A stretch of DNA of 64,000 nt from Pseudofrankia inefficax (lineage in GTDB: Bacteria; Actinomycetota; Actinomycetes; Frankiales; Frankiaceae): NCBI RefSeq assembly GCF_000166135.1, contig NC_014666.1, positions 4,216,001 through 4,280,000 of the forward strand, given 5' to 3'. Under the pieces are notes generated by a model, which saw nothing but the letters and a program-made list of their open reading frames with translations, made no database searches and was not told the DNA's origin. The translations under genes were made by a program, and so were the position numbers. This document shows, piece by piece, positions 1 through 64,000 of the stretch. How positions within the stretch are numbered: the first letter of the stretch is position 1; each line of letters begins with the position of its first letter.

Positions 1-581
1 TCGCGCAGCAGACCGGGGTGTTCGTCCAGAAGTTCCAGTCCGTCGGGGCCGACGCGGTCATCGTCGTCGGCGGGGCGGCCGGCTCGTTCCCGGCGCAGCT
101 GGAGAAGGTCTCCTACCGGCCCCAGCTGCTGTTCACCGACCAGGCCCAGGCCAGTTCGTACTCCCTCAGCAGCGGCAAGCACGACTTCAGCACGCTGAAC
201 AACGCGGAGTCGCTCGCCATCGGCACCGACTGGAACAACCCGCCGAACCAGGCCTGCATCGACACCATCGAGGCGGCCATCCCGTCGCTGAAGGGCAAGC
301 TGGTCGACCCGAGCACCGTGGCCTCCGGCCAGCCCACGCTGGGCACGTCCGAGAGCGTCGCCTGCCGCTACCTCGACCTGTTCACCGCCATCGCCAAGAA
401 GGCCGGCAAGGACCTCACCTACGCGAGCTTCCAGCAGGCCGGCTCGTCGCTCGGCACGCTCCAGCTGCCCACGTACACCGACAAGGCGAACTACACCGCC
501 GGTAACCCCGGTGGCGCGATTCCGCTGCGGGTGTGGAAGTACGACGCGGCGAAGGGGACCTGGGTCCTGACCGCGAACTGA
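1..581 (+). CDS. ABC solute-binding protein, C-terminal part (5' end outside window)
   Basis: This is the last ~193 residues of a periplasmic-type solute-binding protein of the branched-chain-amino-acid receptor fold (Peripla_BP_6 type). The frame is open from base 3 with no start, so the N-terminus lies left of the window. It is a close paralogue of the complete protein at 16789-18096: the same blocks appear in order (AQQTGVFVQKFQSVGADAV, HDFSTLNN, DWNNPPNQACID, VSCRYLDLFTAI-like, LTYASFQQA). It probably binds an exported or extracellular small molecule for uptake, but no permease or ATPase is adjacent. The GH3 gene starts 101 bases downstream on the same strand, so the two are likely cotranscribed from a promoter outside the window. 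The ligand is unknown; given the neighbours a glycoside or aglycone is more plausible than an amino acid. Confidence 0.85.
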   Translation, partial: AQQTGVFVQKFQSVGADAVIVVGGAAGSFPAQLEKVSYRPQLLFTDQAQASSYSLSSGKHDFSTLNNAESLAIGTDWNNPPNQACIDTIEAAIPSLKGKLVDPSTVASGQPTLGTSESVACRYLDLFTAIAKKAGKDLTYASFQQAGSSLGTLQLPTYTDKANYTAGNPGGAIPLRVWKYDAAKGTWVLTAN

Positions 582-682
582 CGGTCGGTTCGCGACAGAG
601 GCAGGATTCCTCGCTGGCCGGCCCTGGCGGGAAACGCTCGGGCCGGCCCTGGAACGCCGTCACGCGCCGACTGGAGGGCGAC

Positions 683-2962
683 ATGGACAACGCGGAAACG
701 GGGAGTCTGTCCCGCGAGGAGAAGGTGTCGCTGCTGTCCGGTCAGGACCTGTGGCGGACCAAGGCGCTGCCCGCGGCGGGCATCCGGTCGATCACGCTGA
801 CCGACGGTCCCCACGGACTGCGCTACCAGGGCGAGGCGGGTGACCACCTGGGCCTCACCGGCTCCCAGCCGGCCACGTGCTTCCCGCCCGCGGTCGCGGT
901 CGGCTCCAGCTGGGACCCCGCCGTCGCCCGGGCGATCGGCGCCGCCCTGGCGGCGGAGGCCACCGCGCTGGGGGTCGACGTCGTCCTCGGCCCGGGCGTC
1001 AACATCAAACGCAGCCCGCTGTGCGGACGGAACTTCGAGTACTACTCGGAGGACCCGCTGCTGTCCGGCGTGCTCGGCGCGGCCCACGTCCGGGGCCTGG
1101 AGGACAACGGCGTCGGCTCCTCGGTGAAGCACTTCGCGGCGAACAACCAGGAGACCGACCGGATGAGCGTCAGCGCCGAGGTCGACGAGCGGACGCTGCG
1201 CGAGATCTACCTGCCGGCCTTCGAACGGGTGGTCACCGAGGCACGCCCGGCCACCGTCATGTGCGCGTACAACAGGCTCAACGGCACCTTCGCCGCCGAG
1301 CACCCCTGGCTGCTGACCCGCGTGCTCCGGGAGGAGTGGGGTTTCGACGGTGTCGTCGTGTCGGACTGGGGAGCCGTGCACGACCGGGTGGCGGCGCTCG
1401 CCGCCGGCCTGGACCTGCAGATGCCCTACGACGGCGGTGCCGGCGACGAGGCGGTGGTGGACGCGTTGCGCCGAGGCGAGATCGGCGACGACACGGTCGA
1501 TGTCGCTGTGGGACGCCTGCTGAGACTGGTTCGGCGAGGTGAACGGACCGCGGCGCCCGTCGACTGGGACGCGCACCACGCGCTGGCCCGGAGCCTGGGC
1601 CCGCCGTGCATGGTGCTGCTGAAGAACGAGGGTCCTGTCCTGCCGCTGCGGGGCGGGGAGACCGTCGCCGTCGTCGGCGCGTTCGCGACGCGGCCTCGGT
1701 TCCAGGGCGGCGGGAGCTCCAAGGTCGCGCCGGCCCGGGTGGACGTCCCACTGGACGAGATCACGGCGGCGGCGGTGGCGCGCGGCGGCCGGGTCGTCCA
1801 CGCGCCCGGCTTCCCGGCGCACGCGGCCGAGGCGGACGTGGCGGCCCGCGACGAGGCGGTCGCCCTGGCCGGCACGGCTGCCGTGACGGTCGTGTTCGCC
1901 GGGCTGCCCGACGGCGCGGAGTCCGAGGGGTACGACCGGCGGTCCCTCGAGCTCCCGGCCGCTCAGGTCGCGTTGATCCGCGCCGTGGCCGCGGCCGCCC
2001 GGCGGACCGTCGTCGTCCTCGCGCACGGCGGCGTGGTCAGCCTCGAAGGCTGGCACGAGCACGTCGACGCCATCCTCGACACGTTCCTGCTCGGGCAGGC
2101 CGGCGGCGGCGCCATCGCGGACGTGCTGTTCGGGGTCGCGGAGCCGTCGGGACGGCTCGCGGAGTCGATCCCGCGGCGCCTGCGGGACACGGCAGCCTTC
2201 CTGAACTTCCCCGGCGAGCTGGGCTCGGTCCGCTACGGCGAGGGGGTGATGGTCGGCTATCGCTACCACGTGACCGCGCAGATCCCGGCGCGCTATCCGT
2301 TCGGGCATGGCCTCGGTTACGGGCGGGTCGAGACCAGCGACCTGCGGGTCCAGCCCGCGGGCGCGGACGGCGCCCACGTAGAGGTCGACCTCCGCAACGT
2401 CGGCGACCGGGAGACCAGCCACGTCGTCCAGCTCTACGTGGCCACGCAGGCCGGCCCGGTCCGGCGGGCGAGCCGAGAGCTGCGGGCGTTCGAGAAGGTT
2501 CGGCTCGCCCCCGGGCAGACCACGACGGTGACCTTCGACCTCGACCGACGCGCCTTCGCCTACTGGGACGTCCGGCACGGGCGGTGGGTCGTCGCCGCCG
2601 GCGACTACGGGATCCAGATCGGTCGCGACGCGCAGACCGTGCTGCTGGAACAGTCCCTCACCCTGGCCGGGGACCACATCGTCCCGGTGCTGTCGATCGA
2701 TTCCCTGATCGGGGACTGGTTCTCCCATCCCGCCGTCGGCCCGTCGATGGAGAAGGCGCTCAGGACCGCGCTCGCGCCGCTCGCGGCCGACTTCGCCGGG
2801 ACCGAGCCGCCCGAGGCGCTGGGCGGGGAGGCGGACCCGCTTCGCGCCATCCCGCTGCGGCAGCTCCTCGACCTGCTCGGCGGCGCACTGCCCGCGGGCG
2901 GACTGGACGAGGTTCGCCGCATCGCCGTGAGCCACCTGGCGGCCGCGTTCGCGCGGGCCTGA
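683..2962 (+). CDS. Glycoside hydrolase family 3 beta-glycosidase with C-terminal helical appendage
   Basis: A 759-residue GH3 enzyme that removes terminal beta-linked sugars (glucose or xylose type). The start at ATG 683 is chosen because GGAGGG lies just upstream at 673-678. The N-terminal (beta/alpha)8 domain carries TDGPHGLRYQ and KHFAANNQETDR, and the nucleophile Asp is near residue 228 in VVVSDWGAV. The alpha/beta sandwich and an FnIII-like domain follow (VVQLYVATQAG, ELRAFEKVRLAPGQT). No signal peptide is visible, so it probably acts in the cytoplasm. After the FnIII domain there are ~90 extra residues (about 668-759, starting LSIDSLIGDWF) not needed for GH3; a related tail occurs on the GH78 enzyme at 31236-33740. 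Exact substrate cannot be told from sequence. Confidence 0.93.
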   Translation: MDNAETGSLSREEKVSLLSGQDLWRTKALPAAGIRSITLTDGPHGLRYQGEAGDHLGLTGSQPATCFPPAVAVGSSWDPAVARAIGAALAAEATALGVDVVLGPGVNIKRSPLCGRNFEYYSEDPLLSGVLGAAHVRGLEDNGVGSSVKHFAANNQETDRMSVSAEVDERTLREIYLPAFERVVTEARPATVMCAYNRLNGTFAAEHPWLLTRVLREEWGFDGVVVSDWGAVHDRVAALAAGLDLQMPYDGGAGDEAVVDALRRGEIGDDTVDVAVGRLLRLVRRGERTAAPVDWDAHHALARSLGPPCMVLLKNEGPVLPLRGGETVAVVGAFATRPRFQGGGSSKVAPARVDVPLDEITAAAVARGGRVVHAPGFPAHAAEADVAARDEAVALAGTAAVTVVFAGLPDGAESEGYDRRSLELPAAQVALIRAVAAAARRTVVVLAHGGVVSLEGWHEHVDAILDTFLLGQAGGGAIADVLFGVAEPSGRLAESIPRRLRDTAAFLNFPGELGSVRYGEGVMVGYRYHVTAQIPARYPFGHGLGYGRVETSDLRVQPAGADGAHVEVDLRNVGDRETSHVVQLYVATQAGPVRRASRELRAFEKVRLAPGQTTTVTFDLDRRAFAYWDVRHGRWVVAAGDYGIQIGRDAQTVLLEQSLTLAGDHIVPVLSIDSLIGDWFSHPAVGPSMEKALRTALAPLAADFAGTEPPEALGGEADPLRAIPLRQLLDLLGGALPAGGLDEVRRIAVSHLAAAFARA

Positions 2963-3032
2963 ATCAGTCGCCGGCTGACCCCCGGCCCGACAGGCGACCG
3001 CGGCTACGTGCACACGTCCCAGAGACACGTCA

Positions 3033-3089
3033 CTAGCGGGTGCTAGTAATAGTCGATGTACGCTAGCATCCGTAACTAGTGCGCACAAG
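3033..3089. promoter_or_regulatory. Paired LacI-type operators upstream of the LacI gene at 3133
   Basis: Two copies of the cluster's 14-bp palindrome: CTAGCGGGTGCTAG at 3033-3046 and CTAGTGCGCACAAG at 3076-3089, 43 bp start to start. The second covers an in-frame upstream GTG at 3079, which argues for the later start at 3133 and for autoregulation of the LacI gene. Confidence 0.75.
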
Positions 3090-3132
3090 CCCGCAACGGT
3101 TCGGGCGCGACGTGACGGGAAGGACGTGGCCG

Positions 3133-4134
3133 GTGGCCGTGCAGAGACCGACCACCAGCCGGCGGGTGACCGCCCTGGACGTGGCCCGAGAGGCCGGGGT
3201 GTCCCGGGCGACGGTCGGCTTCGTCCTGAACGACACACCCAACCAGACGATTTCCGAGGGCACCCGCGAGCGCGTGTTCCGGGCCGCGGAGCTTCTCGGG
3301 TATCGCCCGAACAGCGCGGCCCGCGCGCTCGCCAGCGGCCGCAGCCGCATCATTCTGCTCGTCCTTCCCGACTGGCCCGCGGAGTACCGGCTCCGGGACT
3401 ATCTGGACGAGGTCTCGCTCGTGCTGGACAAGGCCGGCTACTCGCTCGTGACGTACACCCGCCAGCCCTCCCAGTCGGCCCGGCCGCTCTGGGAGTCGCT
3501 GAACGCGGACCTCGTCATCGGCACGGCCAGTTTCAGCGCGCCCGACGTCGCGTCGATGCTGGCCTGCGGAGTCCGCGCGATCCATCCGGATCCCGACCAC
3601 CCCTACCGTCCCGACGTCTCGTTGGCGTTCAGCGCCGGGCCGGAGCTACAGGTCGAGCACCTGCACGAACGGGGCCATCGCCGCCTCGTGTACGCGGCGT
3701 TCACCGAGCCGTACGCGTCCTCGATGGTCGTCGCCCGGCACGCGGCGGCGAACGAACGAGCCCGCGCGCTGGGCCTGCCGGACCTCGACCTGCGGCGTAT
3801 CGACTACCGCGAGGGCGCGCCTCAGCAGGTGGTCCGCGAGTGGCTCGACGCGGGCATCACCGGGGTGGTCGCGTTCAACGACGACGTCGCGGCCGCGGTC
3901 GTCGGCACGGCGGTGCGTGCCGGGCTGACGCTGCCCGCGGACCTCGCGGTCATCGGCCACGACGACTCACCGATCGCGGCCATGTTCGTGCCCTCGCTCT
4001 CCACCGTCAGGATCGACACCGCGGCCCTGGGACGCCAGTTCGGCGAGTTCGTGCTGCACCGCGTCGACGGCCGCCCGCTGCCCACTCCGCGTGTGTCAGC
4101 GAAACCCGTGCTCGTCGCCCGCGAGACCAGCTGA
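3133..4134 (+). CDS. LacI-family transcriptional regulator (paralogue 1)
   Basis: A 333-residue LacI/GalR-type repressor: N-terminal helix-turn-helix (VTALDVAREAGVSRATVGFV), hinge helix around RPNSAARALASGRS, and a periplasmic-binding-protein-like effector domain ending in VIGHDDSPIA and SLSTVRID. The usual recognition segment TVSRVLN is replaced by TVGFVLN, a feature shared with the second LacI at 5735-6742. GTG 3133 is preferred because GGGAAGGA (3117-3124) sits 8 bases upstream and the earlier GTG at 3079 lies inside an operator. Two operators precede it, so it probably represses itself and the island's glycosidase genes, responding to a sugar or glycoside inducer. Convergent with the GH1 gene. 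Confidence 0.9.
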   Translation: MAVQRPTTSRRVTALDVAREAGVSRATVGFVLNDTPNQTISEGTRERVFRAAELLGYRPNSAARALASGRSRIILLVLPDWPAEYRLRDYLDEVSLVLDKAGYSLVTYTRQPSQSARPLWESLNADLVIGTASFSAPDVASMLACGVRAIHPDPDHPYRPDVSLAFSAGPELQVEHLHERGHRRLVYAAFTEPYASSMVVARHAAANERARALGLPDLDLRRIDYREGAPQQVVREWLDAGITGVVAFNDDVAAAVVGTAVRAGLTLPADLAVIGHDDSPIAAMFVPSLSTVRIDTAALGRQFGEFVLHRVDGRPLPTPRVSAKPVLVARETS

Positions 4135-4172
4135 GCCAGCGGCCAAGCCCGGCCTCGTCCAGGGACCGCCAA

Positions 4173-4245
4173 GATCGGCTTTTTCGCCCTCGCGCGGCTG
4201 TGCCCGCGGCGGGTGTGCGACCGCGCGAGGGCCACAACGACGATC
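4173..4245. repeat. Intergenic palindromic element, copy 1
   Basis: Inverted-repeat element between convergent genes. Its left arm (4173-4191) matches 16 of 19 bases of the left arm of the element at 5629-5703, and it contains a perfect 12-bp stem (4186-4197 with 4221-4232). The two copies look like members of one REP/MITE-like family. This copy probably also terminates both flanking transcripts. Confidence 0.55.
4186..4232. terminator. Hairpin between convergent LacI and GH1 genes
   Basis: GCCCTCGCGCGG at 4186-4197 pairs perfectly with 4221-4232; the loop contains a smaller CCCGC/GCGGG stem. It lies between two gene ends and is symmetric, so could serve both strands. No U-tract, as is common in high-GC actinobacteria. 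Confidence 0.6.
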
Positions 4246-4300
4246 AAGCCAGCGGGCCGGCCTCGCCGGGCGAATCTGGCCCGCGGACGATCGCCGTGGG

Positions 4301-5521
4301 TCAGGGGAGGCGGTTGGCGCGGGCTACGTCGCCGAGCCAGCGTGCGGACGGCTTCACGGTGCGGGTGAACGTGGTCCGGTCGACGGCGATGAGGCCGAAC
4401 GTCATCGCGAACCCGGACGTCCACTCGAAGTTGTCGAGCAGGGTCCAGTGCAGGTAGCCGCGGACGTCGACGCCGTCCGCGAGGCAGGCGGCCAGACCTT
4501 CGAGGGCGCCCGCCGTGTAGGCGACGCGGGCGTCGTCGTCGGCCGTGGCCATGCCGTTCTCGGTGACCAGGATCGGCACCTGGGCGTGGCCGGCCGCCAG
4601 CCGGACCGCGTGCCCGAGCGCCCGCGGGTAGACCTCCCAGCCCGTCTGCGTCGTCGGTACCCCGTCCGGCACGGGCAGCAGGCCGGCGGGCCCGATGCGT
4701 TCCCTGGTGTACGTCTGCACGCCCACGAAGTCGTCGTCGCGGGACACGTCGAGCCAGTCGAGCTCGGTGGCCTGGCGGACGGCGGCGCACCGGTCCTCGC
4801 CGCCGTCCGCGGGCTGCAGGTCGATGAGCGCGAGGGTCCAGCCGACGGCGGCGTCACCGGGCCCGGACTTGATGGCCTCGACCGCCTTGCGGTGCGCGGC
4901 CGCCATCACCTCGACGCTCGGGGCGGGCCAGCTTCCCGTCGCCCTGGGCCGCTCGGCCGGCGCGCCCGCGCCGTCGGACAGGCCGAGGCCGTCCTCGCGG
5001 GCCGCGGCTGGGACGAGGCCGAGGTGCACCATCATCGAGACGACGTTCGGCTCGTTGAAGGTGCAGATCCAGGGCACCAGGTCGCCGATGTGCTCGGTCA
5101 CCCGGGCGGCGTAGCGCGCGAACCGGTCGACGGCGGCGGCGCCGCTCCAGCCGCCGGCCGCGGCGAACCAGCGGGGCGCCGTGAAGTGGTTGTACGTGAC
5201 GACGGGGGTGACCCCGTGGTCCAGGCAGGTACCGACCATGCGCCGGTAGTGGTCGAGCGCGGCGCGGGAGAAGTACCCCTCCTCGGGCTCGATCCGGGCC
5301 CATTCGACGCCGAAGCGGTAGGCGTTGAGCCCCAGGTCGGCGAGGATGGCGATGTCCTCGGGATAGCGGTGGTAGTGGTCGCAGGCATCCCCCGAGGGCT
5401 CGGCGAAATGGGAGTTCGGGGCCCATTCGGCCGCCCACAGGTCGGCGTTGACGTTGCCGCCCTCCACCTGATGCGCCGCCGTGGCGGCACCCCAGAGGAA
5501 ACCGTCCGGGAACGTGCTCAT
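4301..5521 (-). CDS. Glycoside hydrolase family 1 beta-glycosidase
   Basis: A 406-residue GH1 (beta/alpha)8 barrel enzyme that hydrolyses beta-glucosides or related beta-glycosides by a retaining mechanism. The N-terminal signature FPDGFLWGAATAAHQVEGG is intact. The acid/base Glu is at about residue 157 (TFNEPN), the nucleophile Glu at about 321 (LVTENG), and the aglycone/sugar site motif LHWTLLDNFEW follows. It is shorter than the usual 440-470 residues, the missing length being between the two catalytic Glu residues. No signal peptide is seen, so it is probably cytoplasmic. Two LacI-type operators (5545-5558 and 5585-5598) lie directly upstream, placing it in the island regulon. Confidence 0.92.
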   Translation of the reverse strand: MSTFPDGFLWGAATAAHQVEGGNVNADLWAAEWAPNSHFAEPSGDACDHYHRYPEDIAILADLGLNAYRFGVEWARIEPEEGYFSRAALDHYRRMVGTCLDHGVTPVVTYNHFTAPRWFAAAGGWSGAAAVDRFARYAARVTEHIGDLVPWICTFNEPNVVSMMVHLGLVPAAAREDGLGLSDGAGAPAERPRATGSWPAPSVEVMAAAHRKAVEAIKSGPGDAAVGWTLALIDLQPADGGEDRCAAVRQATELDWLDVSRDDDFVGVQTYTRERIGPAGLLPVPDGVPTTQTGWEVYPRALGHAVRLAAGHAQVPILVTENGMATADDDARVAYTAGALEGLAACLADGVDVRGYLHWTLLDNFEWTSGFAMTFGLIAVDRTTFTRTVKPSARWLGDVARANRLP

Positions 5522-5544
5522 GGTGGGTTCTCCTGCCTCGAGAG

Positions 5545-5598
5545 CTAGCCCGCGCCAGATCGCGCGGAACGTTACTCGCAGGAGCTAGCGCGCGCAAG
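5545..5598. promoter_or_regulatory. Paired LacI-type operators upstream of GH1
   Basis: CTAGCCCGCGCCAG (5545-5558, two mismatches to the ideal palindrome) and CTAGCGCGCGCAAG (5585-5598), 40 bp apart. They sit 24-77 bp before the GH1 start codon on the minus strand, the right place for repression of that gene. Confidence 0.7.
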
Positions 5599-5628
5599 CA
5601 GGTCGATCCCGGGCGACCTGGCCGCGCT

Positions 5629-5703
5629 TGATCGCCGTTTTGGCCCTCTGATGGTCGTGACCAGGGCGTTTCTGCGACCGCTGGAGCGTGGAAACGGCGA
5701 TCA
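5629..5703. repeat. Intergenic palindromic element, copy 2
   Basis: TGATCGCCGTTT at 5629-5640 is perfectly inverted at 5692-5703, enclosing 51 bases. The left arm resembles the element at 4173-4245 (16 of 19 bases). It lies between the GH1 promoter and the end of the second LacI gene and has no coding potential. A REP/MITE-like intergenic repeat is the simplest reading; it may also terminate the LacI transcript. Confidence 0.55.
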
Positions 5704-5734
5704 CCGCACCTTGCCGACCTTCTCGGGCCCGGCG

Positions 5735-6742
5735 CTAGGTCGACTCGCGTTGGATGAGGGTGACGTGGGCGGGCGGCTCGTGGGTGGGCGGCGGCCGGCC
5801 GTCGACCCTGCTGAGCGCGAGCGCGGCGAAGTGGCGACCGAGGGCGGCGCTGTCGAAGCGGACGGACGACAGCGCCGGGACCATGATCGTCGCGATCGGG
5901 CTGTCATCGTGGCCGACCACCGCGAGGTCACCGGGCACGCGCAGTCCCAGCCGCAGCGCGGCGCCGACGACGGCGGCCGCGACGTCGTCGTTGTACGCCG
6001 CGATCCCGGTGAGCCCGCCGTCGTGCCACGCGCGGACGACCTCGTCGGTGCCGCGGTCCCGGTAGTCGAGGCACCGGACGTCCACGGCTGGCAGGCCCAG
6101 CGCCGCCGCATGGCTGCGGGCGGCGTCATGGCGAGCGGACACGAGCGAGGAGAGCCGAGGCTCGTCGAACACGGCGTAGGCGAGGCGCTCGTGGCCGCGT
6201 TCGCGCAGGTGCTCGACCTGGAGCCGAGGCCCGTCGATCGAGGCCAGGGACGTGTCCGGTTCCGCGGGTCGCGTCGAGCTCTGATCGGGAAGGACGCGCC
6301 TGACCCCGCAGGCGCGCAGCGAGGCGAGGTCGTCCGCGGTGAACGGCACCACGCCGACGACCAGGTCGGGGGTCACGGACTCCCAGAGCCGCCGGGCTGG
6401 CCCCTGGGGATGGCGGAACTGGGTCACCAGCGAGTACCCGGCCTCGTCGAGAGCCAGCGAGGCCTCGTCGAGGAACGCGCGGAAGCGGAACTCGATCGGC
6501 CAGTCCGGCAGGACGAGCACGATGATCCGGCTGCGGCCGCTGGCCAGTACCTGGGCGGCGCCGTTCGGTCGGTAGCCGAGGCGAACGGACGCCTCGATCA
6601 CCCGCGCGCGGGTGCGCTCGGAGATGGTCTGGCCCGGGGTCTGGTTCAGGACGAAGCCGACGGTGGCGCGGGAGACGCCGGCCGCCCGGGCCACGTCGCT
6701 GGCGGTGACCCGCCTCCTTGCCGTCGCGTCTGACACAGACAC
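5735..6742 (-). CDS. LacI-family transcriptional regulator (paralogue 2)
   Basis: A 335-residue LacI-type repressor closely similar to the one at 3133-4134 across its length: same helix-turn-helix (VTASDVARAAGVSRATVGFV), the same QTISERTR and GYRPNGAAQVLASGRSRIIV hinge region, and matching effector-domain blocks (VVGHDDSPIA, SSVRFD). It is divergent from the GH3 gene at 7084, with two operators in the shared region (6775-6788 and 6819-6832), the nearer 33 bp before its start. The recognition helices of the two paralogues are nearly the same, so they probably bind the same CTAGCGCGCGCTAG-type sites while their effector domains may sense different sugars. Confidence 0.9.
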   Translation of the reverse strand: MSVSDATARRRVTASDVARAAGVSRATVGFVLNQTPGQTISERTRARVIEASVRLGYRPNGAAQVLASGRSRIIVLVLPDWPIEFRFRAFLDEASLALDEAGYSLVTQFRHPQGPARRLWESVTPDLVVGVVPFTADDLASLRACGVRRVLPDQSSTRPAEPDTSLASIDGPRLQVEHLRERGHERLAYAVFDEPRLSSLVSARHDAARSHAAALGLPAVDVRCLDYRDRGTDEVVRAWHDGGLTGIAAYNDDVAAAVVGAALRLGLRVPGDLAVVGHDDSPIATIMVPALSSVRFDSAALGRHFAALALSRVDGRPPPTHEPPAHVTLIQREST

Positions 6743-6774
6743 CGTCCCACCTCGTTCGGGCCAGCCCGCGGCGG

Positions 6775-6832
6775 CTTGCGCGCTCTAGCGCAAGAATGGT
6801 AGCTTGCGTCGACCGAGTCTAGCGCGCGCTAG
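6775..6832. promoter_or_regulatory. Paired LacI-type operators in divergent LacI/GH3 region
   Basis: CTTGCGCGCTCTAG (6775-6788) and the ideal palindrome CTAGCGCGCGCTAG (6819-6832), 44 bp start to start. They lie in the 341-bp divergent region and could control both the LacI gene and the GH3 gene. The remaining 251 bp up to 7083 shows nothing else recognisable. Confidence 0.75.
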
Positions 6833-7083
6833 TGATGCGAGTTTCGAGGTCGGCGGGATGTGTCCGGAACCGGTGCGTGGATTGGCGCGCCTCGGTAATT
6901 CGTCACGGTGATCCAGTCGCCGGGCCGGCGTGCGCATGCACAATTCTCCGGCCGGTGACCGGGCCCTGGGAAAGGCGACCGCGCGCGAAGAGCGAAGGGC
7001 ACGGACGGCTTTCGCGCGACGGAGCCGCCGCGGATCGACGTTGCGGCTCGCGGGCTCGGGCACTCTGATCGAAAGGAACGGCG

Positions 7084-9546
7084 ATGACCTCCGAGACGGC
7101 GGCAAGCCCCGAGAGCCGGGCCGACGACCTCCTGCGGACGATGACGGTCGAGGAGAAGGCCCAGCAGGTCACCGGGCTGCTCTCGGCCGGGCTGCTGGGC
7201 CTGAACGGCGTGATCGAGGCCGTGGCCGGCCGGGTGATGGGCGACGGGATCGGCCAGATCGGGATGCTGGGCATGTTCGGTCAGCGGCCGCCGCAGCTGG
7301 CCCAGATGGCGAACCAGATCCAGCGGTACCTCGTCACCCAGACCCGGCTCGGCATTCCGGCGATGCTCCACATCGAGGCGCTGAACGGCCCGCTGGCCGC
7401 CGGTTTCCCGGTCTACCCGACGGCGATCGGCCTGGCCGCGACCTGGAACCCCGACGGCGTGGAGCAGATGGCGGCCATCACCGGCCGTCAGGTCCGGGCC
7501 GTGGGCCATGGCCAGGTGTTCTCCCCGGTGATGGACGTGGCCCGCGACGCCCGCTGGGGGCGGGTGCACGAGACCTACGGCGAGGAGCCCTACCTGGTCA
7601 GCGCGCTGAGCGTCGCGTTCACCCGCGGCCTGCAGGGCGCCGGGCCGCGTGACGGGGTGATCGCGACGGGGAAGCACTTCCTCGGCTACGGGGTGTCCGA
7701 GGCCGGCCAGAACATGGCGAAGACCGTCCTGGGGCGCCGCGAGCTGTACGAGGTGTACGCCCGCCCGTTCGAGGCGGCGATCCAGCTGGCCGGGCTGCGG
7801 TCGGTGATGAACTCCTACAGCTCGATCGACGGGGTCCCGGTCGGCGCGAGCCGGGAGATCCTGACCGACCTGCTGCGCGAGCGGCTGGGCTTCACCGGCA
7901 CCGTCGTCTCCGACTACGACACCGTCGGCCATCTGTTCTCCCGGGTCGGGGTGGCCCGGGACGCGACCGACGCGGGGCGCCTGGCGCTGGCCGCCGGGAT
8001 CGACGTGGAACTGCCGAACCCGTTCGGCTACGGGCGGACGCTGGCCGAGGCGGTCCGCCAGGGCGTCGTCCCCGTGGAACAGCTCGACCAGGCGGTGTGG
8101 CGGGTGCTGCGCGACAAGTTCGCGGCCGGCCTGTTCGACGCGCCCTACGTCGACGAGGACCCGGTCGTGATCAGCGCCCTCGCCGGCGAGGGCGGCGAGC
8201 CCGGCGGGCTCGCGCACCGGCTGGCCCAGCAGTCGGTCACGCTGCTGACCAACGACGGGCGGCTGCCGCTGTCCCGGGACCTGACCCGGATCGCCGTCGT
8301 CGGGCCGCACGCCGACGGTCTTTCGGTCGCGTTCCCGCCTTACACGATTCCCGCCGCGCTGGACATGCTCGGCGCCCGGTTCCGAGGCGAACGGGCCAAC
8401 ATCCCCGGAACCGAGGGCATGACGATCGAGACGACGCCCGAGGCGGTCGAGCTGATGCGGCGCGACCTTTCCGGCGTGCTCTCCCTGTCGATCGACGACT
8501 ACATCCGCGAGAACTACGGCTCGGTGTCGCTCGCCGACGCCGTCCGCGCGGCCGTCCCCGGTGCCAAGGTGACCGTGGCCGCCGGCTGTGGGGTCCTGGA
8601 CGAGGAGCCCGCCGACATCGCCGCGGCGGTCGCCGCGGCCCAGGACGCCGAGGTGGTCATCCTCGCCCTCGGCGGGCGGGCCGGCTGGTTCGTCCCCCGG
8701 ATCACCGAGGGCGAGGGCTGCGACACGGCCGACATCGACCTGCCGGCCAACCAGGTCGCCCTGGTGCGGGCCGTGGTGGGCACCGGGACGCCGGCCGTCG
8801 GCGTCGTCTACACGGGCCGGCCGATGGCGCTGACCGCGATCGCGGACGAACTGCCCGCGATCGTGTACGGCTACTACGGCGGCCAGCACGCGTCGACGGC
8901 GATGGCCGAGGTCCTGTTCGGCGACGTCAACCCGTCGGGGAAACTGCCGGTCTCGATCCCGCGCCACTCCGGCCAGGTCCCGGTCTACTCCGGCCAGCCG
9001 ACCGGCACCGGCTACCGGCGCACCGACCGCGACGCCCACCAGGACTACCTCGACCTCCCCTCGCGGCCCCTGTTCCCGTTCGGCCACGGGCTGAGCTACA
9101 CGGCCTTCGAGTACTCCGACCTCGTCGTCAGCCCCGATGAGGTCGACGCCACGGGCTCGGTGACCCTCACGCTGACCCTGCGCAACAGCGGCGACCGGTC
9201 CGGCACCGAGATCGTGCAGTTCTACCTGTCGGACCGGGCCACCGGGGTGACCAGACCGGCTCAGGAGCTGGTCGGCTTCGCCCGCGTCGATCTCGGGCCG
9301 GGGGAGACCGCCGAGGTCGGCTGCACCGTCGAGCTGGCCCAGCTCGCCTATCTCGGCCTCGACGGGCGCCTGCAGGTGGAGCCCGGCCCGATCGAGGTCC
9401 TGGTCGGGGCGTCGTCGGACGACAGCCGGCTGCGCGGACGGTTCGAGGTGGTGGGGGAGACGGCGGTCCTCGAGCACCGGAGCGCGTTCCTCTCGGCGGC
9501 CACGGTCCGCCAGGTAGCGGCCGTGCCCGAACCGGTCTCGCCGTGA
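7084..9546 (+). CDS. Glycoside hydrolase family 3 beta-glucosidase/beta-xylosidase
   Basis: An 820-residue GH3 enzyme of the beta-glucosidase/beta-xylosidase type. Domain 1 starts at DDLLRTMTVEEKAQQ and contains SPVMDVARDARWGRVHETYG, GKHFLGYG and the nucleophile Asp near residue 277 (TVVSDYDTV). Domain 2 follows (LPLSRDLTRIAVVGPHADG, VLFGDVNPSGKLPVSIPR), then an FnIII-like domain (VTLTLTLRNSGDRSGTEIVQ). ATG 7084 is preceded by GAAAGGAA. It lacks a secretion signal and lacks the helical tail of the GH3 at 683-2962. The MLHIEALNGP segment and long N-terminal region resemble xylosidase-like GH3 members, but the specificity is not provable. Probably repressed through the operators at 6775-6832; followed by an esterase gene, perhaps cotranscribed. 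Confidence 0.92.
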   Translation: MTSETAASPESRADDLLRTMTVEEKAQQVTGLLSAGLLGLNGVIEAVAGRVMGDGIGQIGMLGMFGQRPPQLAQMANQIQRYLVTQTRLGIPAMLHIEALNGPLAAGFPVYPTAIGLAATWNPDGVEQMAAITGRQVRAVGHGQVFSPVMDVARDARWGRVHETYGEEPYLVSALSVAFTRGLQGAGPRDGVIATGKHFLGYGVSEAGQNMAKTVLGRRELYEVYARPFEAAIQLAGLRSVMNSYSSIDGVPVGASREILTDLLRERLGFTGTVVSDYDTVGHLFSRVGVARDATDAGRLALAAGIDVELPNPFGYGRTLAEAVRQGVVPVEQLDQAVWRVLRDKFAAGLFDAPYVDEDPVVISALAGEGGEPGGLAHRLAQQSVTLLTNDGRLPLSRDLTRIAVVGPHADGLSVAFPPYTIPAALDMLGARFRGERANIPGTEGMTIETTPEAVELMRRDLSGVLSLSIDDYIRENYGSVSLADAVRAAVPGAKVTVAAGCGVLDEEPADIAAAVAAAQDAEVVILALGGRAGWFVPRITEGEGCDTADIDLPANQVALVRAVVGTGTPAVGVVYTGRPMALTAIADELPAIVYGYYGGQHASTAMAEVLFGDVNPSGKLPVSIPRHSGQVPVYSGQPTGTGYRRTDRDAHQDYLDLPSRPLFPFGHGLSYTAFEYSDLVVSPDEVDATGSVTLTLTLRNSGDRSGTEIVQFYLSDRATGVTRPAQELVGFARVDLGPGETAEVGCTVELAQLAYLGLDGRLQVEPGPIEVLVGASSDDSRLRGRFEVVGETAVLEHRSAFLSAATVRQVAAVPEPVSP

Positions 9547-9664
9547 GCCGACCGCCGCGGTGACCAGGCCAGCGGCGCGCCGGTGTGGGCAAGGTTGAGG
9601 CCCCTTCCGCACCCACACCGCGCGCGCCGCGCCTGGTTGGACCCAACACAGAATGCGAGGGCAG

Positions 9665-10633
9665 ATGGGGAACGTGGACCAGCCGGTGCCGCCCATGGAC
9701 GAGGAGTGCGCCGCGGCCTGGAACCATCTCGTCGAGACCCAGTTCGGCGGGAGGATTCCCGAGATCACCGAGGAGCTGGTCCCGCGCGCTCAGGCGCACA
9801 AGATGCCGACCCGCGCGATGGTGCTCGACCAGTTCCCCGTCACCGAGGAGGAACGCTCGGTCCCGGGCCTCGACGCGGAGATCACCGTCTCGGTCTTCAC
9901 CCCGCACGACCACGAAGGGACCGGCCCAGGCATCGTCTGGCTGCACGGTGGCGGAATGATCGCCGGCCATCGGTTCGGGGCCGAGGCGGCGTTGCAGCTC
10001 GCGCTGGCTTCCGGCGGCGTGGTCGTGTCCGTCGAGTACCGGATGCCTCCGGAGTACCCGGACCCAACGCCCGTCGACGACTGCTACGCCGCGCTGCTCT
10101 GGACCGCGGACCATGCCGGCGAGCTGGGGATCGACCCGGCCGCGCTGGTGCTCGCCGGCGGCAGCGCGGGCGGTGGCCTCGCGGCCGGCACGGCGCTCCA
10201 CGTCCGCGACGACGGCGGCCCGAGTCTGGCGGGCCTGCTCCTGCTCTCCCCGATGCTCGACGACCGGATGCGCACCGCCTCGGCGCACATGTCCGGCCGG
10301 TTGTCGTGGACCCGGACCAGCAATGAGACCGGCTGGCGGGCGCTGCTCGGAGACCGCGCCGGCACCGACCGCGTCTCCAGCTACGCGGCGCCCGGCCGCG
10401 CGGTCGACGTCTCGAGGCTGCCCCCGACCTTCATCGACGTCGGATCCGTCGACCTCTTCCGCGACGAGGACGTCGCCTTCGCCACCTCGATCTGGGCCAG
10501 CGGCGGCGACGCCGAGCTCCATGTCTGGCGCGGTGGCATCCACGGCTATGAGGGCTACGCCCCCGAGTCCCGGCTCACCGTCGAGACGCTCGCCGCTCGC
10601 GAGCGCTGGCTCACCCGCGTGCTCGGCCGCTAG
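9665..10633 (+). CDS. Alpha/beta-hydrolase esterase, HSL family
   Basis: A ~322-residue carboxylesterase of the hormone-sensitive-lipase family. The oxyanion-hole motif HGGG (WLHGGGMIAGHRFG), the nucleophile Ser in GGSAGGGLAAG, the acid in DVGSVDLFRDED and the His in GGIHGYEGY are all visible. The start could be ATG 9653 or ATG 9665; the latter has GAGGG just upstream. It lies 118 bp after a GH3 gene on the same strand, so a shared transcript is likely. In this context it may remove acyl groups (acetyl, cinnamoyl or similar) from glycosides, an inference from neighbours. A perfect hairpin follows immediately. Confidence 0.88.
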   Translation: MGNVDQPVPPMDEECAAAWNHLVETQFGGRIPEITEELVPRAQAHKMPTRAMVLDQFPVTEEERSVPGLDAEITVSVFTPHDHEGTGPGIVWLHGGGMIAGHRFGAEAALQLALASGGVVVSVEYRMPPEYPDPTPVDDCYAALLWTADHAGELGIDPAALVLAGGSAGGGLAAGTALHVRDDGGPSLAGLLLLSPMLDDRMRTASAHMSGRLSWTRTSNETGWRALLGDRAGTDRVSSYAAPGRAVDVSRLPPTFIDVGSVDLFRDEDVAFATSIWASGGDAELHVWRGGIHGYEGYAPESRLTVETLAARERWLTRVLGR

Positions 10634-10667
10634 GACCGGCCGGAGGCGTGCAGGCTCCGGCCGGTCC
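10633..10667. terminator. Bidirectional hairpin between esterase and solute-binding gene
   Basis: A perfect 13-bp stem: GGACCGGCCGGAG (10633-10645) pairs with 10655-10667 around a 9-base loop. It begins at the stop codon of the esterase and faces the end of the convergent solute-binding gene, so likely terminates both. Confidence 0.75.
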
Positions 10668-10697
10668 CAGCCCGGGGTCAACCGGGGTGGCGAGCGC

Positions 10698-11924
10698 TCA
10701 GCCGGTGCTGCCGTCGGCGCAGACCCGGTCGCGGACCACCTGGAACGCCGTGCCGTCGGGTGCCACCTGGACGAACGCGTAGCAGGAGAGCGGCTTGCCC
10801 GAGTCGTCGCGCAGGTCGATGGGCGCGATCAGGCCGCCCGCGTCGTAGGCGGAGACGCCGCGCAGCGCCTTGACGAAGCCGGCCCGGGTGGGGCAGGGCC
10901 CGGCCAGGTCGAGCCCGCGCAGGAACATGTCCGCGCTGATGTAGGTGAACATGGCGAACTGCTGGTCCGCGTCCCCCGACTCCGGGGCGTAGGTCACCAT
11001 CGCGTCCTCGTACTGCTTGATCGCCGGGCCGCCCGCCTCGAACGGGCGGAAGAAGACCGGCATCGACACGCCGGCCAGCGCCTTGCCGTGCGCACTGGCG
11101 ATCACGCTCCGGTCATAGCCCGTGAGCACCACGCTGACGGCGAGCTGGGCGCCCGCGGCGCGGGTCGCCTGGACGACCTGCGCGAAGTCGTCCGGCGCGG
11201 TGATGCCCAGCAGCGCGTCGGCGCCGAAGCTGATTATCTTGTTGGCCACCTGTGCCGGGTTACCGGTGGTGGCCACGTAGGAGAACGTCTGGACCGCGCT
11301 CGCCCCGGCCGCGCGCAGGCTCTGCTCGTAGCTCACGGTGTTCTCGGAGGTCAGGGCCGACGGGTCGCCGATGATGATGGCGACCCTGGTGCCGCGGGCG
11401 GCCCGGACGTACCTGCCGACCACCGCGGGGGAGGCCGAGTAGATGAAGGAGAACATGTTGTCGTGGCCGGCCCAGGCCGGCTCGATGGCGGTCCCGGTGA
11501 CCGGCACCACCTGTTTGGTCAGGGCGGTCATCGAGTCGCCGAGCGAGGCGCTCGCCGACACGAGGCCGAAGACGTTCCGCTGCTGGACGAGGGTGTCGAT
11601 CGCGACCGCGGCCCCGGACGCGGTGCCCTGGTCGTCGCCCCAGTCGTAGGTGATCCGCCGCCCGTGCACACCGCCGTGCGCGTTCGCGAGGCCGATTCTG
11701 GCGTCGAGCCCGGCGCGGGCCGCCGAGAGCGCCGTGCTCGACGGCCCGGTGGCGGGATACACGAACCCGAGCTTGATCTGGTTCGAGGTGACCCCGGGCG
11801 CGTCGCAGGCCGTGTTCCCGCTGTTTCCGCTGCTCCCGCCGGGAGCCGACGAGCAGCTGGTCGCCAGCGCGAGCGTGACGGCGACCGCGATCCCGCCGGA
11901 TAATCTTCGTCTGTGCGCGCCCAT
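10698..11924 (-). CDS. ABC solute-binding lipoprotein, Peripla_BP_6 type
   Basis: A 408-residue lipoprotein receptor with the type I periplasmic-binding fold used by branched-chain amino acid, urea and amide transporters. ATG 11924 is chosen for the AAGGGAAAG upstream and because it gives a clean signal: basic MGAHRRR, hydrophobic core, lipobox ATSC, then a Ser/Gly linker. The receptor starts at GVTSNQIKLGFVYPATGPSS. It differs from the 16789-18096 receptor, which shares only the fold. No permease or ATPase gene is near, so partner genes must be elsewhere. Two LacI-type operators lie upstream (12030-12083), so it is induced with the glycosidases, suggesting a glycoside or aglycone ligand. Confidence 0.88.
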   Translation of the reverse strand: MGAHRRRLSGGIAVAVTLALATSCSSAPGGSSGNSGNTACDAPGVTSNQIKLGFVYPATGPSSTALSAARAGLDARIGLANAHGGVHGRRITYDWGDDQGTASGAAVAIDTLVQQRNVFGLVSASASLGDSMTALTKQVVPVTGTAIEPAWAGHDNMFSFIYSASPAVVGRYVRAARGTRVAIIIGDPSALTSENTVSYEQSLRAAGASAVQTFSYVATTGNPAQVANKIISFGADALLGITAPDDFAQVVQATRAAGAQLAVSVVLTGYDRSVIASAHGKALAGVSMPVFFRPFEAGGPAIKQYEDAMVTYAPESGDADQQFAMFTYISADMFLRGLDLAGPCPTRAGFVKALRGVSAYDAGGLIAPIDLRDDSGKPLSCYAFVQVAPDGTAFQVVRDRVCADGSTG

Positions 11925-12029
11925 ATCTTTCCCTTGAAAGGTCTGGCAATGTACGGAGGCCTCGCGATGCGGCAGGCCGGGGTCGGCGCCACCGTTACTC
12001 GCGAGTAAGAACGTGCTGGTCGCCGGCAA

Positions 12030-12083
12030 CTAGCGCATGCTAGTAGTGGTGGACGCTATCAGCGCGCCGCTAGCGCGCACAAG
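12030..12083. promoter_or_regulatory. Paired LacI-type operators upstream of solute-binding protein
   Basis: CTAGCGCATGCTAG (12030-12043) and CTAGCGCGCACAAG (12070-12083), 40 bp start to start, 106-159 bp before the lipoprotein start. The other flanking gene ends here, so the sites serve only the minus-strand lipoprotein gene. Confidence 0.72.
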
Positions 12084-12096
12084 CCCGCGGACAGCC

Positions 12097-14040
12097 TCAG
12101 GAGGCCGCCGTCGTGGCGTCCGCGAACTGGGCCGCGTACAGCCGGGCGTAGGCGCCGCCCGCGTGGACGAGCTGGTCGTGCGACCCCTGTTCGACGATGG
12201 CGCCGTTCTCCATGACGACGATCGTGTCGGCGTCCCGGATCGTGGACAGCCGGTGCGCGATGACGAACGCGGTGCGCCCCGCGCGCAGCGAGGCGGTCGC
12301 CTGCTGGATGAGGACCTCGGTACGCGTGTCGACCGAGCTGGTCGCCTCGTCGAGGACCAGGATCGGCGGTTCGGTCAGGAACGCGCGCGCGATCGTGAGC
12401 AGCTGCTTCTCTCCCGCGCTCAGGCTGGTGGCCTCGTCGTCGAGGACCGTGTCGTAGCCGTCCGGCAGGGTGCGGATGAACCGGTCGGCGTGGGCGGACG
12501 TGGCCGCGGCGACGATCCGTTCGCGGCCGGCGCCCGGCGTCCCGTAGGCGATGTTGTCGGCGATGGTGCCGCCGAACAGCCAGGTGTCCTGCAGGACCAT
12601 GCCGATGCGGGACCGCGCCTGCGCGCGGGTGAGCGTGGCGATGTCGACCCCGTCGAGCGTGATGCGCCCCGCCGCGAGCTCGTAGAAGCGCAGCAGCAGG
12701 TTGACCAGGGTGGTCTTGCCGGCGCCGGTCGGCCCGACGATGGCGACCGTGTGCCCCGGTTCGGCGACCAGCGAGAGCGCCTCGATGAGCGGCCGGTCGG
12801 GGTGGTACCGGAAGGTGACGCCCTCGAAGGCCACCCGGCCGGTGGCCGGGACGGGCAGGAGGCCGGGCGTCACCGGGTCCGGGATCTCCTCGGCGGCGTC
12901 GAGGAACTCGTAGACCCGCTCGGCGGAGGCGATGCCGGACTGCACCATGCCGGCCATGCTCGCCAGGTAGATCAGCGGCTGGCTGTACTGCCGGGAGTAC
13001 TGGATGAACGCCTGGACGTCGCCGACGCTCAGCGCGCCGGCGGCTATCCGGACACCGCCGACGACCGCGACGAGGACGTAGTTGAGGTTGCTGAGGAACG
13101 TCATCGCCGGCTGCAGCGTGCTCGACATCGCCTGGGAGCGCAGGGTCGTCTGGGCGAGGTGCTCGTTGTCCACCGCGAAACGGTCGGCGGCCTGCTGCTC
13201 GCGCCCGAAGGCCTTGATGACCGCGTGTCCGCTGTACATCTCCTCGATCTGACCGTTGAGCCGACCGGTCTGTTTCCACTGCTCCAGGTAGAGCGGCTGC
13301 GCACGGCGGCCTACCCGGGCCACGACGCCGAGCGTCAGCGGGACCGTGACCAGGGAGATCACCGCGAGCAGTGGGGAGACCCAGAACATGGCGGCCAGCA
13401 TGCCGGCGATGCTGAACAGCGGGATGACGAGCTGGCTGAGCGTCTGCTGGAGGCTCTGGCCGAGGTTGTCGATGTCGTTCGTGACGCGGCTGAGAAGGTC
13501 GCCGCGCCGGTGCCGGTCGAAGTACGCCGCCGGCAGGCGGAAGATCTTCGCCTCGACGTCCTGACGCAGCCGTTGGATGGCGCGCTGCACGGCGAGGTTC
13601 GCCAGCCACCCCTGGACGAACGCGCAGAGGCCGGCCGCCAGGTACAGCAGCGTCGCTACCAGCAGAATCCTTCCGACGGCGTCGAAGTCGATGCCCCGGC
13701 CGGGGACGAAGTCCACGGTGCTCAGCGTCTGCGCCTCGGTCGCGTGCCCGTGCGCGCGCAGGTCACCCAGGACCTCGGCACGGGTGGCGTGGCCGTCGAG
13801 CGCGCGGCCGAAGGCGCCGGCCAGGACGAGGTTGGTCGCGCGGCCCAGCAGCCACGGCCCGATCGTCGTGAGGACCACGCTGACGAGACCGAAGACAACC
13901 GTCCCCGTCAGCGGCGCCCACTGGTGCCGGCCCATCCGCCAGAGCCGGCCCACCGTGGCGCGGGTGTTCGAGGAGTGGTCGGGCCGGCGCGCGGCCTCGA
14001 CGGCGACGCCGGGGGAGCTGCGGGTGCGGCGGATGCTCAT
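12097..14040 (-). CDS. ABC exporter half-transporter B (TMD-NBD), consensus ATPase site
   Basis: A 647-residue type IV ABC exporter subunit with six predicted membrane helices fused to an ATPase. ATG 14040 overlaps the stop of the upstream subunit as ATGA, so translation is coupled. The ATPase carries Walker A GPTGAGKTT (about residue 435), signature LSAGEKQLLTIARAF and Walker B ILVLDEATSS with the catalytic Glu. The N-terminus is long (about 60 residues before the first helix). It pairs with the subunit at 14037-15770 as a heterodimer that pumps hydrophobic or toxic compounds outward. The divergent MarR gene at 15907 is the probable regulator. Confidence 0.9.
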   Translation of the reverse strand: MSIRRTRSSPGVAVEAARRPDHSSNTRATVGRLWRMGRHQWAPLTGTVVFGLVSVVLTTIGPWLLGRATNLVLAGAFGRALDGHATRAEVLGDLRAHGHATEAQTLSTVDFVPGRGIDFDAVGRILLVATLLYLAAGLCAFVQGWLANLAVQRAIQRLRQDVEAKIFRLPAAYFDRHRRGDLLSRVTNDIDNLGQSLQQTLSQLVIPLFSIAGMLAAMFWVSPLLAVISLVTVPLTLGVVARVGRRAQPLYLEQWKQTGRLNGQIEEMYSGHAVIKAFGREQQAADRFAVDNEHLAQTTLRSQAMSSTLQPAMTFLSNLNYVLVAVVGGVRIAAGALSVGDVQAFIQYSRQYSQPLIYLASMAGMVQSGIASAERVYEFLDAAEEIPDPVTPGLLPVPATGRVAFEGVTFRYHPDRPLIEALSLVAEPGHTVAIVGPTGAGKTTLVNLLLRFYELAAGRITLDGVDIATLTRAQARSRIGMVLQDTWLFGGTIADNIAYGTPGAGRERIVAAATSAHADRFIRTLPDGYDTVLDDEATSLSAGEKQLLTIARAFLTEPPILVLDEATSSVDTRTEVLIQQATASLRAGRTAFVIAHRLSTIRDADTIVVMENGAIVEQGSHDQLVHAGGAYARLYAAQFADATTAAS

Positions 14041-15770
14041 GCGGCTTCCGCCTCGGTGAGCTGGGAGAGCACGATCTCGCGGTAGGTGCCGTTGCCGGCG
14101 AACAGCTCGTCGTGGCTGCCGGTGCCGACCACCCGACCCTCGTCGAGCACGACGATCCGGTCGGCGTCGCGGATCGTGCTGACGCGCTGGGCTACGACGA
14201 CGACCGCCGCGGCGGCGGTCTGGGTGGCGAGCGCGGCGCGCAGCCGGGCGTCGGTCGCGTAGTCCAGGGCCGAGAAGGAGTCGTCGAACAGGTACACATC
14301 GGGCCGGACGACCAGGGCGCGCGCGATCGCGAGCCGCTGGCGCTGCCCGCCGGAGAAGCTGGCGCCTCCCTGGGCGACCGGGGCGTCGAGGCCCTCGGGG
14401 AGGGCCTCGACGAACGCGCGGGCCTGGGCGATGTCGAGGGCGTGCCACAGCTCGTCGTCGGTGGCCTCCGGATCGCCGTAGCGAAGGTTCGAGGCGACGG
14501 TCCCGGAGAACAGGTAGGGCCGCTGGGGGACGTAGCCGATGGTCCTGCTCAGCAGCGACCGGTCGAGCGACCGCACGTCGACGCCGCCGACGAGCACGAC
14601 ACCCTCGGAGGGGTCGGCCAGCCGGGGCACCAGGCCGAGCAGGGTGCTCTTGCCGCTGCCGGTGCTGCCGATGATCGCGACGGTCTCGCCGCGGCCCGCG
14701 ACCAGGTTGACGCCTCGCAGGACGGGGGCCTCGGCGCCTGGATAGCGGAATCCCACGTCGCGCAGCTCCACCCGCGCGGGCGTGACGAGCTTCGGTATGG
14801 CCGTCTTCGGTGGGAGCACGGTGCTCTCGGTGTCGAGGACCTCGCCGATGCGTCCGGCACAGACCTGCGCGCGGGGGAGCATCCGCAGCAGGTAGGTCAC
14901 CATCGTCGCCGCGCCGAGGATCTGCAGCACGTAGCCGAGGAACGCGGACAGGGCGCCGACCCCGATGGCCGAGGACTCGACGCGGTGCGCGCCGAACCAC
15001 ACGACCGCGACCCCGGCGACGCTGGCGACGGCCGTGACCAGTGGGAACAGCAACGCCATCAGTCGGCCCACGCCCACCGACACGTCGGTCAGCAGGGTGT
15101 TCGAGGCCGCGAACCGCTCCTGTTCGCGGTCCTCCTGGACGAACGCGCGGATCACCCGCAGCCCGATGATCTGTTCGCGCAGGATCCGGTTCACCGAGTC
15201 CGTCGTGTCCTGCAGGGTCACCGACAGCGGTGTCATCCGGCGCAGGACCGCCCAGGCGAGACCGCCCAGCAGCGGCGCGACCACCACGAGAAGCAGTGAC
15301 AGGGGCGCGTCCTGGCCGAGCGCGAACACGACCCCGCCGACGCACATCAGCGGCGCGGTCACCATGAACATGAGCGTGATCTGGGCGAGCATCTGGATCT
15401 GCTGGACGTCGTTGGTGGTGCGCACGACCAGCGACGCCGGTGTGAACTGGTTCAGCTCACGGGCGGAGAACGCGTGCACCCGGTTGAACAGCGCCGCTCG
15501 CAGGTCGCGGGCCAGGAAGGCGGAGAACCGGGACGCGACCCGGGCGGCGCCGATGGCGCAGGCCAGCTGGGCCAACGAGACGCCGATCATGAGGGCTCCG
15601 ACCCGCCAGATGTAGCCGGTGTCGCCGGGCAGGACGCCCCTGTCGATCACGTCGGCGCTCAGATCGGGAAGATAGAGGGCGCCGGCACACTGCACGGTCT
15701 GGAGGACGGTCACGAGGGCGACGTCGCGGCGGTAGAGGCGCGCATACGGCACGAGCAGGCGGATCAGCAC
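14037..15770 (-). CDS. ABC exporter half-transporter A (TMD-NBD), degenerate Walker B
   Basis: A ~577-residue ABC exporter subunit and partner of the protein encoded at 12097-14040. GTG 15770 follows GGAGGG; a GTG at 15782 is possible. It has six membrane helices and an ATPase with Walker A GSTGSGKST (about residue 366) and signature FSGGQRQRLAIARAL. Its Walker B reads VYLFDDSFSALD: the catalytic Glu is replaced by Asp. This is typical of heterodimeric exporters with one hydrolytically weak site. The gene starts the operon and is divergent from MarR across a 136-bp gap that holds a strong inverted repeat, so it is very likely a MarR-controlled multidrug or intermediate exporter. Confidence 0.9.
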   Translation of the reverse strand: MLIRLLVPYARLYRRDVALVTVLQTVQCAGALYLPDLSADVIDRGVLPGDTGYIWRVGALMIGVSLAQLACAIGAARVASRFSAFLARDLRAALFNRVHAFSARELNQFTPASLVVRTTNDVQQIQMLAQITLMFMVTAPLMCVGGVVFALGQDAPLSLLLVVVAPLLGGLAWAVLRRMTPLSVTLQDTTDSVNRILREQIIGLRVIRAFVQEDREQERFAASNTLLTDVSVGVGRLMALLFPLVTAVASVAGVAVVWFGAHRVESSAIGVGALSAFLGYVLQILGAATMVTYLLRMLPRAQVCAGRIGEVLDTESTVLPPKTAIPKLVTPARVELRDVGFRYPGAEAPVLRGVNLVAGRGETVAIIGSTGSGKSTLLGLVPRLADPSEGVVLVGGVDVRSLDRSLLSRTIGYVPQRPYLFSGTVASNLRYGDPEATDDELWHALDIAQARAFVEALPEGLDAPVAQGGASFSGGQRQRLAIARALVVRPDVYLFDDSFSALDYATDARLRAALATQTAAAAVVVVAQRVSTIRDADRIVVLDEGRVVGTGSHDELFAGNGTYREIVLSQLTEAEAA

Positions 15771-15868
15771 ACGGCCCTCCACGTTCGGGTCTGGCGCACG
15801 GCGAGTGGGTCCGGCTCACGGCGAAGGTCGGCGGCGCCGCCTGGCACACTGGCGCGGGGCCACAGTTT

Positions 15869-15896
15869 CATCAAGATAGATGTATCGTGTTTGATG
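15869..15896. promoter_or_regulatory. MarR-type operator in the MarR/ABC divergent region
   Basis: CATCAA (15869-15874) and TTGATG (15891-15896) form perfect 6-bp inverted half-sites separated by 16 bp. The interior is AT-rich against a GC-rich background and ends 10 bp before the MarR start. A near copy with identical half-site spacing occurs at 47890-47917. Confidence 0.7.
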
Positions 15897-15906
15897 TAAG
15901 GATGCC

Positions 15907-16374
15907 ATGGATGGGTTCGAGCTGTTCCAGTTGGGCCGCCGGCTGATGAAGCTCGGCGAGCAGTCGATCCCCGAGGTCGGCATCCTGCGGCTGTCCGGCC
16001 CGACGCGGGCGATCGTGTTCGACGTCTTCGAGAACCCGGGCAGCTCGATCTCCGAGATCACCGCCCGCGTCGAGTTCCCGCAGAGCCAGGTCTCGGCGTG
16101 CGTGGCCCGCCTGCGTGAGGCCGAGGTGTTCGAGACGGTCAGCGACCCCGCGGACCGGCGCAGGACCCTCGTGCGGCCCACGGCCAGCGCGCTGAGCCGG
16201 GCGCGGGACCGTCCCACCGCGGTGATCGACCAGGCCATCGCCGAGAGGATCGGCACCAGCGACCCCGTCGAGGTCCAGCGCGTCAAGGACGCGCTCGACA
16301 CCCTGGCGGCACTGCTGCGAACGGACCGGAATGACGCGGACGAGCCCGCCCTGGACGGGCGGAACGGCTGCTGA
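15907..16374 (+). CDS. MarR-family transcriptional regulator
   Basis: A 155-residue winged-helix regulator of the MarR type. The DNA-binding part is visible as ISEITARVEFPQSQVSACVA (recognition helix) followed by the wing SDPADRRRTLVRPT, a classic MarR DxRxxR-like wing. It is shorter at the N-terminus than many MarR proteins. It is divergent from the heterodimeric ABC exporter and preceded by the CATCAA-N16-TTGATG repeat, so it probably represses the exporter and itself and is released by a small hydrophobic ligand. A second copy of the site suggests control of 47995-50994 too. The last codons lie in a degenerate 36-bp tandem repeat. Confidence 0.85.
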   Translation: MDGFELFQLGRRLMKLGEQSIPEVGILRLSGPTRAIVFDVFENPGSSISEITARVEFPQSQVSACVARLREAEVFETVSDPADRRRTLVRPTASALSRARDRPTAVIDQAIAERIGTSDPVEVQRVKDALDTLAALLRTDRNDADEPALDGRNGC

Positions 16375-16465
16375 CCCGCGTCCGCCTCGGGCGGGCGCAA
16401 GGGCGGCAGGCGCGAGTCCGCCTCGGGTAGGGCGGAAGGGCCGCTGACGCCTGTCCGCACCGGTC
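16357..16465. repeat. Degenerate ~36-bp tandem repeat, three units
   Basis: Units 16357-16392, 16393-16429 and 16430-16465 each begin GGGCGSAA and share TCCGCCTCGGG or a variant. The first unit includes the end of the MarR gene, the others are intergenic. No coding role seen. The rest of the 414-bp gap up to 16788 contains the LacI operators and a ~167-bp leader with no recognised element. Confidence 0.55.
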
Positions 16466-16564
16466 GCGGCGTCGCCTGACGGGCTGACGCCGTGTCGCGA
16501 TGGTGTCGTGACTCCCCGCGCGTCGCGGGCCAGGTCGGGGGCGGGGTTGGTGGCGCGCCCTGGG

Positions 16565-16621
16565 CTTGTGCGCGCTAGCGGGGCGGTGCTAGCCTACGCC
16601 CCGACAGCTAGCGCACGCTAG
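16565..16621. promoter_or_regulatory. Paired LacI-type operators upstream of solute-binding protein
   Basis: CTTGTGCGCGCTAG (16565-16578) and CTAGCGCACGCTAG (16608-16621), 43 bp start to start, 168-224 bp before the receptor start codon. Part of the 17-site set. Confidence 0.75.
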
Positions 16622-16788
16622 TGGCCTGGAGCACGGCACGCTGCGCCTGCGGCGCGTCACTCCCTGCGCACCACCCTCGGGCCGCCGGACGGCCGTCGCT
16701 GCCCACGGCCTTCCCGCGTCAATGCGGCCGCTCTTCGCACCGCGGCCTCCCACGACCCGGTCCGACGACCCCGACAATGGAGCTGGAC

Positions 16789-18096
16789 ATGCACTTACGC
16801 CGTACTGGACGGCTGGCGATATTAGCCGTCGCCGCCGCGACCGCGCTGGCCGTGGCGGGCTGTAGCACCTCCTCGAAGAAGGTCGCTCCCGTCCCGGCCC
16901 CGACCGCGACCCTGAAGGCGGCGCCGGCGCCCGCGATCTCACCGGGCGTCACCGCGGACAGCATCAAGATCGGGTTCGTCTATCCCGACCTGTCCGTCGT
17001 CAAGCAGTACGTGAACGTCGACCACGGCGACTACCAGGCCGTCTTCACAGCACTCGTGGACAAGGTGAACGCCTCCGGCGGCATCAACGGCCGCAAGATC
17101 GTGCCGGTGTTCGGCGCGGTCAACGTCATCTCGCCGGCCGGCGCCCAGGACACCTGCGTCCATCTGACCCAGGACGAGAAGGTCTTCGCGGTCATCGGCA
17201 GCCTCAACGCCGACGACGCACTGTGCTACGTCCAGATCCACAAGACGCTGACCGTCGGCGGTGACCTGAACGCGTCGCGGTATCTGAAGGCGCAGGCTCC
17301 GTGGTTCTCCGACCTGCGCGGTGGAGACGCGGCCGGGGACGGCCTGAAGCTGTTCGACAACGGTGGCCTGAAGAGCAAGAAGGTCGCCGTCATCGGCTAC
17401 AAGGCCGACCAGTACACGATGAACAGCGTCGTGGCGCCGGCGCTGAAGAAGCTCGGCGTGACGCCGGTCGCGACCGCGGTGATGGACGCTCCGATCACGG
17501 ACCCCGCCGCCGTCGCCCAGCAGACCGGCGTGTTCGTCCAGAAGTTCCAGTCCGTCGGCGCCGACGCGGTCATCGTCGTCGGCGGGGCCTCGGGCTCGTT
17601 CCCCGCGCAGCTGGAGAAGGCCACCTCCTACCGGCCCCAGTTGCTGTTCACCGACCAGGGGCAGGCCAGCGCCTACTCGCTCTCGTCGGGCAAGCATGAC
17701 TTCAGCACGCTGAACAACGCGCAGGCGCTCGGAATCGCCTCCGACTGGAACAACCCGCCGAACCAGGCCTGCATCGACACCGCCGAGGCGGCCATCCCGT
17801 CGCTGAAGGGCGCGCTGCTCGACCCGACCACCATACCCACGGGGAAGCCCACCTTCGGAACGTCCGAGAACGTGTCCTGCCGCTATCTGGACCTGTTCAC
17901 GGCGATCGCCCAGAAGGCCGGCAAGAACCTCACCTACGCGAGTTTCCAGCAGGCCGCCTTCTCGCTCGGTTCCTTCGTTGTCCCCGGTGGCCTCGAAAAG
18001 GCGAACTACACCCCGGGCAACCCGGGCGGGGCCGTGCCGCTGCACCTGTTCAAGTACGACCCGACACAGCAGAAGTGGGCGCTGTCCACCAGCTGA
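16789..18096 (+). CDS. ABC solute-binding lipoprotein, Peripla_BP_6 type
   Basis: A 435-residue receptor lipoprotein, complete paralogue of the partial protein at 1-581. ATG 16789 is used because GGAG (16779-16782) precedes it and the product has a good signal: MHLRRTGRLAIL, hydrophobic core, lipobox VAGC, then a Pro/Ala linker. The binding domain starts at GVTADSIKIGFVYPDLS. Two TTA leucine codons, rare in such DNA, occur at residues 3 and 12. Operators at 16565-16621 put it in the LacI regulon. A hairpin follows the gene and no transport partner is adjacent, so it must share a permease encoded elsewhere. Ligand unknown. Confidence 0.9.
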   Translation: MHLRRTGRLAILAVAAATALAVAGCSTSSKKVAPVPAPTATLKAAPAPAISPGVTADSIKIGFVYPDLSVVKQYVNVDHGDYQAVFTALVDKVNASGGINGRKIVPVFGAVNVISPAGAQDTCVHLTQDEKVFAVIGSLNADDALCYVQIHKTLTVGGDLNASRYLKAQAPWFSDLRGGDAAGDGLKLFDNGGLKSKKVAVIGYKADQYTMNSVVAPALKKLGVTPVATAVMDAPITDPAAVAQQTGVFVQKFQSVGADAVIVVGGASGSFPAQLEKATSYRPQLLFTDQGQASAYSLSSGKHDFSTLNNAQALGIASDWNNPPNQACIDTAEAAIPSLKGALLDPTTIPTGKPTFGTSENVSCRYLDLFTAIAQKAGKNLTYASFQQAAFSLGSFVVPGGLEKANYTPGNPGGAVPLHLFKYDPTQQKWALSTS

Positions 18097-18120
18097 CCTC
18101 GCCCGGTTCGCTGGCTCCGG

Positions 18121-18152
18121 GCCTGGGGCACGGCCATCACCATGCCCCAGGC
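18121..18152 (+). terminator. Hairpin terminator after solute-binding gene
   Basis: GCCTGGGGCA (18121-18130) pairs perfectly with 18143-18152 around a 12-base loop, 25 bp after the stop codon. Confidence 0.65.
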
Positions 18153-18249
18153 CTGGCGCCGTGCGCACCGGTCGCCACCTCGGCGGCACCTGCTGCCTGC
18201 TGGTGATCTCACCTTCGTCGGGTAGATCTCGAGGCCACGCAGGAGGAGG

Positions 18250-18969
18250 GTGACCCTGTCCACGCGCGTATCGGCGTCGACAACCGGGTGGGTGAACCGG
18301 CAGAAGGCGAGCACGCCGCGAAATCTCCGGGGAACGGCGACGAAGGCCCGACTCGTACGGGCCGCGAAGGCCGTCTTCGAGGAATGCGGTTTCCTGGATG
18401 CCAGGATCGCCGACATCGCGGACCGAGCCGGAGTCTCGTACGGATCCTTCTACCATTACTTCGACTCGAAGCTGCAGATCCTCTGCGAGGTCGCGCGAGC
18501 GGTGGGCGGCCTGCTTCAGGAGCCGATGTGCGCCGCGACGTCCGACCCGACCGGCCTCGCCTCGCCGGCCGAGCTGGTCAGGCAGCTGAGCCGGCGGTAC
18601 CTGACGGTCTACCGGGACGAGGCACGCGTCATCGCCGCCATCGAGGTGATCTCCCGCTACGAGCCGGAGCTTGCCGCCATCACGTTCGGCTATCTCGAGG
18701 CCGACCGGGCCCGGATCGCTCGGGCGGTTCGCCGGACGAGGACCCGCCCCTGCGCGGTCGCCGACGCCGATACCGAGGTCGCGCTCCTGGCGATGAGCGC
18801 GATGATGAACCGCTACGCCGAGATGTGGTTCGTGCAGAAGCTACTGGAGATCGACTTCGACGACGGAGTGGACCAGCTTTCCCGCCTGTGTCTGAACGCC
18901 CTCCAGCTTGCCTGTTCGGTGGAGCCGGGCGACAGAAGCGGTCACGAGGAAGTCATTGTCTGGCCCTGA
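18250..18969 (+). CDS. TetR-family transcriptional regulator
   Basis: A ~239-residue TetR-type regulator. The DNA-binding domain is clear: RLVRAAKAVFEECGF, then IADIADRAGVSYGSFYHYFDSK, ending in the usual YHYF recognition-helix motif. The C-terminal ligand domain is unremarkable apart from a hydrophobic stretch VALLAMSAMMNRYAEMW. The 30-residue N-terminal extension is basic and may be partly untranslated; GTG 18250 sits very close to AGGAGG, so a slightly later start is possible. It stands alone between a terminator and a convergent lipase gene, so its target cannot be assigned from position. Confidence 0.87.
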   Translation: MTLSTRVSASTTGWVNRQKASTPRNLRGTATKARLVRAAKAVFEECGFLDARIADIADRAGVSYGSFYHYFDSKLQILCEVARAVGGLLQEPMCAATSDPTGLASPAELVRQLSRRYLTVYRDEARVIAAIEVISRYEPELAAITFGYLEADRARIARAVRRTRTRPCAVADADTEVALLAMSAMMNRYAEMWFVQKLLEIDFDDGVDQLSRLCLNALQLACSVEPGDRSGHEEVIVWP

Positions 18970-18983
18970 CGGCCTTGCTGACG

Positions 18984-19028
18984 CGTGCCGGGCCCGGGCC
19001 CGTCGGGCGCTGGCCCAGGCCCGGCACG
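18984..19028. terminator. Hairpin between convergent TetR and lipase genes
   Basis: CGTGCCGGGCC (18984-18994) is perfectly complementary to 19018-19028, with further partial pairing outside (GCTGACG/CGTCAGC region). It lies in an 85-bp convergent gap. Confidence 0.6.
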
Positions 19029-19054
19029 TCGTTCGTCAGCGGATGACGAGCCGG

Positions 19055-19729
19055 TCAGCTCAGGAAGGCCCGGACCTGGCTCGCCACGGTGGCGTCGTCA
19101 TGGAGCTGGGTGTGCTCCAGGCAGCCGGCGGCCGTGTTCGTCGCGCCGGTGAGCAGGACGCTGGAGTCGGGGTTGATCACCTCGTCGCAGGACGACCACC
19201 AGGTGCCGTACTTGACCGTGCCAGGCGTCTCGTCGCCCGCGTTCAGGCTGTTCAGGAAGGACGAGCCGGAAAGCATCTGCGAGCACGAGGTGTAGAGCAG
19301 CGCGCACAGGTTCGCGGTGCTGGTCCCGTGGTTGGGCCCGCCGAGCGACACCCAGTCGTCGACGTACGCGGTCCCGCCGAGTGACTTCAGGTAGTAGCGG
19401 GAGGAAAGCGCGCCCATCGAGTGGCTGACGATGTCGACCTTGCTCGCTCCGGTACTCGCGAGGACGCTGGTCACCTTGGCCGCGAGTTGGCTCGCCGTGG
19501 TGACGTTCGACTGATGTGAGTCGTAGGTGAACACCACCAGCTGGGACGCGGACCATCCGTTGGCTTCGAAGTTCGCCACCATGTCCGTCCACGTCGACGT
19601 CGAGCCGTTGAACCCGTAGACGAAAATGACCGGGTCATGTGTCGCGGCGCTGGCGGTTCCCGTCGTGCCGATCAGTACGGCACCGAAGGCGACGAAGAAC
19701 GCTGTCAGCGCCCTGACTACCTTGATCAC
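19055..19729 (-). CDS. Secreted lipase/esterase, alpha/beta-hydrolase
   Basis: A 224-residue secreted hydrolase resembling triacylglycerol lipases of the class 2/EstA type. A Sec signal (MIKVVRALTAFFVAFGAV...) ends near ASA-AT, followed by DPVIFVYGFNGSTSTW (oxyanion region). The nucleophile Ser lies in IVSHSMGALSSRYY, the acid Asp probably in NPDSSVLL and the His in CLEHTQLHDD. Four Cys residues could form disulfides, as expected for an exported enzyme. The GTG start is supported by AGGAG upstream. Not obviously linked to the glycosidase regulon: no LacI-type operator precedes it. It probably hydrolyses esters outside the cell. Confidence 0.85.
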   Translation of the reverse strand: MIKVVRALTAFFVAFGAVLIGTTGTASAATHDPVIFVYGFNGSTSTWTDMVANFEANGWSASQLVVFTYDSHQSNVTTASQLAAKVTSVLASTGASKVDIVSHSMGALSSRYYLKSLGGTAYVDDWVSLGGPNHGTSTANLCALLYTSCSQMLSGSSFLNSLNAGDETPGTVKYGTWWSSCDEVINPDSSVLLTGATNTAAGCLEHTQLHDDATVASQVRAFLS

Positions 19730-19997
19730 TGATGCTCCTGCGGGTGAGCGGGTTAGGGCTCGGAAAGAATTTCACCGCATCGGCGATCGGTGGAGGGACT
19801 CCGCGCCACGTTCACGCTCGATTACTGGTATCGCCAGACCGGCTTAAGCAGGTCGTCGCCGAGAGCGCCGCCGGTATGAGGTCGGGAAATCCAACCTGAA
19901 TGGTCGGAGCGCCGCGGTCGGCGAGGTTACGGCGTTTGCCTGGATCGGTGCCTCGGCGTTGAACGGGTTGGTCGGCCCGCATCGGAGCAGGCGATGG
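19730..19997. other. Non-coding gap without recognised elements
   Basis: 268 bp between the lipase start and the end of the TauD-type gene. It must hold the lipase promoter, but no operator copy, convincing hairpin or small gene is apparent. Confidence 0.5.
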
Positions 19998-20831
19998 TCA
20001 GGCGACGGCTTCCTCGCCGAGGAGGGTGGTGCGGTGCATCAGGCGGCGGGAGGCGGCGGTGTAGGGCTGGGCGCGGTGCAGGATGCCGGTGTTGTCCCAG
20101 ATGACGAGGTCGCCGGGCGCCCAGTGGTGGCGTAGGGCGAAGCGGGGCTGGGTGGCCCAGTCGAGGAGCCGGTCCAGCAGTGCGCGGCTTTCGTCGGCTG
20201 GCAGGCCGACGATGTAATCCGCTGTGGTGCCGACAAGCAGGGACTTGCGGCCGTTGCGGCGGGTCCAGACCAGGGGATGTTCGCGGGAGGGGACCTTCTC
20301 CCAGCTGGCGCGGACCTTGTCGGAGGCATCGGGACTGATGAGCCGCTGGGTGGCCGCGAAGCTGTGGACCACGCGCAGGGCGGCGTACTGGGCCTTGTCG
20401 TCGTCGGACAGCGAGTCGTAGGCGGCGTAGAGGCTGGCGAACTCGGTGTCGCCGCCTTCCGTCGCGACCTCCAGCGCGGTGAGCAGAGTCGCCTTCTGCG
20501 GGACGAGGTCGTTCGCGCCGTCGATGTGCCAGTAGAAGGTGCCGGTCCGATAGGCCGCCAGGGTGCTCTGGGCCGGGTCGAGGGAGATCGCGGAGATCTC
20601 GGGGAAGTCCTGCTGGCCGCCCATGGGTGCGACCACGACGTCACCGAGCTGTCGGCTGAGGGCGACCAGGTCGGCGTCGCCGATGTGGGCCTCGCGGTAG
20701 ATGACGACGCCGTGCTCGTCGAGGTACTTGCGGGTGTCGGCGGCGACGGCCGGGTCCGCCAGCTGGTGGCCGGCGAGGCCCGTGACCTGGACGCCTACCT
20801 CGGCGCTGATCGGGCTGACGGTGACGGACAA
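19998..20831 (-). CDS. TauD/TfdA-family Fe(II)/2-oxoglutarate dioxygenase
   Basis: A 277-residue non-haem iron dioxygenase. The 2-His-1-Asp facial triad is visible as WHIDG (His-x-Asp) and a distal His in GILHRAQPY; the 2-oxoglutarate-binding Arg is in SRRLMHRTTLLG. The N-terminus (ISAEVGVQVTGL) and YREAHIGDADLVALSRQLG match TauD/TfdA enzymes, which hydroxylate sulfonates, aryloxyacids or other carboxylates with loss of a leaving group. It is third on the minus strand after an amidohydrolase and a SnoaL-like gene, 41 bp away, so probably one operon. Substrate unknown. Confidence 0.9.
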   Translation of the reverse strand: MSVTVSPISAEVGVQVTGLAGHQLADPAVAADTRKYLDEHGVVIYREAHIGDADLVALSRQLGDVVVAPMGGQQDFPEISAISLDPAQSTLAAYRTGTFYWHIDGANDLVPQKATLLTALEVATEGGDTEFASLYAAYDSLSDDDKAQYAALRVVHSFAATQRLISPDASDKVRASWEKVPSREHPLVWTRRNGRKSLLVGTTADYIVGLPADESRALLDRLLDWATQPRFALRHHWAPGDLVIWDNTGILHRAQPYTAASRRLMHRTTLLGEEAVA

Positions 20832-20872
20832 AGGTGGCTCCCGTCGAATCGGGTCGGGTGGTGCCGGAGCGA

Positions 20873-21394
20873 CTAGCTGGTCGCGGCGATCTTCGGGGCC
20901 GTGTGTTCGGCGCGGTGGTAGCCGCCGTGCCAGCCGTCGGTGCCGAGCAGGTGCAGCCTGCGCTCGTGCAGCTTCCAGCCGTCGGCGGTCCGCACGACGA
21001 CGTCGTGGTAATAGCCCCAGACCTGCGGGGTCTTCCCGACCTGGGTGCGGTGCCAGGCGTACATCGAGGTCCGGACGGTCGCCCGGTCGTCGGTGTCGAA
21101 CGCGATCAGGACGTTGGCGTTGTGGTGGCTGGTCGCGGCGAACCCGTAGTCGACGCCGTCGCGGATCGCGCTGTCGAGCAGTTTCCGGTACGCGGCACGG
21201 CCGTGGATGACGGGCGCGGAGCCGGGGCCGTAGTCGATGACGCAGTCGTCGGTGAACAGCGCGGCCAGCTCGTCGTTCAGCTTGTGGTCGACGCAGTAGG
21301 AGTACCGGTGGACGAGATCGACGATGGCGTCCTTGTCCAGCAGCCGTCGCAACGCCCTGCGGTCGTCCTCGACGGCGTTGCCGGAGGCGCTCAT
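20873..21394 (-). CDS. SnoaL-like (NTF2-fold) protein
   Basis: A 173-residue protein of the SnoaL/ring-hydroxylating-beta-subunit-like fold: DKDAIVDLVHRYSYCVDHKL, FTDDCVIDYGPGSAPVIHGR, and a C-terminal VVVRTADGWKLHERRL are characteristic. Members act as isomerases, dehydratases or small oxygenase partners on aromatic and polyketide-like substrates. ATG 21394 overlaps the stop of the upstream amidohydrolase (ATGA), so the two are translationally coupled. This coupling suggests they act on the same compound. No catalytic assignment is possible. Confidence 0.85.
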   Translation of the reverse strand: MSASGNAVEDDRRALRRLLDKDAIVDLVHRYSYCVDHKLNDELAALFTDDCVIDYGPGSAPVIHGRAAYRKLLDSAIRDGVDYGFAATSHHNANVLIAFDTDDRATVRTSMYAWHRTQVGKTPQVWGYYHDVVVRTADGWKLHERRLHLLGTDGWHGGYHRAEHTAPKIAATS

Positions 21395-22632
21395 ACGGCG
21401 ATTGGGGCTTCGAGCCCGAACAGTTTGGCGGTGGTGCCGCCGAGGATCGCCGCGCGGTCCTCGGCGCTGACGCCCTGGAACTGCGCGGCGATCGCTTCCC
21501 GGGTGCGTCGGAAGGTGCCTTCCGGGTGCGGGTAGTCGACGCCCCACACGAGGGTGGACAGGCCGGTGATGTGCCGGCAGGCCAGCGCGACCGGGTCCTC
21601 CTGGAACGACACGTGGATCTGGCGTCGGACGTAGTCGCTGGGCCGCAGCGGGTAGGGCCACCGCTCGTTGAGCTTGAACACCTGCGCCATACCGGGCTGG
21701 TCGTCCTCGGGCCGGTTGTCGTCCCAGAGGCCGACCCAGAAGTCGCGGTCCTGGCCGACTCCCAGCGTCCACGCCTTGTCCATCGCGGCCATGAACGACA
21801 CGAGCCAGTTCGCGTTGAACTCGACCAGCACGAAATGCAGGTCCGGGAACCGTTCGGTGACGCCGCCGCCGACCAGGGAGGCGATGATCTGCTGGGGCGC
21901 CAGCGACTGCTGAGTCGCGGCGAACACGATCCGGTCGACGACGAGGTTGTCGTTGATCGGCTGGCTCTGTGCCGCGACGGTGAGCATGAGGCCCCGCAGC
22001 GTCGGTGACGCGGCTCGGCTGACCTTCACTCCACCGGTAGCGACGTGGAACGTGACGGTCATGCCGTTGGCCTGGGCCGCGGACCACACCCGGTCGAGCT
22101 CCCGAGAATGGTACGGAATCGGGGAGACCGCAGGGAGCAGGATCGCCCGCAGTCCCAGGCCGGCGACGCGATTGATCTCGGCGACCGCGTCATCCACATC
22201 GGTCATCGGAATGGGCGCGGTCGGCGCGATCCGCGCGCGGTGCGGGCTGAACGTCTCGGCGACGTAGTCGTTGTACACGCGGGCGTGCGCCAGCGACAGC
22301 TCGTGGTCGTCGGAGTAGAGCCCGAAGAACGACAGGTTCGGGTGCATCACCTGCGCCCGGACACCCTCGCTGTCCATGTCCTGGAGAATCCGCTCCGGGC
22401 GGCCGGTGTTCGGCGAGCCGTCGAAATGCGGGTAGGCGGAGTTCGTCCACCCCTCGAACCCGGGCGTGTGCAGCTTCCGGAACTGAGTCCGCCCATCGGG
22501 GCCCAGCGGCGCGATCTCGAGGTTCTCCTCCCAGATGGCCCGGTCCCGCAGGTGCTTCGGGAGCCGGGTCAGGAACAGGTCGGGCGGCTCGACGATGTGC
22601 CCGTCCACAGAGACCAGGAGTTCTTCCGTCAC
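21391..22632 (-). CDS. Amidohydrolase-2 family metal-dependent hydrolase/decarboxylase
   Basis: A 413-residue TIM-barrel protein of the amidohydrolase 2 (ACMSD-like) family. It starts VSVDGHIVEPPDLF, where DGH replaces the usual HxH metal ligands, and has MHPNLSFFG, TFHVATGG and the late WGVDYPHPEGTF motif with the conserved Asp. Relatives decarboxylate or hydrolyse aromatic acids. First gene of a likely three-gene operon (with SnoaL-like and TauD-type genes) and divergent from the TetR gene at 22737, which is the probable regulator. Inference: a short catabolic pathway for an aromatic or terpenoid acid. Confidence 0.88.
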   Translation of the reverse strand: MTEELLVSVDGHIVEPPDLFLTRLPKHLRDRAIWEENLEIAPLGPDGRTQFRKLHTPGFEGWTNSAYPHFDGSPNTGRPERILQDMDSEGVRAQVMHPNLSFFGLYSDDHELSLAHARVYNDYVAETFSPHRARIAPTAPIPMTDVDDAVAEINRVAGLGLRAILLPAVSPIPYHSRELDRVWSAAQANGMTVTFHVATGGVKVSRAASPTLRGLMLTVAAQSQPINDNLVVDRIVFAATQQSLAPQQIIASLVGGGVTERFPDLHFVLVEFNANWLVSFMAAMDKAWTLGVGQDRDFWVGLWDDNRPEDDQPGMAQVFKLNERWPYPLRPSDYVRRQIHVSFQEDPVALACRHITGLSTLVWGVDYPHPEGTFRRTREAIAAQFQGVSAEDRAAILGGTTAKLFGLEAPIAV

Positions 22633-22736
22633 GGCGGTTCCCTACGCTTTCACCCGGCGACCTGAGACTCGGTGTCACGCTAGCTACCAAGTTTCCAAGC
22701 TGCAAGCTGGGCTCAGCCGCCGGGTACGATCGGTCG

Positions 22737-23324
22737 GTGAACGTAGCGACACGGACGTCCGCGCGGGAGGTGGCCCGCGGCGCGGTCCGGGCGATGCTGG
22801 CCGAGGTGGCGCTGGGGCTGTTCCGCCGCGACGGCTTCGACAAGGTCACGATCAACGACATCGCCGCGGCCGCCGGGGTGTCCCGCAGCACCGTCCTGCG
22901 CTACTTCGGCACCAAGGAGGACGCGGTCCTCGGCGCCCTGGACGCCCACGGCGAGCAGGTGGCGGACGCTCTGCGCGCCCGGCCGGCCGGCGAGGACGAC
23001 TGGGCCGCGCTGCGCCGCGCGCTGGACATCGTCGTCGACATCTACCGCCAGGACCCGGACGCCGCTCTCACGACGACACGGCTCGTCCTGGCCACCCCCG
23101 CGCTGCACACCCGCCAGTGGGAGAAGCAGCACGGCTGGCGTCCCGCCCTGGCGCGGGCTCTCGCCGAACGCGGCGCGTCCCCGCGGCCGGAGATCACGCA
23201 CACCGTGCGGGCCGCCGCCGCCCTGGACTGCCTGAACATCGCCATCGCGCACTGGGCGCGATCCGACAACACCCTCGACCTCGCCGACCTCCTGGATGAG
23301 GCGTTCGCGGCCCTGAGCGTGTGA
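22737..23324 (+). CDS. TetR-family transcriptional regulator
   Basis: A 195-residue TetR repressor. DNA-binding domain: LGLFRRDGFDKVTINDIAAAAGVSRSTVLRYFGTK, complete with the LRYF helix end. The start GTG 22737 is 104 bp from the divergent amidohydrolase start. The gap contains a short run of related blocks (AAGTTTCC, AAGCTGC, AAGCTGG at 22689-22711), a possible but unproven binding region. By position it should repress the amidohydrolase-SnoaL-TauD operon and itself. Confidence 0.87.
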   Translation: MNVATRTSAREVARGAVRAMLAEVALGLFRRDGFDKVTINDIAAAAGVSRSTVLRYFGTKEDAVLGALDAHGEQVADALRARPAGEDDWAALRRALDIVVDIYRQDPDAALTTTRLVLATPALHTRQWEKQHGWRPALARALAERGASPRPEITHTVRAAAALDCLNIAIAHWARSDNTLDLADLLDEAFAALSV

Positions 23325-23383
23325 CCCCGTTCGCGATCGCGCGCCGCGCCGGCTGAGCGCTGAAACGCCGCGCCACCGAGTCG

Positions 23384-23397
23384 GTAGCGCGCGCTAG
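23384..23397. promoter_or_regulatory. Single LacI-type operator upstream of GH43
   Basis: GTAGCGCGCGCTAG, one mismatch to the ideal palindrome, 29 bp before the GH43 start codon. No partner site is seen 40-46 bp to either side. Confidence 0.7.
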
Positions 23398-23426
23398 CAT
23401 GACGACATGCGCCCTGAGGGGAAGTC

Positions 23427-24881
23427 GTGAACGTCAATCCGATACTGCCGGGCTTCTACCCCGATCCCTCGATCTGCCGGGTCGGCGGCGACTACTTCGT
23501 GGTGACGTCGAGCTTCGAGTACTTCCCCGGAGTGCCGATCTTCCACAGCACCGACCTCGTCAGCTGGGAGCAGATCGGCAACGTGCTCGACCGCCCCAGC
23601 CAGCTGCACGTGGCCCCGGGCCTGGCGTCGGCGAGCACAGGGATCTTCGCGCCGACCCTGCGCCACCACGACGGGCGGTTCTGGCTGACGACGACGAACT
23701 TCGCCGACGTCCGCCGGGGCCACCTGATCGTCCAGGCCGACGACCCGGCCGGCGACTGGACCGACCCGGTCTACACCGCCGGCGCGATCGGAATCGATCC
23801 CGACCTCGCCTGGGACGACGACGGCACCTGCCATCTCACGTGGTGCTTCCCCGGGCAGATCAGGCAGGCGGCCGTCGACCCCGACAGTGGGAAGTTGCTC
23901 TCCGAGCCACGCGCCCTCTGGAGCGGAACGGGGCTCGCCCACCCCGAAGGACCGCACCTGTTCCGGCGGGACGGCTGGTGGTACCTCGTGCTCGCCGAGG
24001 GCGGCACCGACCGGGGGCACGCCGTGTCGATCGCGCGCTCGCGTCTCATCACCGGCCCGTTCACCGGTAACCCCGCCAATCCGATCCTGACCCGCGGTGG
24101 CACCGAGCACCCGGTCCAGAGCACCGGTCACGCCGACCTCGTCGAGCTTTCCAGTGGCGAGTGGGCGATGGTGCACCTCGGCGTACGCCCGCGCGGCACG
24201 TTCCCGCTCTGGCACGTCAACGGCCGGGAGTCCTTCCTGACCGGCATCGACTGGGCCGACGGCTGGCCTGTCGTCGTGGAGGACCGGTTGGCCGTGCCGG
24301 TCCGGGACAACGCGTTCACCGACGAGTTCCGCGCGCCGCCGCTGCACCCCCGCTGGATCTCGCCTGGTACCGATCCCCGGACGTTCACCCGCCACCGCCC
24401 CGGCGGCGGTCTCGTCCTGGCCGCGGGCAGGACGGCCGACGCGGCCGACTGCCTGCTGGCCGTGCGGGCCCGGGATCTCCATTGGCTGGCGACCGTCGAC
24501 CTCGCCGAGGGTGATGCCCGCCTGACCGTCCGGATCGACGACGCGCACTGGGTCGCCGTCGAGAGGCGCGCGGACGGCCTCGCTGCCCGGATGGTGGTCG
24601 GTCCGCTCGATCAGGTCCTCGCGACCGCCAACGGGATCGGTACCGGCGACGCACTCGCCATCCGCGCGGTGGCGCACGCCGACGCGGCCACGTTCCGCGC
24701 CGGCCCTGACCAGCTGGAGCTGGGCTACCTGCGCGACGGTGAGTTCCGCCGGCTCGCCACCGTCGACGGCCGCTACCTCTCCACCGAGGTCGCCGGCGGC
24801 TTCACCGGCCGCGTCATCGGCGTCGAGGCCCTCGCCACCGACGCCACCCTCACCCGCTTCGCCTACCAAGCCCTCGCCTGA
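23427..24881 (+). CDS. Glycoside hydrolase family 43 beta-xylosidase/alpha-L-arabinofuranosidase
   Basis: A 484-residue GH43 enzyme: five-bladed beta-propeller (residues ~1-300) plus a C-terminal beta-sandwich of the GH43_C2 type (~310-484). The general base Asp is in GFYPDPSI near the N-terminus, the pKa-tuning Asp in IDPDLAWDDDG, and the acid Glu in HPEGPHLF. These features match the beta-xylosidase/arabinofuranosidase subgroup of the family. GTG 23427 follows GAGGGGAAG. No signal peptide, so intracellular cleavage of imported oligosaccharides or glycosides is likely. An operator just upstream makes it part of the LacI regulon, and it could supply arabinose to the araABD operon. Confidence 0.93.
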   Translation: MNVNPILPGFYPDPSICRVGGDYFVVTSSFEYFPGVPIFHSTDLVSWEQIGNVLDRPSQLHVAPGLASASTGIFAPTLRHHDGRFWLTTTNFADVRRGHLIVQADDPAGDWTDPVYTAGAIGIDPDLAWDDDGTCHLTWCFPGQIRQAAVDPDSGKLLSEPRALWSGTGLAHPEGPHLFRRDGWWYLVLAEGGTDRGHAVSIARSRLITGPFTGNPANPILTRGGTEHPVQSTGHADLVELSSGEWAMVHLGVRPRGTFPLWHVNGRESFLTGIDWADGWPVVVEDRLAVPVRDNAFTDEFRAPPLHPRWISPGTDPRTFTRHRPGGGLVLAAGRTADAADCLLAVRARDLHWLATVDLAEGDARLTVRIDDAHWVAVERRADGLAARMVVGPLDQVLATANGIGTGDALAIRAVAHADAATFRAGPDQLELGYLRDGEFRRLATVDGRYLSTEVAGGFTGRVIGVEALATDATLTRFAYQALA

Positions 24882-24927
24882 CCCTGCTGGCCTAGTCGGC
24901 GGAGCCTGGCCGCGAGTGGCCTTGAGC

Positions 24928-24956
24928 CCCCACCGGCGTGTCGATCGCCGGTTGGG
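24928..24956. terminator. Weak hairpin between GH43 and convergent esterase
   Basis: CCCACCGGCG (24929-24938) pairs with CGCCGGTTGGG (24946-24956) allowing one bulge. It lies in a 101-bp convergent gap. Confidence 0.4.
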
Positions 24957-24982
24957 ATTCGGAGCTGCACGCCGAGTCGGAG

Positions 24983-25939
24983 CTAGATCGCCGGGGGAGA
25001 GGTGAGCCAGGCGGTGAGCCGGTCCAGGCTGCGTTCGCCGGCCGGCGTGAACGGCTCGTTCAGGTGGCCGTGGCGGGAGCCCGGCTCGAACTCGACCCGC
25101 ACCGGGACGCTCGCCGCGGCCAGTCGCGCCGCGTAGCCCTCGCCGGAGGCGCGCAGGAAGTCCGCGTCGGAGTTCAGCACGTACACCGGCGGCTGGCCGG
25201 CGACGTCGCCGCTGGCGGGGAAGGCATAGGGATCCGTCAGTCGCTCGGCGGCGCCGACGTAGTTCAGATCGATCTCCTCGCTCATGTCCGGGGTGAGGAA
25301 GAGATCGTCCAACGCGGCCGTCTTGGCGCTGAGATCCGCGCTCGCCGCCGGAAGGTGCGCGTGCAGGACGCTGTACGCGAGCAGCAGCGAGGCGGGCAGG
25401 GGCCCGGCGCCGTCCCGAAGCCGCTTGGCCACCCCGGCGGCCAGGTTCCCGCCCGCGCTGGCCCCGCCCAGATGCAGTCCCGCCGGCTCGGCGCCCAGGT
25501 CCCCGGCGTGCTCGACCGCCCACAGCCACGCCGCGAGCACGTCGTCGGACGGAGCCGGGAACCGAACGCCACGCAGGCACTTGCGGTACTCGACCGACAG
25601 CACCGGGACGCCGCGCGAGGCGAGGGTCAGCCCGACCCAGTTCGCCTCCGGCATGTCCAGGTCGCCGGTGACGAAGGCGCCGCCATGGGCCCAGACCAGC
25701 GCCGAGCCCGACGCGTGACCCGGTTCCCGGTAGAGCCGGGCGGGCATCGCCGCGGGACCGTCGATGACCACCTCGGTGACCTCGACCTGGGCCAGTTCCG
25801 GATAGTGCGCCGTGAGGGCCGCGGTATCCGGCACCGGCGGCAGGCGCTTGGCGATCAGCTCGGGGCTCGTCGTCTCCAGGAACCGGACCCAACCGGCGAA
25901 GGGCGTCAGGCTCCGCTCGCCGTCAGTCTCTGAGGTCAC
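24983..25939 (-). CDS. Alpha/beta-hydrolase esterase, HSL family
   Basis: A ~318-residue esterase of the hormone-sensitive-lipase type: oxyanion motif HGGAFVTGD, nucleophile Ser in LGGASAGGNLAAG, acid in NSDADFLRASG, His in GSRHGHLNEP. GTG 25939 is chosen because GGGAGG (25944-25949) precedes it. It is a different subgroup from the esterase at 9665-10633. One LacI-type operator lies at 25980-25993, 41 bp upstream, so it is likely induced with the glycosidases and may de-esterify acylated glycosides. This role is inferred from regulation, not from sequence. Confidence 0.88.
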   Translation of the reverse strand: MTSETDGERSLTPFAGWVRFLETTSPELIAKRLPPVPDTAALTAHYPELAQVEVTEVVIDGPAAMPARLYREPGHASGSALVWAHGGAFVTGDLDMPEANWVGLTLASRGVPVLSVEYRKCLRGVRFPAPSDDVLAAWLWAVEHAGDLGAEPAGLHLGGASAGGNLAAGVAKRLRDGAGPLPASLLLAYSVLHAHLPAASADLSAKTAALDDLFLTPDMSEEIDLNYVGAAERLTDPYAFPASGDVAGQPPVYVLNSDADFLRASGEGYAARLAAASVPVRVEFEPGSRHGHLNEPFTPAGERSLDRLTAWLTSPPAI

Positions 25940-25979
25940 GCTGCCTCCCACAGTGAGCCGCTCACGCTAACAGCGAGAA

Positions 25980-25993
25980 CTAGCGCGCGCAAG
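25980..25993. promoter_or_regulatory. Single LacI-type operator upstream of esterase
   Basis: CTAGCGCGCGCAAG, one base from the ideal palindrome, between the esterase start (25939) and the end of the TetR gene. It can serve only the esterase. Confidence 0.72.
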
Positions 25994-26084
25994 CGACCAT
26001 GGTCGAGGCGGGCGGAGGCCGCGGGGATCGTCACGCGGGGGGCCTCCCCGCTGACCTGGCCCCTACGTTCCGGCCGTTGGAGGG

Positions 26085-26672
26085 TCAGATCCTGGCTGGC
26101 TGTTCGGCATGGGCCGGCAGAGCGAGCGCGTGCAGGCCGGCGCGGATCCGGTCGAGGGACATGCCGCGGGCGGTGTGCAGGTAGTCGACGGCGTCGGCGC
26201 GCACGGCGGTGTACAGGATGTGGCCGAAGTAGTCGGCGTCCACCCCTGGGCGCGCGGCGGCGACGCGCCGGGTGAGCTCGGCGGTCCAGTGCCGGCTCGC
26301 GGGGCTGGTGTAGTAGCCGTTCGGCCCGCTGTGGTCGAGCGCCCGGATGAGCGCCCGGTTGGCCCAGACGAAGTCGAGCAGGTCGTCGAGATAGGCCAGC
26401 AGCGCCGGACCGGGTTCGGCGGGGTCGTTGGCGGTTGTCGGGTCCTTCTCGCTGCGCAGCAGCGCGGTGGCGCGGCGGGCGAGCACCGCCTCGATCAGGG
26501 CGCCGCGGTCGCTGAACCTGCGGAACAGGGTGCCCTTGCCGACCCCGGCGGCCTCGGCGATGTCGTTCATCGACACCGTGCCGGCGTCCGTGCGGTCGAA
26601 CAGGTCGGCCGCCGCGGTCAGGATGGCCTCCCGGTTGCGCGCGGCGTCGGCTCGTTCCCGGCCGGCAGTCAT
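26085..26672 (-). CDS. TetR-family regulator of the twin-palindrome promoters
   Basis: A 195-residue TetR regulator. ATG 26672 is chosen for GAGGAG upstream and because it begins right before the binding domain (ADAARNREAILTAAADLFDR, then MNDIAEAAGVGKGTLFRRF). It is divergent from the oxidoreductase gene at 26888. The shared region contains two 15-bp palindromes (26709-26723 and 26740-26754) arranged around a promoter. The same arrangement recurs at 40245-40290, in front of the oxygenase operon. I infer that this protein represses itself, the 26888-29974 genes and the 40400-45042 genes, and is released by an aglycone-like ligand. Confidence 0.88.
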   Translation of the reverse strand: MTAGRERADAARNREAILTAAADLFDRTDAGTVSMNDIAEAAGVGKGTLFRRFSDRGALIEAVLARRATALLRSEKDPTTANDPAEPGPALLAYLDDLLDFVWANRALIRALDHSGPNGYYTSPASRHWTAELTRRVAAARPGVDADYFGHILYTAVRADAVDYLHTARGMSLDRIRAGLHALALPAHAEQPARI

Positions 26673-26700
26673 CAGCGCAGCTCCTCTTCGGTGGCGACGG

Positions 26701-26754
26701 TTGCCAGTCGGACCGCCGGTCCGTATCGTATCCACTAAGCGGACCGGCGGTCCG
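26701..26754 (+). promoter_or_regulatory. TetR-controlled promoter with twin palindromes (site 1)
   Basis: Candidate -35 TTGCCA (26701-26706) and -10 TATCGT (26724-26729) are 17 bp apart. The spacer is exactly filled by CGGACCGCCGGTCCG (26709-26723 within it), and a second palindrome CGGACCGGCGGTCCG lies at 26740-26754. The layout is that of a repressed promoter, reading toward 26888; the TetR gene promoter probably overlaps on the other strand. Confidence 0.75.
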
Positions 26755-26887
26755 AGAAGACGGGGTTCGGACCCTGATTGTCGCTGGAGCCCGCGCCAGG
26801 TCGGCGGCCGCCGCGGTGACCCGTGCCGCCATCCGCCGTCGACCACGGTTTCCGACAGTGCACCTGCGTCCACCGGGAGGATCCGCG

Positions 26888-27949
26888 ATGTCGCTCCGGT
26901 GGGCCATCGCCGGCACCGGCGAGGTCGCTCATGGGTTCGCCGTGGCCCTCGGCCGGGTGCCCGACGCCGAGCTGGTGGCCGTCGGGTCCCGCGATCCGGC
27001 CGCGACGGAGGACCTCGGCGCCCGGTTCGGCGTGCCGCGACGCCGGAGGTACGGCTCCTACGAGGAGCTCGCGGCGGACGACCGCGTCGACCTCGTCTAC
27101 GTGGCCACGCCCTCGTCCCACCACCACCGTCACACAGTGCTGTTCCTGAGCGCCGGGCGCGGGGTGCTGTGCGAGAAGCCGTTCGCCCTGGACGCCGCCC
27201 AGGCCGGTGAGATGGTGGCGACGGCTCGCGAGCAGGGCCGGTTCCTGATGGAGGCGATGGGGAGCCGCTTCCTGCCGGCCTACGTGCGGTTGCGGGAGCT
27301 GGTCGCCGCCGGCTCGATCGGCACCGTTCTCGGGGTCGACGGTGATTTCGGCCTGCGGTTTCCCTCGCTGGCGGGCCACCGCCTGTTCGATTCGGCCGAG
27401 GGTGACGGCGCCCTGCTCGACCTCGGCGTCTACCCGGTCTCGCTGGCCAGCATGCTGCTCGGCGAACCCGACCGGGTGAGCGCGCTCGGCGAGCGGGACG
27501 CCGCCGGCGTCGACGAGCACGTCGCCGTCCTCATGAACTACCGGCAGGGCGCGGTGGCGATCGCCCGCGCGTCACTGCGCGTCAGCCTCGGCTGCACCGC
27601 CAGGATCTTCGGTTCCGACGGCAGCATCGAGCTGCCCGCGTTCATGCACTGCCCGGACGAGCTGGTGCTGCGGGGCCGGTCCGGCACCCAGCGGCTGCAC
27701 CTGCCGGCGGCCAGCGACAACGCGGACGCCGGCCATCTGGGCGGCAGCGGGCCCGGCGGCGGCCTGCACCACCAGATCCGCCACGTGCACGACCGGCTGC
27801 GGGCCGGGCAGCTGGACAGCGACGTCATGCCGCTCGCGGAGTCCGTCTCGGTGATGCGCACCCTCGACGCCGCCCGCGCCCACCTCGCGCTGCGTTACCT
27901 CGACGCCGACCTCAGATTTCCCCACACCCAGGCGGCCGCCGGCAGGTGA
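26888..27949 (+). CDS. Gfo/Idh/MocA oxidoreductase, dihydrodiol/D-xylose dehydrogenase-like
   Basis: A 353-residue NAD(P)-dependent oxidoreductase. The Rossmann start WAIAGTGEVAHGFA, the motif LCEKPFALDA with the catalytic-region Lys, and FLMEAMGSRFLPAY place it near the dimeric dihydrodiol dehydrogenase/NADP-D-xylose dehydrogenase subgroup. ATG 26888 follows GGGAGG. A clear paralogue lies at 30035-31018, about half identical by eye, under a different regulator. The TetR twin-palindrome promoter lies upstream; the racemase and PhyH genes follow on the same strand with short gaps. Possible roles: oxidising a sugar to a keto or lactone form, or oxidising a cis-diol made by the Rieske oxygenases. 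Confidence 0.88.
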   Translation: MSLRWAIAGTGEVAHGFAVALGRVPDAELVAVGSRDPAATEDLGARFGVPRRRRYGSYEELAADDRVDLVYVATPSSHHHRHTVLFLSAGRGVLCEKPFALDAAQAGEMVATAREQGRFLMEAMGSRFLPAYVRLRELVAAGSIGTVLGVDGDFGLRFPSLAGHRLFDSAEGDGALLDLGVYPVSLASMLLGEPDRVSALGERDAAGVDEHVAVLMNYRQGAVAIARASLRVSLGCTARIFGSDGSIELPAFMHCPDELVLRGRSGTQRLHLPAASDNADAGHLGGSGPGGGLHHQIRHVHDRLRAGQLDSDVMPLAESVSVMRTLDAARAHLALRYLDADLRFPHTQAAAGR

Positions 27950-27977
27950 GACCTACATCGGTGAAGGGAAAGCCCCC

Positions 27978-29123
27978 ATGGCGGATTCGACCAGCGGTCC
28001 CCTGCGCGGCATCCGCGTTCTTGAACTGGCGGGCATTGGTCCCGGCCCCTATGCGGCCATGGTGCTGGCCGACCTCGGCGCGGACGTCCTGCGCGTCGAG
28101 CGGCCCGGCCAGGCGCGCGACGTCGCCGAGCCCGTGATTCTCCGTGGCCGCAGGCGAACCGTCCTCGACCTCAAGAAGGCGGCCGACCGCGAGGCGTTCC
28201 TCGCGCTGTGCGAGCGCGCCGACGTCCTCATCGAGCCCTACCGGCCAGGAGTAGCCGAACGCCTCGGCGTCGGCCCGGACGTCTGCGGGCAGCGAAACCC
28301 GCGGCTCGTCTACGCGCGGATGACCGGCTGGGGCCAGGACGGCCCGTGGGCGCAGGCGGCGGGACACGACATCACCTACATCGCCGTCACCGGCGCGCTC
28401 CACGGGATCGGCCGCGCGGGCGGCCCGCCGCAGCCGCCCATCAACCTGCTCGGTGACTTCGCCGGCGGGTCACTGTTCCTCGTCATCGGCGTACTGGCCG
28501 CGCTTCTCGAACGCGAGACCTCCGGGCAGGGAGACGTCATCGACGCGGCGATCGTCGACGGGACGGCCCATCTGACGACCTACGTTCTCGGCCAGCTCGC
28601 GCGTGGGCTCTGGAACGAGAAGCGTGGCGGCAACCGCCTCGACACGGGTCAGCCGAACTACGACGTCTACGCCACCGCGGACGACCGCTGGATGGCGGTC
28701 GGCGCGCTGGAGCCGCAGTTCTACGCGGAGTTGTTGCGGGTCCTCGGGATCGACGCCGCCGCCCTGCCCGCACCGAACGACCCCGCCGGCCTGGCCGAGG
28801 TACGTGCGGCCCTGAGCGCGCGGTTCGCCGAACGCACCCGCGACGAGTGGACGGCGGCGTTCGCCGGCACCGATGCCTGCGTGTCGCCCGTGCTCACCTG
28901 GAACGAGGCACCCGCGAATCCTCAGCTCGCCGCGCGCGGGACGCTCGTCGAGCGCGCCGGCGTCTGGCAGCCCGCGCCCGCACCCCGGTTCACCCGCAGC
29001 CCACTCGACCTCCCGGACGCACCGCCCGCCGCTCCTGAGGACGCACGCGGGGTGCTCTCGGATTGGCGCCGCGCGGCCGCGACCGGCGCCTCGTCCCTGT
29101 CCGTCAGCGAACAAAGAACCTAG
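27978..29123 (+). CDS. CaiB/BaiF CoA-transferase family, alpha-methylacyl-CoA racemase-like
   Basis: A 381-residue class III CoA-transferase-fold protein. It begins LRGIRVLELAGIGPGPYAAM, with ADVLRVERPG for CoA binding. Features of the racemase branch are visible: GHDITYIAVTGALHGIG (catalytic His) and NLLGDFAGGSLFL (catalytic Asp), plus a distal DVYATADDRWMAVGALEPQF. Alpha-methylacyl-CoA racemases invert 2-methyl branched acyl-CoAs, for example in sterol side chains or pristanoyl-CoA. It sits 28 bp after the oxidoreductase and 32 bp before a PhyH dioxygenase, so the three form one operon. The pairing with PhyH recalls branched-chain or terpenoid side-chain oxidation. Confidence 0.87.
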   Translation: MADSTSGPLRGIRVLELAGIGPGPYAAMVLADLGADVLRVERPGQARDVAEPVILRGRRRTVLDLKKAADREAFLALCERADVLIEPYRPGVAERLGVGPDVCGQRNPRLVYARMTGWGQDGPWAQAAGHDITYIAVTGALHGIGRAGGPPQPPINLLGDFAGGSLFLVIGVLAALLERETSGQGDVIDAAIVDGTAHLTTYVLGQLARGLWNEKRGGNRLDTGQPNYDVYATADDRWMAVGALEPQFYAELLRVLGIDAAALPAPNDPAGLAEVRAALSARFAERTRDEWTAAFAGTDACVSPVLTWNEAPANPQLAARGTLVERAGVWQPAPAPRFTRSPLDLPDAPPAAPEDARGVLSDWRRAAATGASSLSVSEQRT

Positions 29124-29155
29124 GCTGCGGCGGCGGACCTTGCTGAGGAGGACAC

Positions 29156-29974
29156 ATGGGCCAGCTGGCCGACGACGGCAGGTATGTGGTCGATGCCGAG
29201 GACCGGCGCCGGTTCGCTGAAGACGGCTTCGTCCACCTGGCCGGGGTCCTCACCGCCGCCGAGGTCGACGAGCTGGAGGTCGTCTACGACCGGTTCCTGC
29301 GCCGCGAGATCGAGGTGCCCGGCAAGGACTACTGCGACATGGCCGGCGACTACGGCCGCGACCCGTCCGACTACTCGATCGTCAACGTCATGCTGCCCCG
29401 CCGGTACTTCCCGGCCTGGCGCGACAACGTCTACGAACGCCGGACCGCGGACATCGCCCGCCAGCTGTGCGGCGACGGCATGACCATCGACTACGACCAG
29501 CTGCTCGCGAAGCAGCCCCACAAGACCGACGCGGTGTTCGCCTGGCATCAGGACATGGCCTACTGGCCGCCCACCGAGGACCGGCGCACCGCGACCTTGT
29601 GGCTGGCCGTGGACGAGTCCACCCTCGCGAACGGCTGCATGCGTTTCGTACCGGCGACGACCCACGAGGCCCAGCTGCGCGCGCACGCCCCGGTGTTCGG
29701 CGGCCGCGGGGAGTCGCACGCGCTCGGGACCGAGCTGCGCCCCGGCGACGACGTCGTCCCCACCCCGATCGGCCGGGGTGACTGCACCGTGCACAACGAG
29801 CGCGTGATGCACGGCTCGGGCGGCAACAGCACCGACGGCTTCCGCCGGGCCTACATCCTCGCCTACCGCTCCGAGGCCACGGTGCGGATCGAACGCGACC
29901 TCGGCTTCACCCACAGCCACAACGACGAGGCGGACGTGCTCGACGCCGTCGGCGTGGCGGGGGAGACCGCGTAG
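29156..29974 (+). CDS. Phytanoyl-CoA dioxygenase (PhyH) family protein
   Basis: A 272-residue Fe(II)/2-oxoglutarate dioxygenase of the PhyH family. Iron ligands: His-x-Asp in FAWHQDMAYWPP and a distal His in NERVMHGSGGNSTDGFRRAY, followed by the Arg expected to bind 2-oxoglutarate. N-terminal FAEDGFVHLAGVLTAAEVDEL is typical. AGGAGG lies directly upstream of ATG 29156. Third gene of the TetR-controlled operon starting at 26888. Family members hydroxylate acyl-CoAs, terpenoids or small natural products; the substrate here is open. Confidence 0.9.
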   Translation: MGQLADDGRYVVDAEDRRRFAEDGFVHLAGVLTAAEVDELEVVYDRFLRREIEVPGKDYCDMAGDYGRDPSDYSIVNVMLPRRYFPAWRDNVYERRTADIARQLCGDGMTIDYDQLLAKQPHKTDAVFAWHQDMAYWPPTEDRRTATLWLAVDESTLANGCMRFVPATTHEAQLRAHAPVFGGRGESHALGTELRPGDDVVPTPIGRGDCTVHNERVMHGSGGNSTDGFRRAYILAYRSEATVRIERDLGFTHSHNDEADVLDAVGVAGETA

Positions 29975-29994
29975 GCGTACCTCGCGCCGGCAAG

Positions 29995-30024
29995 GCCCCG
30001 AAGCCTCTGGCGCCTCATCGGGGC
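29995..30024. terminator. Weak hairpin between PhyH and convergent oxidoreductase
   Basis: GCCCCGA (29995-30001) pairs with TCGGGGC (30018-30024) around a 16-base loop in a 60-bp convergent gap. Confidence 0.35.
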
Positions 30025-30034
30025 GCACACGTGC

Positions 30035-31018
30035 TTATGGCCGTCGACCAGGACGACCGGACGACGGTATCTGGGCGCGGATGGCGTCGAGAGTGGTGGC
30101 GAGGGCGATGGTCTCGTCCAGGGGTATCGCCGGGCTCTCGGTCAGCCCCGCGCCGAGGCAGCGGTGCACCTCGGCGATCTCGAACTGCAGCCCGTTGCCC
30201 TCGTGCGAGCAGTCAATCTTCTCGGCCCCGCCGGGACGGGTATTGACGGTGAGAGAAGTAGGGCAGTGCATGAACGCCGGGATGTCAATCGACCCGTCGG
30301 TACCGGCGATACGCGCCGTGCAGTTCAGCGTCACCCGAATCGCCGCCTTGACGACGCCGATCGTGCCACCGGGATAGCAGAGAACCGCGGCGACCTGCTC
30401 GTCGACCCCGGTCGCGCCGATGACGCCGACCGCGCTGACGTGCTCCGGTGTGCCGAGCACGAGCGAGCACAGCTGGACCGGGTAGATGCCGAGGTCGAGC
30501 AAAGCGCCGCCGCCACGTTCCGGGTCGAAGAGGCGCTCCTCTCGCCGCAACGGCCACCGCATGCCGAAGTCCGCCTCCACCAGCAGCGGCTGGCCGATGC
30601 GTCCGCCGGCGAGGACGTCCGCGAGCGAGCGGTAGGCCGGCAGGAAACGGCTCCAGAGCGCCTCCATCAGGAACAGCCCGCGCGCCCGAGCCTGCGCGGC
30701 CATCCGCTGGGCCTGCGCGGCGTTGAGCGCGAACGGCTTCTCGCAGAGGACGTGCTTGCCGGCCTCCAGAAAGGCGACGGTGTCCTGCTCGTGCCGCGAC
30801 GCCGGGGTCGCGACGTAGACCACGTCGACGTCGGGGTCGGCGGCCAGCGCGTCGTAGCTGCCATACCGGTTCGGGATATCGAACTTGTCACCAAAGGCCG
30901 TCGCGCGCTCGATCGAGCGCGACGCGACCGCCGTGATCTCCCCGTCTTCGACGAGCCGCATCGCTTCCGCGAATCCGGCCGCGATCTCGCCCGGACCGAC
31001 CACACCCCAACGAATCAT
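30035..31018 (-). CDS. Gfo/Idh/MocA oxidoreductase, dihydrodiol/D-xylose dehydrogenase-like
   Basis: A 327-residue oxidoreductase and clear paralogue of the 26888-27949 protein: shared RYGSYDALAADPDVDVVYVA, LCEKPFALNAAQA, FLMEALWSRFLPAY, GALLDLGIYPVQL and the odd shared block DIPAFMHCP. ATG 31018 has GAAGGG eight bases upstream. Unlike its paralogue it is under LacI-type operators (31107-31120, 31153-31166), divergent from the GH78 rhamnosidase. This suggests a role in sugar or glycoside oxidation, such as forming a keto-glycoside or sugar lactone, rather than in aglycone catabolism. Confidence 0.88.
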   Translation of the reverse strand: MIRWGVVGPGEIAAGFAEAMRLVEDGEITAVASRSIERATAFGDKFDIPNRYGSYDALAADPDVDVVYVATPASRHEQDTVAFLEAGKHVLCEKPFALNAAQAQRMAAQARARGLFLMEALWSRFLPAYRSLADVLAGGRIGQPLLVEADFGMRWPLRREERLFDPERGGGALLDLGIYPVQLCSLVLGTPEHVSAVGVIGATGVDEQVAAVLCYPGGTIGVVKAAIRVTLNCTARIAGTDGSIDIPAFMHCPTSLTVNTRPGGAEKIDCSHEGNGLQFEIAEVHRCLGAGLTESPAIPLDETIALATTLDAIRAQIPSSGRPGRRP

Positions 31019-31106
31019 GGTGATCACCCTTCTCGTTGGCTCGTTGCCAAGGCCAGCCACGGGCGCGTGAGGCCGCGGGGGCCGGCAAACGGCAGAGCAT
31101 CGGATA

Positions 31107-31166
31107 CTAGCGCGAGCAAGTAGCCGTGTGGTGTGAGGTCGGCTGGCCGGTACTTGCGCGCACTAG
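31107..31166. promoter_or_regulatory. Paired LacI-type operators in divergent oxidoreductase/GH78 region
   Basis: CTAGCGCGAGCAAG (31107-31120) and CTTGCGCGCACTAG (31153-31166), 46 bp start to start. They lie between two divergent genes and can repress both. Confidence 0.75.
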
Positions 31167-31235
31167 TTCTCGCCGTTAGCGTCGCTCCTCGCTAGCGGCG
31201 AAGCGTCGGTGGGTTCCGTTGAAGATCGAGGTCAC

Positions 31236-33740
31236 GTGACCGAACCTTGGCAGGCTGCCTTCATCACGTCTCCCACCGACGGCTCCGGGCCGCCGGCGGC
31301 GTCGAGCCCGGCGCCTTACCTGCGCCGTGTGTTCGCCGTGGGCCCCGGCTTACGGAGAGCGACCCTGCGCGTCACCGCGCTGGGTCTGGTCGAGGCGTAC
31401 ATGAACGGCACCCGGGTGGGCGACGAGGTCCTCGCCCCCGGCTGGACGTCCTACCATCACCGCCTGGTCGTCGGCAGTCACGACGTCACGGACCTGCTGG
31501 CGGCGGGCGCCAACGCGCTGGGCCTGATCCTCGGCGAGGGCTGGGCCGTGGGCCGGCTGACCTGGGAGGAGGGCAAACGGGCCGTCTGGGCCGACCGGCC
31601 CGCCGGTTTCGCGCAGCTGGAGCTCGACTACGGCGACCGCGTGGAGGTCGTCGGCAGCGGCGCCGACTGGCGGGCGGGCACCGGGGCGATCCTCGCGGAC
31701 AGCCTCTACGACGGCGAGACGTTCGACGCCCGCCGGGAGCCGGCAGGCTGGTCCGAGCCGGGCTTCGACGACTCGGGCTGGTCGCTCGTCGAGGTCGTCG
31801 ACCGTGACCTGACCACATTGGTCGCCCCGAGCGCGCCGCCGATCCGACGGGTACAGGAGCTGCCCGCGGCCGAGGTCCTCACGACCCCGGCCGGGCGGAC
31901 GGTCGTCGACTTCGGCCAGAACCTGTCCGGCTGGGTCCGGCTGACCGTGCGCGGCGAGGCCGGCACCGTCCTCACCCTGCGGCACGCCGAGACGATGATC
32001 GACGGCGAGGCCGACTTCCGGACCAACCGCACGGCGCTCGCGACCGACCGGTACATCCTGCGCGGCGGCGGCCCCGAGACCTGGGAACCGCGTTTCACCT
32101 TCCACGGTTTCCGCTACGTCGACGTCGAGGGCTGGCCCGGTGTGCTGGACCCAGGCGCGCTGACGGCCGTGGTCATCCACTCGGACCTGCGGCGCACCGG
32201 CTGGTTCGAGACCTCGAACGAGCTGGTGAACCAGCTGCACCGCAACGTCGTCTGGTCCATGCGCGGCAACTTCGTGGGCGTGCCGACCGACTGCCCGCAG
32301 CGTGACGAACGGCTCGGCTGGACCGGCGACCTCAACGCCTTCGCCCCGACCGCGGCCTTCCTCTACGACGTGGGCGCCATGCTGGGCTCGTGGCTCACCG
32401 ACCTCGCCGCCGAGCAGCGAGCGCAGGGCCACGTGCCGCTGGTCGTCCCGGACGTCGGCGGGATGCCGATCTCGACGCCGACCGCGCTGTGGGGCGACGT
32501 CGCGGTCAGCCTCCCGTGGACGCTGTACCAGCAGTACGGCGACCCGGAGATCCTCACCCGCCAGTACGGGTCCATGCGGGCCTTCGTCGACAGCGTGGCA
32601 AGCAGGCTGGACGAGCGGGGCCTGTGGAGCACGGGGTTCCAGTTCGGCGACTGGCTCGACCCGGACGCACCGCCGAACAACCCGGCCGGCGGCAAGACGG
32701 ACCCCTACCTCGTCGCGAACGCCTACCTCTGCCGGGTGACCTGGCAGCTGGCCCAGGCCGCCGAGATCCTGGGCCAGGCCGGTGATGCCGAGCGCTATTC
32801 AGCGTTGCACGAGCGGGTTCGCGGGGCGTTCCGCGACGAGTGGGTCACCCCCGCCGGCCTGGTCGCGAACGACACCGTGACCGCCTACGCGCTGGCGATC
32901 TGCTTCGACCTCCTGGACCCGGCCCAACAGGCCCGCGCCGGGCGCCGCCTCGCCGACCTGGTCACCAGGGCCGAGTACCGGATCAGCACCGGCTTCGCCG
33001 GCACGCCCCTGGTCGGGCACGCCCTCAGCCGCACCGCCCAGCTCGACACCGCCTACCGGCTGCTGCTGCGCACCGAATGCCCGTCCTTCCTCTATCCCGT
33101 GACGCAGGGCGCGACGACGATCTGGGAACGCTGGGACGCGATCCAGCCGGACGGCACGCTGAACGACACCGGCATGACGTCGCTCAACCACTACGCCCTC
33201 GGCGCGATCGCCGACTGGCTGCACCGTGTCGTCGGCGGCCTCGAACCCACCGAGCCCGGCTACCGCAGGATGCGGATCGCCCCGAGGCCCGGCGGCGGTC
33301 TCACCCACGCCACGCTCGTGCACGACACGCCGCACGGGCAGGTGCGCGTCGCGTGGCGGCTCGGACCCGCCGGCTCCGTGACGCTCGACGCCACCATCCC
33401 GCCGGGCACGGCCGCCGACGTCGTGCTGCCCAACCATCCCGACCAGCTGACGGTCTCGGTCGGGCCCGGCACCCATCAGTGGCGGTACGAGATTCCGGTG
33501 CCGGCGCCGCGTGCCTACTCCCTGGACACGCCGCTCAAGGAGCTGTTCGCCGACGAGGCGCTCTGGGACCGGCTTCACCGGGTGATCGGCACGCACCTCC
33601 CGCAGTTCGCGAACGCCAACAGCGGGTCCGAGCCATCCCTGCCCAACCTGCGCGCCCTGCTGGGGTACTTCGCGGCGAGCGCCCCCGGCCTCGAGGCCGA
33701 CCTGGTCGCCACTCTTCAGACAGAGCCCGCCCAAAGCTGA
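31236..33740 (+). CDS. Glycoside hydrolase family 78 alpha-L-rhamnosidase
   Basis: An ~834-residue GH78 enzyme that releases alpha-L-rhamnose. N-terminal beta-sandwich domains (YLRRVFAVGPGLRRATLRVTA, LVEAYMNGTRVGD), then the (alpha/alpha)6 catalytic domain starting near VPTDCPQRDERLGWTGD, which contains the family's acidic residues, and IWERWDAIQPDG. A C-terminal sandwich follows. The last ~75 residues (from about 758, AYSLDTPLKELF) form an extra helical tail resembling the tail of the GH3 at 683-2962. GTG 31236 follows GAGG; GTG 31209 is an alternative. A TTA codon lies at 31350-31352. LacI-type operators are upstream; the CMD-like gene follows after 27 bp. Confidence 0.92.
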   Translation: MTEPWQAAFITSPTDGSGPPAASSPAPYLRRVFAVGPGLRRATLRVTALGLVEAYMNGTRVGDEVLAPGWTSYHHRLVVGSHDVTDLLAAGANALGLILGEGWAVGRLTWEEGKRAVWADRPAGFAQLELDYGDRVEVVGSGADWRAGTGAILADSLYDGETFDARREPAGWSEPGFDDSGWSLVEVVDRDLTTLVAPSAPPIRRVQELPAAEVLTTPAGRTVVDFGQNLSGWVRLTVRGEAGTVLTLRHAETMIDGEADFRTNRTALATDRYILRGGGPETWEPRFTFHGFRYVDVEGWPGVLDPGALTAVVIHSDLRRTGWFETSNELVNQLHRNVVWSMRGNFVGVPTDCPQRDERLGWTGDLNAFAPTAAFLYDVGAMLGSWLTDLAAEQRAQGHVPLVVPDVGGMPISTPTALWGDVAVSLPWTLYQQYGDPEILTRQYGSMRAFVDSVASRLDERGLWSTGFQFGDWLDPDAPPNNPAGGKTDPYLVANAYLCRVTWQLAQAAEILGQAGDAERYSALHERVRGAFRDEWVTPAGLVANDTVTAYALAICFDLLDPAQQARAGRRLADLVTRAEYRISTGFAGTPLVGHALSRTAQLDTAYRLLLRTECPSFLYPVTQGATTIWERWDAIQPDGTLNDTGMTSLNHYALGAIADWLHRVVGGLEPTEPGYRRMRIAPRPGGGLTHATLVHDTPHGQVRVAWRLGPAGSVTLDATIPPGTAADVVLPNHPDQLTVSVGPGTHQWRYEIPVPAPRAYSLDTPLKELFADEALWDRLHRVIGTHLPQFANANSGSEPSLPNLRALLGYFAASAPGLEADLVATLQTEPAQS

Positions 33741-33767
33741 CGTCGATCATCGACAAGGGGACATCAC

Positions 33768-34355
33768 ATGGCACGCATCGAGCCGCTTCCGCTCAAGCAG
33801 TGGCCCAAGGAGATGCGGCAGGTGTTGGCCGCCCTGGAGCCGCCGGGCACGCCTGCTCGGCTGTCCCCTGAGGGCCGTTCGAAGGCTCTGAACACGCTTG
33901 GGGTCTATGCGCACCACACGACGCTGGCGCAGGCGTTCTTCACGTTTAACGGGCACATCCTGTCGACGAGCACGTTGTCCGACCGTCAGCGTGAGCTGAT
34001 CGTGCTGCGGGTCGCCGCGCTGCGCAAGGCGGGTTACGAGTGGTTGCAGCACACGTTCATCGCGCGGGACGCGGGCCTGTCGGATGAGGAGATCCAGCGG
34101 ATCGCGCTTGGGCCGGACGCGCCGCTGTGGGATCCGCTGGACGCGGCGACGTTGCGGGCGGTGGACGAGTTGATCGCCGATGGGAAGATCGGTGACGGGA
34201 CGTGGGCTGTTCTGGTGGAGAAGCTTGAGGTCAAGCAGATCCTGGACGTGATCTTCACGGTGGGTGCGTATGAGACGCTCGCCTACATGATCAGTTCGTT
34301 CGACATCGAGATCGACGAGGACCTGCGCGAGGCGATCGGCCGCCGCCAGTCGTAG
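33768..34355 (+). CDS. Carboxymuconolactone decarboxylase (CMD)-family protein
   Basis: A 195-residue all-helical protein of the CMD/AhpD-like fold: LSDRQRELIVLRVAALRKAGYEWLQHTFIARDAGLSDEEI shows the family's core, with Glu and His of the usual E-x(n)-H site but without the CxxC of peroxidase-active AhpD. Such proteins act as decarboxylases or hydroperoxidases in aromatic catabolism, and many are unassigned. It starts 27 bp after the rhamnosidase, so is probably in the same operon. Its wobble positions contain more T and G than the neighbours (for example gcgtttaac, cttgag), hinting at a separate origin. Ends at a strong hairpin. Confidence 0.8.
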   Translation: MARIEPLPLKQWPKEMRQVLAALEPPGTPARLSPEGRSKALNTLGVYAHHTTLAQAFFTFNGHILSTSTLSDRQRELIVLRVAALRKAGYEWLQHTFIARDAGLSDEEIQRIALGPDAPLWDPLDAATLRAVDELIADGKIGDGTWAVLVEKLEVKQILDVIFTVGAYETLAYMISSFDIEIDEDLREAIGRRQS

Positions 34356-34396
34356 GCCGGCTCAACAGCGGCCTCAACAGCGGTCTCGGCGGCGGA

Positions 34397-34430
34397 CGGT
34401 CAGAACACCACTTCCAAGGTGTCCTGACCG
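34397..34430. terminator. Hairpin between CMD and convergent lacZ genes
   Basis: CGGTCAG (34397-34403) with CTGACCG (34424-34430) and inner ACACC with GGTGT, giving a 12-bp stem with one-base bulges. Lies in an 88-bp convergent gap. Confidence 0.6.
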
Positions 34431-34443
34431 CCGCGGCCGCTCG

Positions 34444-37400
34444 TCAGTCCCGCGGGTCGGCGAACTCGAGGCACCAGGTCCAGCGGTACTCGCCGGCGGA
34501 GATCCGGTGCTGGGGGAGCGTGTCGGGCCCGAGGGCCGCGGTGCCGAGGCCCCGGTGGGCGAGGTCGAGGTGGACGAAGGTCTCGCCGCGCGGGGTGAGC
34601 TCCCAGACGTGTCGGGCAGCCTCCAGGTCGGTGGCCTGGAAGTGCGAGACGTTCAGCTGCATCGGCCGGTCCGGGCTGACGGTGATCTGGTGGCCGCCGG
34701 GGCCGGTGAGCGTCAGCTCGCGGACGTCGGCCCGGCCGCCGTTCTCCTGCGGGAGCAGGTAGGGCACAAACAGGTCGCCGACCTCGGCGGTCCAACGGCC
34801 GAGCAGTCCTGATCGCTTGCGGTCCGGGTAGGTCTCGTGGGGCCCGAGGCCGAGCCAGCTCAGGTGCTCGTACCCGGGGACCGTGGCGAAGACGATGCCC
34901 AGCCGCGGAACGTCGTCCAGCTCCGTCGGCAGGACCACGTGCTCGTCGAACCGGAACGTGGTGTCCGACAGGGCGGTGATCTGCTGCTGGTGTTCGATCA
35001 CCGCGCCGTAGGCGGCGGTGTAGCGGCTGACGATCGCCGCGGTCGACCCGGTGGTCTTCTGGTCGAGGACGGTTCGGGTGACGCGGAACAGGCCGGTGCG
35101 CACGAACCGGGAGTCCAGGGGGAAGGACGCGTCGTTGTCGGTCGGCGCCCGCCAGAACGACAGCACGGGTGGGGCGCTGAGGGCAGGGTGGAGCAGCAGG
35201 CCGTCATCGTCCAGCGTCAGCACGCCGGTTGCGGGACGCGGTTCGGACCAGGTGGGCACGGCCCGGTCGAGCGGGACCTGAAGGCGGGCGAGCTCGGTGC
35301 CCTCCTCGGCCCACGGGGTGGTTTCGGCCAGGTGGACGACGAGGGTGAGAGCGACGGCGTCCGGCCGGGCGAGCTGCTCGACCACGGCAGCGGGCAGGTC
35401 GAGGCGGCCCTCACCCCCGGCGGGGATCGCCGGCGGCGCGACCAGGACAGCCTCGCCGGGGCCGTCGACCCCTTCGACCTGCAGCGCGAGGCGGAGCCGG
35501 GACAGGTCCTCGAACGTCTGCCGGTTCCGCAGCCGGACCCGGCCGAGCAGGGCCTCGTCCGCGCCGGACACGACGCGGACGGGGGCGAAGAGGTGGCGTG
35601 CCTCGTGGAAGGCGGGCTTGGGACTGTCGTCGGAGAAAAGGACGCCGTTGATGCAGATGACGCCGTCGTTGGGCTGGTCGCCGAAGTCCCCGCCGTAGCG
35701 GAACCGGCCGTCGCCGTCGGGGTCCAGCCCGTGGTCGTAGAGCTCCCAGATGAACCCGCCCTGCAGGCCGGGGGTGGACTCGAACAGGTCCCAGTAGGCG
35801 CCGAGCCCGCCGGTCGAGTTGCCCTGCGAGTAGGCGTACTCGCAGGCGATGACCGGCCGGTCCGCGTCGGGGTGCGCCGCGTAGGCCCGCAGCGCGTCGA
35901 GGACGGGGTACATGGGGCAGACGACGTCGCTGGCGTGGTGGCCGCCGAACCAGTCGTCGTTGATCGCCCCTTCGTAGTGCAGCGGCCGGGTCGGGTCGTA
36001 CCGGCGGGCCCAGCCGGCGGCGGCGTCGTGGTTGGCGCCGTAGCCGCTCTCGTTGCCGAGTGACCAGAGGAGCACCGAGGGGTGGTTCTTGTCGCGCAGC
36101 ACCATCCGGGACACCCGGTCGACGAACGCCCCGAGGTAGCGCGGGTCGGCGCTGACGGTCCCGGGATAGGCGTGGGCCTCGATGTTCGCCTCGGCCACGA
36201 CGTACAGGCCGTACTCGTCGCACAGGTCGAGGAAACGCGGGTCGTTCGGGTAGTGGGACGTGCGGACCGCGTTGATGTTGAACGTCTTGAGCAGGCGCAG
36301 CTCGGCGCGGATCTGGTCTTCGGTGATGACCCGGCCGGTCCGCGCGTTGAAGTCGTGCCGGTTCACCCCCTGAATCCACACCCGGCCGCCGTTGACCAGC
36401 AGATCCCGGCCGCGGATCTCGACCCGGCGGAAACCCACCCGGACCGTGACCCGCTCGACGACCTCGCCGCCCGGCGCGACGAGCTCGACCTCCAGCGGAT
36501 ACAGACAGGGGTTCTCCGCCGACCACGGCGTGACCGCGAGGCCCTCGCTCTCGAAACGCACGAGGCCGGCGCGGGGCGGCAGCGCGCGGTCCTGCATCCG
36601 GCGCGCTCGCACCCGCTGCTCGTCGGACAGCGGCGCTCCCGACGGGGCCAGCGACAGCAGATCCAGCAGCCCGGCGGGGATCACCGAAGGCGGCGGCTGC
36701 TCGGGGTACCCGGAGTCGGCGCTGCCCTGCGGAACGCCCGCTCCCGCGCTTCCGCCCGGGACGCCCAGCGGCGCCGGTGCGAACAGATCGGCGAGACGGG
36801 TGCGTACCGTCCAGCCGGGCGCGGGCTCCCCGCAGCCGCCGACGGTCACGTCCAGCCGCAGCCGGCCGGCCGCCGTCGTGGCGTCGAAGTCGGCCACGGC
36901 CTGGAGGTCGGCGAGGTAGGTGGGGGCGGTGGTGTAGAGGTACACCGAGCGGGCGAGGCCGCCGTGCCACCACTGGTCCTGGTCCTCCACGTAGGTGGCG
37001 TCCGACCATTTCACGACCGTCAGCTCCAGGTCGTTCACGCCTGGCCGGACGAATCCGGTGACGTCGAACTCGGCCGCGAGGTGCGAGTCCTTGCTGAACC
37101 CGACGTCGTGGCCGTTGAGTCGAACCAGCAGCGCGCTCTCCGCCGCGCCGACGTGCAGGACGACCCGCCGCCCCGCCCACTCGCCCGCGGTGAACCGGCG
37201 CCGGTAGACCCCGGTCGGGTTCGCCGCCGGCGGGTGCGGGTAAGGGGCGTCGAACGGCAGGATGACGTTCGTGTACTGCGGACGATCCCCGCTGTCCTGC
37301 ATCGTCCACAGACCCGGCACCTCGACAGGCCGCCACTGCTCGGCGCGTTCGGCGCGGGGGTCGGGCAGCAGCTGGAAATCCCAGACGCCGTCCAGCACGA

Positions 37401-37506
37401 GCCGCTCGGGATGCGGCGCCGCGTGCATCGGCACGCGGTTCCAGGAGACGAGCTCGGGCGCGTCCCAGGGCTGGACGGCGGCCAGGCCGGCCACGTTCAC
37501 GGTCAT
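34444..37506 (-). CDS. lacZ: Glycoside hydrolase family 2 beta-galactosidase
   Basis: A 1020-residue GH2 enzyme with the same length and five-domain layout as E. coli LacZ: sugar-binding jelly roll (PHPERLVLDGVWDFQLLPDP), Ig-like domain, TIM barrel, second Ig-like domain and the beta-galactosidase small-chain domain. The acid/base Glu is at about 486 (SLGNESGYG), the nucleophile Glu at about 556 (ACEYAYSQGN). ATG 37506 overlaps the galK stop (ATGA). An insertion around residues 235-300 (Gly/Pro-rich) is unusual. Last gene of galT-galK-lacZ: it releases galactose that galK and galT then process. Regulated through the operator at 40011-40024. Confidence 0.93.
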   Translation of the reverse strand: MTVNVAGLAAVQPWDAPELVSWNRVPMHAAPHPERLVLDGVWDFQLLPDPRAERAEQWRPVEVPGLWTMQDSGDRPQYTNVILPFDAPYPHPPAANPTGVYRRRFTAGEWAGRRVVLHVGAAESALLVRLNGHDVGFSKDSHLAAEFDVTGFVRPGVNDLELTVVKWSDATYVEDQDQWWHGGLARSVYLYTTAPTYLADLQAVADFDATTAAGRLRLDVTVGGCGEPAPGWTVRTRLADLFAPAPLGVPGGSAGAGVPQGSADSGYPEQPPPSVIPAGLLDLLSLAPSGAPLSDEQRVRARRMQDRALPPRAGLVRFESEGLAVTPWSAENPCLYPLEVELVAPGGEVVERVTVRVGFRRVEIRGRDLLVNGGRVWIQGVNRHDFNARTGRVITEDQIRAELRLLKTFNINAVRTSHYPNDPRFLDLCDEYGLYVVAEANIEAHAYPGTVSADPRYLGAFVDRVSRMVLRDKNHPSVLLWSLGNESGYGANHDAAAGWARRYDPTRPLHYEGAINDDWFGGHHASDVVCPMYPVLDALRAYAAHPDADRPVIACEYAYSQGNSTGGLGAYWDLFESTPGLQGGFIWELYDHGLDPDGDGRFRYGGDFGDQPNDGVICINGVLFSDDSPKPAFHEARHLFAPVRVVSGADEALLGRVRLRNRQTFEDLSRLRLALQVEGVDGPGEAVLVAPPAIPAGGEGRLDLPAAVVEQLARPDAVALTLVVHLAETTPWAEEGTELARLQVPLDRAVPTWSEPRPATGVLTLDDDGLLLHPALSAPPVLSFWRAPTDNDASFPLDSRFVRTGLFRVTRTVLDQKTTGSTAAIVSRYTAAYGAVIEHQQQITALSDTTFRFDEHVVLPTELDDVPRLGIVFATVPGYEHLSWLGLGPHETYPDRKRSGLLGRWTAEVGDLFVPYLLPQENGGRADVRELTLTGPGGHQITVSPDRPMQLNVSHFQATDLEAARHVWELTPRGETFVHLDLAHRGLGTAALGPDTLPQHRISAGEYRWTWCLEFADPRD

Positions 37507-38759
37507 TCTTGGCCGCTCTCCTTCATCGAGTCGTTGGTGGTGCGCGGCAGGTGCTCCTGGACAGGAATCAGCGAGGTTCCGCCGACCGGCCGGCAGAGGT
37601 GAACGACGCCGTCCCGTCCGGTCGCGGCGCGATAGTCGCCGAGGACCGCCCCCGCGAACGCGTCGGCCGATTGGGCGTCGACCAGCGCGAGGACGCAGCC
37701 GGCGAAGCCGCCGCCGGTCATCCGGGCGCCGTGGCAGCCTGGAGCGGTGCGGCAGGCGGCGACGGCCGCGTCGAGCTCGGGGCCGCAGACCTCGAAGTCG
37801 TCACGCAGGGACCGGTGACCGTCGAGCAGCACCGCCCCGGCGCGGGCGAGGTCCGAGCGCGCCAACGCGGCGACGACGTCCCGGACCCGCGTGTTCTCGG
37901 TGACGAGGTGCCGCGCCCGGCGCAGCTCCACCGGATCGAGGCGGTCCGCCGCGTCGGCCGGCAGGTGGTCTCCGAGGTCGCGCAGGCTGGCGACGCCGAG
38001 CCCGGCGGCGGCGCGCACGCACTCGGCGCGGCGCTGGCCGTAGGCGCTGGTCACCAGCTCCCGGCGGGTGCCGGTGTCCACGATCGCCACGACCACCGAG
38101 TCCGGCACCGCGACCGGGAGCATCGTGAGATCACGGAAGTCGATCCGCAGCGCGTGGCCGGCCGTCGAGGCGGCGCAGGCCAGCTGGTCGAGCAGCCCGG
38201 TCGCGGCGCCCACCCAGTGGTTCTCCGCCCGGTGGGCGAGCCTGGCCGCCGCGACCGGGTCCCAGTCTCGCCGCCAGGTGACCGCGCAGGCACGGGCGAC
38301 GGCCAGCTCCAGGGCCGCGGACGACGACAGTCCGGCGCCGGCCGGCAGATCGCTGGCCAGCGACCCGTACCACCCTCGGGACGCGCCGGCGCCCGCGGCG
38401 GCCCCCATCGCCGCGACCACGCCCTCGACGTACCCGGCCCAGCCGGCCTGCGCCCGCGCCGCCCGGCCCGGCGGACCGGACGCGGACAGCGCGGGTGGTG
38501 GCAGGTGCACACGTGCCGGCGCCTCGCGATCCTCGGAGAACACCTCGATGAGCGCGCCGGCCTCCTCCGCCGGGCTGAACGCGAGGCACAGCTCCAGGCC
38601 GACGGCCAACGGCAGGCAGAGCCCGTCGTTGTAGTCGGTGTGCTCGCCGATCAGGTTCACCCGGCCGGGCGAGCGCACCAGGTAGCGGGGCGCGGCGCCG
38701 AAGGTCTCGACGAACGCCGCCACGGCCCGCCGCGCGGCGTCCGGGGCCTCGGCCGTCAC
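37503..38759 (-). CDS. galK: Galactokinase
   Basis: A 418-residue GHMP kinase that phosphorylates galactose at C1, the entry to the Leloir pathway. The galactokinase signature PGRVNLIGEHTDYNDG, the ATP loop LPAGAGLSSSAALELA and the C-terminal MTGGGFAGCVLAL are all intact. GTG 38759 overlaps the galT stop (GTGA), and its own stop overlaps the lacZ start, so the three genes are translationally coupled. No galE is in the window, so UDP-galactose epimerase must be supplied elsewhere. Confidence 0.93.
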   Translation of the reverse strand: MTAEAPDAARRAVAAFVETFGAAPRYLVRSPGRVNLIGEHTDYNDGLCLPLAVGLELCLAFSPAEEAGALIEVFSEDREAPARVHLPPPALSASGPPGRAARAQAGWAGYVEGVVAAMGAAAGAGASRGWYGSLASDLPAGAGLSSSAALELAVARACAVTWRRDWDPVAAARLAHRAENHWVGAATGLLDQLACAASTAGHALRIDFRDLTMLPVAVPDSVVVAIVDTGTRRELVTSAYGQRRAECVRAAAGLGVASLRDLGDHLPADAADRLDPVELRRARHLVTENTRVRDVVAALARSDLARAGAVLLDGHRSLRDDFEVCGPELDAAVAACRTAPGCHGARMTGGGFAGCVLALVDAQSADAFAGAVLGDYRAATGRDGVVHLCRPVGGTSLIPVQEHLPRTTNDSMKESGQE

Positions 38760-39907
38760 GACGACCCCACGACGGCGCGCAGCATCGCCGCTGCCCGCTC
38801 CGGGGTGATGTCGCGCTGGGCGCCGGCGAGCATCTCGTAGCCGACGAGGAACTTCCGGACGGAGGCCGACCGGAGCAGCGGCGGATAGAAGTGCGCGTGC
38901 AGCTGCCAGTGGTCTGGCGCGCCCGACCGGGCCGGGGACGAGTCCGCGGGTCCAGGCGCGCCGTGCCAGCCCATCGAGTACGGGAACGGCACCCCGAACA
39001 GGCCGTCGTAGGCCGCCAGCAGGGTACGGATGATCACGACCAGGCTGGCGCGCAGCTCGTGGTCCAGCTCCGGGAGGCCCGCGACGGGGCGGACCGGGAC
39101 GAGCATCGTCTCGAACGGCCAGACGGCCCAGTACGGCACGACCGCGAGCCAGGCACTGTTCGCGGCCACGACCCGTTCGCCCGCGGCACGTTCGATCTCG
39201 GCGTAGTCGACCAGCAGGCGCCGGCCGTGCCGGCGCAGGTAGCCGAGCTGGCGGGCGTCCTCGGCGGCGGGCTCGTCGGGCAGCGAGGCGCTGGCCCAGA
39301 CCTGGCCGTGCGGATGCGGGCTGGAGGCCCCCATCGCGGCGCCGCGGTTCTCGAAGATCTGGACCCAACGCCACTGCCGGGCCAGCTCGGTGGCCTGGTC
39401 GACCCAGGTGTCGACGACCGCGCCCAGCTCGCCGTCGGACATCGCGGCGAGGTGCCGGTCGTGGCGTGGGCCGAAGCACAGCACGCGGCAGACACCGGCC
39501 TCCGGCTCGGACCGCAGCAGCTCGCCGACGTCGATCCCGCCGACCGTGAGGATGGACGCCGCGCGCCGGTCCTGGTCAGTGAGAGTTCGGTCGGCGTCGG
39601 GCCGCAGGGCCGGGAAGTCGTTGGTGAACACGTACGGGCCGACGTACGCGGGATTCCGGAGCTCGGGTCCGCCGCCGCCGCCTGGATCTCCGAGGTTGCG
39701 CAGGTTGCCGGGGCACAGTGGGCACGCCGCGTCGTGGCTGACGGCCTCGGGTGGGCTGACGGCCTGGCTGTCGCCGGACCAGGGCCGTCGATCCCGGCCG
39801 GCGGACACCAGAATCCACCTGCCTCGCAACGGATCGAACCGCCGGTGCGACGGCGGGGGAGCGTCGGGCGGCTCGCCACCTGGCGGGTGAGGGGTCAGCG
39901 CGTGCAC
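38756..39907 (-). CDS. galT: Galactose-1-phosphate uridylyltransferase
   Basis: A 383-residue HIT-superfamily enzyme that swaps UMP between UDP-glucose and galactose-1-phosphate. The active-site HPH motif is at about residues 198-200 (SSPHPHGQVWA), with the upstream FENRGAAMG and the N-terminal zinc-type cysteines CPLCPG. The C-terminal HWQLHAHFYPPLL is typical. GTG 39907 start, with GGGAA upstream; the first ~20 residues are Pro-rich and may vary. It begins the galT-galK-lacZ operon, whose likely operator is 40011-40024. Confidence 0.93.
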   Translation of the reverse strand: MHALTPHPPGGEPPDAPPPSHRRFDPLRGRWILVSAGRDRRPWSGDSQAVSPPEAVSHDAACPLCPGNLRNLGDPGGGGGPELRNPAYVGPYVFTNDFPALRPDADRTLTDQDRRAASILTVGGIDVGELLRSEPEAGVCRVLCFGPRHDRHLAAMSDGELGAVVDTWVDQATELARQWRWVQIFENRGAAMGASSPHPHGQVWASASLPDEPAAEDARQLGYLRRHGRRLLVDYAEIERAAGERVVAANSAWLAVVPYWAVWPFETMLVPVRPVAGLPELDHELRASLVVIIRTLLAAYDGLFGVPFPYSMGWHGAPGPADSSPARSGAPDHWQLHAHFYPPLLRSASVRKFLVGYEMLAGAQRDITPERAAAMLRAVVGSS

Positions 39908-40010
39908 TGGGCCGGTTCCCGGGCTGACGTGCGCACCTCACGCGGCGACACGTGTTCTGAGGCGTCGTTCGGCGGCATCGTCCGGCCTTCCGGTTCACGT
40001 GACGGATGGG

Positions 40011-40024
40011 CTAGTGCGCGCTAG
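40011..40024. promoter_or_regulatory. Single LacI-type operator upstream of galT
   Basis: CTAGTGCGCGCTAG, one base from ideal, 104 bp before the galT start. A short palindrome GTACATGTAC at 40032-40041 is next to it, function unknown. Confidence 0.7.
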
Positions 40025-40236
40025 TCACCGCGTACATGTACCAGATGGGGCCGGGTGTGGGCTACTCGCGAACGCTGCCGGGCGTCGGCGGCGGCTAATG
40101 CGCGTCCGGCAAGGTTCGCCGGCCCCGGCCGCCGCACCGGTCGTGCGACGGCTGCCGACCGCGGGCCCTCGCTTGCCGGGATCCGATCGGGGCGGGTCGC
40201 GCTGTTCCAGTCGTGACGGCTCTTTCGTCGCGACGG

Positions 40237-40290
40237 TTGCTCCACGGACCGCCGGTCCGTATCGTTACCGGTAAGCGGACCGGCGGTCCG
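40237..40290 (+). promoter_or_regulatory. TetR-controlled promoter with twin palindromes (site 2)
   Basis: Near copy of 26701-26754: -35-like TTGCTC (40237-40242), -10-like TATCGT (40260-40265) at 17 bp, CGGACCGCCGGTCCG at 40245-40259 and CGGACCGGCGGTCCG at 40276-40290. Palindrome spacing (16 bp between) is identical. It reads toward the luciferase-like monooxygenase and Rieske genes. Apart from this and the LacI site, the 492-bp gap shows nothing else. Confidence 0.75.
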
Positions 40291-40399
40291 GGCTGTGGCG
40301 CCCTCGGGACCCTGACTGTCAACCGGCGCCGAGGCCGGGGCCGCGGGCCGCCGCGGAGCACCATGCCGCCGCCCGTCGCCGTGTGGAAGGGATCTCGCT

Positions 40400-41398
40400 A
40401 TGGGCTTCGAAAAGCCTGGCATCACACTGGCCTGCGGTTTACCGCCGGGGCCGGACTTCGCGGACCTCGCGGTGCTGGCCGAACAGCTTGGCTATGCCCG
40501 GGTCTGGATCTACGACTCGGCGCCGCTGTGGGAGGACCCCTTCGTCCACCTGGCCCTGGCCGCGCAGCGCACGACCCAGATCGGGCTGGGGACCGCCGTC
40601 CTGATTCCCCAGCAGCGCTCCGTCATGGCGATGGCCAGCGCGGTCGCGACCCTCGCCCGGATCTCCGAGGGCAGGTTCCTCGCCTGCTTCGGCACCGGCT
40701 TCACCGCCCGCCTCACCGTCGGCCAGCGCCCGATGACCCTGGACGCGCTGGGTGCCTACGTGACCGCGGTGCGCGCGCTGCTGGCCGGCGAGACGGCGGT
40801 CGTGGACGGGAAGCCGGTCCGGATGCTGCACGCCGACGGACTCGCGGCGCGGCGCCCGATCGAGGTTCCGCTGTGGCTGAGCGTCTTCGGCCCCCGCGGC
40901 ACGGCCCTGGCCACCGACCTGGCCGACGGCGTGATCGGCCCACCCCACGCCACCCTGCCGACCGCGACGATCCTGTCCGGCACGGTGCTGGACCCGGGGG
41001 AGAACGCCGGGTCGGCCCGCGTCCGCGAAGCCGTCGGGCCCTGGCGGATCGTCGACTGGCACAACGCCTACGCCCGCGGCGGCGCGGCGGCGGTCGACGC
41101 CCTGCCCGGCGGCCAGGCCTGGCGCGAGGCCCTCGAGGCGCTCGCCCCCGAGGAGGAGCGTCACCTCCTCACCTTCGAGGGCCACGTCACCCACCTGACC
41201 GACCGTGACCGCGGCCTGCTCGACCACATCGACACCCGGATGATGATCGGCGACGCCACCCGCATCGCCAAAAGCCTCACCCGCCTCGGGACGGCCGGCT
41301 TCTCCGAGGTCATCTACACCCCGTCCGGGCCGGACATCGCCCGAGAACTGACCGCGTTCATGGTCGCCCAGCCCGCACCGCTGCCGGCGACGGTCTGA
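40400..41398 (+). CDS. Luciferase-like monooxygenase/F420-type oxidoreductase
   Basis: A 332-residue TIM-barrel protein of the bacterial luciferase-like superfamily: VLAEQLGYARVWIYDSAPLWEDPFVHLALAAQRT, TAVLIPQQRSVMAMASAVATLARISEGR and FGTGFTARLTVGQRP are typical. Members use FMNH2 or F420; the actinobacterial setting and a TGFT-like segment make F420 use plausible. A TTA codon lies at 40439-40441. First gene of the TetR-controlled operon running to about 45042, so it probably acts in the same pathway as the Rieske oxygenases. Confidence 0.87.
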   Translation: MGFEKPGITLACGLPPGPDFADLAVLAEQLGYARVWIYDSAPLWEDPFVHLALAAQRTTQIGLGTAVLIPQQRSVMAMASAVATLARISEGRFLACFGTGFTARLTVGQRPMTLDALGAYVTAVRALLAGETAVVDGKPVRMLHADGLAARRPIEVPLWLSVFGPRGTALATDLADGVIGPPHATLPTATILSGTVLDPGENAGSARVREAVGPWRIVDWHNAYARGGAAAVDALPGGQAWREALEALAPEEERHLLTFEGHVTHLTDRDRGLLDHIDTRMMIGDATRIAKSLTRLGTAGFSEVIYTPSGPDIARELTAFMVAQPAPLPATV

Positions 41399-41472
41399 CC
41401 TTCGACCCGCCGTGCGGCCGCCAAGGCCGTCGCCGACCACGTAGTCGCCGACCTCGTAGAGGAGAGAAGCCC

Positions 41473-42738
41473 GTGCCCCATTTCGCCAAGCCCTCGGCGG
41501 GGAGCTGGACCCAGCATTACCCCGAGCTGGGAACGGCGCCCGTCGACTACACCGACTCCGTCGACCCGGCCTTCTACGAGAAGGAGCGAGTCGCCATCTT
41601 CCGCCGGTCCTGGCTGAACGTCGGCCGGGTCGAGCAGGTCCCGCGCACGGGCAGCTACTTCACCAAGGAGCTGGCCGTCCTCGACACCTCGCTGATCGTC
41701 GTGAAGGGAGCGGACGGCACGATCCGCGCCTTCCACAACGTCTGCCGGCACCGGGGCAACAAGCTCGTCTGGAACGACTTCCCCGGTGAGGAGTCGTCCG
41801 GGGTGTGCCGGCAGTTCATCTGCAAGTACCACGCCTGGCGCTACGACCTGACCGGGAAGCTGACCTTCATCCAGCAGGAGGGTGAGTTCTTCGACGTCGA
41901 CAAGGAGCAGTACGGCCTCAAGGAGGTCCCCTGCGACGTCTGGGAAGGCTTCATCTTCATCAACCTGGAGCCCCAGGAGAGCCTGACCGAGTACCTCGGC
42001 GACCTGGCGAAGGGCATCGAGGGCTACCCGTTCCACGAGATGACCTCGGTCTACACCTACAAGGCCGAGGTGGGCAGCAACTGGAAGCTGTTCATCGACG
42101 CGTTCGCGGAGTTCTACCACGCCCCGGTGCTGCACCATAAGCAGGCGGTGAAGAACGAGGCCGAGAAGCTCGTCGGCTACGGGTTCGAGGCGCTGCACTA
42201 CGAGCTGCGCAGCCCGCACTCCATGGTCTCCTCGTGGGGCGGCATGGCCCCGCCCAAGGACCCGTCCATGGTCAAGCCGATCGAACGGGCGCTGCGCAGC
42301 GGCCTGTTCGGCCCGTGGGACCGGCCCGCGATCGACGGCCTGGACCCCCTGCCGCCCTCGATCAACCCGTCCCGGTCGCCGTCGTGGGGCACCGACTCGT
42401 TCGAGTTCTTCCCGAACTTCACGCTGCTGTTCTGGGCGCCCGGCTGGTACCTGACCTACAACTACTGGCCGACCGCGGTCGACCGGCACCAGTTCGAGGC
42501 GAACCTCTACTTCGTGCCCGCGAAGAGTGCCCGGGAGCGGCTGGCCCAGGAGCTGGCGACCGTCACGTTCAAGGAGTACGCGCTCCAGGACGGCAACACC
42601 CTGGAGGCGACGCAGTCGATGCTCGCGTCCCGTGTCGTCTCCGAGTTCCCGCTGTGCGACCAGGAAATCCTGCTCCGGCACCTGCACAAGGTCGTCGGTG
42701 ACCGCGTCAAGGAGTACACCGATGCCGCTGCCCGCTGA
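41473..42738 (+). CDS. Rieske non-haem iron oxygenase, alpha subunit (1)
   Basis: A 421-residue ring-hydroxylating-type oxygenase. Rieske [2Fe-2S] ligands: C91-x-H93 (CRHRGN) and C117-x2-H120 (CKYH). Mononuclear iron site: D209, H216 and H221 in the segment DAFAEFYHAPVLHH. GTG 41473 follows GGAGAG. Its paralogue is at 43072-44331. Each alpha gene is followed by a ~110-residue conserved small gene instead of a normal beta subunit, and no ferredoxin or reductase is present in the window, so electrons must come from elsewhere. Probable role: hydroxylating the aglycone (aromatic or terpenoid). Confidence 0.92.
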   Translation: MPHFAKPSAGSWTQHYPELGTAPVDYTDSVDPAFYEKERVAIFRRSWLNVGRVEQVPRTGSYFTKELAVLDTSLIVVKGADGTIRAFHNVCRHRGNKLVWNDFPGEESSGVCRQFICKYHAWRYDLTGKLTFIQQEGEFFDVDKEQYGLKEVPCDVWEGFIFINLEPQESLTEYLGDLAKGIEGYPFHEMTSVYTYKAEVGSNWKLFIDAFAEFYHAPVLHHKQAVKNEAEKLVGYGFEALHYELRSPHSMVSSWGGMAPPKDPSMVKPIERALRSGLFGPWDRPAIDGLDPLPPSINPSRSPSWGTDSFEFFPNFTLLFWAPGWYLTYNYWPTAVDRHQFEANLYFVPAKSARERLAQELATVTFKEYALQDGNTLEATQSMLASRVVSEFPLCDQEILLRHLHKVVGDRVKEYTDAAAR

Positions 42739-43045
42739 GTTCTCCGACCTGGAGCCGTACCTGGACTGGGCGCTGCCCACCGAGTCCGAGCGCTACGCCC
42801 GCCGGCTGGCCTCCTCGCTGGAGGACATGCAGACCTTCTACGACGCGGCGTTCGCCCGCCTCGAAGAAGCCATCGTCTACTGCGACAAGCACCCGTACGA
42901 CGACCTGCCCGACGACGTCCGCACGCTGCTGCAGCTCATGCAGTCGCTGGTGATGGTCTCGTTCCCGGTCGAGGTCTGGAAGCAGGCCCGGGTGCCCGAC
43001 AGCGGCGCCGCGTACCTGACCGTCACCGCCGAGCCGGTGGTCTGA
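42722..43045 (+). CDS. Small conserved Rieske-partner protein (1)
   Basis: A 107-residue helical protein overlapping the end of the Rieske gene by 17 bases (ATG 42722, alpha stop 42736-42738), so translationally coupled. Core: LPAEFSDLEPYLDWALPTESERYARRLASS, YDDLPDDVRTLLQLMQSLV. It matches the protein at 44336-44671 in order and length. It is too short and too helical for a ring-hydroxylating beta subunit (usually 160-190 residues, NTF2 fold). I do not recognise a named family; a dedicated subunit or chaperone of the oxygenase is the likely role. Confidence 0.8.
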   Translation: MPLPAEFSDLEPYLDWALPTESERYARRLASSLEDMQTFYDAAFARLEEAIVYCDKHPYDDLPDDVRTLLQLMQSLVMVSFPVEVWKQARVPDSGAAYLTVTAEPVV

Positions 43046-43071
43046 CCAGCCGAGATCGGAGGAGGTCCGCG

Positions 43072-44331
43072 ATGGCGCTGTATCCCAAGCCCGCCGAGGG
43101 AAGCTGGACCGAGCATTTCCCCGGCGTCGGGACGGGCGTGCTCTCCTACGAGGACTGCATCTCACCCGAGTTCTACAAGGCCGAGAGCGAGGCGATCTTC
43201 AAGCGGGCCTGGCTGAACGTCGGGCGCGTCGAGGACGTGCCCCGCCCGGGCAGCTACTTCACGAAGGAGATCGAGGTCGCGACGACCTCGCTCCTCGTCG
43301 TCCGTGACCTGTCCGGCGAGGTCAGGGCGTTCCACAACGTCTGCCGCCACCGCGGCAACAAGCTGATGTGGAACGACTACCCCCGCGAGGAGACCGCCGG
43401 CTCGTGCCGGGCGTTCACCTGCAAATACCACGGCTGGCGTTACGACCTCACCGGCAAGCTCACCTTCGTCCAGCAGGAGGGTGAGTTCTTCGACCTCGAC
43501 AAGGCCGACTACGGGCTGATCCCGGTGGCCTGCGAGGTGTGGGCGGGTTTCATCTTCATCAACCTGGCCAAGGACCCCGAGCCGCTCCAGGATTTCCTGG
43601 GTTCGATGGTCACCGAGCTGACCGGGTACCCGTTCGACGCGCTGACCGAGCGGTACGACTTCACCGCCGACATCCGGTGCAACTGGAAGATCTTCCTGGA
43701 CGCGTTCCAGGAGTACTACCACGTGCCGGTCCTGCACTCCCAGGAGGCGACCCCCACAGCACGGCCGAAGATGCCCGGGTTCGAGGCGCCGTACTACAAC
43801 CTCGACGGGCCGCACCGGATGGTCGCCACCTCGGGGGCGCCGCGCCGGCGCTGGCCCGCCGACTACCAGTACCCGATCGAGATCGCGACCCGCAGCGGGC
43901 TGTTCGGCCCGTGGAACGAGCCCGACCTCGGCGACGACCTGCCCGGCGTGAACCCCGGCGGAATCAAGGCCTGGCAGATGAGCAACTTCCAGATCTTCCC
44001 GAACATGGAGATCCTGATCTGGCAGACCGGCTGGTACATGCTCTACCGCTACTGGCCGACGTCGCACGAGAGCCACCGCTTCGAGGGCTCGCTGTTCTTC
44101 CCGCCCGCGAAGACCGCCAGCGACCGTGCCGCCCAGGAATGCGCCGTCGTCATGTTCAAGGAGTTCGCGCTCCAGGACGCCGGAATGCTCGTCGGCACCC
44201 AGCAGGGCCTCGCCTCGCGGGCCGTCCGCGACGACTTCCCGCTCAGCGACCAGGAACTGCTGGTGCGCCACTTCCACAACTCGGTCGCCAGCTGGGTCGA
44301 CGGGTACCAGCGCGAGAAGGCGGGGGTGTGA
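43072..44331 (+). CDS. Rieske non-haem iron oxygenase, alpha subunit (2)
   Basis: A 419-residue paralogue of the 41473-42738 protein with the same start (PKPAEGSWTEHFPGVGTGVL). Rieske ligands C91/H93 and C117/H120 (CKYH), iron site D210, H217 and H222 (DAFQEYYHVPVLH). GGAGGAGG precedes ATG 43072. Differences lie mainly in the pocket region after residue 225 (TPTARPKMPGFEAPYYNLDG), suggesting a different or successive substrate. Also coupled to a small partner gene. Confidence 0.92.
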   Translation: MALYPKPAEGSWTEHFPGVGTGVLSYEDCISPEFYKAESEAIFKRAWLNVGRVEDVPRPGSYFTKEIEVATTSLLVVRDLSGEVRAFHNVCRHRGNKLMWNDYPREETAGSCRAFTCKYHGWRYDLTGKLTFVQQEGEFFDLDKADYGLIPVACEVWAGFIFINLAKDPEPLQDFLGSMVTELTGYPFDALTERYDFTADIRCNWKIFLDAFQEYYHVPVLHSQEATPTARPKMPGFEAPYYNLDGPHRMVATSGAPRRRWPADYQYPIEIATRSGLFGPWNEPDLGDDLPGVNPGGIKAWQMSNFQIFPNMEILIWQTGWYMLYRYWPTSHESHRFEGSLFFPPAKTASDRAAQECAVVMFKEFALQDAGMLVGTQQGLASRAVRDDFPLSDQELLVRHFHNSVASWVDGYQREKAGV

Positions 44332-44335
44332 CGCG

Positions 44336-44671
44336 ATGAGCGACCCCGTGCTTCCCGCGGACTTCGCGGACCTGGAACCGTTCGCCGCTACCTGGTGCCT
44401 GGCGACCGAGCCGGAACGCTACGCGCGCCGCATGGCCAGCACGATGGCCGAGCTGGAGGCGTTCTACAGCGCCGCGTTCCCGCGCGTCGCGGACGCGCTC
44501 GGGTACTGCGACAAGTTCCCGCTCGACGATCTGCCCGACGACGCCCGTCAGCTGCTGCAGCTCGTGCACTCGCTCATCATGGCCGCGATGTGCGTCGAGA
44601 TCTGGCACCAGCCGAACGTCATCGACGGCGCCGAGGCCGTCCTCGACCGCGTCGCGGAACCACTGCCCTAG
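44336..44671 (+). CDS. Small conserved Rieske-partner protein (2)
   Basis: A 111-residue homologue of the small protein at 42722-43045: LPADFADLEPFAATWCLATE, ERYARRMASTMAELEAFYSAAF, YCDKFPLDDLPDDARQLLQL. It begins 4 bp after the second Rieske stop. The repetition of alpha gene plus small gene shows this is a functional module, duplicated together. Unknown family; oxygenase partner inferred. Confidence 0.8.
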   Translation: MSDPVLPADFADLEPFAATWCLATEPERYARRMASTMAELEAFYSAAFPRVADALGYCDKFPLDDLPDDARQLLQLVHSLIMAAMCVEIWHQPNVIDGAEAVLDRVAEPLP

Positions 44672-44730
44672 CCAGCATTGCCCTAACCACCTGCACACCA
44701 TTCAGATCCCAGGACACCGGAGGAACACGG

Positions 44731-45042
44731 ATGGCCAAGGGCTACGTCCTGCTCACGGAAGCCATCAAGGACCCGGCCGGCATGGAGGCCTACGGCCGGG
44801 CGTCGGCGCCGTCGATGATCGAAAGCGGGGCCAGGGTCCTCGCCGTCGACACGGAGCCCCAGCTGCTCGAAGGCACCTGGCACGGGAACCGGACCGTACT
44901 CGTCGAGTTCGCGTCGGTCGAGGCCGCCCAGGCGTGGTACGACTCGGCCGGCTACGAGAAGGCGAAGCCCCTGCGGTGGGCCGCCGCCGACTGCAACGCC
45001 GTCATCCTCACCGGCTTCGAGATGCCGGCCCGACGGGGCTGA
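44731..45042 (+). CDS. DUF1330-type small protein
   Basis: A 103-residue ferredoxin-fold protein with DUF1330 hallmarks: AKGYVLLTEAIKDPAGMEAYGRASAPSMIESGARVLAVD, then LVEFASVEAAQAWYDSAGYEKAKPLRWAAADCNAVIL. CCGGAGG is upstream. Its biochemical role is not established for the family; it is often found in aromatic or terpenoid catabolic operons. Last gene of the oxygenase operon, before a large terminator. Confidence 0.85.
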   Translation: MAKGYVLLTEAIKDPAGMEAYGRASAPSMIESGARVLAVDTEPQLLEGTWHGNRTVLVEFASVEAAQAWYDSAGYEKAKPLRWAAADCNAVILTGFEMPARRG

Positions 45043-45055
45043 CGGCCCGCGAATC

Positions 45056-45100
45056 GAAGGCGCCTTCGACCCGGAGCTGCTCCGGGCCGAAGGCGCCTTC
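45056..45100. terminator. Nested hairpin between convergent oxygenase operon and GH78
   Basis: GAAGGCGCCTTCG (45056-45068) is repeated inverted at 45088-45100, each arm itself palindromic, around an inner CCGGAG/CTCCGG stem (45071-45085). A strong bidirectional terminator. Confidence 0.75.
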
Positions 45101-45142
45101 CGCGTTCGTCACTACCTGGACGCCGCGGACCGCGATACTCCC

Positions 45143-47731
45143 TCAGGCCGTGTATTCGTGAGTCCCGGGGCCCACGACGTGCTCCGTGCCGTTCGGCAGC
45201 CGCACGTCGGCGGTGGTGTTCGGCGGCAGGGTCACCGTCAGGTGAAGGTCCGTTCCGGTTCGGGTCCAGGAGCTCGCCACCGTGCCGTAGACGCTGGTGT
45301 AACGCGCTTGGGCGGACGTCAGGCTGCCGCCCGGCACCGGGGCGATGGTGAAGTGGTTCTCCCCGGTGACGCGCAGGCCGGCGACCGTGTCGAACAGCCA
45401 CTGGCAGACGGCGCCGGGGGAGTAGTGGTTCCGGCTTTCCTTGCCCTCCCAGTCCTCCCAGACCGTTGTCGCGCCCGCCTTGACCTCGGCGAGCCAGCTC
45501 GGCGCGTCCTCGTTGTCCAGCATCCGGTAGGCGATCTCGGGGTGACCGGCCGCGGTGAGCGTCGGCAGCACGAACGGCGTCGACAGGAAACCGGTGTTGA
45601 CGTGGAAGTCCCGGTTCTTCACCGCCTGCACGAGCCGGTCCTCCAGACGGCGCTTCACGTCGCCGTCGGCGAGGCCCAGCGCGAGCGGGCGCACGAGCTT
45701 CGCCTGCCGGTCGGTGTCGAGAGTGCCGTCGCGCAGGAACTGGTGCGTGTACGCGGCCTTCGCGCCTTGGGCGTACTCGGCGAACAGGTCCGCGTCCGCG
45801 GTCTCGCCGAGCACGGTCGCGATCTCGGCCAGGTGCGTCATCGTGTAGTGCAGGTAGGCCGTCGCCTCCTCGGGCATCGGCGTGCGGCCGGGGGACGGGT
45901 CGCGGAACTCGGCCGCCTCCAGCCAGTCGCCGAGGTGCACGCCCTTCTCGTACAGGTATCGCGCGTGCGGGTTGTCGGCGGCGGCCTCGGGGTCGAGCGG
46001 GCCCGCGTTCGTGATCATGAACATCGCGTAGCGGCGCATCGCGTCATAGCAGTCGCGCAGGATGCTCTCGTCGCCGTAGCGCTTCCAGTAGCGGTAGGGG
46101 ATGAGCACCACCGCGTCGGCCCACCCGACGGAGCCGCCGGTGGTGTCGTAGAGCATCGACGTGCCGTTGTAGGGGATGACGGCGGACAGCTTCCCGTCGG
46201 CGAGCTGCCCGTCGCGGACATCCCGCAGCCATTTGCGGAAGAACGCGCCGACGTCCATCAGGTAGGCGGCCGTGTCGAAGAAGACCTGGGCGTCGCCGGT
46301 CCAGCCGAGGCGCTCTCGGGTCGGGCAGTCCGTGGGCACGTCGAGGAAGTTGCCCTTCATGCTCCACCGGGTGTTCTCCAGGAACCGGTTGACTCCCTCG
46401 TGCGAGGTGACGCACGTGCCGGTCTGCTCCATGGCGGAGTACACCGCGATCGCCTCGAAGTCCGCCGGGTCGATGTCGAGGTCGGTCTCGACGAGGGCGT
46501 AGCGGAACCCGAAGACGGCGAAGCGGGTCACGTAGTGGTCGGTGCCGCCGCTGGCGGTGAACACGACCTCCTGCTTCGGCGTGGGCTGCAGCTCGCCCTT
46601 GATCTCGCTCTCCTGGCCGGTGAGGAGGAGGATCTCGACGTCGCGGCCGAACTCGTGCACGGGCTTGCGTAGCTGGAAGTTCCGCTGGGTGAACTCGCCG
46701 GCCCCGTCGAGGATCTCGCCGAGGCGCAGGGTGAGCCGCTGGCCCGCGCGTCCCGAGACCGTGAAGGCGACGAACCCGGCCAGGTTCTGCCCGAAGTCGA
46801 GGACGCGCGCCCCGCTCGGGGTCGTCAGCAGCCGGGCGGGGAACCGTTCGTGCTCGGTCACCGGCACGTTGTCGGCCGCGGTGGGGATCATCGTCTCGGT
46901 CGTGATCCGGGCGTGGCCCGAGTAGCTCGGCGCGAGCCGGGCGTCGTAGACCTCGCCGTCCTGCAGGTCGGCGAACCGCACCGGGCCGTCGTCGCTCCAC
47001 CGGAACCGCTCATCGCTGCCGACGGTCTCGGTGGAGCCGTCCGGATACGTCAGCTCCAGCTGGGCCAGCAGCCTCGTCTCGCGGCCGAACACGTGCGTGG
47101 CCCCGAACGCGCCGAGCGACCCGCGATACCAGCCGTCGGCCAGGCGCACCTCCAGCACGTTGTCCGCGGCGAGCAGGCTCGTCACGTCGAAGGTCTGGTA
47201 GTGCAGGCGGTGACGGTAGTCGGTGGCACCGGGACCGAGACGGGCCTCGCTCACCGGCTCGCCGTTCAGCACGGCCTCGTAGACGCCGGCCGCGGTGATG
47301 TACAGGCGGGCGGCCAGGACCGGCTCCCGTACGCGGAAGTCGCGGCGGAAGTGGTCGACCGGGTAGCGCACGTCGGGCTCGGGCGTGTAGTCACCGGTGA
47401 TCCACTCGGCGGTCCAGTCGGCCGGGTCGAGCAGTCCCAGCTCGAACCACGACTCGGCGGGCGGTCCCGCGGCGCCGGCCTCGTCCCAGAGGACGACCGA
47501 CCAGTCGACGCGGTCGCGGCTGCCCAGCGGGACGCCCTCATACCGAACGTGGGTCATCCGTGACGAGGCGACCTTGCCGGTGTCCCACACCGTCTCGCCG
47601 CCGCGGCGGGCCACGACCTGGTAGGCCGTCTGCCGCAGGCCGCCGTCCGCGTTCCAGTAGAGGCGGGGCGCGGTGATCCCCAGGCCGAGCGGCTCGGTGA
47701 GGTACTCGGTGCGCAGCCGGATCGCTCTCAT
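45143..47731 (-). CDS. Glycoside hydrolase family 78 alpha-L-rhamnosidase (2)
   Basis: An 862-residue GH78 rhamnosidase with the full family layout: N-terminal domain MRAIRLRTEYLTEPLGLGI, rhamnosidase beta-sandwich (AARLYITAAGVYEAVLNGE), and (alpha/alpha)6 domain with VPTDCPTRERLGWTGD acidic cluster, GDWLEAAEF and TVWEDWEG. It lacks the C-terminal helical tail of the other GH78, and the two are only distantly related within the family, suggesting different linkages. ATG 47731 is preceded by GGGCAGGCG-type sequence. Its promoter region carries two LacI-type operators (47818-47831 and 47859-47872). Confidence 0.92.
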   Translation of the reverse strand: MRAIRLRTEYLTEPLGLGITAPRLYWNADGGLRQTAYQVVARRGGETVWDTGKVASSRMTHVRYEGVPLGSRDRVDWSVVLWDEAGAAGPPAESWFELGLLDPADWTAEWITGDYTPEPDVRYPVDHFRRDFRVREPVLAARLYITAAGVYEAVLNGEPVSEARLGPGATDYRHRLHYQTFDVTSLLAADNVLEVRLADGWYRGSLGAFGATHVFGRETRLLAQLELTYPDGSTETVGSDERFRWSDDGPVRFADLQDGEVYDARLAPSYSGHARITTETMIPTAADNVPVTEHERFPARLLTTPSGARVLDFGQNLAGFVAFTVSGRAGQRLTLRLGEILDGAGEFTQRNFQLRKPVHEFGRDVEILLLTGQESEIKGELQPTPKQEVVFTASGGTDHYVTRFAVFGFRYALVETDLDIDPADFEAIAVYSAMEQTGTCVTSHEGVNRFLENTRWSMKGNFLDVPTDCPTRERLGWTGDAQVFFDTAAYLMDVGAFFRKWLRDVRDGQLADGKLSAVIPYNGTSMLYDTTGGSVGWADAVVLIPYRYWKRYGDESILRDCYDAMRRYAMFMITNAGPLDPEAAADNPHARYLYEKGVHLGDWLEAAEFRDPSPGRTPMPEEATAYLHYTMTHLAEIATVLGETADADLFAEYAQGAKAAYTHQFLRDGTLDTDRQAKLVRPLALGLADGDVKRRLEDRLVQAVKNRDFHVNTGFLSTPFVLPTLTAAGHPEIAYRMLDNEDAPSWLAEVKAGATTVWEDWEGKESRNHYSPGAVCQWLFDTVAGLRVTGENHFTIAPVPGGSLTSAQARYTSVYGTVASSWTRTGTDLHLTVTLPPNTTADVRLPNGTEHVVGPGTHEYTA

Positions 47732-47817
47732 CGCCTGCCCTGTTCGTCGCTGGACGTCGGGCCGCTCTCGGCCGACGGCGGCTTCCCCGTGGTCCTCGTG
47801 CGAAGATCCCGTCGTAA

Positions 47818-47872
47818 CTAGCGCCCGCTAGCGTGGCGACGAAGCTACCAGCGGTCCGCTAGAGCGGGCAAG
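47818..47872. promoter_or_regulatory. Paired LacI-type operators upstream of GH78
   Basis: CTAGCGCCCGCTAG (47818-47831) and CTAGAGCGGGCAAG (47859-47872), 41 bp start to start, 87-141 bp before the GH78 start. Confidence 0.7.
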
Positions 47873-47889
47873 TTTCGTCGACACTGTTC

Positions 47890-47917
47890 CAACAAGAGTG
47901 ATGCATCTATATTGATG
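47890..47917. promoter_or_regulatory. MarR-type operator upstream of the PhyH/ABC pair
   Basis: CAACAA (47890-47895), 16 bp, TTGATG (47912-47917). On the minus strand the 18-mer of 47900-47917 matches 15869-15886 at 16 of 18 bases. It lies 78-105 bp before the start at 47995. Strong hint of control by the MarR protein of 15907-16374. Confidence 0.65.
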
Positions 47918-47994
47918 GAATCTGGCGAGGCGTTCCGCCCGGCCGCACGGCCGCCGCCGCACCGCCCGCCAAGCCCGAACGGAGGAGGTAGACC

Positions 47995-49212
47995 ATGTCG
48001 ATCGCCCTGGACCGCCGGACCCGTCTCGACTCGGACCTGCGCACGTTAGGGATGGCGGAGTTCCTCGCCGGTGACTTCCCGGATCTCGTCGTGCGCCACG
48101 GCGCCCTGGTGGCGCGCGGTGTCGAGGCGTTCGGCGCGCCGCCGCTCGCCATCGAGACCGCCGACGGTTCCTGGTCGTTCGCCGCCGACGGCGGCACGCT
48201 GGCCGTCTCGCCCGGAGTCGCGCCCGGTGCGCTCGTGGTGACGCTCGACGGGGACGCGTTGTCCGACTGGTTGCAGAACCAGCGCTCGTTCAACGCGATG
48301 ATCACCGCCCGCGAGCTGCGGTATCGCGGTGGCGGCGAGTGGGACGTGTCGGTCTGGGACTCGCTGTGGCTCACGCTGCTGGAGGGCTGGCCGGTCGTGG
48401 ACGACGGGATCGAGTTCCTCGACCGCCACGGGGCACCGCTGGACCTCGGCCGCGTGCTCACCCCGGACGACGACCCGGCCGAGGTCGCGCACTTCCTGCG
48501 CGAGGCCGGGTTCCTGCACCTGCGCGGCTGGCTCGACCCGGCCGACATGCGGAAGGTCTCGGACGAGATCGACCGCGCGCTCCCGGACTACCACGAGGGT
48601 GACGGCCGGTCCTGGTGGGCGACCGTCGCCGGCGGGACCCGTCGCTGCGTCCGGCTCCAGGAGTTCGTCGAGAGGTCCCCGACGACCGCGGCGATCCTGA
48701 ACGGCGCCCGCTGGGACCAGCTGCGCCGCATGCTGGCCGGCGACGACGAGCTCGTCCGTAAGACCGGTGCCCGTGGCCTGGAGGCACTCATCAAGCCGCG
48801 CGACGTCGTCGCCGGCGCGTCGGACGTGAGCTTCCACCGGGACTGCCACTTCGGCCGGCACGCCTACCAGTGTTCCGGCACCGTCGTGGGTATCGCCGTC
48901 ACCGCCAGCGGCGAGGCGAACGGGCAGCTACGCGTCGTCGCGGGCTCCCACCGGGTGCTGATGCCGGTGGAGATCGCCAAGACCAGGCCCTACCTGCCCG
49001 TCGTCGCCGTGCCGACCGAACCGGGAGACCTCACCGTGCACCTGAGCTGCACGCTGCACGAGTCGACCCCGCCGCTCCTGGCGGAACGCCGCGTCATGTA
49101 CACCGGCTTCTCGCTCGCCCCGCGCGAGCCGGCGGCCGGCGGCAGCCAGGCGCTCTCCGACCTGCGCGAGCGGGTGTCCCGGCTGCTGCTCGAACAGGGC
49201 TCCCGGCCATGA
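47995..49212 (+). CDS. SCP2-like plus PhyH-like dioxygenase fusion
   Basis: A 405-residue protein. Residues ~1-130 look like a sterol-carrier/SCP2-type lipid-binding domain (LAIETADGSWSFAADGG, ALVVTLDGDALSDW, NAMITAREL). Residues ~155-385 are a PhyH-like Fe(II)/2-oxoglutarate dioxygenase with FHRDCHFG (His-x-Asp) and a distal His in CTLHESTPPLL. A TTA codon lies at 48046-48048. A lipid-binding domain fused to a hydroxylase suggests a hydrophobic substrate such as a sterol or triterpene. It is followed by an ABC exporter gene 21 bp downstream and preceded by the MarR-type site. Confidence 0.82.
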   Translation: MSIALDRRTRLDSDLRTLGMAEFLAGDFPDLVVRHGALVARGVEAFGAPPLAIETADGSWSFAADGGTLAVSPGVAPGALVVTLDGDALSDWLQNQRSFNAMITARELRYRGGGEWDVSVWDSLWLTLLEGWPVVDDGIEFLDRHGAPLDLGRVLTPDDDPAEVAHFLREAGFLHLRGWLDPADMRKVSDEIDRALPDYHEGDGRSWWATVAGGTRRCVRLQEFVERSPTTAAILNGARWDQLRRMLAGDDELVRKTGARGLEALIKPRDVVAGASDVSFHRDCHFGRHAYQCSGTVVGIAVTASGEANGQLRVVAGSHRVLMPVEIAKTRPYLPVVAVPTEPGDLTVHLSCTLHESTPPLLAERRVMYTGFSLAPREPAAGGSQALSDLRERVSRLLLEQGSRP

Positions 49213-49233
49213 CCGCCACCCGCGAGAACGCCG

Positions 49234-50994
49234 ATGGCGCGTAGCGACGCGGCGCGGACGTCCGCGCCGCGCACCCTGTTCGGGCACGCCGGCGACGGCG
49301 CCTGGCTCCTCGTCGGCGGCTACGTGCTCATCCTCGTCGACGCCGTAGCGCAGAGCCTCACACCCGCGGTGTTCCGGGTCGTCCTCAACCGCATCCAGCA
49401 CGACCCGCACCAGTTCGTCCGCACCGGCTGGCAGGGGCCGGCGCTGGGCGCGGCAGCCATCGCCGGGACGTTCCTCGTCGCGGCGTACCTGGCGCACACC
49501 TGGACCCGCCGCGGTGCGGCGCGGTGGGCCAACAACCTGCGCGGCGCCCTGTACGAGCATGTGCAGCGCCTGTCGATGGACTTCTTCCACCGCTCCCACG
49601 TCGGCGACCTCGCCGCCCTGATCAACCAGGACACCGAGCGGCTGGAACTGGCGGTCTGGCAGGGCCTGACGCTGTGGTGGGCGGTGGCGCTGCTGCTCAT
49701 CTCGGTGGGGCTCATCGCGTGGGTCGACCCGTGGATGGCGCTGCTCGCGGTCGGGCTGCTCGCCGTGGCCGTGGTGTGGACCCTGCTGGTCCTGCCACGG
49801 CTGCGCCGCCACACCCGCGACATCCGGGACGAGCTCGGCCGGACCTCCGGGACGCTCGCCGAGATGCTGGGCGTGAACGCGCTCCTGAAGGCGTTCAACG
49901 CCGAGGACCACGCGCTGGGCCAGGTCCGCGACGGCACCGAGCGGATTCGCGCCGGCTCGGAGACCTTCGCGCGGCTCCAGCATCGCTACGCCGACCCGCT
50001 GGGCTTCCACCTCTCGTTCGTCGCGCCGTTCCTGCTGCTGTTCGTCGGGGCGTGGCGGTCGGCGACCGGAACGCTGGAGATCGGCGACGTGGTCGCCATC
50101 TGGGGCTTCTGGATGCGCGGGTCGACCGCGCTGACGGCGGTCATAACGACCCTGCCGGAGGTCCTGGCCGGCATGGCCGCCAGCGAGCGCACCGCGGAGC
50201 TGCTCGACGAACGGCCCGCCGTGGCCGACCGGCCCCACGCGCCGGCGCTGGCCGTCACGCGGGGTGGCGTCGCCTTCGAAGGGGTCTCGTTCGCCTACCC
50301 GGGACGGGAGTCACGGCTGGTCCTCGACCGGTTCGACCTGACGCTCGAGCCCGGCCAGACGACCGCGCTCGTCGGTCCGTCCGGGGCGGGGAAGTCCACC
50401 GTCGCCCAGCTGCTCCTCCGGTTCTTCGACCCGACCGGCGGCCGGGTGACGATCGACGGCCGCGATCTGCGCGAGGTCACCCAGGCCTCGGTGCGCGCCG
50501 CCATCGGTGTCGTGTTCCAGGACTCCGTGCTGGTCAGCGGCTCGCTGGCGCGCAACCTGCGACTGGCCAGGCCGACCGCGACCGACGAGGAGATCGTCAC
50601 CGCGCTGGAGGCGGCGAACGCGTGGGAGTTCGTCCGGGCCTGGGACGACGGCGTCGAGACCGAGCTCGGCGAACGCGGCGTGACCCTCTCCGGTGGCCAG
50701 CGCCAACGCCTCGCCATCGCCCGGGTCATGCTGAAGGACCCGGCCATCGTGGTCCTGGACGAGGCGACCAGCGCGCTTGACGCGTCCGGCGAGCGCCTGG
50801 TGCTCGGCGCCCTCGACCGGCTGCTCGCCGGCAGGACGTCGCTCGTCATCGCCCATCGCATCGCGACCGTCCGCCAGGCCGACCAGATCGTGGTCGTCGA
50901 ACGCGGCCGCGTCGGCGACATCGGCACGCACTCCTCGCTGCTGCGTACGTCGGCGACCTATCGCTCCTACTGCCGGGAGCAGGCCGTCGCGTAG
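49234..50994 (+). CDS. ABC exporter (TMD-NBD), homodimer-type
   Basis: A 586-residue ABC exporter with six membrane helices (for example LLVGGYVLILVDAVAQSL, WWAVALLLISVGLIAWV) and an ATPase domain: Walker A VGPSGAGKST (about residue 380), signature LSGGQRQRLAIARV, Walker B IVVLDEATSALD with the catalytic Glu. All motifs are canonical, so it can work as a homodimer, unlike the heterodimer of 12097-15770. No clear Shine-Dalgarno is seen, consistent with coupling to the upstream dioxygenase. Probably exports the product or substrate of that enzyme. Confidence 0.9.
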   Translation: MARSDAARTSAPRTLFGHAGDGAWLLVGGYVLILVDAVAQSLTPAVFRVVLNRIQHDPHQFVRTGWQGPALGAAAIAGTFLVAAYLAHTWTRRGAARWANNLRGALYEHVQRLSMDFFHRSHVGDLAALINQDTERLELAVWQGLTLWWAVALLLISVGLIAWVDPWMALLAVGLLAVAVVWTLLVLPRLRRHTRDIRDELGRTSGTLAEMLGVNALLKAFNAEDHALGQVRDGTERIRAGSETFARLQHRYADPLGFHLSFVAPFLLLFVGAWRSATGTLEIGDVVAIWGFWMRGSTALTAVITTLPEVLAGMAASERTAELLDERPAVADRPHAPALAVTRGGVAFEGVSFAYPGRESRLVLDRFDLTLEPGQTTALVGPSGAGKSTVAQLLLRFFDPTGGRVTIDGRDLREVTQASVRAAIGVVFQDSVLVSGSLARNLRLARPTATDEEIVTALEAANAWEFVRAWDDGVETELGERGVTLSGGQRQRLAIARVMLKDPAIVVLDEATSALDASGERLVLGALDRLLAGRTSLVIAHRIATVRQADQIVVVERGRVGDIGTHSSLLRTSATYRSYCREQAVA

Positions 50995-51083
50995 GGGCGT
51001 CGTGCCCAACCGACGGGTGACACAACCGTGAGGGGTACCAGCGGTGACTCCCGCGCGGCCGAACCCGCGCCTACCGTCGAACC

Positions 51084-52025
51084 ATGACAGGCAACTCCAG
51101 TGATCACCGTGGTGAGGTGCGCGAGTTCCTGACCTCGCGCCGAGCGCGGCTGTCCCCGCGGCAGGCGGGGCTGGCCGCGTTCGGCGCCAACCGCCGGGTG
51201 CCCGGCCTGCGCCGGGAGGAGGTCGCGGCCCTCGCCGGTGTCAGCGTCGCCTACTACACCCGCCTGGAACGCGGGAATCTCGTCGGCGTCTCCGAGTCCG
51301 TGCTCAACGCGGTCGCCGGCGCGCTGCGGCTCGACGACGCCGAGCGGGACCACCTGTTCGACCTGGCCCGGGCCGCCAACCTGTCCGCGTCCGCCCGGTC
51401 CGGGGCGAGCGCCACGCGGGCCCGGGTGCCGGCCGGGATCCAGCAGGTGCTCGACGCGATCACCGACGCGCCGGCGGACGTGCGCAACGGCCGGCGGGAC
51501 ATTCTCGCGTCCAACAGGCTCGCCTACGCGCTGTACAGCGAGGTCCACGCCGAGCCGGTCCAGCCGGCGAACCTCGCGCGGTTCACCTTCCTCAACCCGA
51601 AGGCGCGGGACTTCTTCGTCGACTGGCCCAAGGCCGCCCATGACATCGTCGCGGGCCTGCGGATCGAGGCCGGTCGCCACCCCTACGACAAGCCGCTGTC
51701 GGACCTGGTCGGGGAACTGTCGACCCGCAGCGAGGAGTTCCGCGTCCGGTGGGCGTCGCACAACGTGCGGCACCACACCTCGGGCACGAAGAAGCTGCGC
51801 CACCCGGTGGTCGGCGAGATCGAGCTCGCGTTCCAGGCGTTCGCGCTGCCCGGCGACGCCGGCCTGAACCTGTTCGTCTACACGGCCGCGCCGGACTCCC
51901 CGGCGCAGGAGGCGCTGCGGTTCCTGGCCAGCTGGGCCGACGGCCAACCCCCGGCCCCAGCGGGCGGAATCTCGTCGCGCGACGGCGACCCGGCTGGCGC
52001 GCCCTCGCGTGCCGCCAACGCCTGA
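51084..52025 (+). CDS. XRE-family regulator with MmyB-like ligand domain
   Basis: A 313-residue regulator: an N-terminal helix-turn-helix of the type VPGLRREEVAALAGVSVAYY followed by TRLERGN, then an MmyB-like C-terminal domain (PADVRNGRRDILASNRLAYAL, FTFLNPKARDFFVDW, HNVRHHTSGTKKLRHPVVGE). Such regulators are common in actinobacteria and bind fatty-acid-like or other small ligands. It lies 61 bp before an aldo/keto reductase gene, the classic partner, and probably represses it. Confidence 0.9.
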   Translation: MTGNSSDHRGEVREFLTSRRARLSPRQAGLAAFGANRRVPGLRREEVAALAGVSVAYYTRLERGNLVGVSESVLNAVAGALRLDDAERDHLFDLARAANLSASARSGASATRARVPAGIQQVLDAITDAPADVRNGRRDILASNRLAYALYSEVHAEPVQPANLARFTFLNPKARDFFVDWPKAAHDIVAGLRIEAGRHPYDKPLSDLVGELSTRSEEFRVRWASHNVRHHTSGTKKLRHPVVGEIELAFQAFALPGDAGLNLFVYTAAPDSPAQEALRFLASWADGQPPAPAGGISSRDGDPAGAPSRAANA

Positions 52026-52086
52026 TCCCCGCGCGCGACGCCGCGGCCGTCCGTGGCGTCCGCGCTTTAGTGAATGGAGGCTCGTC

Positions 52087-52974
52087 ATGACTGTTCCGAC
52101 GTTCACGCTCAACAACGGTGTCGAGATGCCCGCGCTCGGCTTCGGTGTGTTCCAGACCCCTCCGGCCGAGACCATCGCCGCGGTCCGGGCGGCGTTGGAG
52201 ACCGGGTACCGGCACGTCGACACCGCGGCCGCCTACTTCAACGAGCGCGAGGTCGGCCAGGCCATCGCCAGCTCGGGCCTCGACCGGTCGGAGGTGTTCA
52301 TCGAGACGAAGGTCTGGATCTCCGACTTCGGCTACGAGCAGACACTGCACGCGTTCGACAAGAGCGCCGCCAAGCTCGGCGTCGACGTCATCGACCTGTT
52401 CATCCTGCACCAGGCGCTGCCGTCGGCGTTCGAACGGACCATCGCCGCCTACCAGGCGCTGGAGAAGCTGTTGGCCGATGGGAAGGTCCGCGCCATCGGC
52501 GTCAGCAACTTCATGCCCGACCACCTCGACCGCCTGCTGGCGGCGACCGAGATCGTGGCGGCGGTCAACCAGGTCGAGCTCCACCCGTACTTCACCCAGC
52601 CCGACGTCCAGGCCGCCGACGCCAAGCACGGCGTTCTCACCCAGGCGTGGTCGCCCCTTGGCGGCATCACCTTCTACCGGACCAAGAACGGGCTCGGCAG
52701 CACGCTTGAGGACCCGACCATCACCGCGATCGCCGCCGAGCACGGCAGGACCGCCGCACAGGTCATGCTGCGCTGGGGCCTGCAGCAGGGCCGTTCGGTG
52801 ATTCCGAAGTCGGTCAAGCCCGCCCGCATCGCCGAGAACTTCGCCGTGTTCGACTTCGATCTCACCCCCGGCCAGCTCGACGCGCTCGACGCGCTGAACA
52901 CCGGTGTGCGCGGCGGCCCAGCGCCCGAGGACATCACCCTCGAAGCATTCGGCCGCGCCATCCCCGAAGCCTGA
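52087..52974 (+). CDS. Aldo/keto reductase
   Basis: A 295-residue NADPH-dependent (beta/alpha)8 reductase. Catalytic tetrad positions are visible: Asp and Tyr in HVDTAAAYFNE, Lys in IETKVW, His in FILHQALP, with GVSNF and VIPKSV cofactor motifs (IPKSVKPARIAEN). GGAGG precedes ATG 52087 at the usual distance. Follows the XRE regulator. It may reduce sugar aldehydes or keto groups in the pathway, or serve detoxification; specificity unknown. Confidence 0.92.
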   Translation: MTVPTFTLNNGVEMPALGFGVFQTPPAETIAAVRAALETGYRHVDTAAAYFNEREVGQAIASSGLDRSEVFIETKVWISDFGYEQTLHAFDKSAAKLGVDVIDLFILHQALPSAFERTIAAYQALEKLLADGKVRAIGVSNFMPDHLDRLLAATEIVAAVNQVELHPYFTQPDVQAADAKHGVLTQAWSPLGGITFYRTKNGLGSTLEDPTITAIAAEHGRTAAQVMLRWGLQQGRSVIPKSVKPARIAENFAVFDFDLTPGQLDALDALNTGVRGGPAPEDITLEAFGRAIPEA

Positions 52975-53005
52975 CCGGCAGCGCGCTATCTGGCGCTATT
53001 CGGTC
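52973..53005. terminator. Compact hairpin between convergent reductase and methyltransferase
   Basis: GACCG (52973-52977) with CGGTC (53001-53005) and inner AGCGC (52980-52984) with GCGCT (52993-52997). It overlaps both gene ends. Confidence 0.45.
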
Positions 53006-53718
53006 GGCCGCAGCGGCCTCGGTGCGTCGGGGCTGCCGGCGTCGAAGACCGGTTTCTCCCAGGTCAGGAGGTAGCGCCAGAACAGGAGCCGCCGGACTCG
53101 CACGCCGGGCAGGACAGCGGCGGCCTGGCGCGCGACCTCTCGCGTGGTCAGCGGCGGGTTCATGACGACGGGCATGCCCGTGCGCGTGTGATGTTCGTGC
53201 GAGAACGTGCTGGTGCCCCACAGCAGCCTGTTCGCGAGAAAGACGACCCCGAGCGTGTGGTGCGCGATGGCCGCGACGAACTCGACGGGCCATTCGTGAC
53301 GCAGGTCCAGGCGGGGGAGGGCGACGGCGGCGAGGATGCCGCCGGGCCTCAGGCCCGCCGCGAGCACCGGAAGCGTTTCCGGCAGCGGCATGTGGTGCAG
53401 TGCGCTGATCGAGACGATCGCGTCGTAGTCCTTGGCCGGCAGCGGGTCGGTCAGCACGTCCGCGAGCACGCAGTGAACGTTGTCAGGCGTGGTCTGCCTC
53501 GCCTGCTCGATCATCGGCGCGTCGCGGTCGACGGCGTCCACCTGGTCGCTGTGTTCGGCGAGCCGGGCCGCGAACTCCCCGGCGCCGCAGCCGACGTCGA
53601 GCACCCGCCGGCAGGGCCGCGGCAGCTGGCGCAGCAACAGCCGTTGGTAGTAGGCGTTGTGAGACCAGTTGTGAGACCAGCGCGGCACAGCCACACTATG
53701 CCGCCGCCCGGTCACCAC
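52996..53718 (-). CDS. SAM-dependent class I methyltransferase
   Basis: A 240-residue methyltransferase of the Methyltransf_11 type: motif I VLDVGCGAGEFAARLA, motif II acidic VDAVDRDAPMIEQA, and DAIVSISALHHMPL. The N-terminus (VPRWSHNWSHNAYYQRLLLRQLP) is typical of small actinobacterial methyltransferases. Probable O- or C-methylation of a small molecule, target unknown. The true start may be a GTG or ATG slightly downstream of 53718. Not visibly tied to the glycosidase regulon. Confidence 0.85.
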   Translation of the reverse strand: MVTGRRHSVAVPRWSHNWSHNAYYQRLLLRQLPRPCRRVLDVGCGAGEFAARLAEHSDQVDAVDRDAPMIEQARQTTPDNVHCVLADVLTDPLPAKDYDAIVSISALHHMPLPETLPVLAAGLRPGGILAAVALPRLDLRHEWPVEFVAAIAHHTLGVVFLANRLLWGTSTFSHEHHTRTGMPVVMNPPLTTREVARQAAAVLPGVRVRRLLFWRYLLTWEKPVFDAGSPDAPRPLRPTE

Positions 53719-54266
53719 CTCGCGGGCGGCTCCCCTCCGATTACCGACGGTCGACGCGAGTCCTTTGGCGCGGCGCCAGTCCGACCCGTGTGGTGGGGTT
53801 TGGGATGGCGCGCGCGGTCACCTGCTACAGCTGACCGCCGCCTGAGCAGTAGGAACCCGAGGTTCGCCTCGGTCCTCGAATTCCCCGGACCGCTGCTTCG
53901 ACCCTCGAATCGACCCCGCTGGCCTGTTCAAGGGCCGAATCCAAGAGAAGCCCGTGCGGCTCGGCGCTGTCCCACGACCTTGATCAACGGTGGGTCCCGC
54001 GCGACCAAGGACGCGCGTTTCGTTCCGTCTCGTCGGCGGGCTGGGCGGGGCCGTCGTGCTCGGGGCGTGGGGTACCGCGTTCGTGGTAGTCGGGAATGCC
54101 TCCTGGGAGATGACGACGCGGGGGGTCGGTCCGGGGAGCCTGGTGAGACAGATCGGATCGGCCCCTCAGGCGCCGCCTGTCACCGCTGTCTCGCGCTCGG
54201 ACGAAGGTCCGTCGCCGGCTCGGCGACGAGTGGGGGTCCGGCGACGAGAGACGGAGCCCCCACGAC
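53719..54266. other. 548-bp gene-free region
   Basis: No convincing gene. It contains a compact hairpin CCGAGG-TTCG-CCTCGG (53857-53872) and short C-rich stretches. The promoter of the downstream DUF2993 gene is presumably here. An open frame from 53990 exists but overlaps the next gene and has no family resemblance. Confidence 0.45.
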
Positions 54267-55217
54267 GTGAGTCCTACGCAGGAAGCCGGGGACGACACCG
54301 ACGCCCGTACCTGGCCGATCGGGCGCAGGACCGGCAGGCCCCGGGGGCCTCGCGGTCCCGAGGCCAGGGAGAGCTGGGGACCGACCGGGGCAGTGCTGCC
54401 AGGCGAGTCCCGACCGCCGACGTTCGCGGCGACCACGCCTGAGAGCTCGGGGACGCCCGGGAGAACCGGCCGCCGACGCCCTTGGCGGCGGATTCTGGTG
54501 GCCCTCCTGGTTCTGCAGCTGGTGGGTCTCGCCGTCGTGGACCGGGTGGCGGCTCACCTCGCCGCGTCGCAGATGGTCAGCCAGGTCCAGAAGAGCCAGC
54601 AGCTGCCGACGAAGCCCGAGGCGTCCGTCGGCGGTTTCCCGTTCCTGACGCAGGTCGTCGCGGGGAACTACAAGGACATCGGGCTTCGGATTCATCGGGT
54701 CGCCGTCTCCGACCTGTGCGTCGACGACATCGACCTGCATGTCCGCGGCGCGCACCTGCCGCTGCGCAAGCTGATCGGCAACGATGTGACGACGATGCCG
54801 ATCGACCGGGTGGTCGGCACGGTAAAGCTGACCTACGCGGACCTGAACGCCTATCTCGCCGGCCAGCCGGGAGACGTCCGGCTGGCCGCGGCCAAGAACG
54901 GCATGCGGGTCTCGGCGCCGGTCGACGTGCCGATCGTCGGGCAGGTCAAGGTGTTCGGCGATGTGCGGGCCACCGTCCTGGACAACCGGCTCACGATCGC
55001 GCCGACCGCGCTGGGAGTCGACGGCCTGGGCGCCCTGAGTATCCCGGCCGGTGCCGTGCGGACCCTGACCGTCGACGTGCCGCTGTCCGGACTGCCGATG
55101 AACCTTCGGCTGACCGAGGCGCGGACGACCTCGGCCGGCGTCGAGGTCACCGCGGAGGCTGATCATCTCAACCTGGACACGACCAAGACCTCGACCACCC
55201 AGCTGCGCGGCTGCTGA
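54267..55217 (+). CDS. DUF2993 (LmeA-like) membrane-anchored lipid-binding protein
   Basis: A 316-residue protein with a Pro/Arg/Gly-rich cytoplasmic N-terminus (~1-73), one membrane helix (about residues 75-95, RILVALLVLQLVGLAVVDRV) and an extracytoplasmic DUF2993 domain. Features: SVGGFPFLTQVVAGNYKDI, the DIDLHVRGAHLPL segment and repeated beta-strand phrases to the end. Relatives in mycobacteria bind phospholipids and help lipomannan elongation. The GTG start and long N-terminus are uncertain. Family is actinobacterial, supporting the taxonomic reading. No link to the catabolic island. Confidence 0.85.
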   Translation: MSPTQEAGDDTDARTWPIGRRTGRPRGPRGPEARESWGPTGAVLPGESRPPTFAATTPESSGTPGRTGRRRPWRRILVALLVLQLVGLAVVDRVAAHLAASQMVSQVQKSQQLPTKPEASVGGFPFLTQVVAGNYKDIGLRIHRVAVSDLCVDDIDLHVRGAHLPLRKLIGNDVTTMPIDRVVGTVKLTYADLNAYLAGQPGDVRLAAAKNGMRVSAPVDVPIVGQVKVFGDVRATVLDNRLTIAPTALGVDGLGALSIPAGAVRTLTVDVPLSGLPMNLRLTEARTTSAGVEVTAEADHLNLDTTKTSTTQLRGC

Positions 55218-55235
55218 ACCGAGCGGCCGTCCCAC

Positions 55236-55940
55236 TCAGCCGGACGGGGTCGGCTGGTCGTGTTGGCCGTAGGCGTTCTGGTAGCGGTTGTAGAGCCGGT
55301 CGACCATGTCCGGGGGGATCGCCTTGGGGATGCCGAGCTGGTGGGCGTAATGGGCGCTGCGGGCGACGTCCTCGCACATGACGGCGGCCTTCACGGCGGC
55401 GCGGGCGTCGGGGCCGATGGTGAAGACACCGTGGTTGGCCATCAGCACGGCGGGGGAGCGGTGGCCGTCGAGGGTGTCGACGATGCCGCGCCCGATGGAG
55501 TCGTCGCCGATGGCGGACAGCGGGCCGACCGGGATGGGCCCGCCGAACTCGTCGGCCATCGCGGACAGCACGCAGGGGATCGGCTCGTGGCGGGCGGCCC
55601 AGGCGCAGGCGTAGGGGGAGTGGGTGTGCACGACGCCGCCGACGTCGGGGCGGTGGCGGTAGACGTAGGCGTGCGCCGCGGTGTCGCTGGACGGGCTGAG
55701 CCCGCCGTCGAGCACGGCGCCGTGCAGGTCGCAGACGACCATCGTCGCGGCGCTCAGCGCGGCGTAGTCGATACCGGACGGCTTGATCACCATGACCTCG
55801 TGGCCGTCGGCGCCGCGGGCGCGGGCGGAGACGTTGCCGGAGGTCCAGGCGACCAGGCCGTTGTCGACGAGGGACAGGTGCAGCTCGACGAGCCGCTCGC
55901 GGGCCTCGGCGACGCCGGGCCAGTGGGGCTGGGCGCTCAT
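55236..55940 (-). CDS. araD: L-ribulose-5-phosphate 4-epimerase
   Basis: A 234-residue class II aldolase/AraD-type zinc enzyme that epimerises L-ribulose-5-phosphate to D-xylulose-5-phosphate. Metal-binding and substrate motifs are visible: WTSGNVSAR, VIKPSGIDY, HTHSPYACAWA (zinc His residues), and ANHGVFTIG. ATG 55940 overlaps the araB stop (ATGA). Last gene of the araA-araB-araD operon, feeding arabinose into the pentose phosphate pathway. Confidence 0.93.
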   Translation of the reverse strand: MSAQPHWPGVAEARERLVELHLSLVDNGLVAWTSGNVSARARGADGHEVMVIKPSGIDYAALSAATMVVCDLHGAVLDGGLSPSSDTAAHAYVYRHRPDVGGVVHTHSPYACAWAARHEPIPCVLSAMADEFGGPIPVGPLSAIGDDSIGRGIVDTLDGHRSPAVLMANHGVFTIGPDARAAVKAAVMCEDVARSAHYAHQLGIPKAIPPDMVDRLYNRYQNAYGQHDQPTPSG

Positions 55941-57697
55941 CGCGGGTCTCCCGTCAGGGTGGTCGGTTCGCGGCGGTCGGCCGTACCGGGAGAGGCCAGG
56001 GCCGGCGCGGGCTCGCGGCGGGCCGCGTCGCGCATCCCGCGCAGCCTGCGCATGACCCCGGCGGACGCGGTCCCCGCGGCGCCGAAGTAGTCGTGCAGGG
56101 TGCGGTAGTCGGCGTAGAGACGGGTGTAGGCGTCGTGCCGGGCCGGGTCGGGCCGGTAGGCGTCGCGGTGCACCCGGCCCATGACTGCCGCGGCGGCCGG
56201 GACGTCGGGGTAGGCGCCGGCGGCGACGGCCGCGTGGATGGCGGAGCCGAGCGCCGGGGCCTGGCTGGTCGCGGCGATGTGGATCGGGTAGCCGAGGACG
56301 TCGGCGTACAGCTGCATGAGGGTGGTGTTCTGGGTCAGCCCGCCGGCGGCGTAGAACTCCGCCACGGGGACGCCGGCGTCGCGGAAGGCCTCCAGGATGC
56401 GGCGGGTGCCGAAGGCGGTCGCCTCCAGCAGCGCCCGGTAGACGTGCTCGGGACGGGACGCCAGGGTCAGGCCGACGATCACGCCGGACAGCGTGTGGTC
56501 GACGAGGATCGACCGGTTACCGTTCATCCAGTCCAGCGCGAGCAGGCCGTGGGCGCCGACGGGGTCGTCGGCGGTCAGCGCGGTCAGGTGCTGGTGCAGG
56601 GAGATCCCCGCGGTCCGCGCCGCGTCGCGGTAGGAGCCGGGGACGTGGTGCTCGGTCCACCAGGCGAACAGGTCGCCGACGCCGGACTGGCCGGCCTCGT
56701 AGCCGTAGCGGCCGGCGATGATGCCGCCGTCGACGACGCCGCACATCCCGGGGACCTCGGCGAGGGTGTCGGCGGACATGACGTGGCAGGTGGACGTGCC
56801 CATCACCGCGAGCAGGTGGCCGGGCTCGGTGACCCCGACCGCGGGGGCGCTGACGTGGGCGTCCACGTTGCCGGCCGCGACGACGATGCCGGCGGGCAGG
56901 CCGGTCCACCCGGCGGCGCGCTCGGTCAGGCGCCCGGCGGGCGCGCCGAGCGGGAGCAGCCCGGTGGACAGGCGGGTGTCCGCGTAGTCGGCGAACGCCG
57001 GGTTGAGCGCCGCGAAGAAGCCCGGGGTCGGGTAGGCGCCGTCCTGGAGGATTCCCTTGTAGCCGGCGGTGCAGGCGTTGCGGGTCTCGACGCCGGTGAG
57101 CTGCCAGACGATCCAGTCGGCGGCCTCGATCCAGCGCTCGGTGGCCGCGTAGGCCTCCGGGTCCTCCTCGAGGACCTGCAGGGCCTTGGCGACCTGCCAC
57201 TCGCTGGAGATCTTCCCGCCGTAGCGGGTGATCCAGGGCTCGCGGCGGGCGTGGGCGAGGGCGTTGATCCGGTCCGCGTGCGGCTGGGCGGCGTGGTGTT
57301 TCCACAGCTTCGGCCAGGCGTGCGGCCGGTCGCCGTAGCCGGGCAGCTCGCACAGCGGCGTCCCGTCCGCGGTCGTCGGGAGCACCGTACAGGCGGTGAA
57401 GTCGGTACCGATCCCGATGATCTGGGCGGGGTCCACGCCCGCGTCCCGCACGGCGGCGGGGACGGCGGTGGCCAGGACGGCGATCCAGTCGCGCGGGTTC
57501 TGCAGCGCCCAGTCGGGCGGCAGCGTCCGCCCGCCGGGCAGCCGGGTGTCGATCACGCCGTCGGGGTAGGCGTGCACGGCGGTCGCCAGCTCGTGGCCGT
57601 CGCGGACCCGGATCACGCTGGCGCGGCCGGACAGGGTGCCGAAGTCGATGCCGACGACGCACGCGTCGGCCGCGGCGGGCTCGGCGGTGGTGGTCAT
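55937..57697 (-). CDS. araB: L-ribulokinase
   Basis: A 586-residue FGGY-family carbohydrate kinase that phosphorylates L-ribulose at C5. It shows the N-terminal phosphate loop VVGIDFGTLSGRASVIRV, the ribulokinase segment ICTPTTADG-like region (TACTVLPTTADGTPLCEL), and the C-terminal AAGGLTQNTTLMQLYADVLG and ALGSAIHAAVAAG motifs. Length matches E. coli AraB (566) plus a short C-terminal tail rich in Arg. 34 bp downstream of araA; coupled to araD. Confidence 0.93.
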   Translation of the reverse strand: MTTTAEPAAADACVVGIDFGTLSGRASVIRVRDGHELATAVHAYPDGVIDTRLPGGRTLPPDWALQNPRDWIAVLATAVPAAVRDAGVDPAQIIGIGTDFTACTVLPTTADGTPLCELPGYGDRPHAWPKLWKHHAAQPHADRINALAHARREPWITRYGGKISSEWQVAKALQVLEEDPEAYAATERWIEAADWIVWQLTGVETRNACTAGYKGILQDGAYPTPGFFAALNPAFADYADTRLSTGLLPLGAPAGRLTERAAGWTGLPAGIVVAAGNVDAHVSAPAVGVTEPGHLLAVMGTSTCHVMSADTLAEVPGMCGVVDGGIIAGRYGYEAGQSGVGDLFAWWTEHHVPGSYRDAARTAGISLHQHLTALTADDPVGAHGLLALDWMNGNRSILVDHTLSGVIVGLTLASRPEHVYRALLEATAFGTRRILEAFRDAGVPVAEFYAAGGLTQNTTLMQLYADVLGYPIHIAATSQAPALGSAIHAAVAAGAYPDVPAAAAVMGRVHRDAYRPDPARHDAYTRLYADYRTLHDYFGAAGTASAGVMRRLRGMRDAARREPAPALASPGTADRREPTTLTGDPR

Positions 57698-57731
57698 GAG
57701 GCTCCTCGTCCAGGGTCGTGCGGGGGCTGGC

Positions 57732-59264
57732 CTACCGGTGGCGGTCGAGCCGGAAGTGCAGGTCGTTCAGCCGCAGGTCGCCGACGAAGGACCGGACCGT
57801 GGTGTCCGCGTCGATGAGCGCGAGCTCGGTGCCGGTCATCCCGGCGAACATCTCCACCATGTCGACGTCCACGGCGGTGCTCAGGACGGTGTGGTGCGGC
57901 CCGCCGGCCGTCAGCCAGCACTCGGCGGACGTCGCCAGGGTCGGCCGCGGCGTCCAGACCGCGCAGGCCACCGGAAGCCTCGGCAGCTCGTGGTCGGGCT
58001 CCACGACGTCGATCGCGTTGGCGATCATCCGGAACCGGTCGCCCAGGTCGCACAGGCCGACCACGACGCCCGGCCCCGGCGCGGCGGTGAACCGCAGCCG
58101 GACCGGGTCCTCGCGGCCACCGATGCTCAGCGGGTGGATCTCGACCGTGGGCCGGGCGGCGGAGATGGTCGGGCAGACCTCCAGCATGTGGGCGCCGAGG
58201 ATGCGCTGCGGCCCGGGGCCCAGGTGGTAGGTGTAGTCCTCCATGAACGACGTGCCGCCGGGCAGGCCGGCGCCCATCGTCTTGACGGCCCGCAGGAGCA
58301 GCGCGGTCTTCCAGTCGCCCTCGCCGCCGAAGCCGTAGCCGTCCGCCATCAGCCGCTGCACCGCGAGGCCGGGGAGCTGGCGCAGCCCACCGAGATCCTC
58401 GAAGTTGGTCGTGAACGCCCGGTAGCCGCCGTCGGTGAGGAACTGGCGCAGACCGGCCTCGACCCGGGCCGCGTAGCGCAGCGCGTCGTGGCGCGGGCCG
58501 CCGGCGCGCAGCTCGGGGGCGACGTCGTACAGCTCGTCGTAGACGTCGACCAGCTCGTCGATCGCCACGCCGCCGACCGCGTCCACCACGGCGACCAGGT
58601 CGTTGATCGAGTACGTGTTCACGGCGACGCCGAACCGGATCTCGGCGGCGACCTTGTCGCCCTCGGTCACGGCCACACCGCGCATGTTGTCGCCGAAGCG
58701 GACGAGGCGCATGCCGCGCAGGTCGGCGCGGGCGATCGCGACCCGGGCCCAGGCCCCGACGCGGTGGCGGGTCAGCGCGTCGTCCACGTGCCCGACGACG
58801 GTCACCCGGGGCAGGCGCAGCCGGGTCTGGATGTAGCCGAACTCGCGGTCGCCGTGGGCGGCCTGGTTGAGGTTCATGAAGTCCATGTCCAGGCTGTCCC
58901 AGGGGAGCGCCTGGTTGGCCTGGGTGTGCAGGTGCAGCAGCGGCTTGTCCAGCGCCTCCAGCCCCCGGATCCACATCTTCGCCGGGGAGAACGTGTGCAT
59001 CCAGGCGATCACCCCGACGCACGACGGGTCCGCGTTGGCCCGCTGGCAGGCGTCGGCGATGGCGTCGGCGTCGGTCAGCACCGGCCGCCAGACAACCTGC
59101 GCCGGGATCGTGGCGTCGCCGTCGAGCCCGGCCGCGATGTGGCGCGACTGCGCGGCGACCTGGTCGAGCGTCTCGGGCCCGTACAGGTGCTGGCTTCCGG
59201 TGAGGAACCAGACGGTGGCGCCGGACAGCGCGGGCAGCGCCGGGGAAAGCGCGGGCAACGACAT
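57732..59264 (-). CDS. araA: L-arabinose isomerase
   Basis: A 510-residue enzyme that converts L-arabinose to L-ribulose. It contains [16 protein letters not shown] at the start, [14 protein letters not shown], and the metal-site segments [17 protein letters not shown] and [12 protein letters not shown] 59264 is used because GGGACGAGG lies upstream; an earlier ATG at 59300 lacks one. First gene of the araABD operon. A perfect 16-bp palindrome (59359-59374) lies 95 bp upstream and should be the binding site of the LacI-type regulator encoded next door. Confidence 0.95.
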
Positions 59265-59358
59265 ACAGCCTCGTCCCAGGGGAAATGCCGGCACCGGCAC
59301 ACGGAATGGGCAGAGCGCGCCGGCGGATGGACGACCGGGCGGGAACCGGACAGGCTCG

Positions 59359-59374
59359 ATGTTAGCGCTAACAT
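59359..59374. promoter_or_regulatory. Operator of the arabinose operon
   Basis: ATGTTAGCGCTAACAT, a perfect palindrome of LacI/GalR type with the central CG step, between the regulator gene and araA. It differs from the CTAGCGCGCGCTAG family of the island. Confidence 0.8.
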
Positions 59375-59418
59375 TTCGGGCGTCAAGGGAACGTCGGCGA
59401 GCGGGTCGGGACGACGAT

Positions 59419-60588
59419 CTACTGGTCGCCGGGGCGCCGCGCCGCCGCGGCGCGCGGCCTCGCGCCGGCCGCGCGGCGCGGCGGGGCGACGCTCTCGCGC
59501 TCGACCAGGCAGGGCGGGATCGGCGCGAGACGCGGCAACCCGCCCGCCGGCGGGTCGTCCATCTGGGCCCGCAGCAGGTGAACGGCCTGGGCGGCGACGG
59601 CCTCGAAGTCCGGGCGGACGGTCGTCAGCGCCGGGCTGACGTAGCCCGCCTCCGGGATGTCGTCGAACCCCACGACGCTCACGTCGCGGGGCACCGACCG
59701 GCCGGCCTCGCGCAGCGCCTTCATGATGCCCAGCGCCAGATGGTCGTTGGCGGCGAAGACCGCGCGCGCCCGCGGGATCCCCGCGAGCAGCTGCCCCGCC
59801 TCGTACCCGGAGTCCAGCGACCAGTTCGCGGTGATGACCGGTGGTATCTCGGCGCCGGCGTCGAGCAGCGCCTGCCGCCAGCCGGCCACCCGCTCGGCGC
59901 TGTCGAACCAGTCCGGCGGCCCGGACACGTGCCAGACCGTCTCGTGCCCCGCCGCCAGCAGGCACTGCGTCGCCAGCCGGGCTCCGAGCCGCTGGTCGAC
60001 GGTCACCAGGCGCCGCGGGCGGGCCGGGTCGCCGTCGATGACCACCAGCGGCAGGTCGTCCGGAACGTCGTCCAGCGCCTCGTTCGCCGACCGGACCGGC
60101 GCGATCACCACGATCCCGGCCACCCGCTGCTCCAGCAGCCGGGTGACCGCGTCGACGATCGAGGACCGGTCGAGCACCGGCACGCTGGCCACGCCGACGG
60201 CGAAACCGTCCGCGCTCACCGCCCGCTCGACGGCGGTCAGCACCGCCGTCGGCCCGTACAGCGCCGTGTTCTGCGCGACGATCCCGACGACGTGGGAGCG
60301 GCCGGTGACCAGCGCCCGGGCCGCCCGGTTCGGCCGGTACCCGAGTTGCTCCATCGCCGCGCGCACTCGCAGCCGCGTCTGCTCCTTGACGTTCGGGTGG
60401 TCGTTCAGCACCCGCGAGACCGTCTGGTGCGACACGCCGGCCAGCCGGGCGACGTCGGTCATCCCCGGCGGCCGCCGGGCCGCCGGGCGGTCCCGAGCCT
60501 CGCCCTCTGCCGCGGGTGGAAATTCGCTGGACCCGCGACGTTCGCCGAACCCGGATGGTGTTTGCCGTCCCGCCATGTTAGCGATCAC
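59419..60588 (-). CDS. LacI-family regulator of the arabinose operon
   Basis: A ~385-389-residue LacI/GalR-type repressor: helix-turn-helix [20 protein letters not shown] with the classic TVSRVLN, hinge [15 protein letters not shown], effector domain ending in [15 protein letters not shown] 60588 or ATG 60576 is the start; a half-conserved operator (60575-60589) overlaps this region, so autoregulation is likely. Same strand as araA, 154 bp upstream of it. The low-complexity N-terminus before the HTH (~45 residues) is unusual. It acts as an AraR equivalent but is of the pure LacI type, without the GntR DNA-binding domain of Bacillus AraR. Confidence 0.88.
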
Positions 60589-60589
60589 T
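60575..60589. promoter_or_regulatory. Degenerate operator at the arabinose-regulator start
   Basis: TGTTAGCGATCACT (within 60576-60589) matches the arabinose operator at 11 of 14 bases and overlaps the start codon region, suggesting weak autoregulation. Confidence 0.45.
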
Positions 60590-60639
60590 TTAGCATTGAC
60601 CGAAGGCGGGTTGGCGCAGCGCGACTGGCTGCGCGGACC

Positions 60640-61443
60640 TCAGGCCGGTCGGCGGCCCCAGGCGATGGCCGTCGCGAACGCGAGATCGAAGAACGCCGGA
60701 TCCGCCAGCAGTTCCAGCGCCTGGTCCAGCGTGTCGTCCGAGGCGAGGTCGAACTCCCGGATGCGCGCACGCAGCCGGGTCAGGGTCAGTGTCCAGCACA
60801 GAGCCGAGGCGTTGGCGCCTCCGGTGGCCGGGAGGTGGGCGGTCGTCCCGACGCCGACGAGGTTCCGGTCAGCCAGCGGGCCTGGGAAGCGCCGCGCCCA
60901 GGTCGAGTCGGTGCCGATGGTCTTCGCCAGGACCTGGCCGATCGCGTGCATTGCCTGGCCGAACGGAGGGTGCGGGGACGAGTCGAGCGGGAAGTTGGCG
61001 ATCGACTCGATCACGATCGTGCCGCCCGGCCGAAGCCAGGTGACCAGGCGGTCCAGGACCTTGTCGCGCTCGGGGAGATGCTCCAGGACGAAGCGGGCAT
61101 GGATGAGGTCGAACGGCGCCCCGTCCGGTGGCGGATCCCGGGTGATGTCGTGCCGCAGGACCGTCAGGCACTCGGCGGTCAGCCCGGTCAGGTGACCGGT
61201 GTCGATGTCGGTCGCGACGACCTGGCCCGTGGCGGCGACCCGGCCGGCGAGCCAGGCCGCGATCGACCCGCCGCCGGCACCGACCTCCAGGCACCGCCAG
61301 CCCGCGGCGACGCCCAGCTCGTCCAGGACCCGGATGGTCGTCGGGTCGCAGACCGTGGCCATGGCCGCGAGCCGGGCCCGTTCGGCCGCCTCCGGGCCCC
61401 CGAGCACGTCGTCCGCATATCGGAGCTTCCGCTGGCTGGACAC
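60640..61443 (-). CDS. SAM-dependent methyltransferase
   Basis: A 267-residue class I methyltransferase with Methyltransf_25/ubiE-like motifs: CLEVGAGGGSIAAWLAGRV (motif I), VVATDIDTGHL (acidic loop), FDLIHARFVLEHLP and WLRPGGTIVIESI. It resembles actinobacterial natural-product methyltransferases. GTG 61443 lies 24 bp after the end of the monooxygenase gene, so it may be a late gene of that operon, or independent. Target unknown. Confidence 0.85.
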   Translation of the reverse strand: MSSQRKLRYADDVLGGPEAAERARLAAMATVCDPTTIRVLDELGVAAGWRCLEVGAGGGSIAAWLAGRVAATGQVVATDIDTGHLTGLTAECLTVLRHDITRDPPPDGAPFDLIHARFVLEHLPERDKVLDRLVTWLRPGGTIVIESIANFPLDSSPHPPFGQAMHAIGQVLAKTIGTDSTWARRFPGPLADRNLVGVGTTAHLPATGGANASALCWTLTLTRLRARIREFDLASDDTLDQALELLADPAFFDLAFATAIAWGRRPA

Positions 61444-61467
61444 CGTTCAGACCCTAGCGTTTCAACA

Positions 61468-62790
61468 TCACTTCGCGTACTGGTTGGCCGGGTGGGGGAG
61501 GCCGAGATGGTGGCGCAGGGTGTTTCCGGTGTATTCGGAGCGGAAGAGCCCGCGCCGGCGCAGTTCGGGGGTGACGTGCTCGACGAAGGCTTCCAGCCCG
61601 GACGGGAAGACGTCGAAGTTGAGGTTGAAGCCGTCGGCGGCCCGGCTGCGGAACCAGTGCTCGATGCTGTCGACGATCTGCTCCGGCGAGCCGACCACCT
61701 GGCGGTGGCCACCGCCGTTGCTGAGCAGGAGCTCGCGGACGGTGTAGCCGCGGTCGCGGGCGAGGTTCACCGTGGCCTCGAAGAAGCCCCGGGAACCGGC
61801 GAACTGGCCGACGTCGGCGAGCAGGTCGTAGGGAAGCTCGCGGTCGAGGTGGACGTCGGCGGGGTCGAGGCCCAGCTGCGCGGCCAGCCGGGGCAGCTCC
61901 AGGTCATACGGGAACAGTGCGTCCAGCTCGGCCTTGCGGGCGAACGCCTCCGCCTCGGTGGAGCCGATGATCGGGAACAGCCCGGGAAGAATGACCAATG
62001 CGGCCGGCTCGCGCCCGAAAAGCCGGGCCCGGTGCTTCAGGTCCGCGTAGAAGTCGACGGCTTCCCGATGGGTGGTCTGCGCGGTGAAGACCACGTCGGC
62101 GATCCGGGCCGCGAAGCGTTTCCCGGTCTCGGACGACCCCGCCTGGACCAGCACCGGGCGGCCCTGTGGCGAGCGCGGCACGTTGAGCGGGCCGCGCACG
62201 GAGAAATGCTCTCCCTCGTGGTGGATCGGGCGTAGCCGGGCCGCGTCGGCGAACACGTCGGCCTCCTGATCGGCGATGATCGCGTCGTCGTCCCAGCTGT
62301 CCCAGAGCTTGGTCAGGACGTCGACGAACTCCTCCGCCCGGTCGTAGCGGGCCTCGTGGTCGGGCACCTCGTGGACGCCGAAGTTCGCGGCGGCGCGCGG
62401 CGAGTAGGAGGTGACGACGTTGAGCGCGGCACGGCCCCGGCTGAGGTGGTCCAGTGAGGAGAACCGGCGGGCCAGGTTGAACGGGTCGTTGAACGTCGTC
62501 GACGCGGTGCCGATGAGGCCGACGTGCTCGGTGGTCCGGGCGAGCGCGGCGAGCAGGACCGTCGGCTCCAGGGCCTGCCACGGCTTCTCGGCCGGTTCGG
62601 AGATCAGCGCGACGCCGTCGGAGAGGAAGACCGCGTCGAACGTGCCCTGCTCGGCCAGCCGGGCTATCTCCGTGAAGTAGTCGATGTCGAGAAACGACCG
62701 GGGATCGTCCTGGAACCGCCAGGCGCCCGGGTGCTTGCCGGCGTCGAGGATGTTGACGTTGAGGTGCAGCTCGCGGTCGTCGGAGGTCAT
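61468..62790 (-). CDS. FMN-dependent monooxygenase, NtaA/SnaA/DszA family
   Basis: A 440-residue two-component flavin monooxygenase: LHLNVNILDAGKHPGAWRF start, FDAVFLSDGVAL, LDHLSRGRAALNVVTSYSPRAAANFG and GSSETGKRFAARIAD are hallmarks of the NtaA/DszA branch. Such enzymes oxidise C-N or C-S bonds (nitrilotriacetate, dibenzothiophene, sulfonates). ATG 62790 overlaps the stop of the ABC ATPase as TGATG; a GTG at 62793 is possible. The linkage with a sulfonate/nitrate-type importer indicates uptake and cleavage of an organosulfur or organonitrogen compound. The reductase partner is not seen here. Confidence 0.9.
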   Translation of the reverse strand: MTSDDRELHLNVNILDAGKHPGAWRFQDDPRSFLDIDYFTEIARLAEQGTFDAVFLSDGVALISEPAEKPWQALEPTVLLAALARTTEHVGLIGTASTTFNDPFNLARRFSSLDHLSRGRAALNVVTSYSPRAAANFGVHEVPDHEARYDRAEEFVDVLTKLWDSWDDDAIIADQEADVFADAARLRPIHHEGEHFSVRGPLNVPRSPQGRPVLVQAGSSETGKRFAARIADVVFTAQTTHREAVDFYADLKHRARLFGREPAALVILPGLFPIIGSTEAEAFARKAELDALFPYDLELPRLAAQLGLDPADVHLDRELPYDLLADVGQFAGSRGFFEATVNLARDRGYTVRELLLSNGGGHRQVVGSPEQIVDSIEHWFRSRAADGFNLNFDVFPSGLEAFVEHVTPELRRRGLFRSEYTGNTLRHHLGLPHPANQYAK

Positions 62791-63548
62791 CACCGGCTCG
62801 TTTCGTCGGTCGGGGAGTCGGGCCCGGTGCTGACGCCGATCTCGGTCAGCAGCGTCCGGCGCAGGTCCTCGAAGGCGGCGCCGCCGCGGGAGCGCGGCCG
62901 GGGGATGTCGACGGGACGGTCGAGGCTCTTGTGGCCCGCCTTGAGCACGGCGACGCGGTCGGCGAGCAGGATCGCCTCGTCGATGTCGTGCGTGACGAGC
63001 AGGACCGACGGGTTGTGCCGGGCGCAGAGCTGGGCGACCAGGCTGTGCATCCGGATCCTCGTCAGCGCGTCGAGGGCGGCGAACGGCTCGTCGAGCAGCA
63101 GCAGCTTGGGCTCCCGCACCAGCGCCCTGGCCAGCGCGACCCGCTGGGCCTCGCCGCCGGACAGGGTGCGCGGCCAGTCGTCGGCGTGGTCGGCCAGGCC
63201 CACCTCGGCCAGGGCGTCGTTCGCCGCGGCGCGTGACGCGAGCGCCTTGGGCCGGCCGAGGACGACGTTCTTCCAGACCGGCATCGACGGAATGAGGCGG
63301 GGCTCCTGGAAGACCACCGAGCAGGCCGCCGGGACGTGGATGGTGCCGTCGTCGACCGTCTCCAGCTCGCAGAGGATCTTCAGCAGGGTGCTCTTGCCGC
63401 TGCCGGACGCGCCGAGCAGGGCGACGAACTCGCCGGGAGCGATGTCGAGGTCGAAATCGGTGAGAACCCGCTTGTCCCCGAACGACTTCGCCGCGCCCCG
63501 GATATGGACGGAATGGGTGGTCGGCGGCGCCTCGACTGTCGTCGTCAC
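62790..63548 (-). CDS. ABC importer ATPase, SsuB/TauB type
   Basis: A 252-residue ATPase of the nitrate/sulfonate/taurine importer family. Walker A LLGASGSGKSTLLKIL, Q-loop FQEPRLIP, signature LSGGEAQRVALARAL, Walker B LLLLDEPFAALDALTR and the H-loop VTHDIDEAIL are intact. GTG 63548 overlaps the permease stop (GTGA). It would energise the partial permease encoded at the right edge. A binding protein gene is expected beyond the window. Confidence 0.92.
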   Translation of the reverse strand: MTTTVEAPPTTHSVHIRGAAKSFGDKRVLTDFDLDIAPGEFVALLGASGSGKSTLLKILCELETVDDGTIHVPAACSVVFQEPRLIPSMPVWKNVVLGRPKALASRAAANDALAEVGLADHADDWPRTLSGGEAQRVALARALVREPKLLLLDEPFAALDALTRIRMHSLVAQLCARHNPSVLLVTHDIDEAILLADRVAVLKAGHKSLDRPVDIPRPRSRGGAAFEDLRRTLLTEIGVSTGPDSPTDETSR

Positions 63549-64000
63549 GCGCTCACCACCGTGGCTCGCCATGGCAGCAGCACTCTCTCCAGGATGCGGA
63601 CGAAAAGGTCGATGAGCAGCCCGAGCACCGTGTAGACGAGGAGCAGGGCGAGAATGATGTCGTTGCGGAAGGCGTCCTGCGCGTTCCCGACCAGGTAGCC
63701 GAGACCGGAGTCGGCGTTGATCTGCTCGGCGGCGATGAGGGCGAGAATGGAGACGCCCATCGAGTACCGGAGCCCGACGAGTATTCCGGGCATCGCGTTC
63801 GGAATGATAATCCGCCGGGTCAGCGCGAAACCGCGGACACCGAAGACGCGGGCCGCCTCGATCAGCTTCGGGTCGATCGCCCGGACGGCGGCATAGGTGT
63901 TCAGGTAGATCGGGAACGTGCACGCGAACGCGATCAGCACCGTCTTCGCCGTCTCGCCGATGCCGAACCACACGACGACGAGCGGCGTGATGGCCAGGAA
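63545..64000 (-). CDS. ABC importer permease, SsuC/TauC type (N-terminus outside window)
   Basis: The last ~151 residues of a binding-protein-dependent transport permease. The reading frame stays open to base 64000. The EAA loop is clear: EAARVFGVRGFALTRRIIIPNAMPGI, and hydrophobic segments follow (VGLRYSMGVSILALIAAEQI, IILALLLVYTVLGLLIDLFV). Pairs with the ATPase at 62790-63548 and matches the sulfonate/nitrate permease subfamily. The missing part lies to the right on the same strand. Confidence 0.9.
   Translation of the reverse strand, partial: FLAITPLVVVWFGIGETAKTVLIAFACTFPIYLNTYAAVRAIDPKLIEAARVFGVRGFALTRRIIIPNAMPGILVGLRYSMGVSILALIAAEQINADSGLGYLVGNAQDAFRNDIILALLLVYTVLGLLIDLFVRILERVLLPWRATVVSA

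Follow-up and report, generated by a model that had tools for sequence, protein, structure and literature searches.

Predicted LacI-type operators with embedded promoter elements in a glycoside-utilisation island of Pseudofrankia inefficax

Operator sites in the glycoside island

The DNA analysed is a 64,000-nt window of the Pseudofrankia inefficax genome (GCF_000166135.1, contig NC_014666.1, forward-strand positions 4,216,001-4,280,000). All 17 operator sites listed in the first-pass annotation are present at their coordinates, among the genes of Table 1, and differ from CTAGCGCGCGCTAG at 0-3 positions. At up to three mismatches the window contains 21 matches, as against 8.3 expected, and none of 100 shuffles reached 21; the four further matches (10596, 24028, 30622 and 51994) scored poorly with the weight matrix. 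The 17 sites scored 14.1-22.6 bits and the next-best window position 8.0 bits, a gap that is partly circular, the matrix having been built from those same sites.

In the whole genome, 46 sites were found at up to two mismatches, and the eight with no or one mismatch all lie within 4207465-4263831. Frequent occurrence away from sugar genes had been named at the outset as evidence against a regulon; none of the eight near-perfect sites lies outside the island. The pattern CTWGN6CWAG occurs 49 times in the 8.8-Mb genome, 16 of them inside the 57-kb island (binomial p ~3e-23, for a stretch picked after the sites were known). An additional operator pair, at 4207465 and 4207507 (window -8535 and -8493), precedes a GH2 gene outside the window, so that the regulon would extend past the window; its second operator is weak (12.2 bits). 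No site was located immediately upstream of GH3a (533-2962) or of araA-araB-araD (55236-59300), and the earlier statement that the motif wires the whole island was thus too broad. No regulon members were found elsewhere in the genome among 15 outside places inspected, a subset of the outside sites picked by matrix score or CTAG/CTAG frame. Nine of these 15 have a TTG half, none with a TAnnnT -10 element at 15-20 bp; the top outside site (8461656; 17.3 bits) carries TAGCAC 18 bp away.

Table 1. Operators and genes of the island, in window coordinates
Feature	Position	Strand	Remarks
Operator CTAGCGGGTGCTAG, pair 1 (lacI1)	3033..3046	.	Motif and matrix match
Operator CTAGTGCGCACAAG, pair 1	3076..3089	-	TTG -35 leftward, 17 bp, -10 TAGCGT
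lacI1	3079..4134	+	Pfam LacI and Peripla_BP_3; longest ORF, true start probably further inside
GH1 gene	4301..5521	-	
Operator CTAGCCCGCGCCAG, pair 2	5545..5558	.	Weakest among the 17
Operator CTAGCGCGCGCAAG, pair 2	5585..5598	-	-35 TTGCGC, 17 bp, -10 TAACGT, toward GH1
lacI2	5735..6742	-	62% identity with lacI1, same recognition helix
Operator CTTGCGCGCTCTAG, pair 3	6775..6788	+	-35 TTGCGC, 18 bp, -10 TAGCTT, toward GH3b
Operator CTAGCGCGCGCTAG, pair 3	6819..6832	.	Perfect match
GH3b gene	7084..9546	+	Divergent from lacI2
Alpha/beta-hydrolase (esterase-like)	9653..10633	+	3' of GH3b
Substrate-binding protein 1 (SBP1), Peripla_BP_6	10698..12029	-	Longest ORF
Operator CTAGCGCATGCTAG, pair 4	12030..12043	.	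Motif and matrix match
Operator CTAGCGCGCACAAG, pair 4	12070..12083	-	-35 TTGTGC, 18 bp, -10 TAGCGT, toward SBP1
Operator CTTGTGCGCGCTAG, pair 5	16565..16578	+	-35 TTGTGC, 18 bp, -10 TAGCCT, toward SBP2
Operator CTAGCGCACGCTAG, pair 5	16608..16621	.	Motif match, window and genome
Substrate-binding protein 2 (SBP2), Peripla_BP_6	16621..18096	+	Longest ORF
Lone operator GTAGCGCGCGCTAG	23384..23397	.	43 bp 5' of GH43; no TTG half
GH43 gene	23427..24881	+	
Alpha/beta-hydrolase (esterase-like)	24983..25951	-	
Lone operator CTAGCGCGCGCAAG	25980..25993	-	-35 TTGCGC, 17 bp, -10 TAGCGT, toward esterase
Gfo/Idh/MocA oxidoreductase	30035..31060	-	
Operator CTAGCGCGAGCAAG, pair 6	31107..31120	-	TTG toward oxidoreductase; no -10 at 17/18 bp
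Operator CTTGCGCGCACTAG, pair 6	31153..31166	+	-35 TTGCGC, 17 bp, -10 TAGCGT, toward GH78a
GH78a (alpha-L-rhamnosidase domains)	31209..33740	+	
galT, galK, LacZ-type GH2	34444..39907	-	Co-directional, downstream of site 40011; putative operon
Lone operator CTAGTGCGCGCTAG	40011..40024	.	5' of galT; no TTG half or clear promoter
GH78b	45143..47731	-	
Operator CTAGCGCCCGCTAG, pair 7	47818..47831	.	Motif match, window and genome
Operator CTAGAGCGGGCAAG, pair 7	47859..47872	-	-35 TTGCCC, 18 bp, -10 TAGCTT, toward GH78b
PhyH-type dioxygenase	47995..49212	+	Divergent from GH78b, pair 7 between
Third LacI	59419-60588		TVSR helix; neighbouring ara genes without any of the sites

Pairing and promoter geometry

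Fourteen of the 17 sites form seven pairs, and with the outside pair included all eight pairs are spaced 40-46 bp. In one half of ten operators (one outside the window) CTAG is replaced by CTTG, the embedded TTG of which fits a -35 element. A TAnnnT -10 element at 17-18 bp accompanies 9 of 10 CTTG halves versus 1 of 25 CTAG halves in the genome itself, 30 of 37 versus 3 of 82 in Frankiaceae relatives (20 regions, near sister G006 included), and 43 of 78 versus 4 of 146 in 67 loci of other Actinobacteria, where 37 of 44 close pairs are spaced 38-45 bp. Mere decay of the CTTG halves was considered and rejected on the ground that they fit the -35 element. The pairing, the -35 element within the CTTG half and the pair at 4207465/4207507 had not been described in the first-pass annotation.

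Several sites depart from this arrangement. Site 31107, which could not be aligned with G006, is the sole CTTG half lacking a -10 element. The lone sites at 23384 and 40011 show no clear promoter. These three sites count against the model. GH43 homologues of G003, G005 and G006 likewise have one operator closely upstream, and the site at 40011 retains 14 of 14 bases in G006. The leftward promoter at 3076 also counts against it, pointing at the 3' end of GH3a without a present target; in relatives the same direction leads to a GH2 gene. For the PhyH-type dioxygenase, the G002 homologue is faced by a pair with -35 TTGCCC, 18 bp and -10 TAGTTT.

LacI1, LacI2 and the distribution of the operator

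Both LacI1 and LacI2 match PF00356 and PF13377 above cut-off (a LacI helix-turn-helix and a periplasmic-binding-like effector domain), with profile matches to the CcpA and LacI structures. The near-identical helix-turn-helix regions reported earlier were borne out by identical recognition helices, SRATVGF, of the type TVGF rather than TVSR. The operator is an even palindrome with a central CG, the centre varying in a minority of sites, and an operator pair lies ahead of each of the two lacI genes, as the earlier proposal of autoregulation had indicated.

Among 21 Frankiaceae LacI homologues, LacI1 and LacI2 included, 20 have the operator upstream (the exception is L030), and CTAGCGGGNGCTAG is present upstream of seven of these homologues as well (L020-L023, L050-L052). 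In nine of 20 Frankiaceae regions, an operator pair separates lacI from a divergently oriented GH2 gene. In a wider scan of Actinobacteria the operator was upstream of the homologous lacI in 64 of 79 loci, a set that partly overlaps the Frankiaceae homologues (some genes are identical); a GH3a-like gene occurred within ~5 kb in 44 of the 79 loci, as did a GH78a-like gene in 44. Of eight genomes of the genus, five contain both the LacI subfamily and the motif; among the three without this LacI (cut-off E <= 1e-60), two have no motif match and one a single off-consensus match. Because the operator lies upstream of homologous lacI genes across Actinobacteria, often near GH78 or GH3 genes, its assignment to the LacI subfamily with the SRATVGF helix is well supported, and binding is predicted. 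The earlier suggestion of a regulon of LacI1/LacI2-type repressors gains support from this co-occurrence.

Binding by another regulator of the island would be the obvious alternative, given several TetR genes, a MarR-like gene and a third LacI in or near it. This is very improbable: the operator accompanies lacI1/lacI2 homologues, its sequence follows a residue in the LacI1/LacI2-type recognition helix (see below), and its even, CG-centred form is the one given as usual for the LacI family in the text of PMC4052901, whereas the helix of the third LacI is of the TVSR type and the ara genes beside it lack the sites. Nor is it credible to read the sites as repeats of structural or mobile-element origin. 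They are dispersed and yet clustered in one region, as such repeats might be, but their placement around promoters is exact, their association with lacI is phylum-wide, and their conservation exceeds that of the flanks (250 of 252 operator bases identical in the sister species G006 versus 1076 of 1214 flanking bases, with 18 of 19 sites alignable).

The identical recognition helices do not discriminate between the two paralogues at any given site. Each of the five genomes with the subfamily has retained two or three copies; the more distant copies share 59-62% identity with LacI1, a level that permits functional divergence. A single paralogue might therefore control the sites, the other having drifted to a private role or become a decoy; with identical helices and an operator pair before each lacI gene, we regard this as unlikely, though a good deal less so than the two alternatives above. 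Sharing of the sites by both repressors is preferred. Four of these five genomes have three copies and one common operator type, which leaves insulation between paralogues unaccounted for and counts against the regulon model.

A proposed Phe/Tyr rule for one operator base

The novel part of the analysis is a correlation between repressor and operator. One half-site base varies with the residue at the position of LacI Arg22, Phe occurring with A in 59 of 60 cases and Tyr with T in 13 of 13, in a count that left out 17 of 90 proteins whose genes lack a site under the strict pattern (15 with Phe and 2 with Tyr), that includes identical or near-identical rows (L142 and G447_L187, L146 and L164, L115 and L159), and whose Phe and Tyr sets are impure (helices PATVGF, RTTVSF, RATVTY and RVTVSY). 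No other alignment column came near this position in tracking that base. The exception to the rule is L098, with Phe and a CTTG/CTTG site; the Tyr-type L125, L129, L133 and L093 have, against the rule, an A at the fourth base of one half. Well supported branches yield only four independent pairs (two in the quick tree, where starred branches force only two changes), a number at which a sign test cannot reach significance. A phylum search with Tyr-type LacI, on the best five candidates per genome, matched 2 of 396 genomes, one being the window's own, and the exact paired CTTG pattern was found in 0 of 396.

These data suggest that one amino acid of the repressor sets one base of the operator. 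They probably reflect a second recognition code outside TVSR, in which the absence (Phe) or presence (Tyr) of a single hydroxyl would decide the base five positions out from the operator centre: A, as in CTAG, with Phe and T, as in CTTG, with Tyr. The neighbouring Gly or Ser may set the following base, G or A. Four operators would result: TVGF-CTAG, TVGY-CTTG, TVSF-CTAA and TVSY-CTTA, and the Phe type would keep CTTG in one of its halves where that sequence is needed for the -35 element. Among recognised genes, a T-A-A half-site was present in 7 of 10 TVSF genes (L201 and L153 showing it in only a single half) and a T-T-A half-site in 1 of 5 TVSY genes, the remainder having no recognisable site; these few data come from a pattern that admitted only A/T and A/G at the two positions and was run without a control.

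Proposed regulon

Taken together, we propose, with a probability of about 90%, a genuine local catabolic regulon in which LacI1 and LacI2 are predicted to bind CTAGCGCGCGCTAG-type operators, and whose genes would strip sugars from plant-type glycosides. Dimers of the two paralogous SRATVGF repressors would occupy the palindrome. In the typical unit the first operator would overlap the -35 hexamer, the change of a half-site from CTAG to CTTG allowing TTGYGC (once TTGCCC) to double as the -35 element, and the second would lie 40-46 bp further, about four helical turns, just beyond where transcription is expected to start. With both sites occupied, probably cooperatively, the promoter would be shut until a sugar or glycoside taken up via Liv-type transporters released the repressor, and the lacI genes would be self-repressed through the same paired sites. 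For the glycoside-utilisation island of Frankiaceae this amounts to a strongly supported regulon that can be tested, together with a type of promoter whose operator and -35 box have bases in common.

Comparison with known systems

The operator string was not found in the literature searched; CTAGCGC with LacI returned only unrelated papers among the matches listed, and nothing was found on a LacI-family glycoside regulator in Frankia. As described in the text of Ravcheev et al. (2014; PMC4052901), LacI-family local regulons share with the present one the even, CG-centred palindrome, upstream sites, autoregulation and sugar genes close by. Pair spacing differs, at 40-46 bp here versus the peaks of 13, 22 and 32 bp named in the text there, and the word CTAG is absent from the main text of that paper.

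The Actinomycetales RhaR of Rodionova et al. (2013; PMC3870299), presented in its text as a regulator of L-rhamnose catabolism with a 20-bp motif, is likewise LacI-type with alpha-rhamnosidase genes in its regulon, and may overlap with the LacI subfamily studied here. With 14 bp, the conserved core of the present operator is shorter than the RhaR motif as given in passages of that paper. No rhamnose catabolic genes were recognised adjoining the operators, and the sugar operon present in the window, araA-araB-araD, has no operator.

The LacI code of Camas et al. (2010; PMC2978694) also used autoregulatory sites to link helix residues to bases, and it counts the residue corresponding to LacI 22 among its recognition positions. 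It was derived from TVSR helices only, and the TVGF/TVGY subfamily falls outside it. If true, the Phe/Tyr rule would mean that one hydroxyl group switches specificity within the best studied family of repressors, and it could be used to predict or re-target LacI operators outside the TVSR group.

Occurrence and conservation of the operator

All 17 places at which the first-pass annotation had located the 14-bp LacI-type palindrome were confirmed in the window. With up to three mismatches the window contained 21 matches versus 8.3 expected, a number reached in none of 100 shuffles. In the 8,815,781-base genome, 46 sites had at most two mismatches, and all eight sites with none or one were located in a single region (see table). 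The pattern CTWGN6CWAG occurred 49 times genome-wide (16 in the same region) versus 515 copies of its reversed control; the operator is thus made from a word that is rare in this genome. Outside the glycoside island, 15 places, selected as better candidates, were read, and none of the nine with a TTG half had a -10 element (TAnnnT) at 15-20 bp. The top-scoring site found there, CTTGTGCGTACTAG (17.3 bits), is intergenic, with a right-hand gene that is integrase-like by eye; a -10 element was not found at the right distance.

In the comparison with the sister species (18 of 19 operator sites aligned), 250 of 252 operator bases were identical versus 1076 of 1214 in the flanks, and 94% of the coding sequence matched. 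The named relatives in the genome collection were Pseudofrankia, Parafrankia and Frankia. The LacI subfamily was detected in five of the eight genus genomes (E <= 1e-60), while among the three others two had no motif matches and one had a single off-consensus match. It occurred in 10 of 35 family genomes (E <= 1e-75), in which 20 of 21 LacI homologues, the window's two included, carry an upstream operator, none being found for the remaining one (L030).

Operator pairs and predicted promoters

Fourteen of the 17 window operators fall into seven pairs and, together with one pair outside, all eight are spaced 40-46 bp. A CTTG half is present in ten operators, nine in the window and one outside. 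In nine of the ten, reading in the direction of that half, TAnnnT stands 17 or 18 bp past TTGNNC, the sole exception having no -10 element; one of 25 CTAG halves has TAnnnT at this distance. Given this embedded -35 and -10 geometry, the expected start point would lie just before the second operator of each pair, which would thus stand directly past it.

Seven of the nine predicted promoters are directed toward GH1, GH3b, the substrate-binding proteins SBP1 and SBP2, an esterase, GH78a and GH78b, and an eighth, outside the window, faces a GH2 gene. The ninth points away from lacI1, toward the 3' end of GH3a. Overlapping divergent -10 elements are found in this stretch. In 9 of 20 Frankiaceae regions examined, lacI and GH2 are divergent neighbours across an operator pair, in most cases followed by GH3 or transporter genes. 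In P. inefficax and its sister species, GH2 is located elsewhere under its own operator pair, and GH3a adjoins lacI1. Since relatives have GH2 opposite lacI, the leftward promoter is most likely a rearrangement remnant that seems to have lost its gene in this way.

Coordinates of the features (window positions unless marked)
Feature	Position	Strand	Remark
Window	genome 4216001-4280000		G000:C1
Region with all 0-1 mismatch sites	genome 4207465-4263831
Divergent -10 elements	3033-3089		TAGCAT forward, TAGCGT reverse
Leftward promoter	3076
CTTG site lacking -10	31107
Operator pair 7	47818/47859		before GH78b
PhyH gene	47995		across pair 7
araD, araB, araA and third LacI	55236-60588	-	TVSR helix in LacI
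Major-facilitator/LivF-type ABC ATPase fusion	L016:14077-16311 (genome 4210077-4212311)	+	744 aa
Top-scoring outside site	genome 8461656 (L257:2001)

Island content and predicted substrate

The sugar genes of the island encode GH1, two GH3, GH43, two GH78, a LacZ-type GH2, GalK and GalT, accompanied by esterase-like hydrolases and two Peripla_BP_6 proteins. The same island contains Rieske oxygenase, PhyH dioxygenase, CoA-transferase and luciferase-like genes. The likely substrate is a decorated plant glycoside, whose aglycone would be attacked as well. One PhyH gene sits on the other side of pair 7 from GH78b. In a relative (G002) the homologue of this gene has its own operator pair, with a -35 (TTGCCC), 18 bp and a -10 (TAGTTT) facing it; part of the aglycone branch thus seems to belong to the regulon.

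CTAG operators were absent from the araD-araB-araA stretch with the third LacI gene. Downstream of the GH2 gene that lies outside the window and bears the same operator is the gene for the major-facilitator/LivF-type fusion, and the next ORF is, by eye, a LivH-LivM-LivG fusion.

Distribution among Actinobacteria

An alignment of 18 LacI proteins served as query against the genome collection and yielded 79 loci, from the best 80 of 500 confirmed; they belong to Frankiaceae and to Agromyces, Microbacterium, Streptomyces, Nonomuraea, Nocardia and others. Within this best-80 set, the strict pattern finds a same-type site upstream of lacI in 64 of the 79 loci, and 39 of these 64 have at least two. 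Outside Frankiaceae (67 loci), a spacing of 38-45 bp is seen in 37 of 44 close pairs. A GH3a-like gene lies within about 5 kb in 44 of the 79, and a GH78a-like gene likewise in 44, some loci being shortened by contig ends. Judging by these neighbours, the subfamily is probably a widespread regulator for rhamnosyl/glucosyl-type glycosides.

Specificity of the recognition helix

Both LacI1 and LacI2 carry the helix SRATVGF. Among 90 subfamily proteins (the 79 loci and 11 others), 75 have Phe and 15 have Tyr as the final residue of this helix. The strict pattern detected upstream sites for 73: an A-type half (CTAG) accompanies 59 of 60 Phe proteins, the remaining one having CTTG only, and all 13 Tyr proteins have T-type halves only (Fisher p 1.6e-13, kinship of the proteins ignored). 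No other alignment column is as informative about the base: this one accounts for 86% of the information, the runner-up for 33%. The tree requires at least six Phe/Tyr changes, although only two are required when just the starred branches of the quick tree are considered. Supported branches of the careful tree gave four independent pairs (mean agreement 3.9); with all branches, six of six pairs agreed in 451 of 500 draws and five of six in the other 49.

Seven of 10 related TVSF proteins have TAA half-sites, and the TVSY protein L056 shows CTTACGCGCGTAAG; a second specificity rule is only suggested by these half-sites. Palindromes of the TAA..CG..TTA type were seen upstream of five TVSF-type lacI genes (L192, L193, L194, L195 and L219).

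The operator string was not found in the literature texts searched; RegPrecise or subscription papers may contain an earlier description. Comparison with published work drew on text of PMC4052901, PMC3870299 and PMC2978694. In a profile alignment to CcpA, the subfamily Phe sits at the Arg of TVSR, a position tied to G at NT-6 by Camas et al. (PMC2978694). Their code is limited to TVSR helices, whereas LacI1 and LacI2 carry TVGF.

Follow-up and report, generated by a model that had tools for sequence, protein, structure and literature searches.

Small helical proteins coupled to one branch of Rieske oxygenase alpha subunits, probably as its missing subunit

In Pseudofrankia inefficax, two genes for Rieske oxygenase alpha subunits lie in tandem, each followed by the gene of a small protein, and the locus raises the question of whether these small proteins are subunits of the oxygenases beside which they are encoded. 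The window analysed here is a stretch of 64,000 nucleotides (positions 4216001-4280000 of the 8.8 Mb single-contig genome). The original prediction had placed in it, at 41473-44671, two modules of an alpha subunit and a partner of about 110 residues, and both the coordinates and the gene pairs were borne out (Table 1). The alpha1 protein combines a Rieske domain (CxH...CxxH) with a catalytic domain; small1 starts 17 bases inside the end of alpha1, and small2 begins 4 bases past the stop codon of alpha2. The gene of the luciferase-like (LLM class) oxidoreductase, 74 bases upstream of alpha1, and the DUF1330 gene downstream of small2 likely belong to the same operon as the modules. Related genomes keep the order LLM-alpha-small-alpha-small-DUF1330 at three loci (L045, L218 and L219, of which the first and the last probably represent one assembly), with proteins 86-100% identical. 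The flanking genes (PhyH and ABC) have been relocated at L218; the six-gene cluster stays intact there while its flanks do not. As read from the sequence, the genes enclosing the cluster form a sugar-catabolism region (window positions 34444-39907 and 45143-57697) with beta-galactosidase-like, galK/galT-like, rhamnosidase-like, sugar-kinase-like and epimerase-like members.

Table 1. The six-gene cluster, with positions counted from the first nucleotide of the window
Feature	Position	Strand	Evidence
LLM class luciferase-like flavin/F420 oxidoreductase	40400..41398	+	PF00296 E 1.7e-25
alpha1, Rieske oxygenase alpha subunit, 421 aa	41473..42738	+	PF00355 E 4.7e-15, PF00848 E 1.5e-36
small1, helical partner, 107 aa	42722..43045	+	family profile match 6.8e-62; no Pfam/NCBIfam match
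alpha2, Rieske oxygenase alpha subunit, 419 aa	43072..44331	+	PF00355 E 9.7e-16, PF00848 E 4.2e-53
small2, helical partner, 111 aa	44336..44671	+	family profile match; AlphaFold pLDDT 89.8
DUF1330 protein, 102 aa	44734..45042	+	PF07045 E 4e-27; position conserved

The alpha subunits pass the PF00355 and PF00848 cut-offs well. The Rieske ligands C91, H93, C117 and H120 (alpha2 numbering) are invariant across 17 aligned alphas, as are H217, H222 and D369, the 2-His-1-carboxylate ligands of the iron site. Equally invariant is E214, three residues ahead of H217, where an aspartate is usual; this residue is the candidate for the carboxylate that connects the Rieske cluster with the iron site of the neighbouring subunit, and CntA likewise has a glutamate there. 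Judged by these residues, the window alphas are catalytically complete, and their oxygenation activity is putative. Their closest solved proteins are CntA (3.4e-25) and biphenyl dioxygenase by sequence, and terephthalate dioxygenase, stachydrine demethylase and CntA by predicted fold. The clade to which they belong has eight members in this genome, and many actinobacteria carry several, routinely annotated as aromatic ring-hydroxylating dioxygenases.

The small proteins resemble nothing described in the databases searched. Small1 and small2 are 54% identical and have the ERYARR and DLPDD motifs in common, in agreement with the single conserved family that had been claimed for them. Neither matched Pfam or NCBIfam at E<1, and 53 relatives gave isolated single chance matches at most; the family profile reached a best E of 0.66 against PDB sequences. 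Foldseek with the small-protein model returned nothing significant (best E 2.0), and the best VIA-align Z of 5.2 is a value that unrelated helical bundles also give. The AlphaFold model of small2 (pLDDT 89.8, pTM 0.77) has four helices, at residues 8-20, 25-34, 37-58 and 68-90, and no strand, which upholds the description of these proteins as helical. Its C-terminal tail is modelled at lower confidence, yet it is among the conserved parts (QP..PD.GA...EP). An alignment of 72 family sequences, drawn from both phyla, shows W20, R28, R32 and L73 conserved throughout and not a single invariant Cys or His, so the protein is expected to carry no cofactor of its own. An iron-sulphur, flavin, metal, ferredoxin or reductase protein was rejected on this ground and for want of a Pfam match. 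A canonical ring-hydroxylating beta subunit (PF00866, an NTF2-type alpha+beta fold) was rejected as well, as originally predicted, since neither the two window proteins nor the 53 relatives match the family and the model is all-helical. The genome has one clear canonical beta gene, which lies beside an unrelated Rieske alpha and beside none of the modules.

The small family is coupled to one branch of Rieske alphas. In this genome, each of the seven small genes immediately follows a Rieske alpha at its 3' end, and seven of the eight full-length alphas of the clade have a small partner; the regions of the genome's other Rieske genes held no small-family member beyond noise, even at E=10. A search with the small protein as bait yielded 80 loci from named genomes with 114 copies, the window's two included, and 113 of these immediately follow a Rieske alpha on its 3' side. 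The gaps in these loci are nearly all between -13 and +50 bases, and such stop/start overlaps or short gaps fit translational coupling of subunits. A survey of the class detected the small family in 49 of 393 genomes and the alpha clade in 49 of 387, and these are the identical 49 genomes, with no exception. There, a small gene stands at the 3' end of 122 of the 135 near full-length alphas listed; 24 small genes are without a listed alpha, most of which are explained by the scoring of four alphas per genome at most, and those belonging to this genome were checked and do adjoin an alpha. The association is thus reciprocal, almost without exception, in many soil bacteria and mycobacteria. On the evidence of these sequences, the small protein is probably the missing subunit of this branch of Rieske oxygenases.

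The module had also been proposed to have been duplicated as a unit. Alpha1 and alpha2 are 53% identical. In the alpha tree, alpha1 falls among single-module alphas of Frankia, Actinomadura, Rhodococcus and Mycobacterium, and alpha2 in a second clade with Mycobacterium and Nocardia, both placements being well supported; the tree of the small proteins places small1 and small2 like their alphas. Alpha and small distances correlate across actinobacterial pairs (r 0.84); exchanging the partners of a locus's two modules lowers the mean to 0.32. For neighbouring genes, linkage by itself can bring about tree congruence of this kind. The agreement of the trees indicates that the two genes of a module diversified together in the distant past, and to this extent the proposal stands. 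A recent local tandem duplication was rejected, since the window modules are not closest relatives in either tree. Because they belong to different old subclades, they are old out-paralogs brought or kept together rather than local duplicates.

The exceptions to the linkage are of two kinds. The single unpaired small gene of the 114 is from Actinomadura barringtoniae (L120, 9995-10315), whose genome encodes three alphas and as many small proteins; its alpha (in L214) is on the same contig at a distance of 36 kb, and both members of this split pair belong to the same subclade and have their nearest relative in the same locus, L078. The small gene is still in its old neighbourhood, with amidohydrolase, SnoaL and acyl-CoA dehydrogenase genes. 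The second kind comprises the 13 alphas, among those listed, without an adjacent small gene. They form one clade (support 100/99) from 12 Frankiaceae genomes (L189, 7442-8845, and L200-L211), are 69-77% identical to partnered alphas and lack any small gene closer than about 3 kb, and all 12 genomes carry small genes elsewhere. As a single clade nested among partnered alphas, they point to one loss of the adjacent small gene. Seven alignment columns separate them from partnered alphas, scattered along the chain with no clear patch. An obligatory subunit, as originally predicted, is not borne out in view of this clade. The partnerless alphas could be served in trans by small genes elsewhere in the genome if the small protein were a dedicated assembly or maturation factor, one that holds the new alpha for insertion of the cluster or iron, or for trimer formation, and then leaves. 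This is the main rival to a structural subunit, and the same linkage data and the want of cofactor ligands would suit it. However, most other Rieske alphas of the same genome manage without such a factor, and the one-to-one matching of subclades exceeds what a shared chaperone needs; we regard it as unlikely.

Beyond actinobacteria, the small family occurs on plasmids of sphingomonads, Acinetobacter, Cupriavidus, Variovorax, Burkholderia, Azospirillum and Paroceanicella, at about 30-45% identity, and all annotated plasmid copies are called 'hypothetical protein'. Of 14 plasmid loci examined, one of them from Rhodococcus, 13 have the small gene next to a Rieske alpha; in Cupriavidus the order is swapped, and the small gene precedes the alpha. 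In this genome, the bait loci, the class survey and the plasmids alike, the family was, with few exceptions, found with Rieske genes rather than away from them. Its most divergent member in this genome (L157, 7837-9323; genome position 3463999) accompanies an alpha whose alignment to the clade is fragmentary, and this locus is a link toward the proteobacterial forms. One record titled Rhodococcus sp. JCM 9791 and labelled Chroococcidiopsidaceae (Cyanobacteriota) is probably a mixed or mislabelled assembly (L048).

The other genes around the modules are variable. Neighbours in other loci include reductases (Fer2/FAD-binding), ferredoxins of the Rieske or plant type, and genes of the SnoaL type. 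That reductase or ferredoxin genes adjoin several modules would accord with a small protein that mediates or regulates electron delivery, docking the ferredoxin or reductase or gating turnover while bound transiently, but no such gene lies beside the window modules and no cofactor motif occurs in the small protein, which makes this role quite improbable. Genes for SDR, SnoaL_4, amidohydrolase and acyl-CoA dehydrogenase proteins recur within subclades and change between them. Adjacency alone cannot distinguish the small protein from such pathway proteins, for instance one that binds or transforms the product and sits beside the alpha through operon structure only, but the small gene, unlike these, adjoins the alpha across phyla, and we give this reading the least credence of all. 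In some proteobacterial loci a SnoaL-type gene of the NTF2 fold adjoins the small gene; there, the small protein would not have to stand in for a beta-like subunit.

We therefore return to the structural subunit, and consider it reasonably likely that each alpha-small pair constitutes one oxygenase, with the small protein as a cofactor-free, non-homologous counterpart of beta, in an alpha3-gamma3 arrangement. This reading is based on the reciprocal linkage, the co-inheritance, the adjacency across phyla, the matched split pair and the absence of cofactor ligands. In such an enzyme, the alpha would supply all catalytic parts, namely the Rieske cluster, the 2-His-1-Asp iron site and the carboxylate three residues before its first histidine, and the small protein would bind the alpha trimer and do the job of the NTF2-fold beta, stabilizing the trimer and shaping the surface on which the ferredoxin or reductase docks. 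Electrons would be supplied by a reductase or ferredoxin that is a separate protein; other loci encode one next to the module, and in this genome its gene presumably lies elsewhere. The conserved C-terminal tail, poorly ordered in the isolated model, would be the likeliest docking element. The window would accordingly hold a pair of these enzymes, each from its own old subclade, clustered with the luciferase-like oxidoreductase and the DUF1330 protein.

Structure prediction was also applied to the complex. A locus with alpha and small in one frame (plasmid sequences being left out) was modelled by AlphaFold as a linked chain, the single intervening stop read as glycine; no natural alpha-small fusion was found among the loci examined. 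The model (pTM 0.74) gave no confident placement of the small protein on the alpha. Tail pLDDT was 76-85 in the linked chain and 68-72 in the isolated protein, which is not a controlled comparison because the sequences differ. This model, the orphan alpha clade, tree congruence of a kind that linkage can produce and the proteobacterial SnoaL-type genes all speak against a structural subunit. The original prediction was right in direction and is partly supported in its interpretation; the observation behind it is confirmed, and is stronger than a reading of the sequence alone could tell.

Among known Rieske systems, the modules resemble the alpha3beta3 enzymes (naphthalene, biphenyl and terephthalate dioxygenase), which have the same alpha domains and a small non-catalytic protein encoded directly downstream; their beta, however, is of the NTF2 fold (PF00866), whereas the window partner is all-helical, 107-111 aa long and matches no family. 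The alpha3 monooxygenases (CntA carnitine monooxygenase, stachydrine demethylase and GbcA) include the nearest alphas by sequence (CntA) and are among the nearest by fold, and have a glutamate at the candidate bridging-carboxylate position; in contrast, CntA is given as a plain alpha3 trimer with no small partner (PMC12445004), and identity over the fold alignment is about 18-20%. Two tandem alpha genes are also a feature of the alpha3alpha'3 and alpha3alpha3 systems (NdmA/NdmB, phthalate dioxygenase), but in the window every alpha comes with a small partner of its own, and the two alphas are of different subclades; we found no evidence in the sequence data for a mixed hexamer. Only alpha3, alpha3beta3, alpha3alpha'3 and alpha3alpha3 forms, and no such small subunit, appear in a 2025 review of Rieske structures (PMC12445004), and no third or accessory Rieske subunit of this kind was found in the open-access literature. 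It is an evenly balanced question whether alpha3 assemblies that need an all-helical gamma unrelated to beta constitute a further quaternary class in Actinomycetota and Proteobacteria, missed as 'hypothetical protein'. If so, an unrelated non-catalytic subunit would be added to the known quaternary forms (PMC12445004). Should the enzyme require the small protein as a subunit, an alpha expressed alone may be inactive or unstable, and every such dioxygenase annotation misses a component.

Three more loci offer further observations. In Acinetobacter from pig manure (L152, 4787-10768) and Novosphingobium (L158, 2802-5191), alpha and small occur with a SnoaL_4 protein and a Rieske ferredoxin, and an acetamidase/formamidase gene lies beside both modules; the Acinetobacter locus also has a styrene/indole monooxygenase-like gene. 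These two loci possibly serve the breakdown of N-heterocycles. The fourteenth plasmid locus, on a lindane plasmid, is broken up by IS6100 copies (L149, 4943-8339; Sphingomonas sp. MM-1 plasmid pISP4); an IS6100-bounded segment there carries the lindane gene linC, an EthD gene and the small protein, and a C-terminal fragment of a Rieske alpha lies across an IS6100 from it; LinC may derive from a broken Rieske-small operon.
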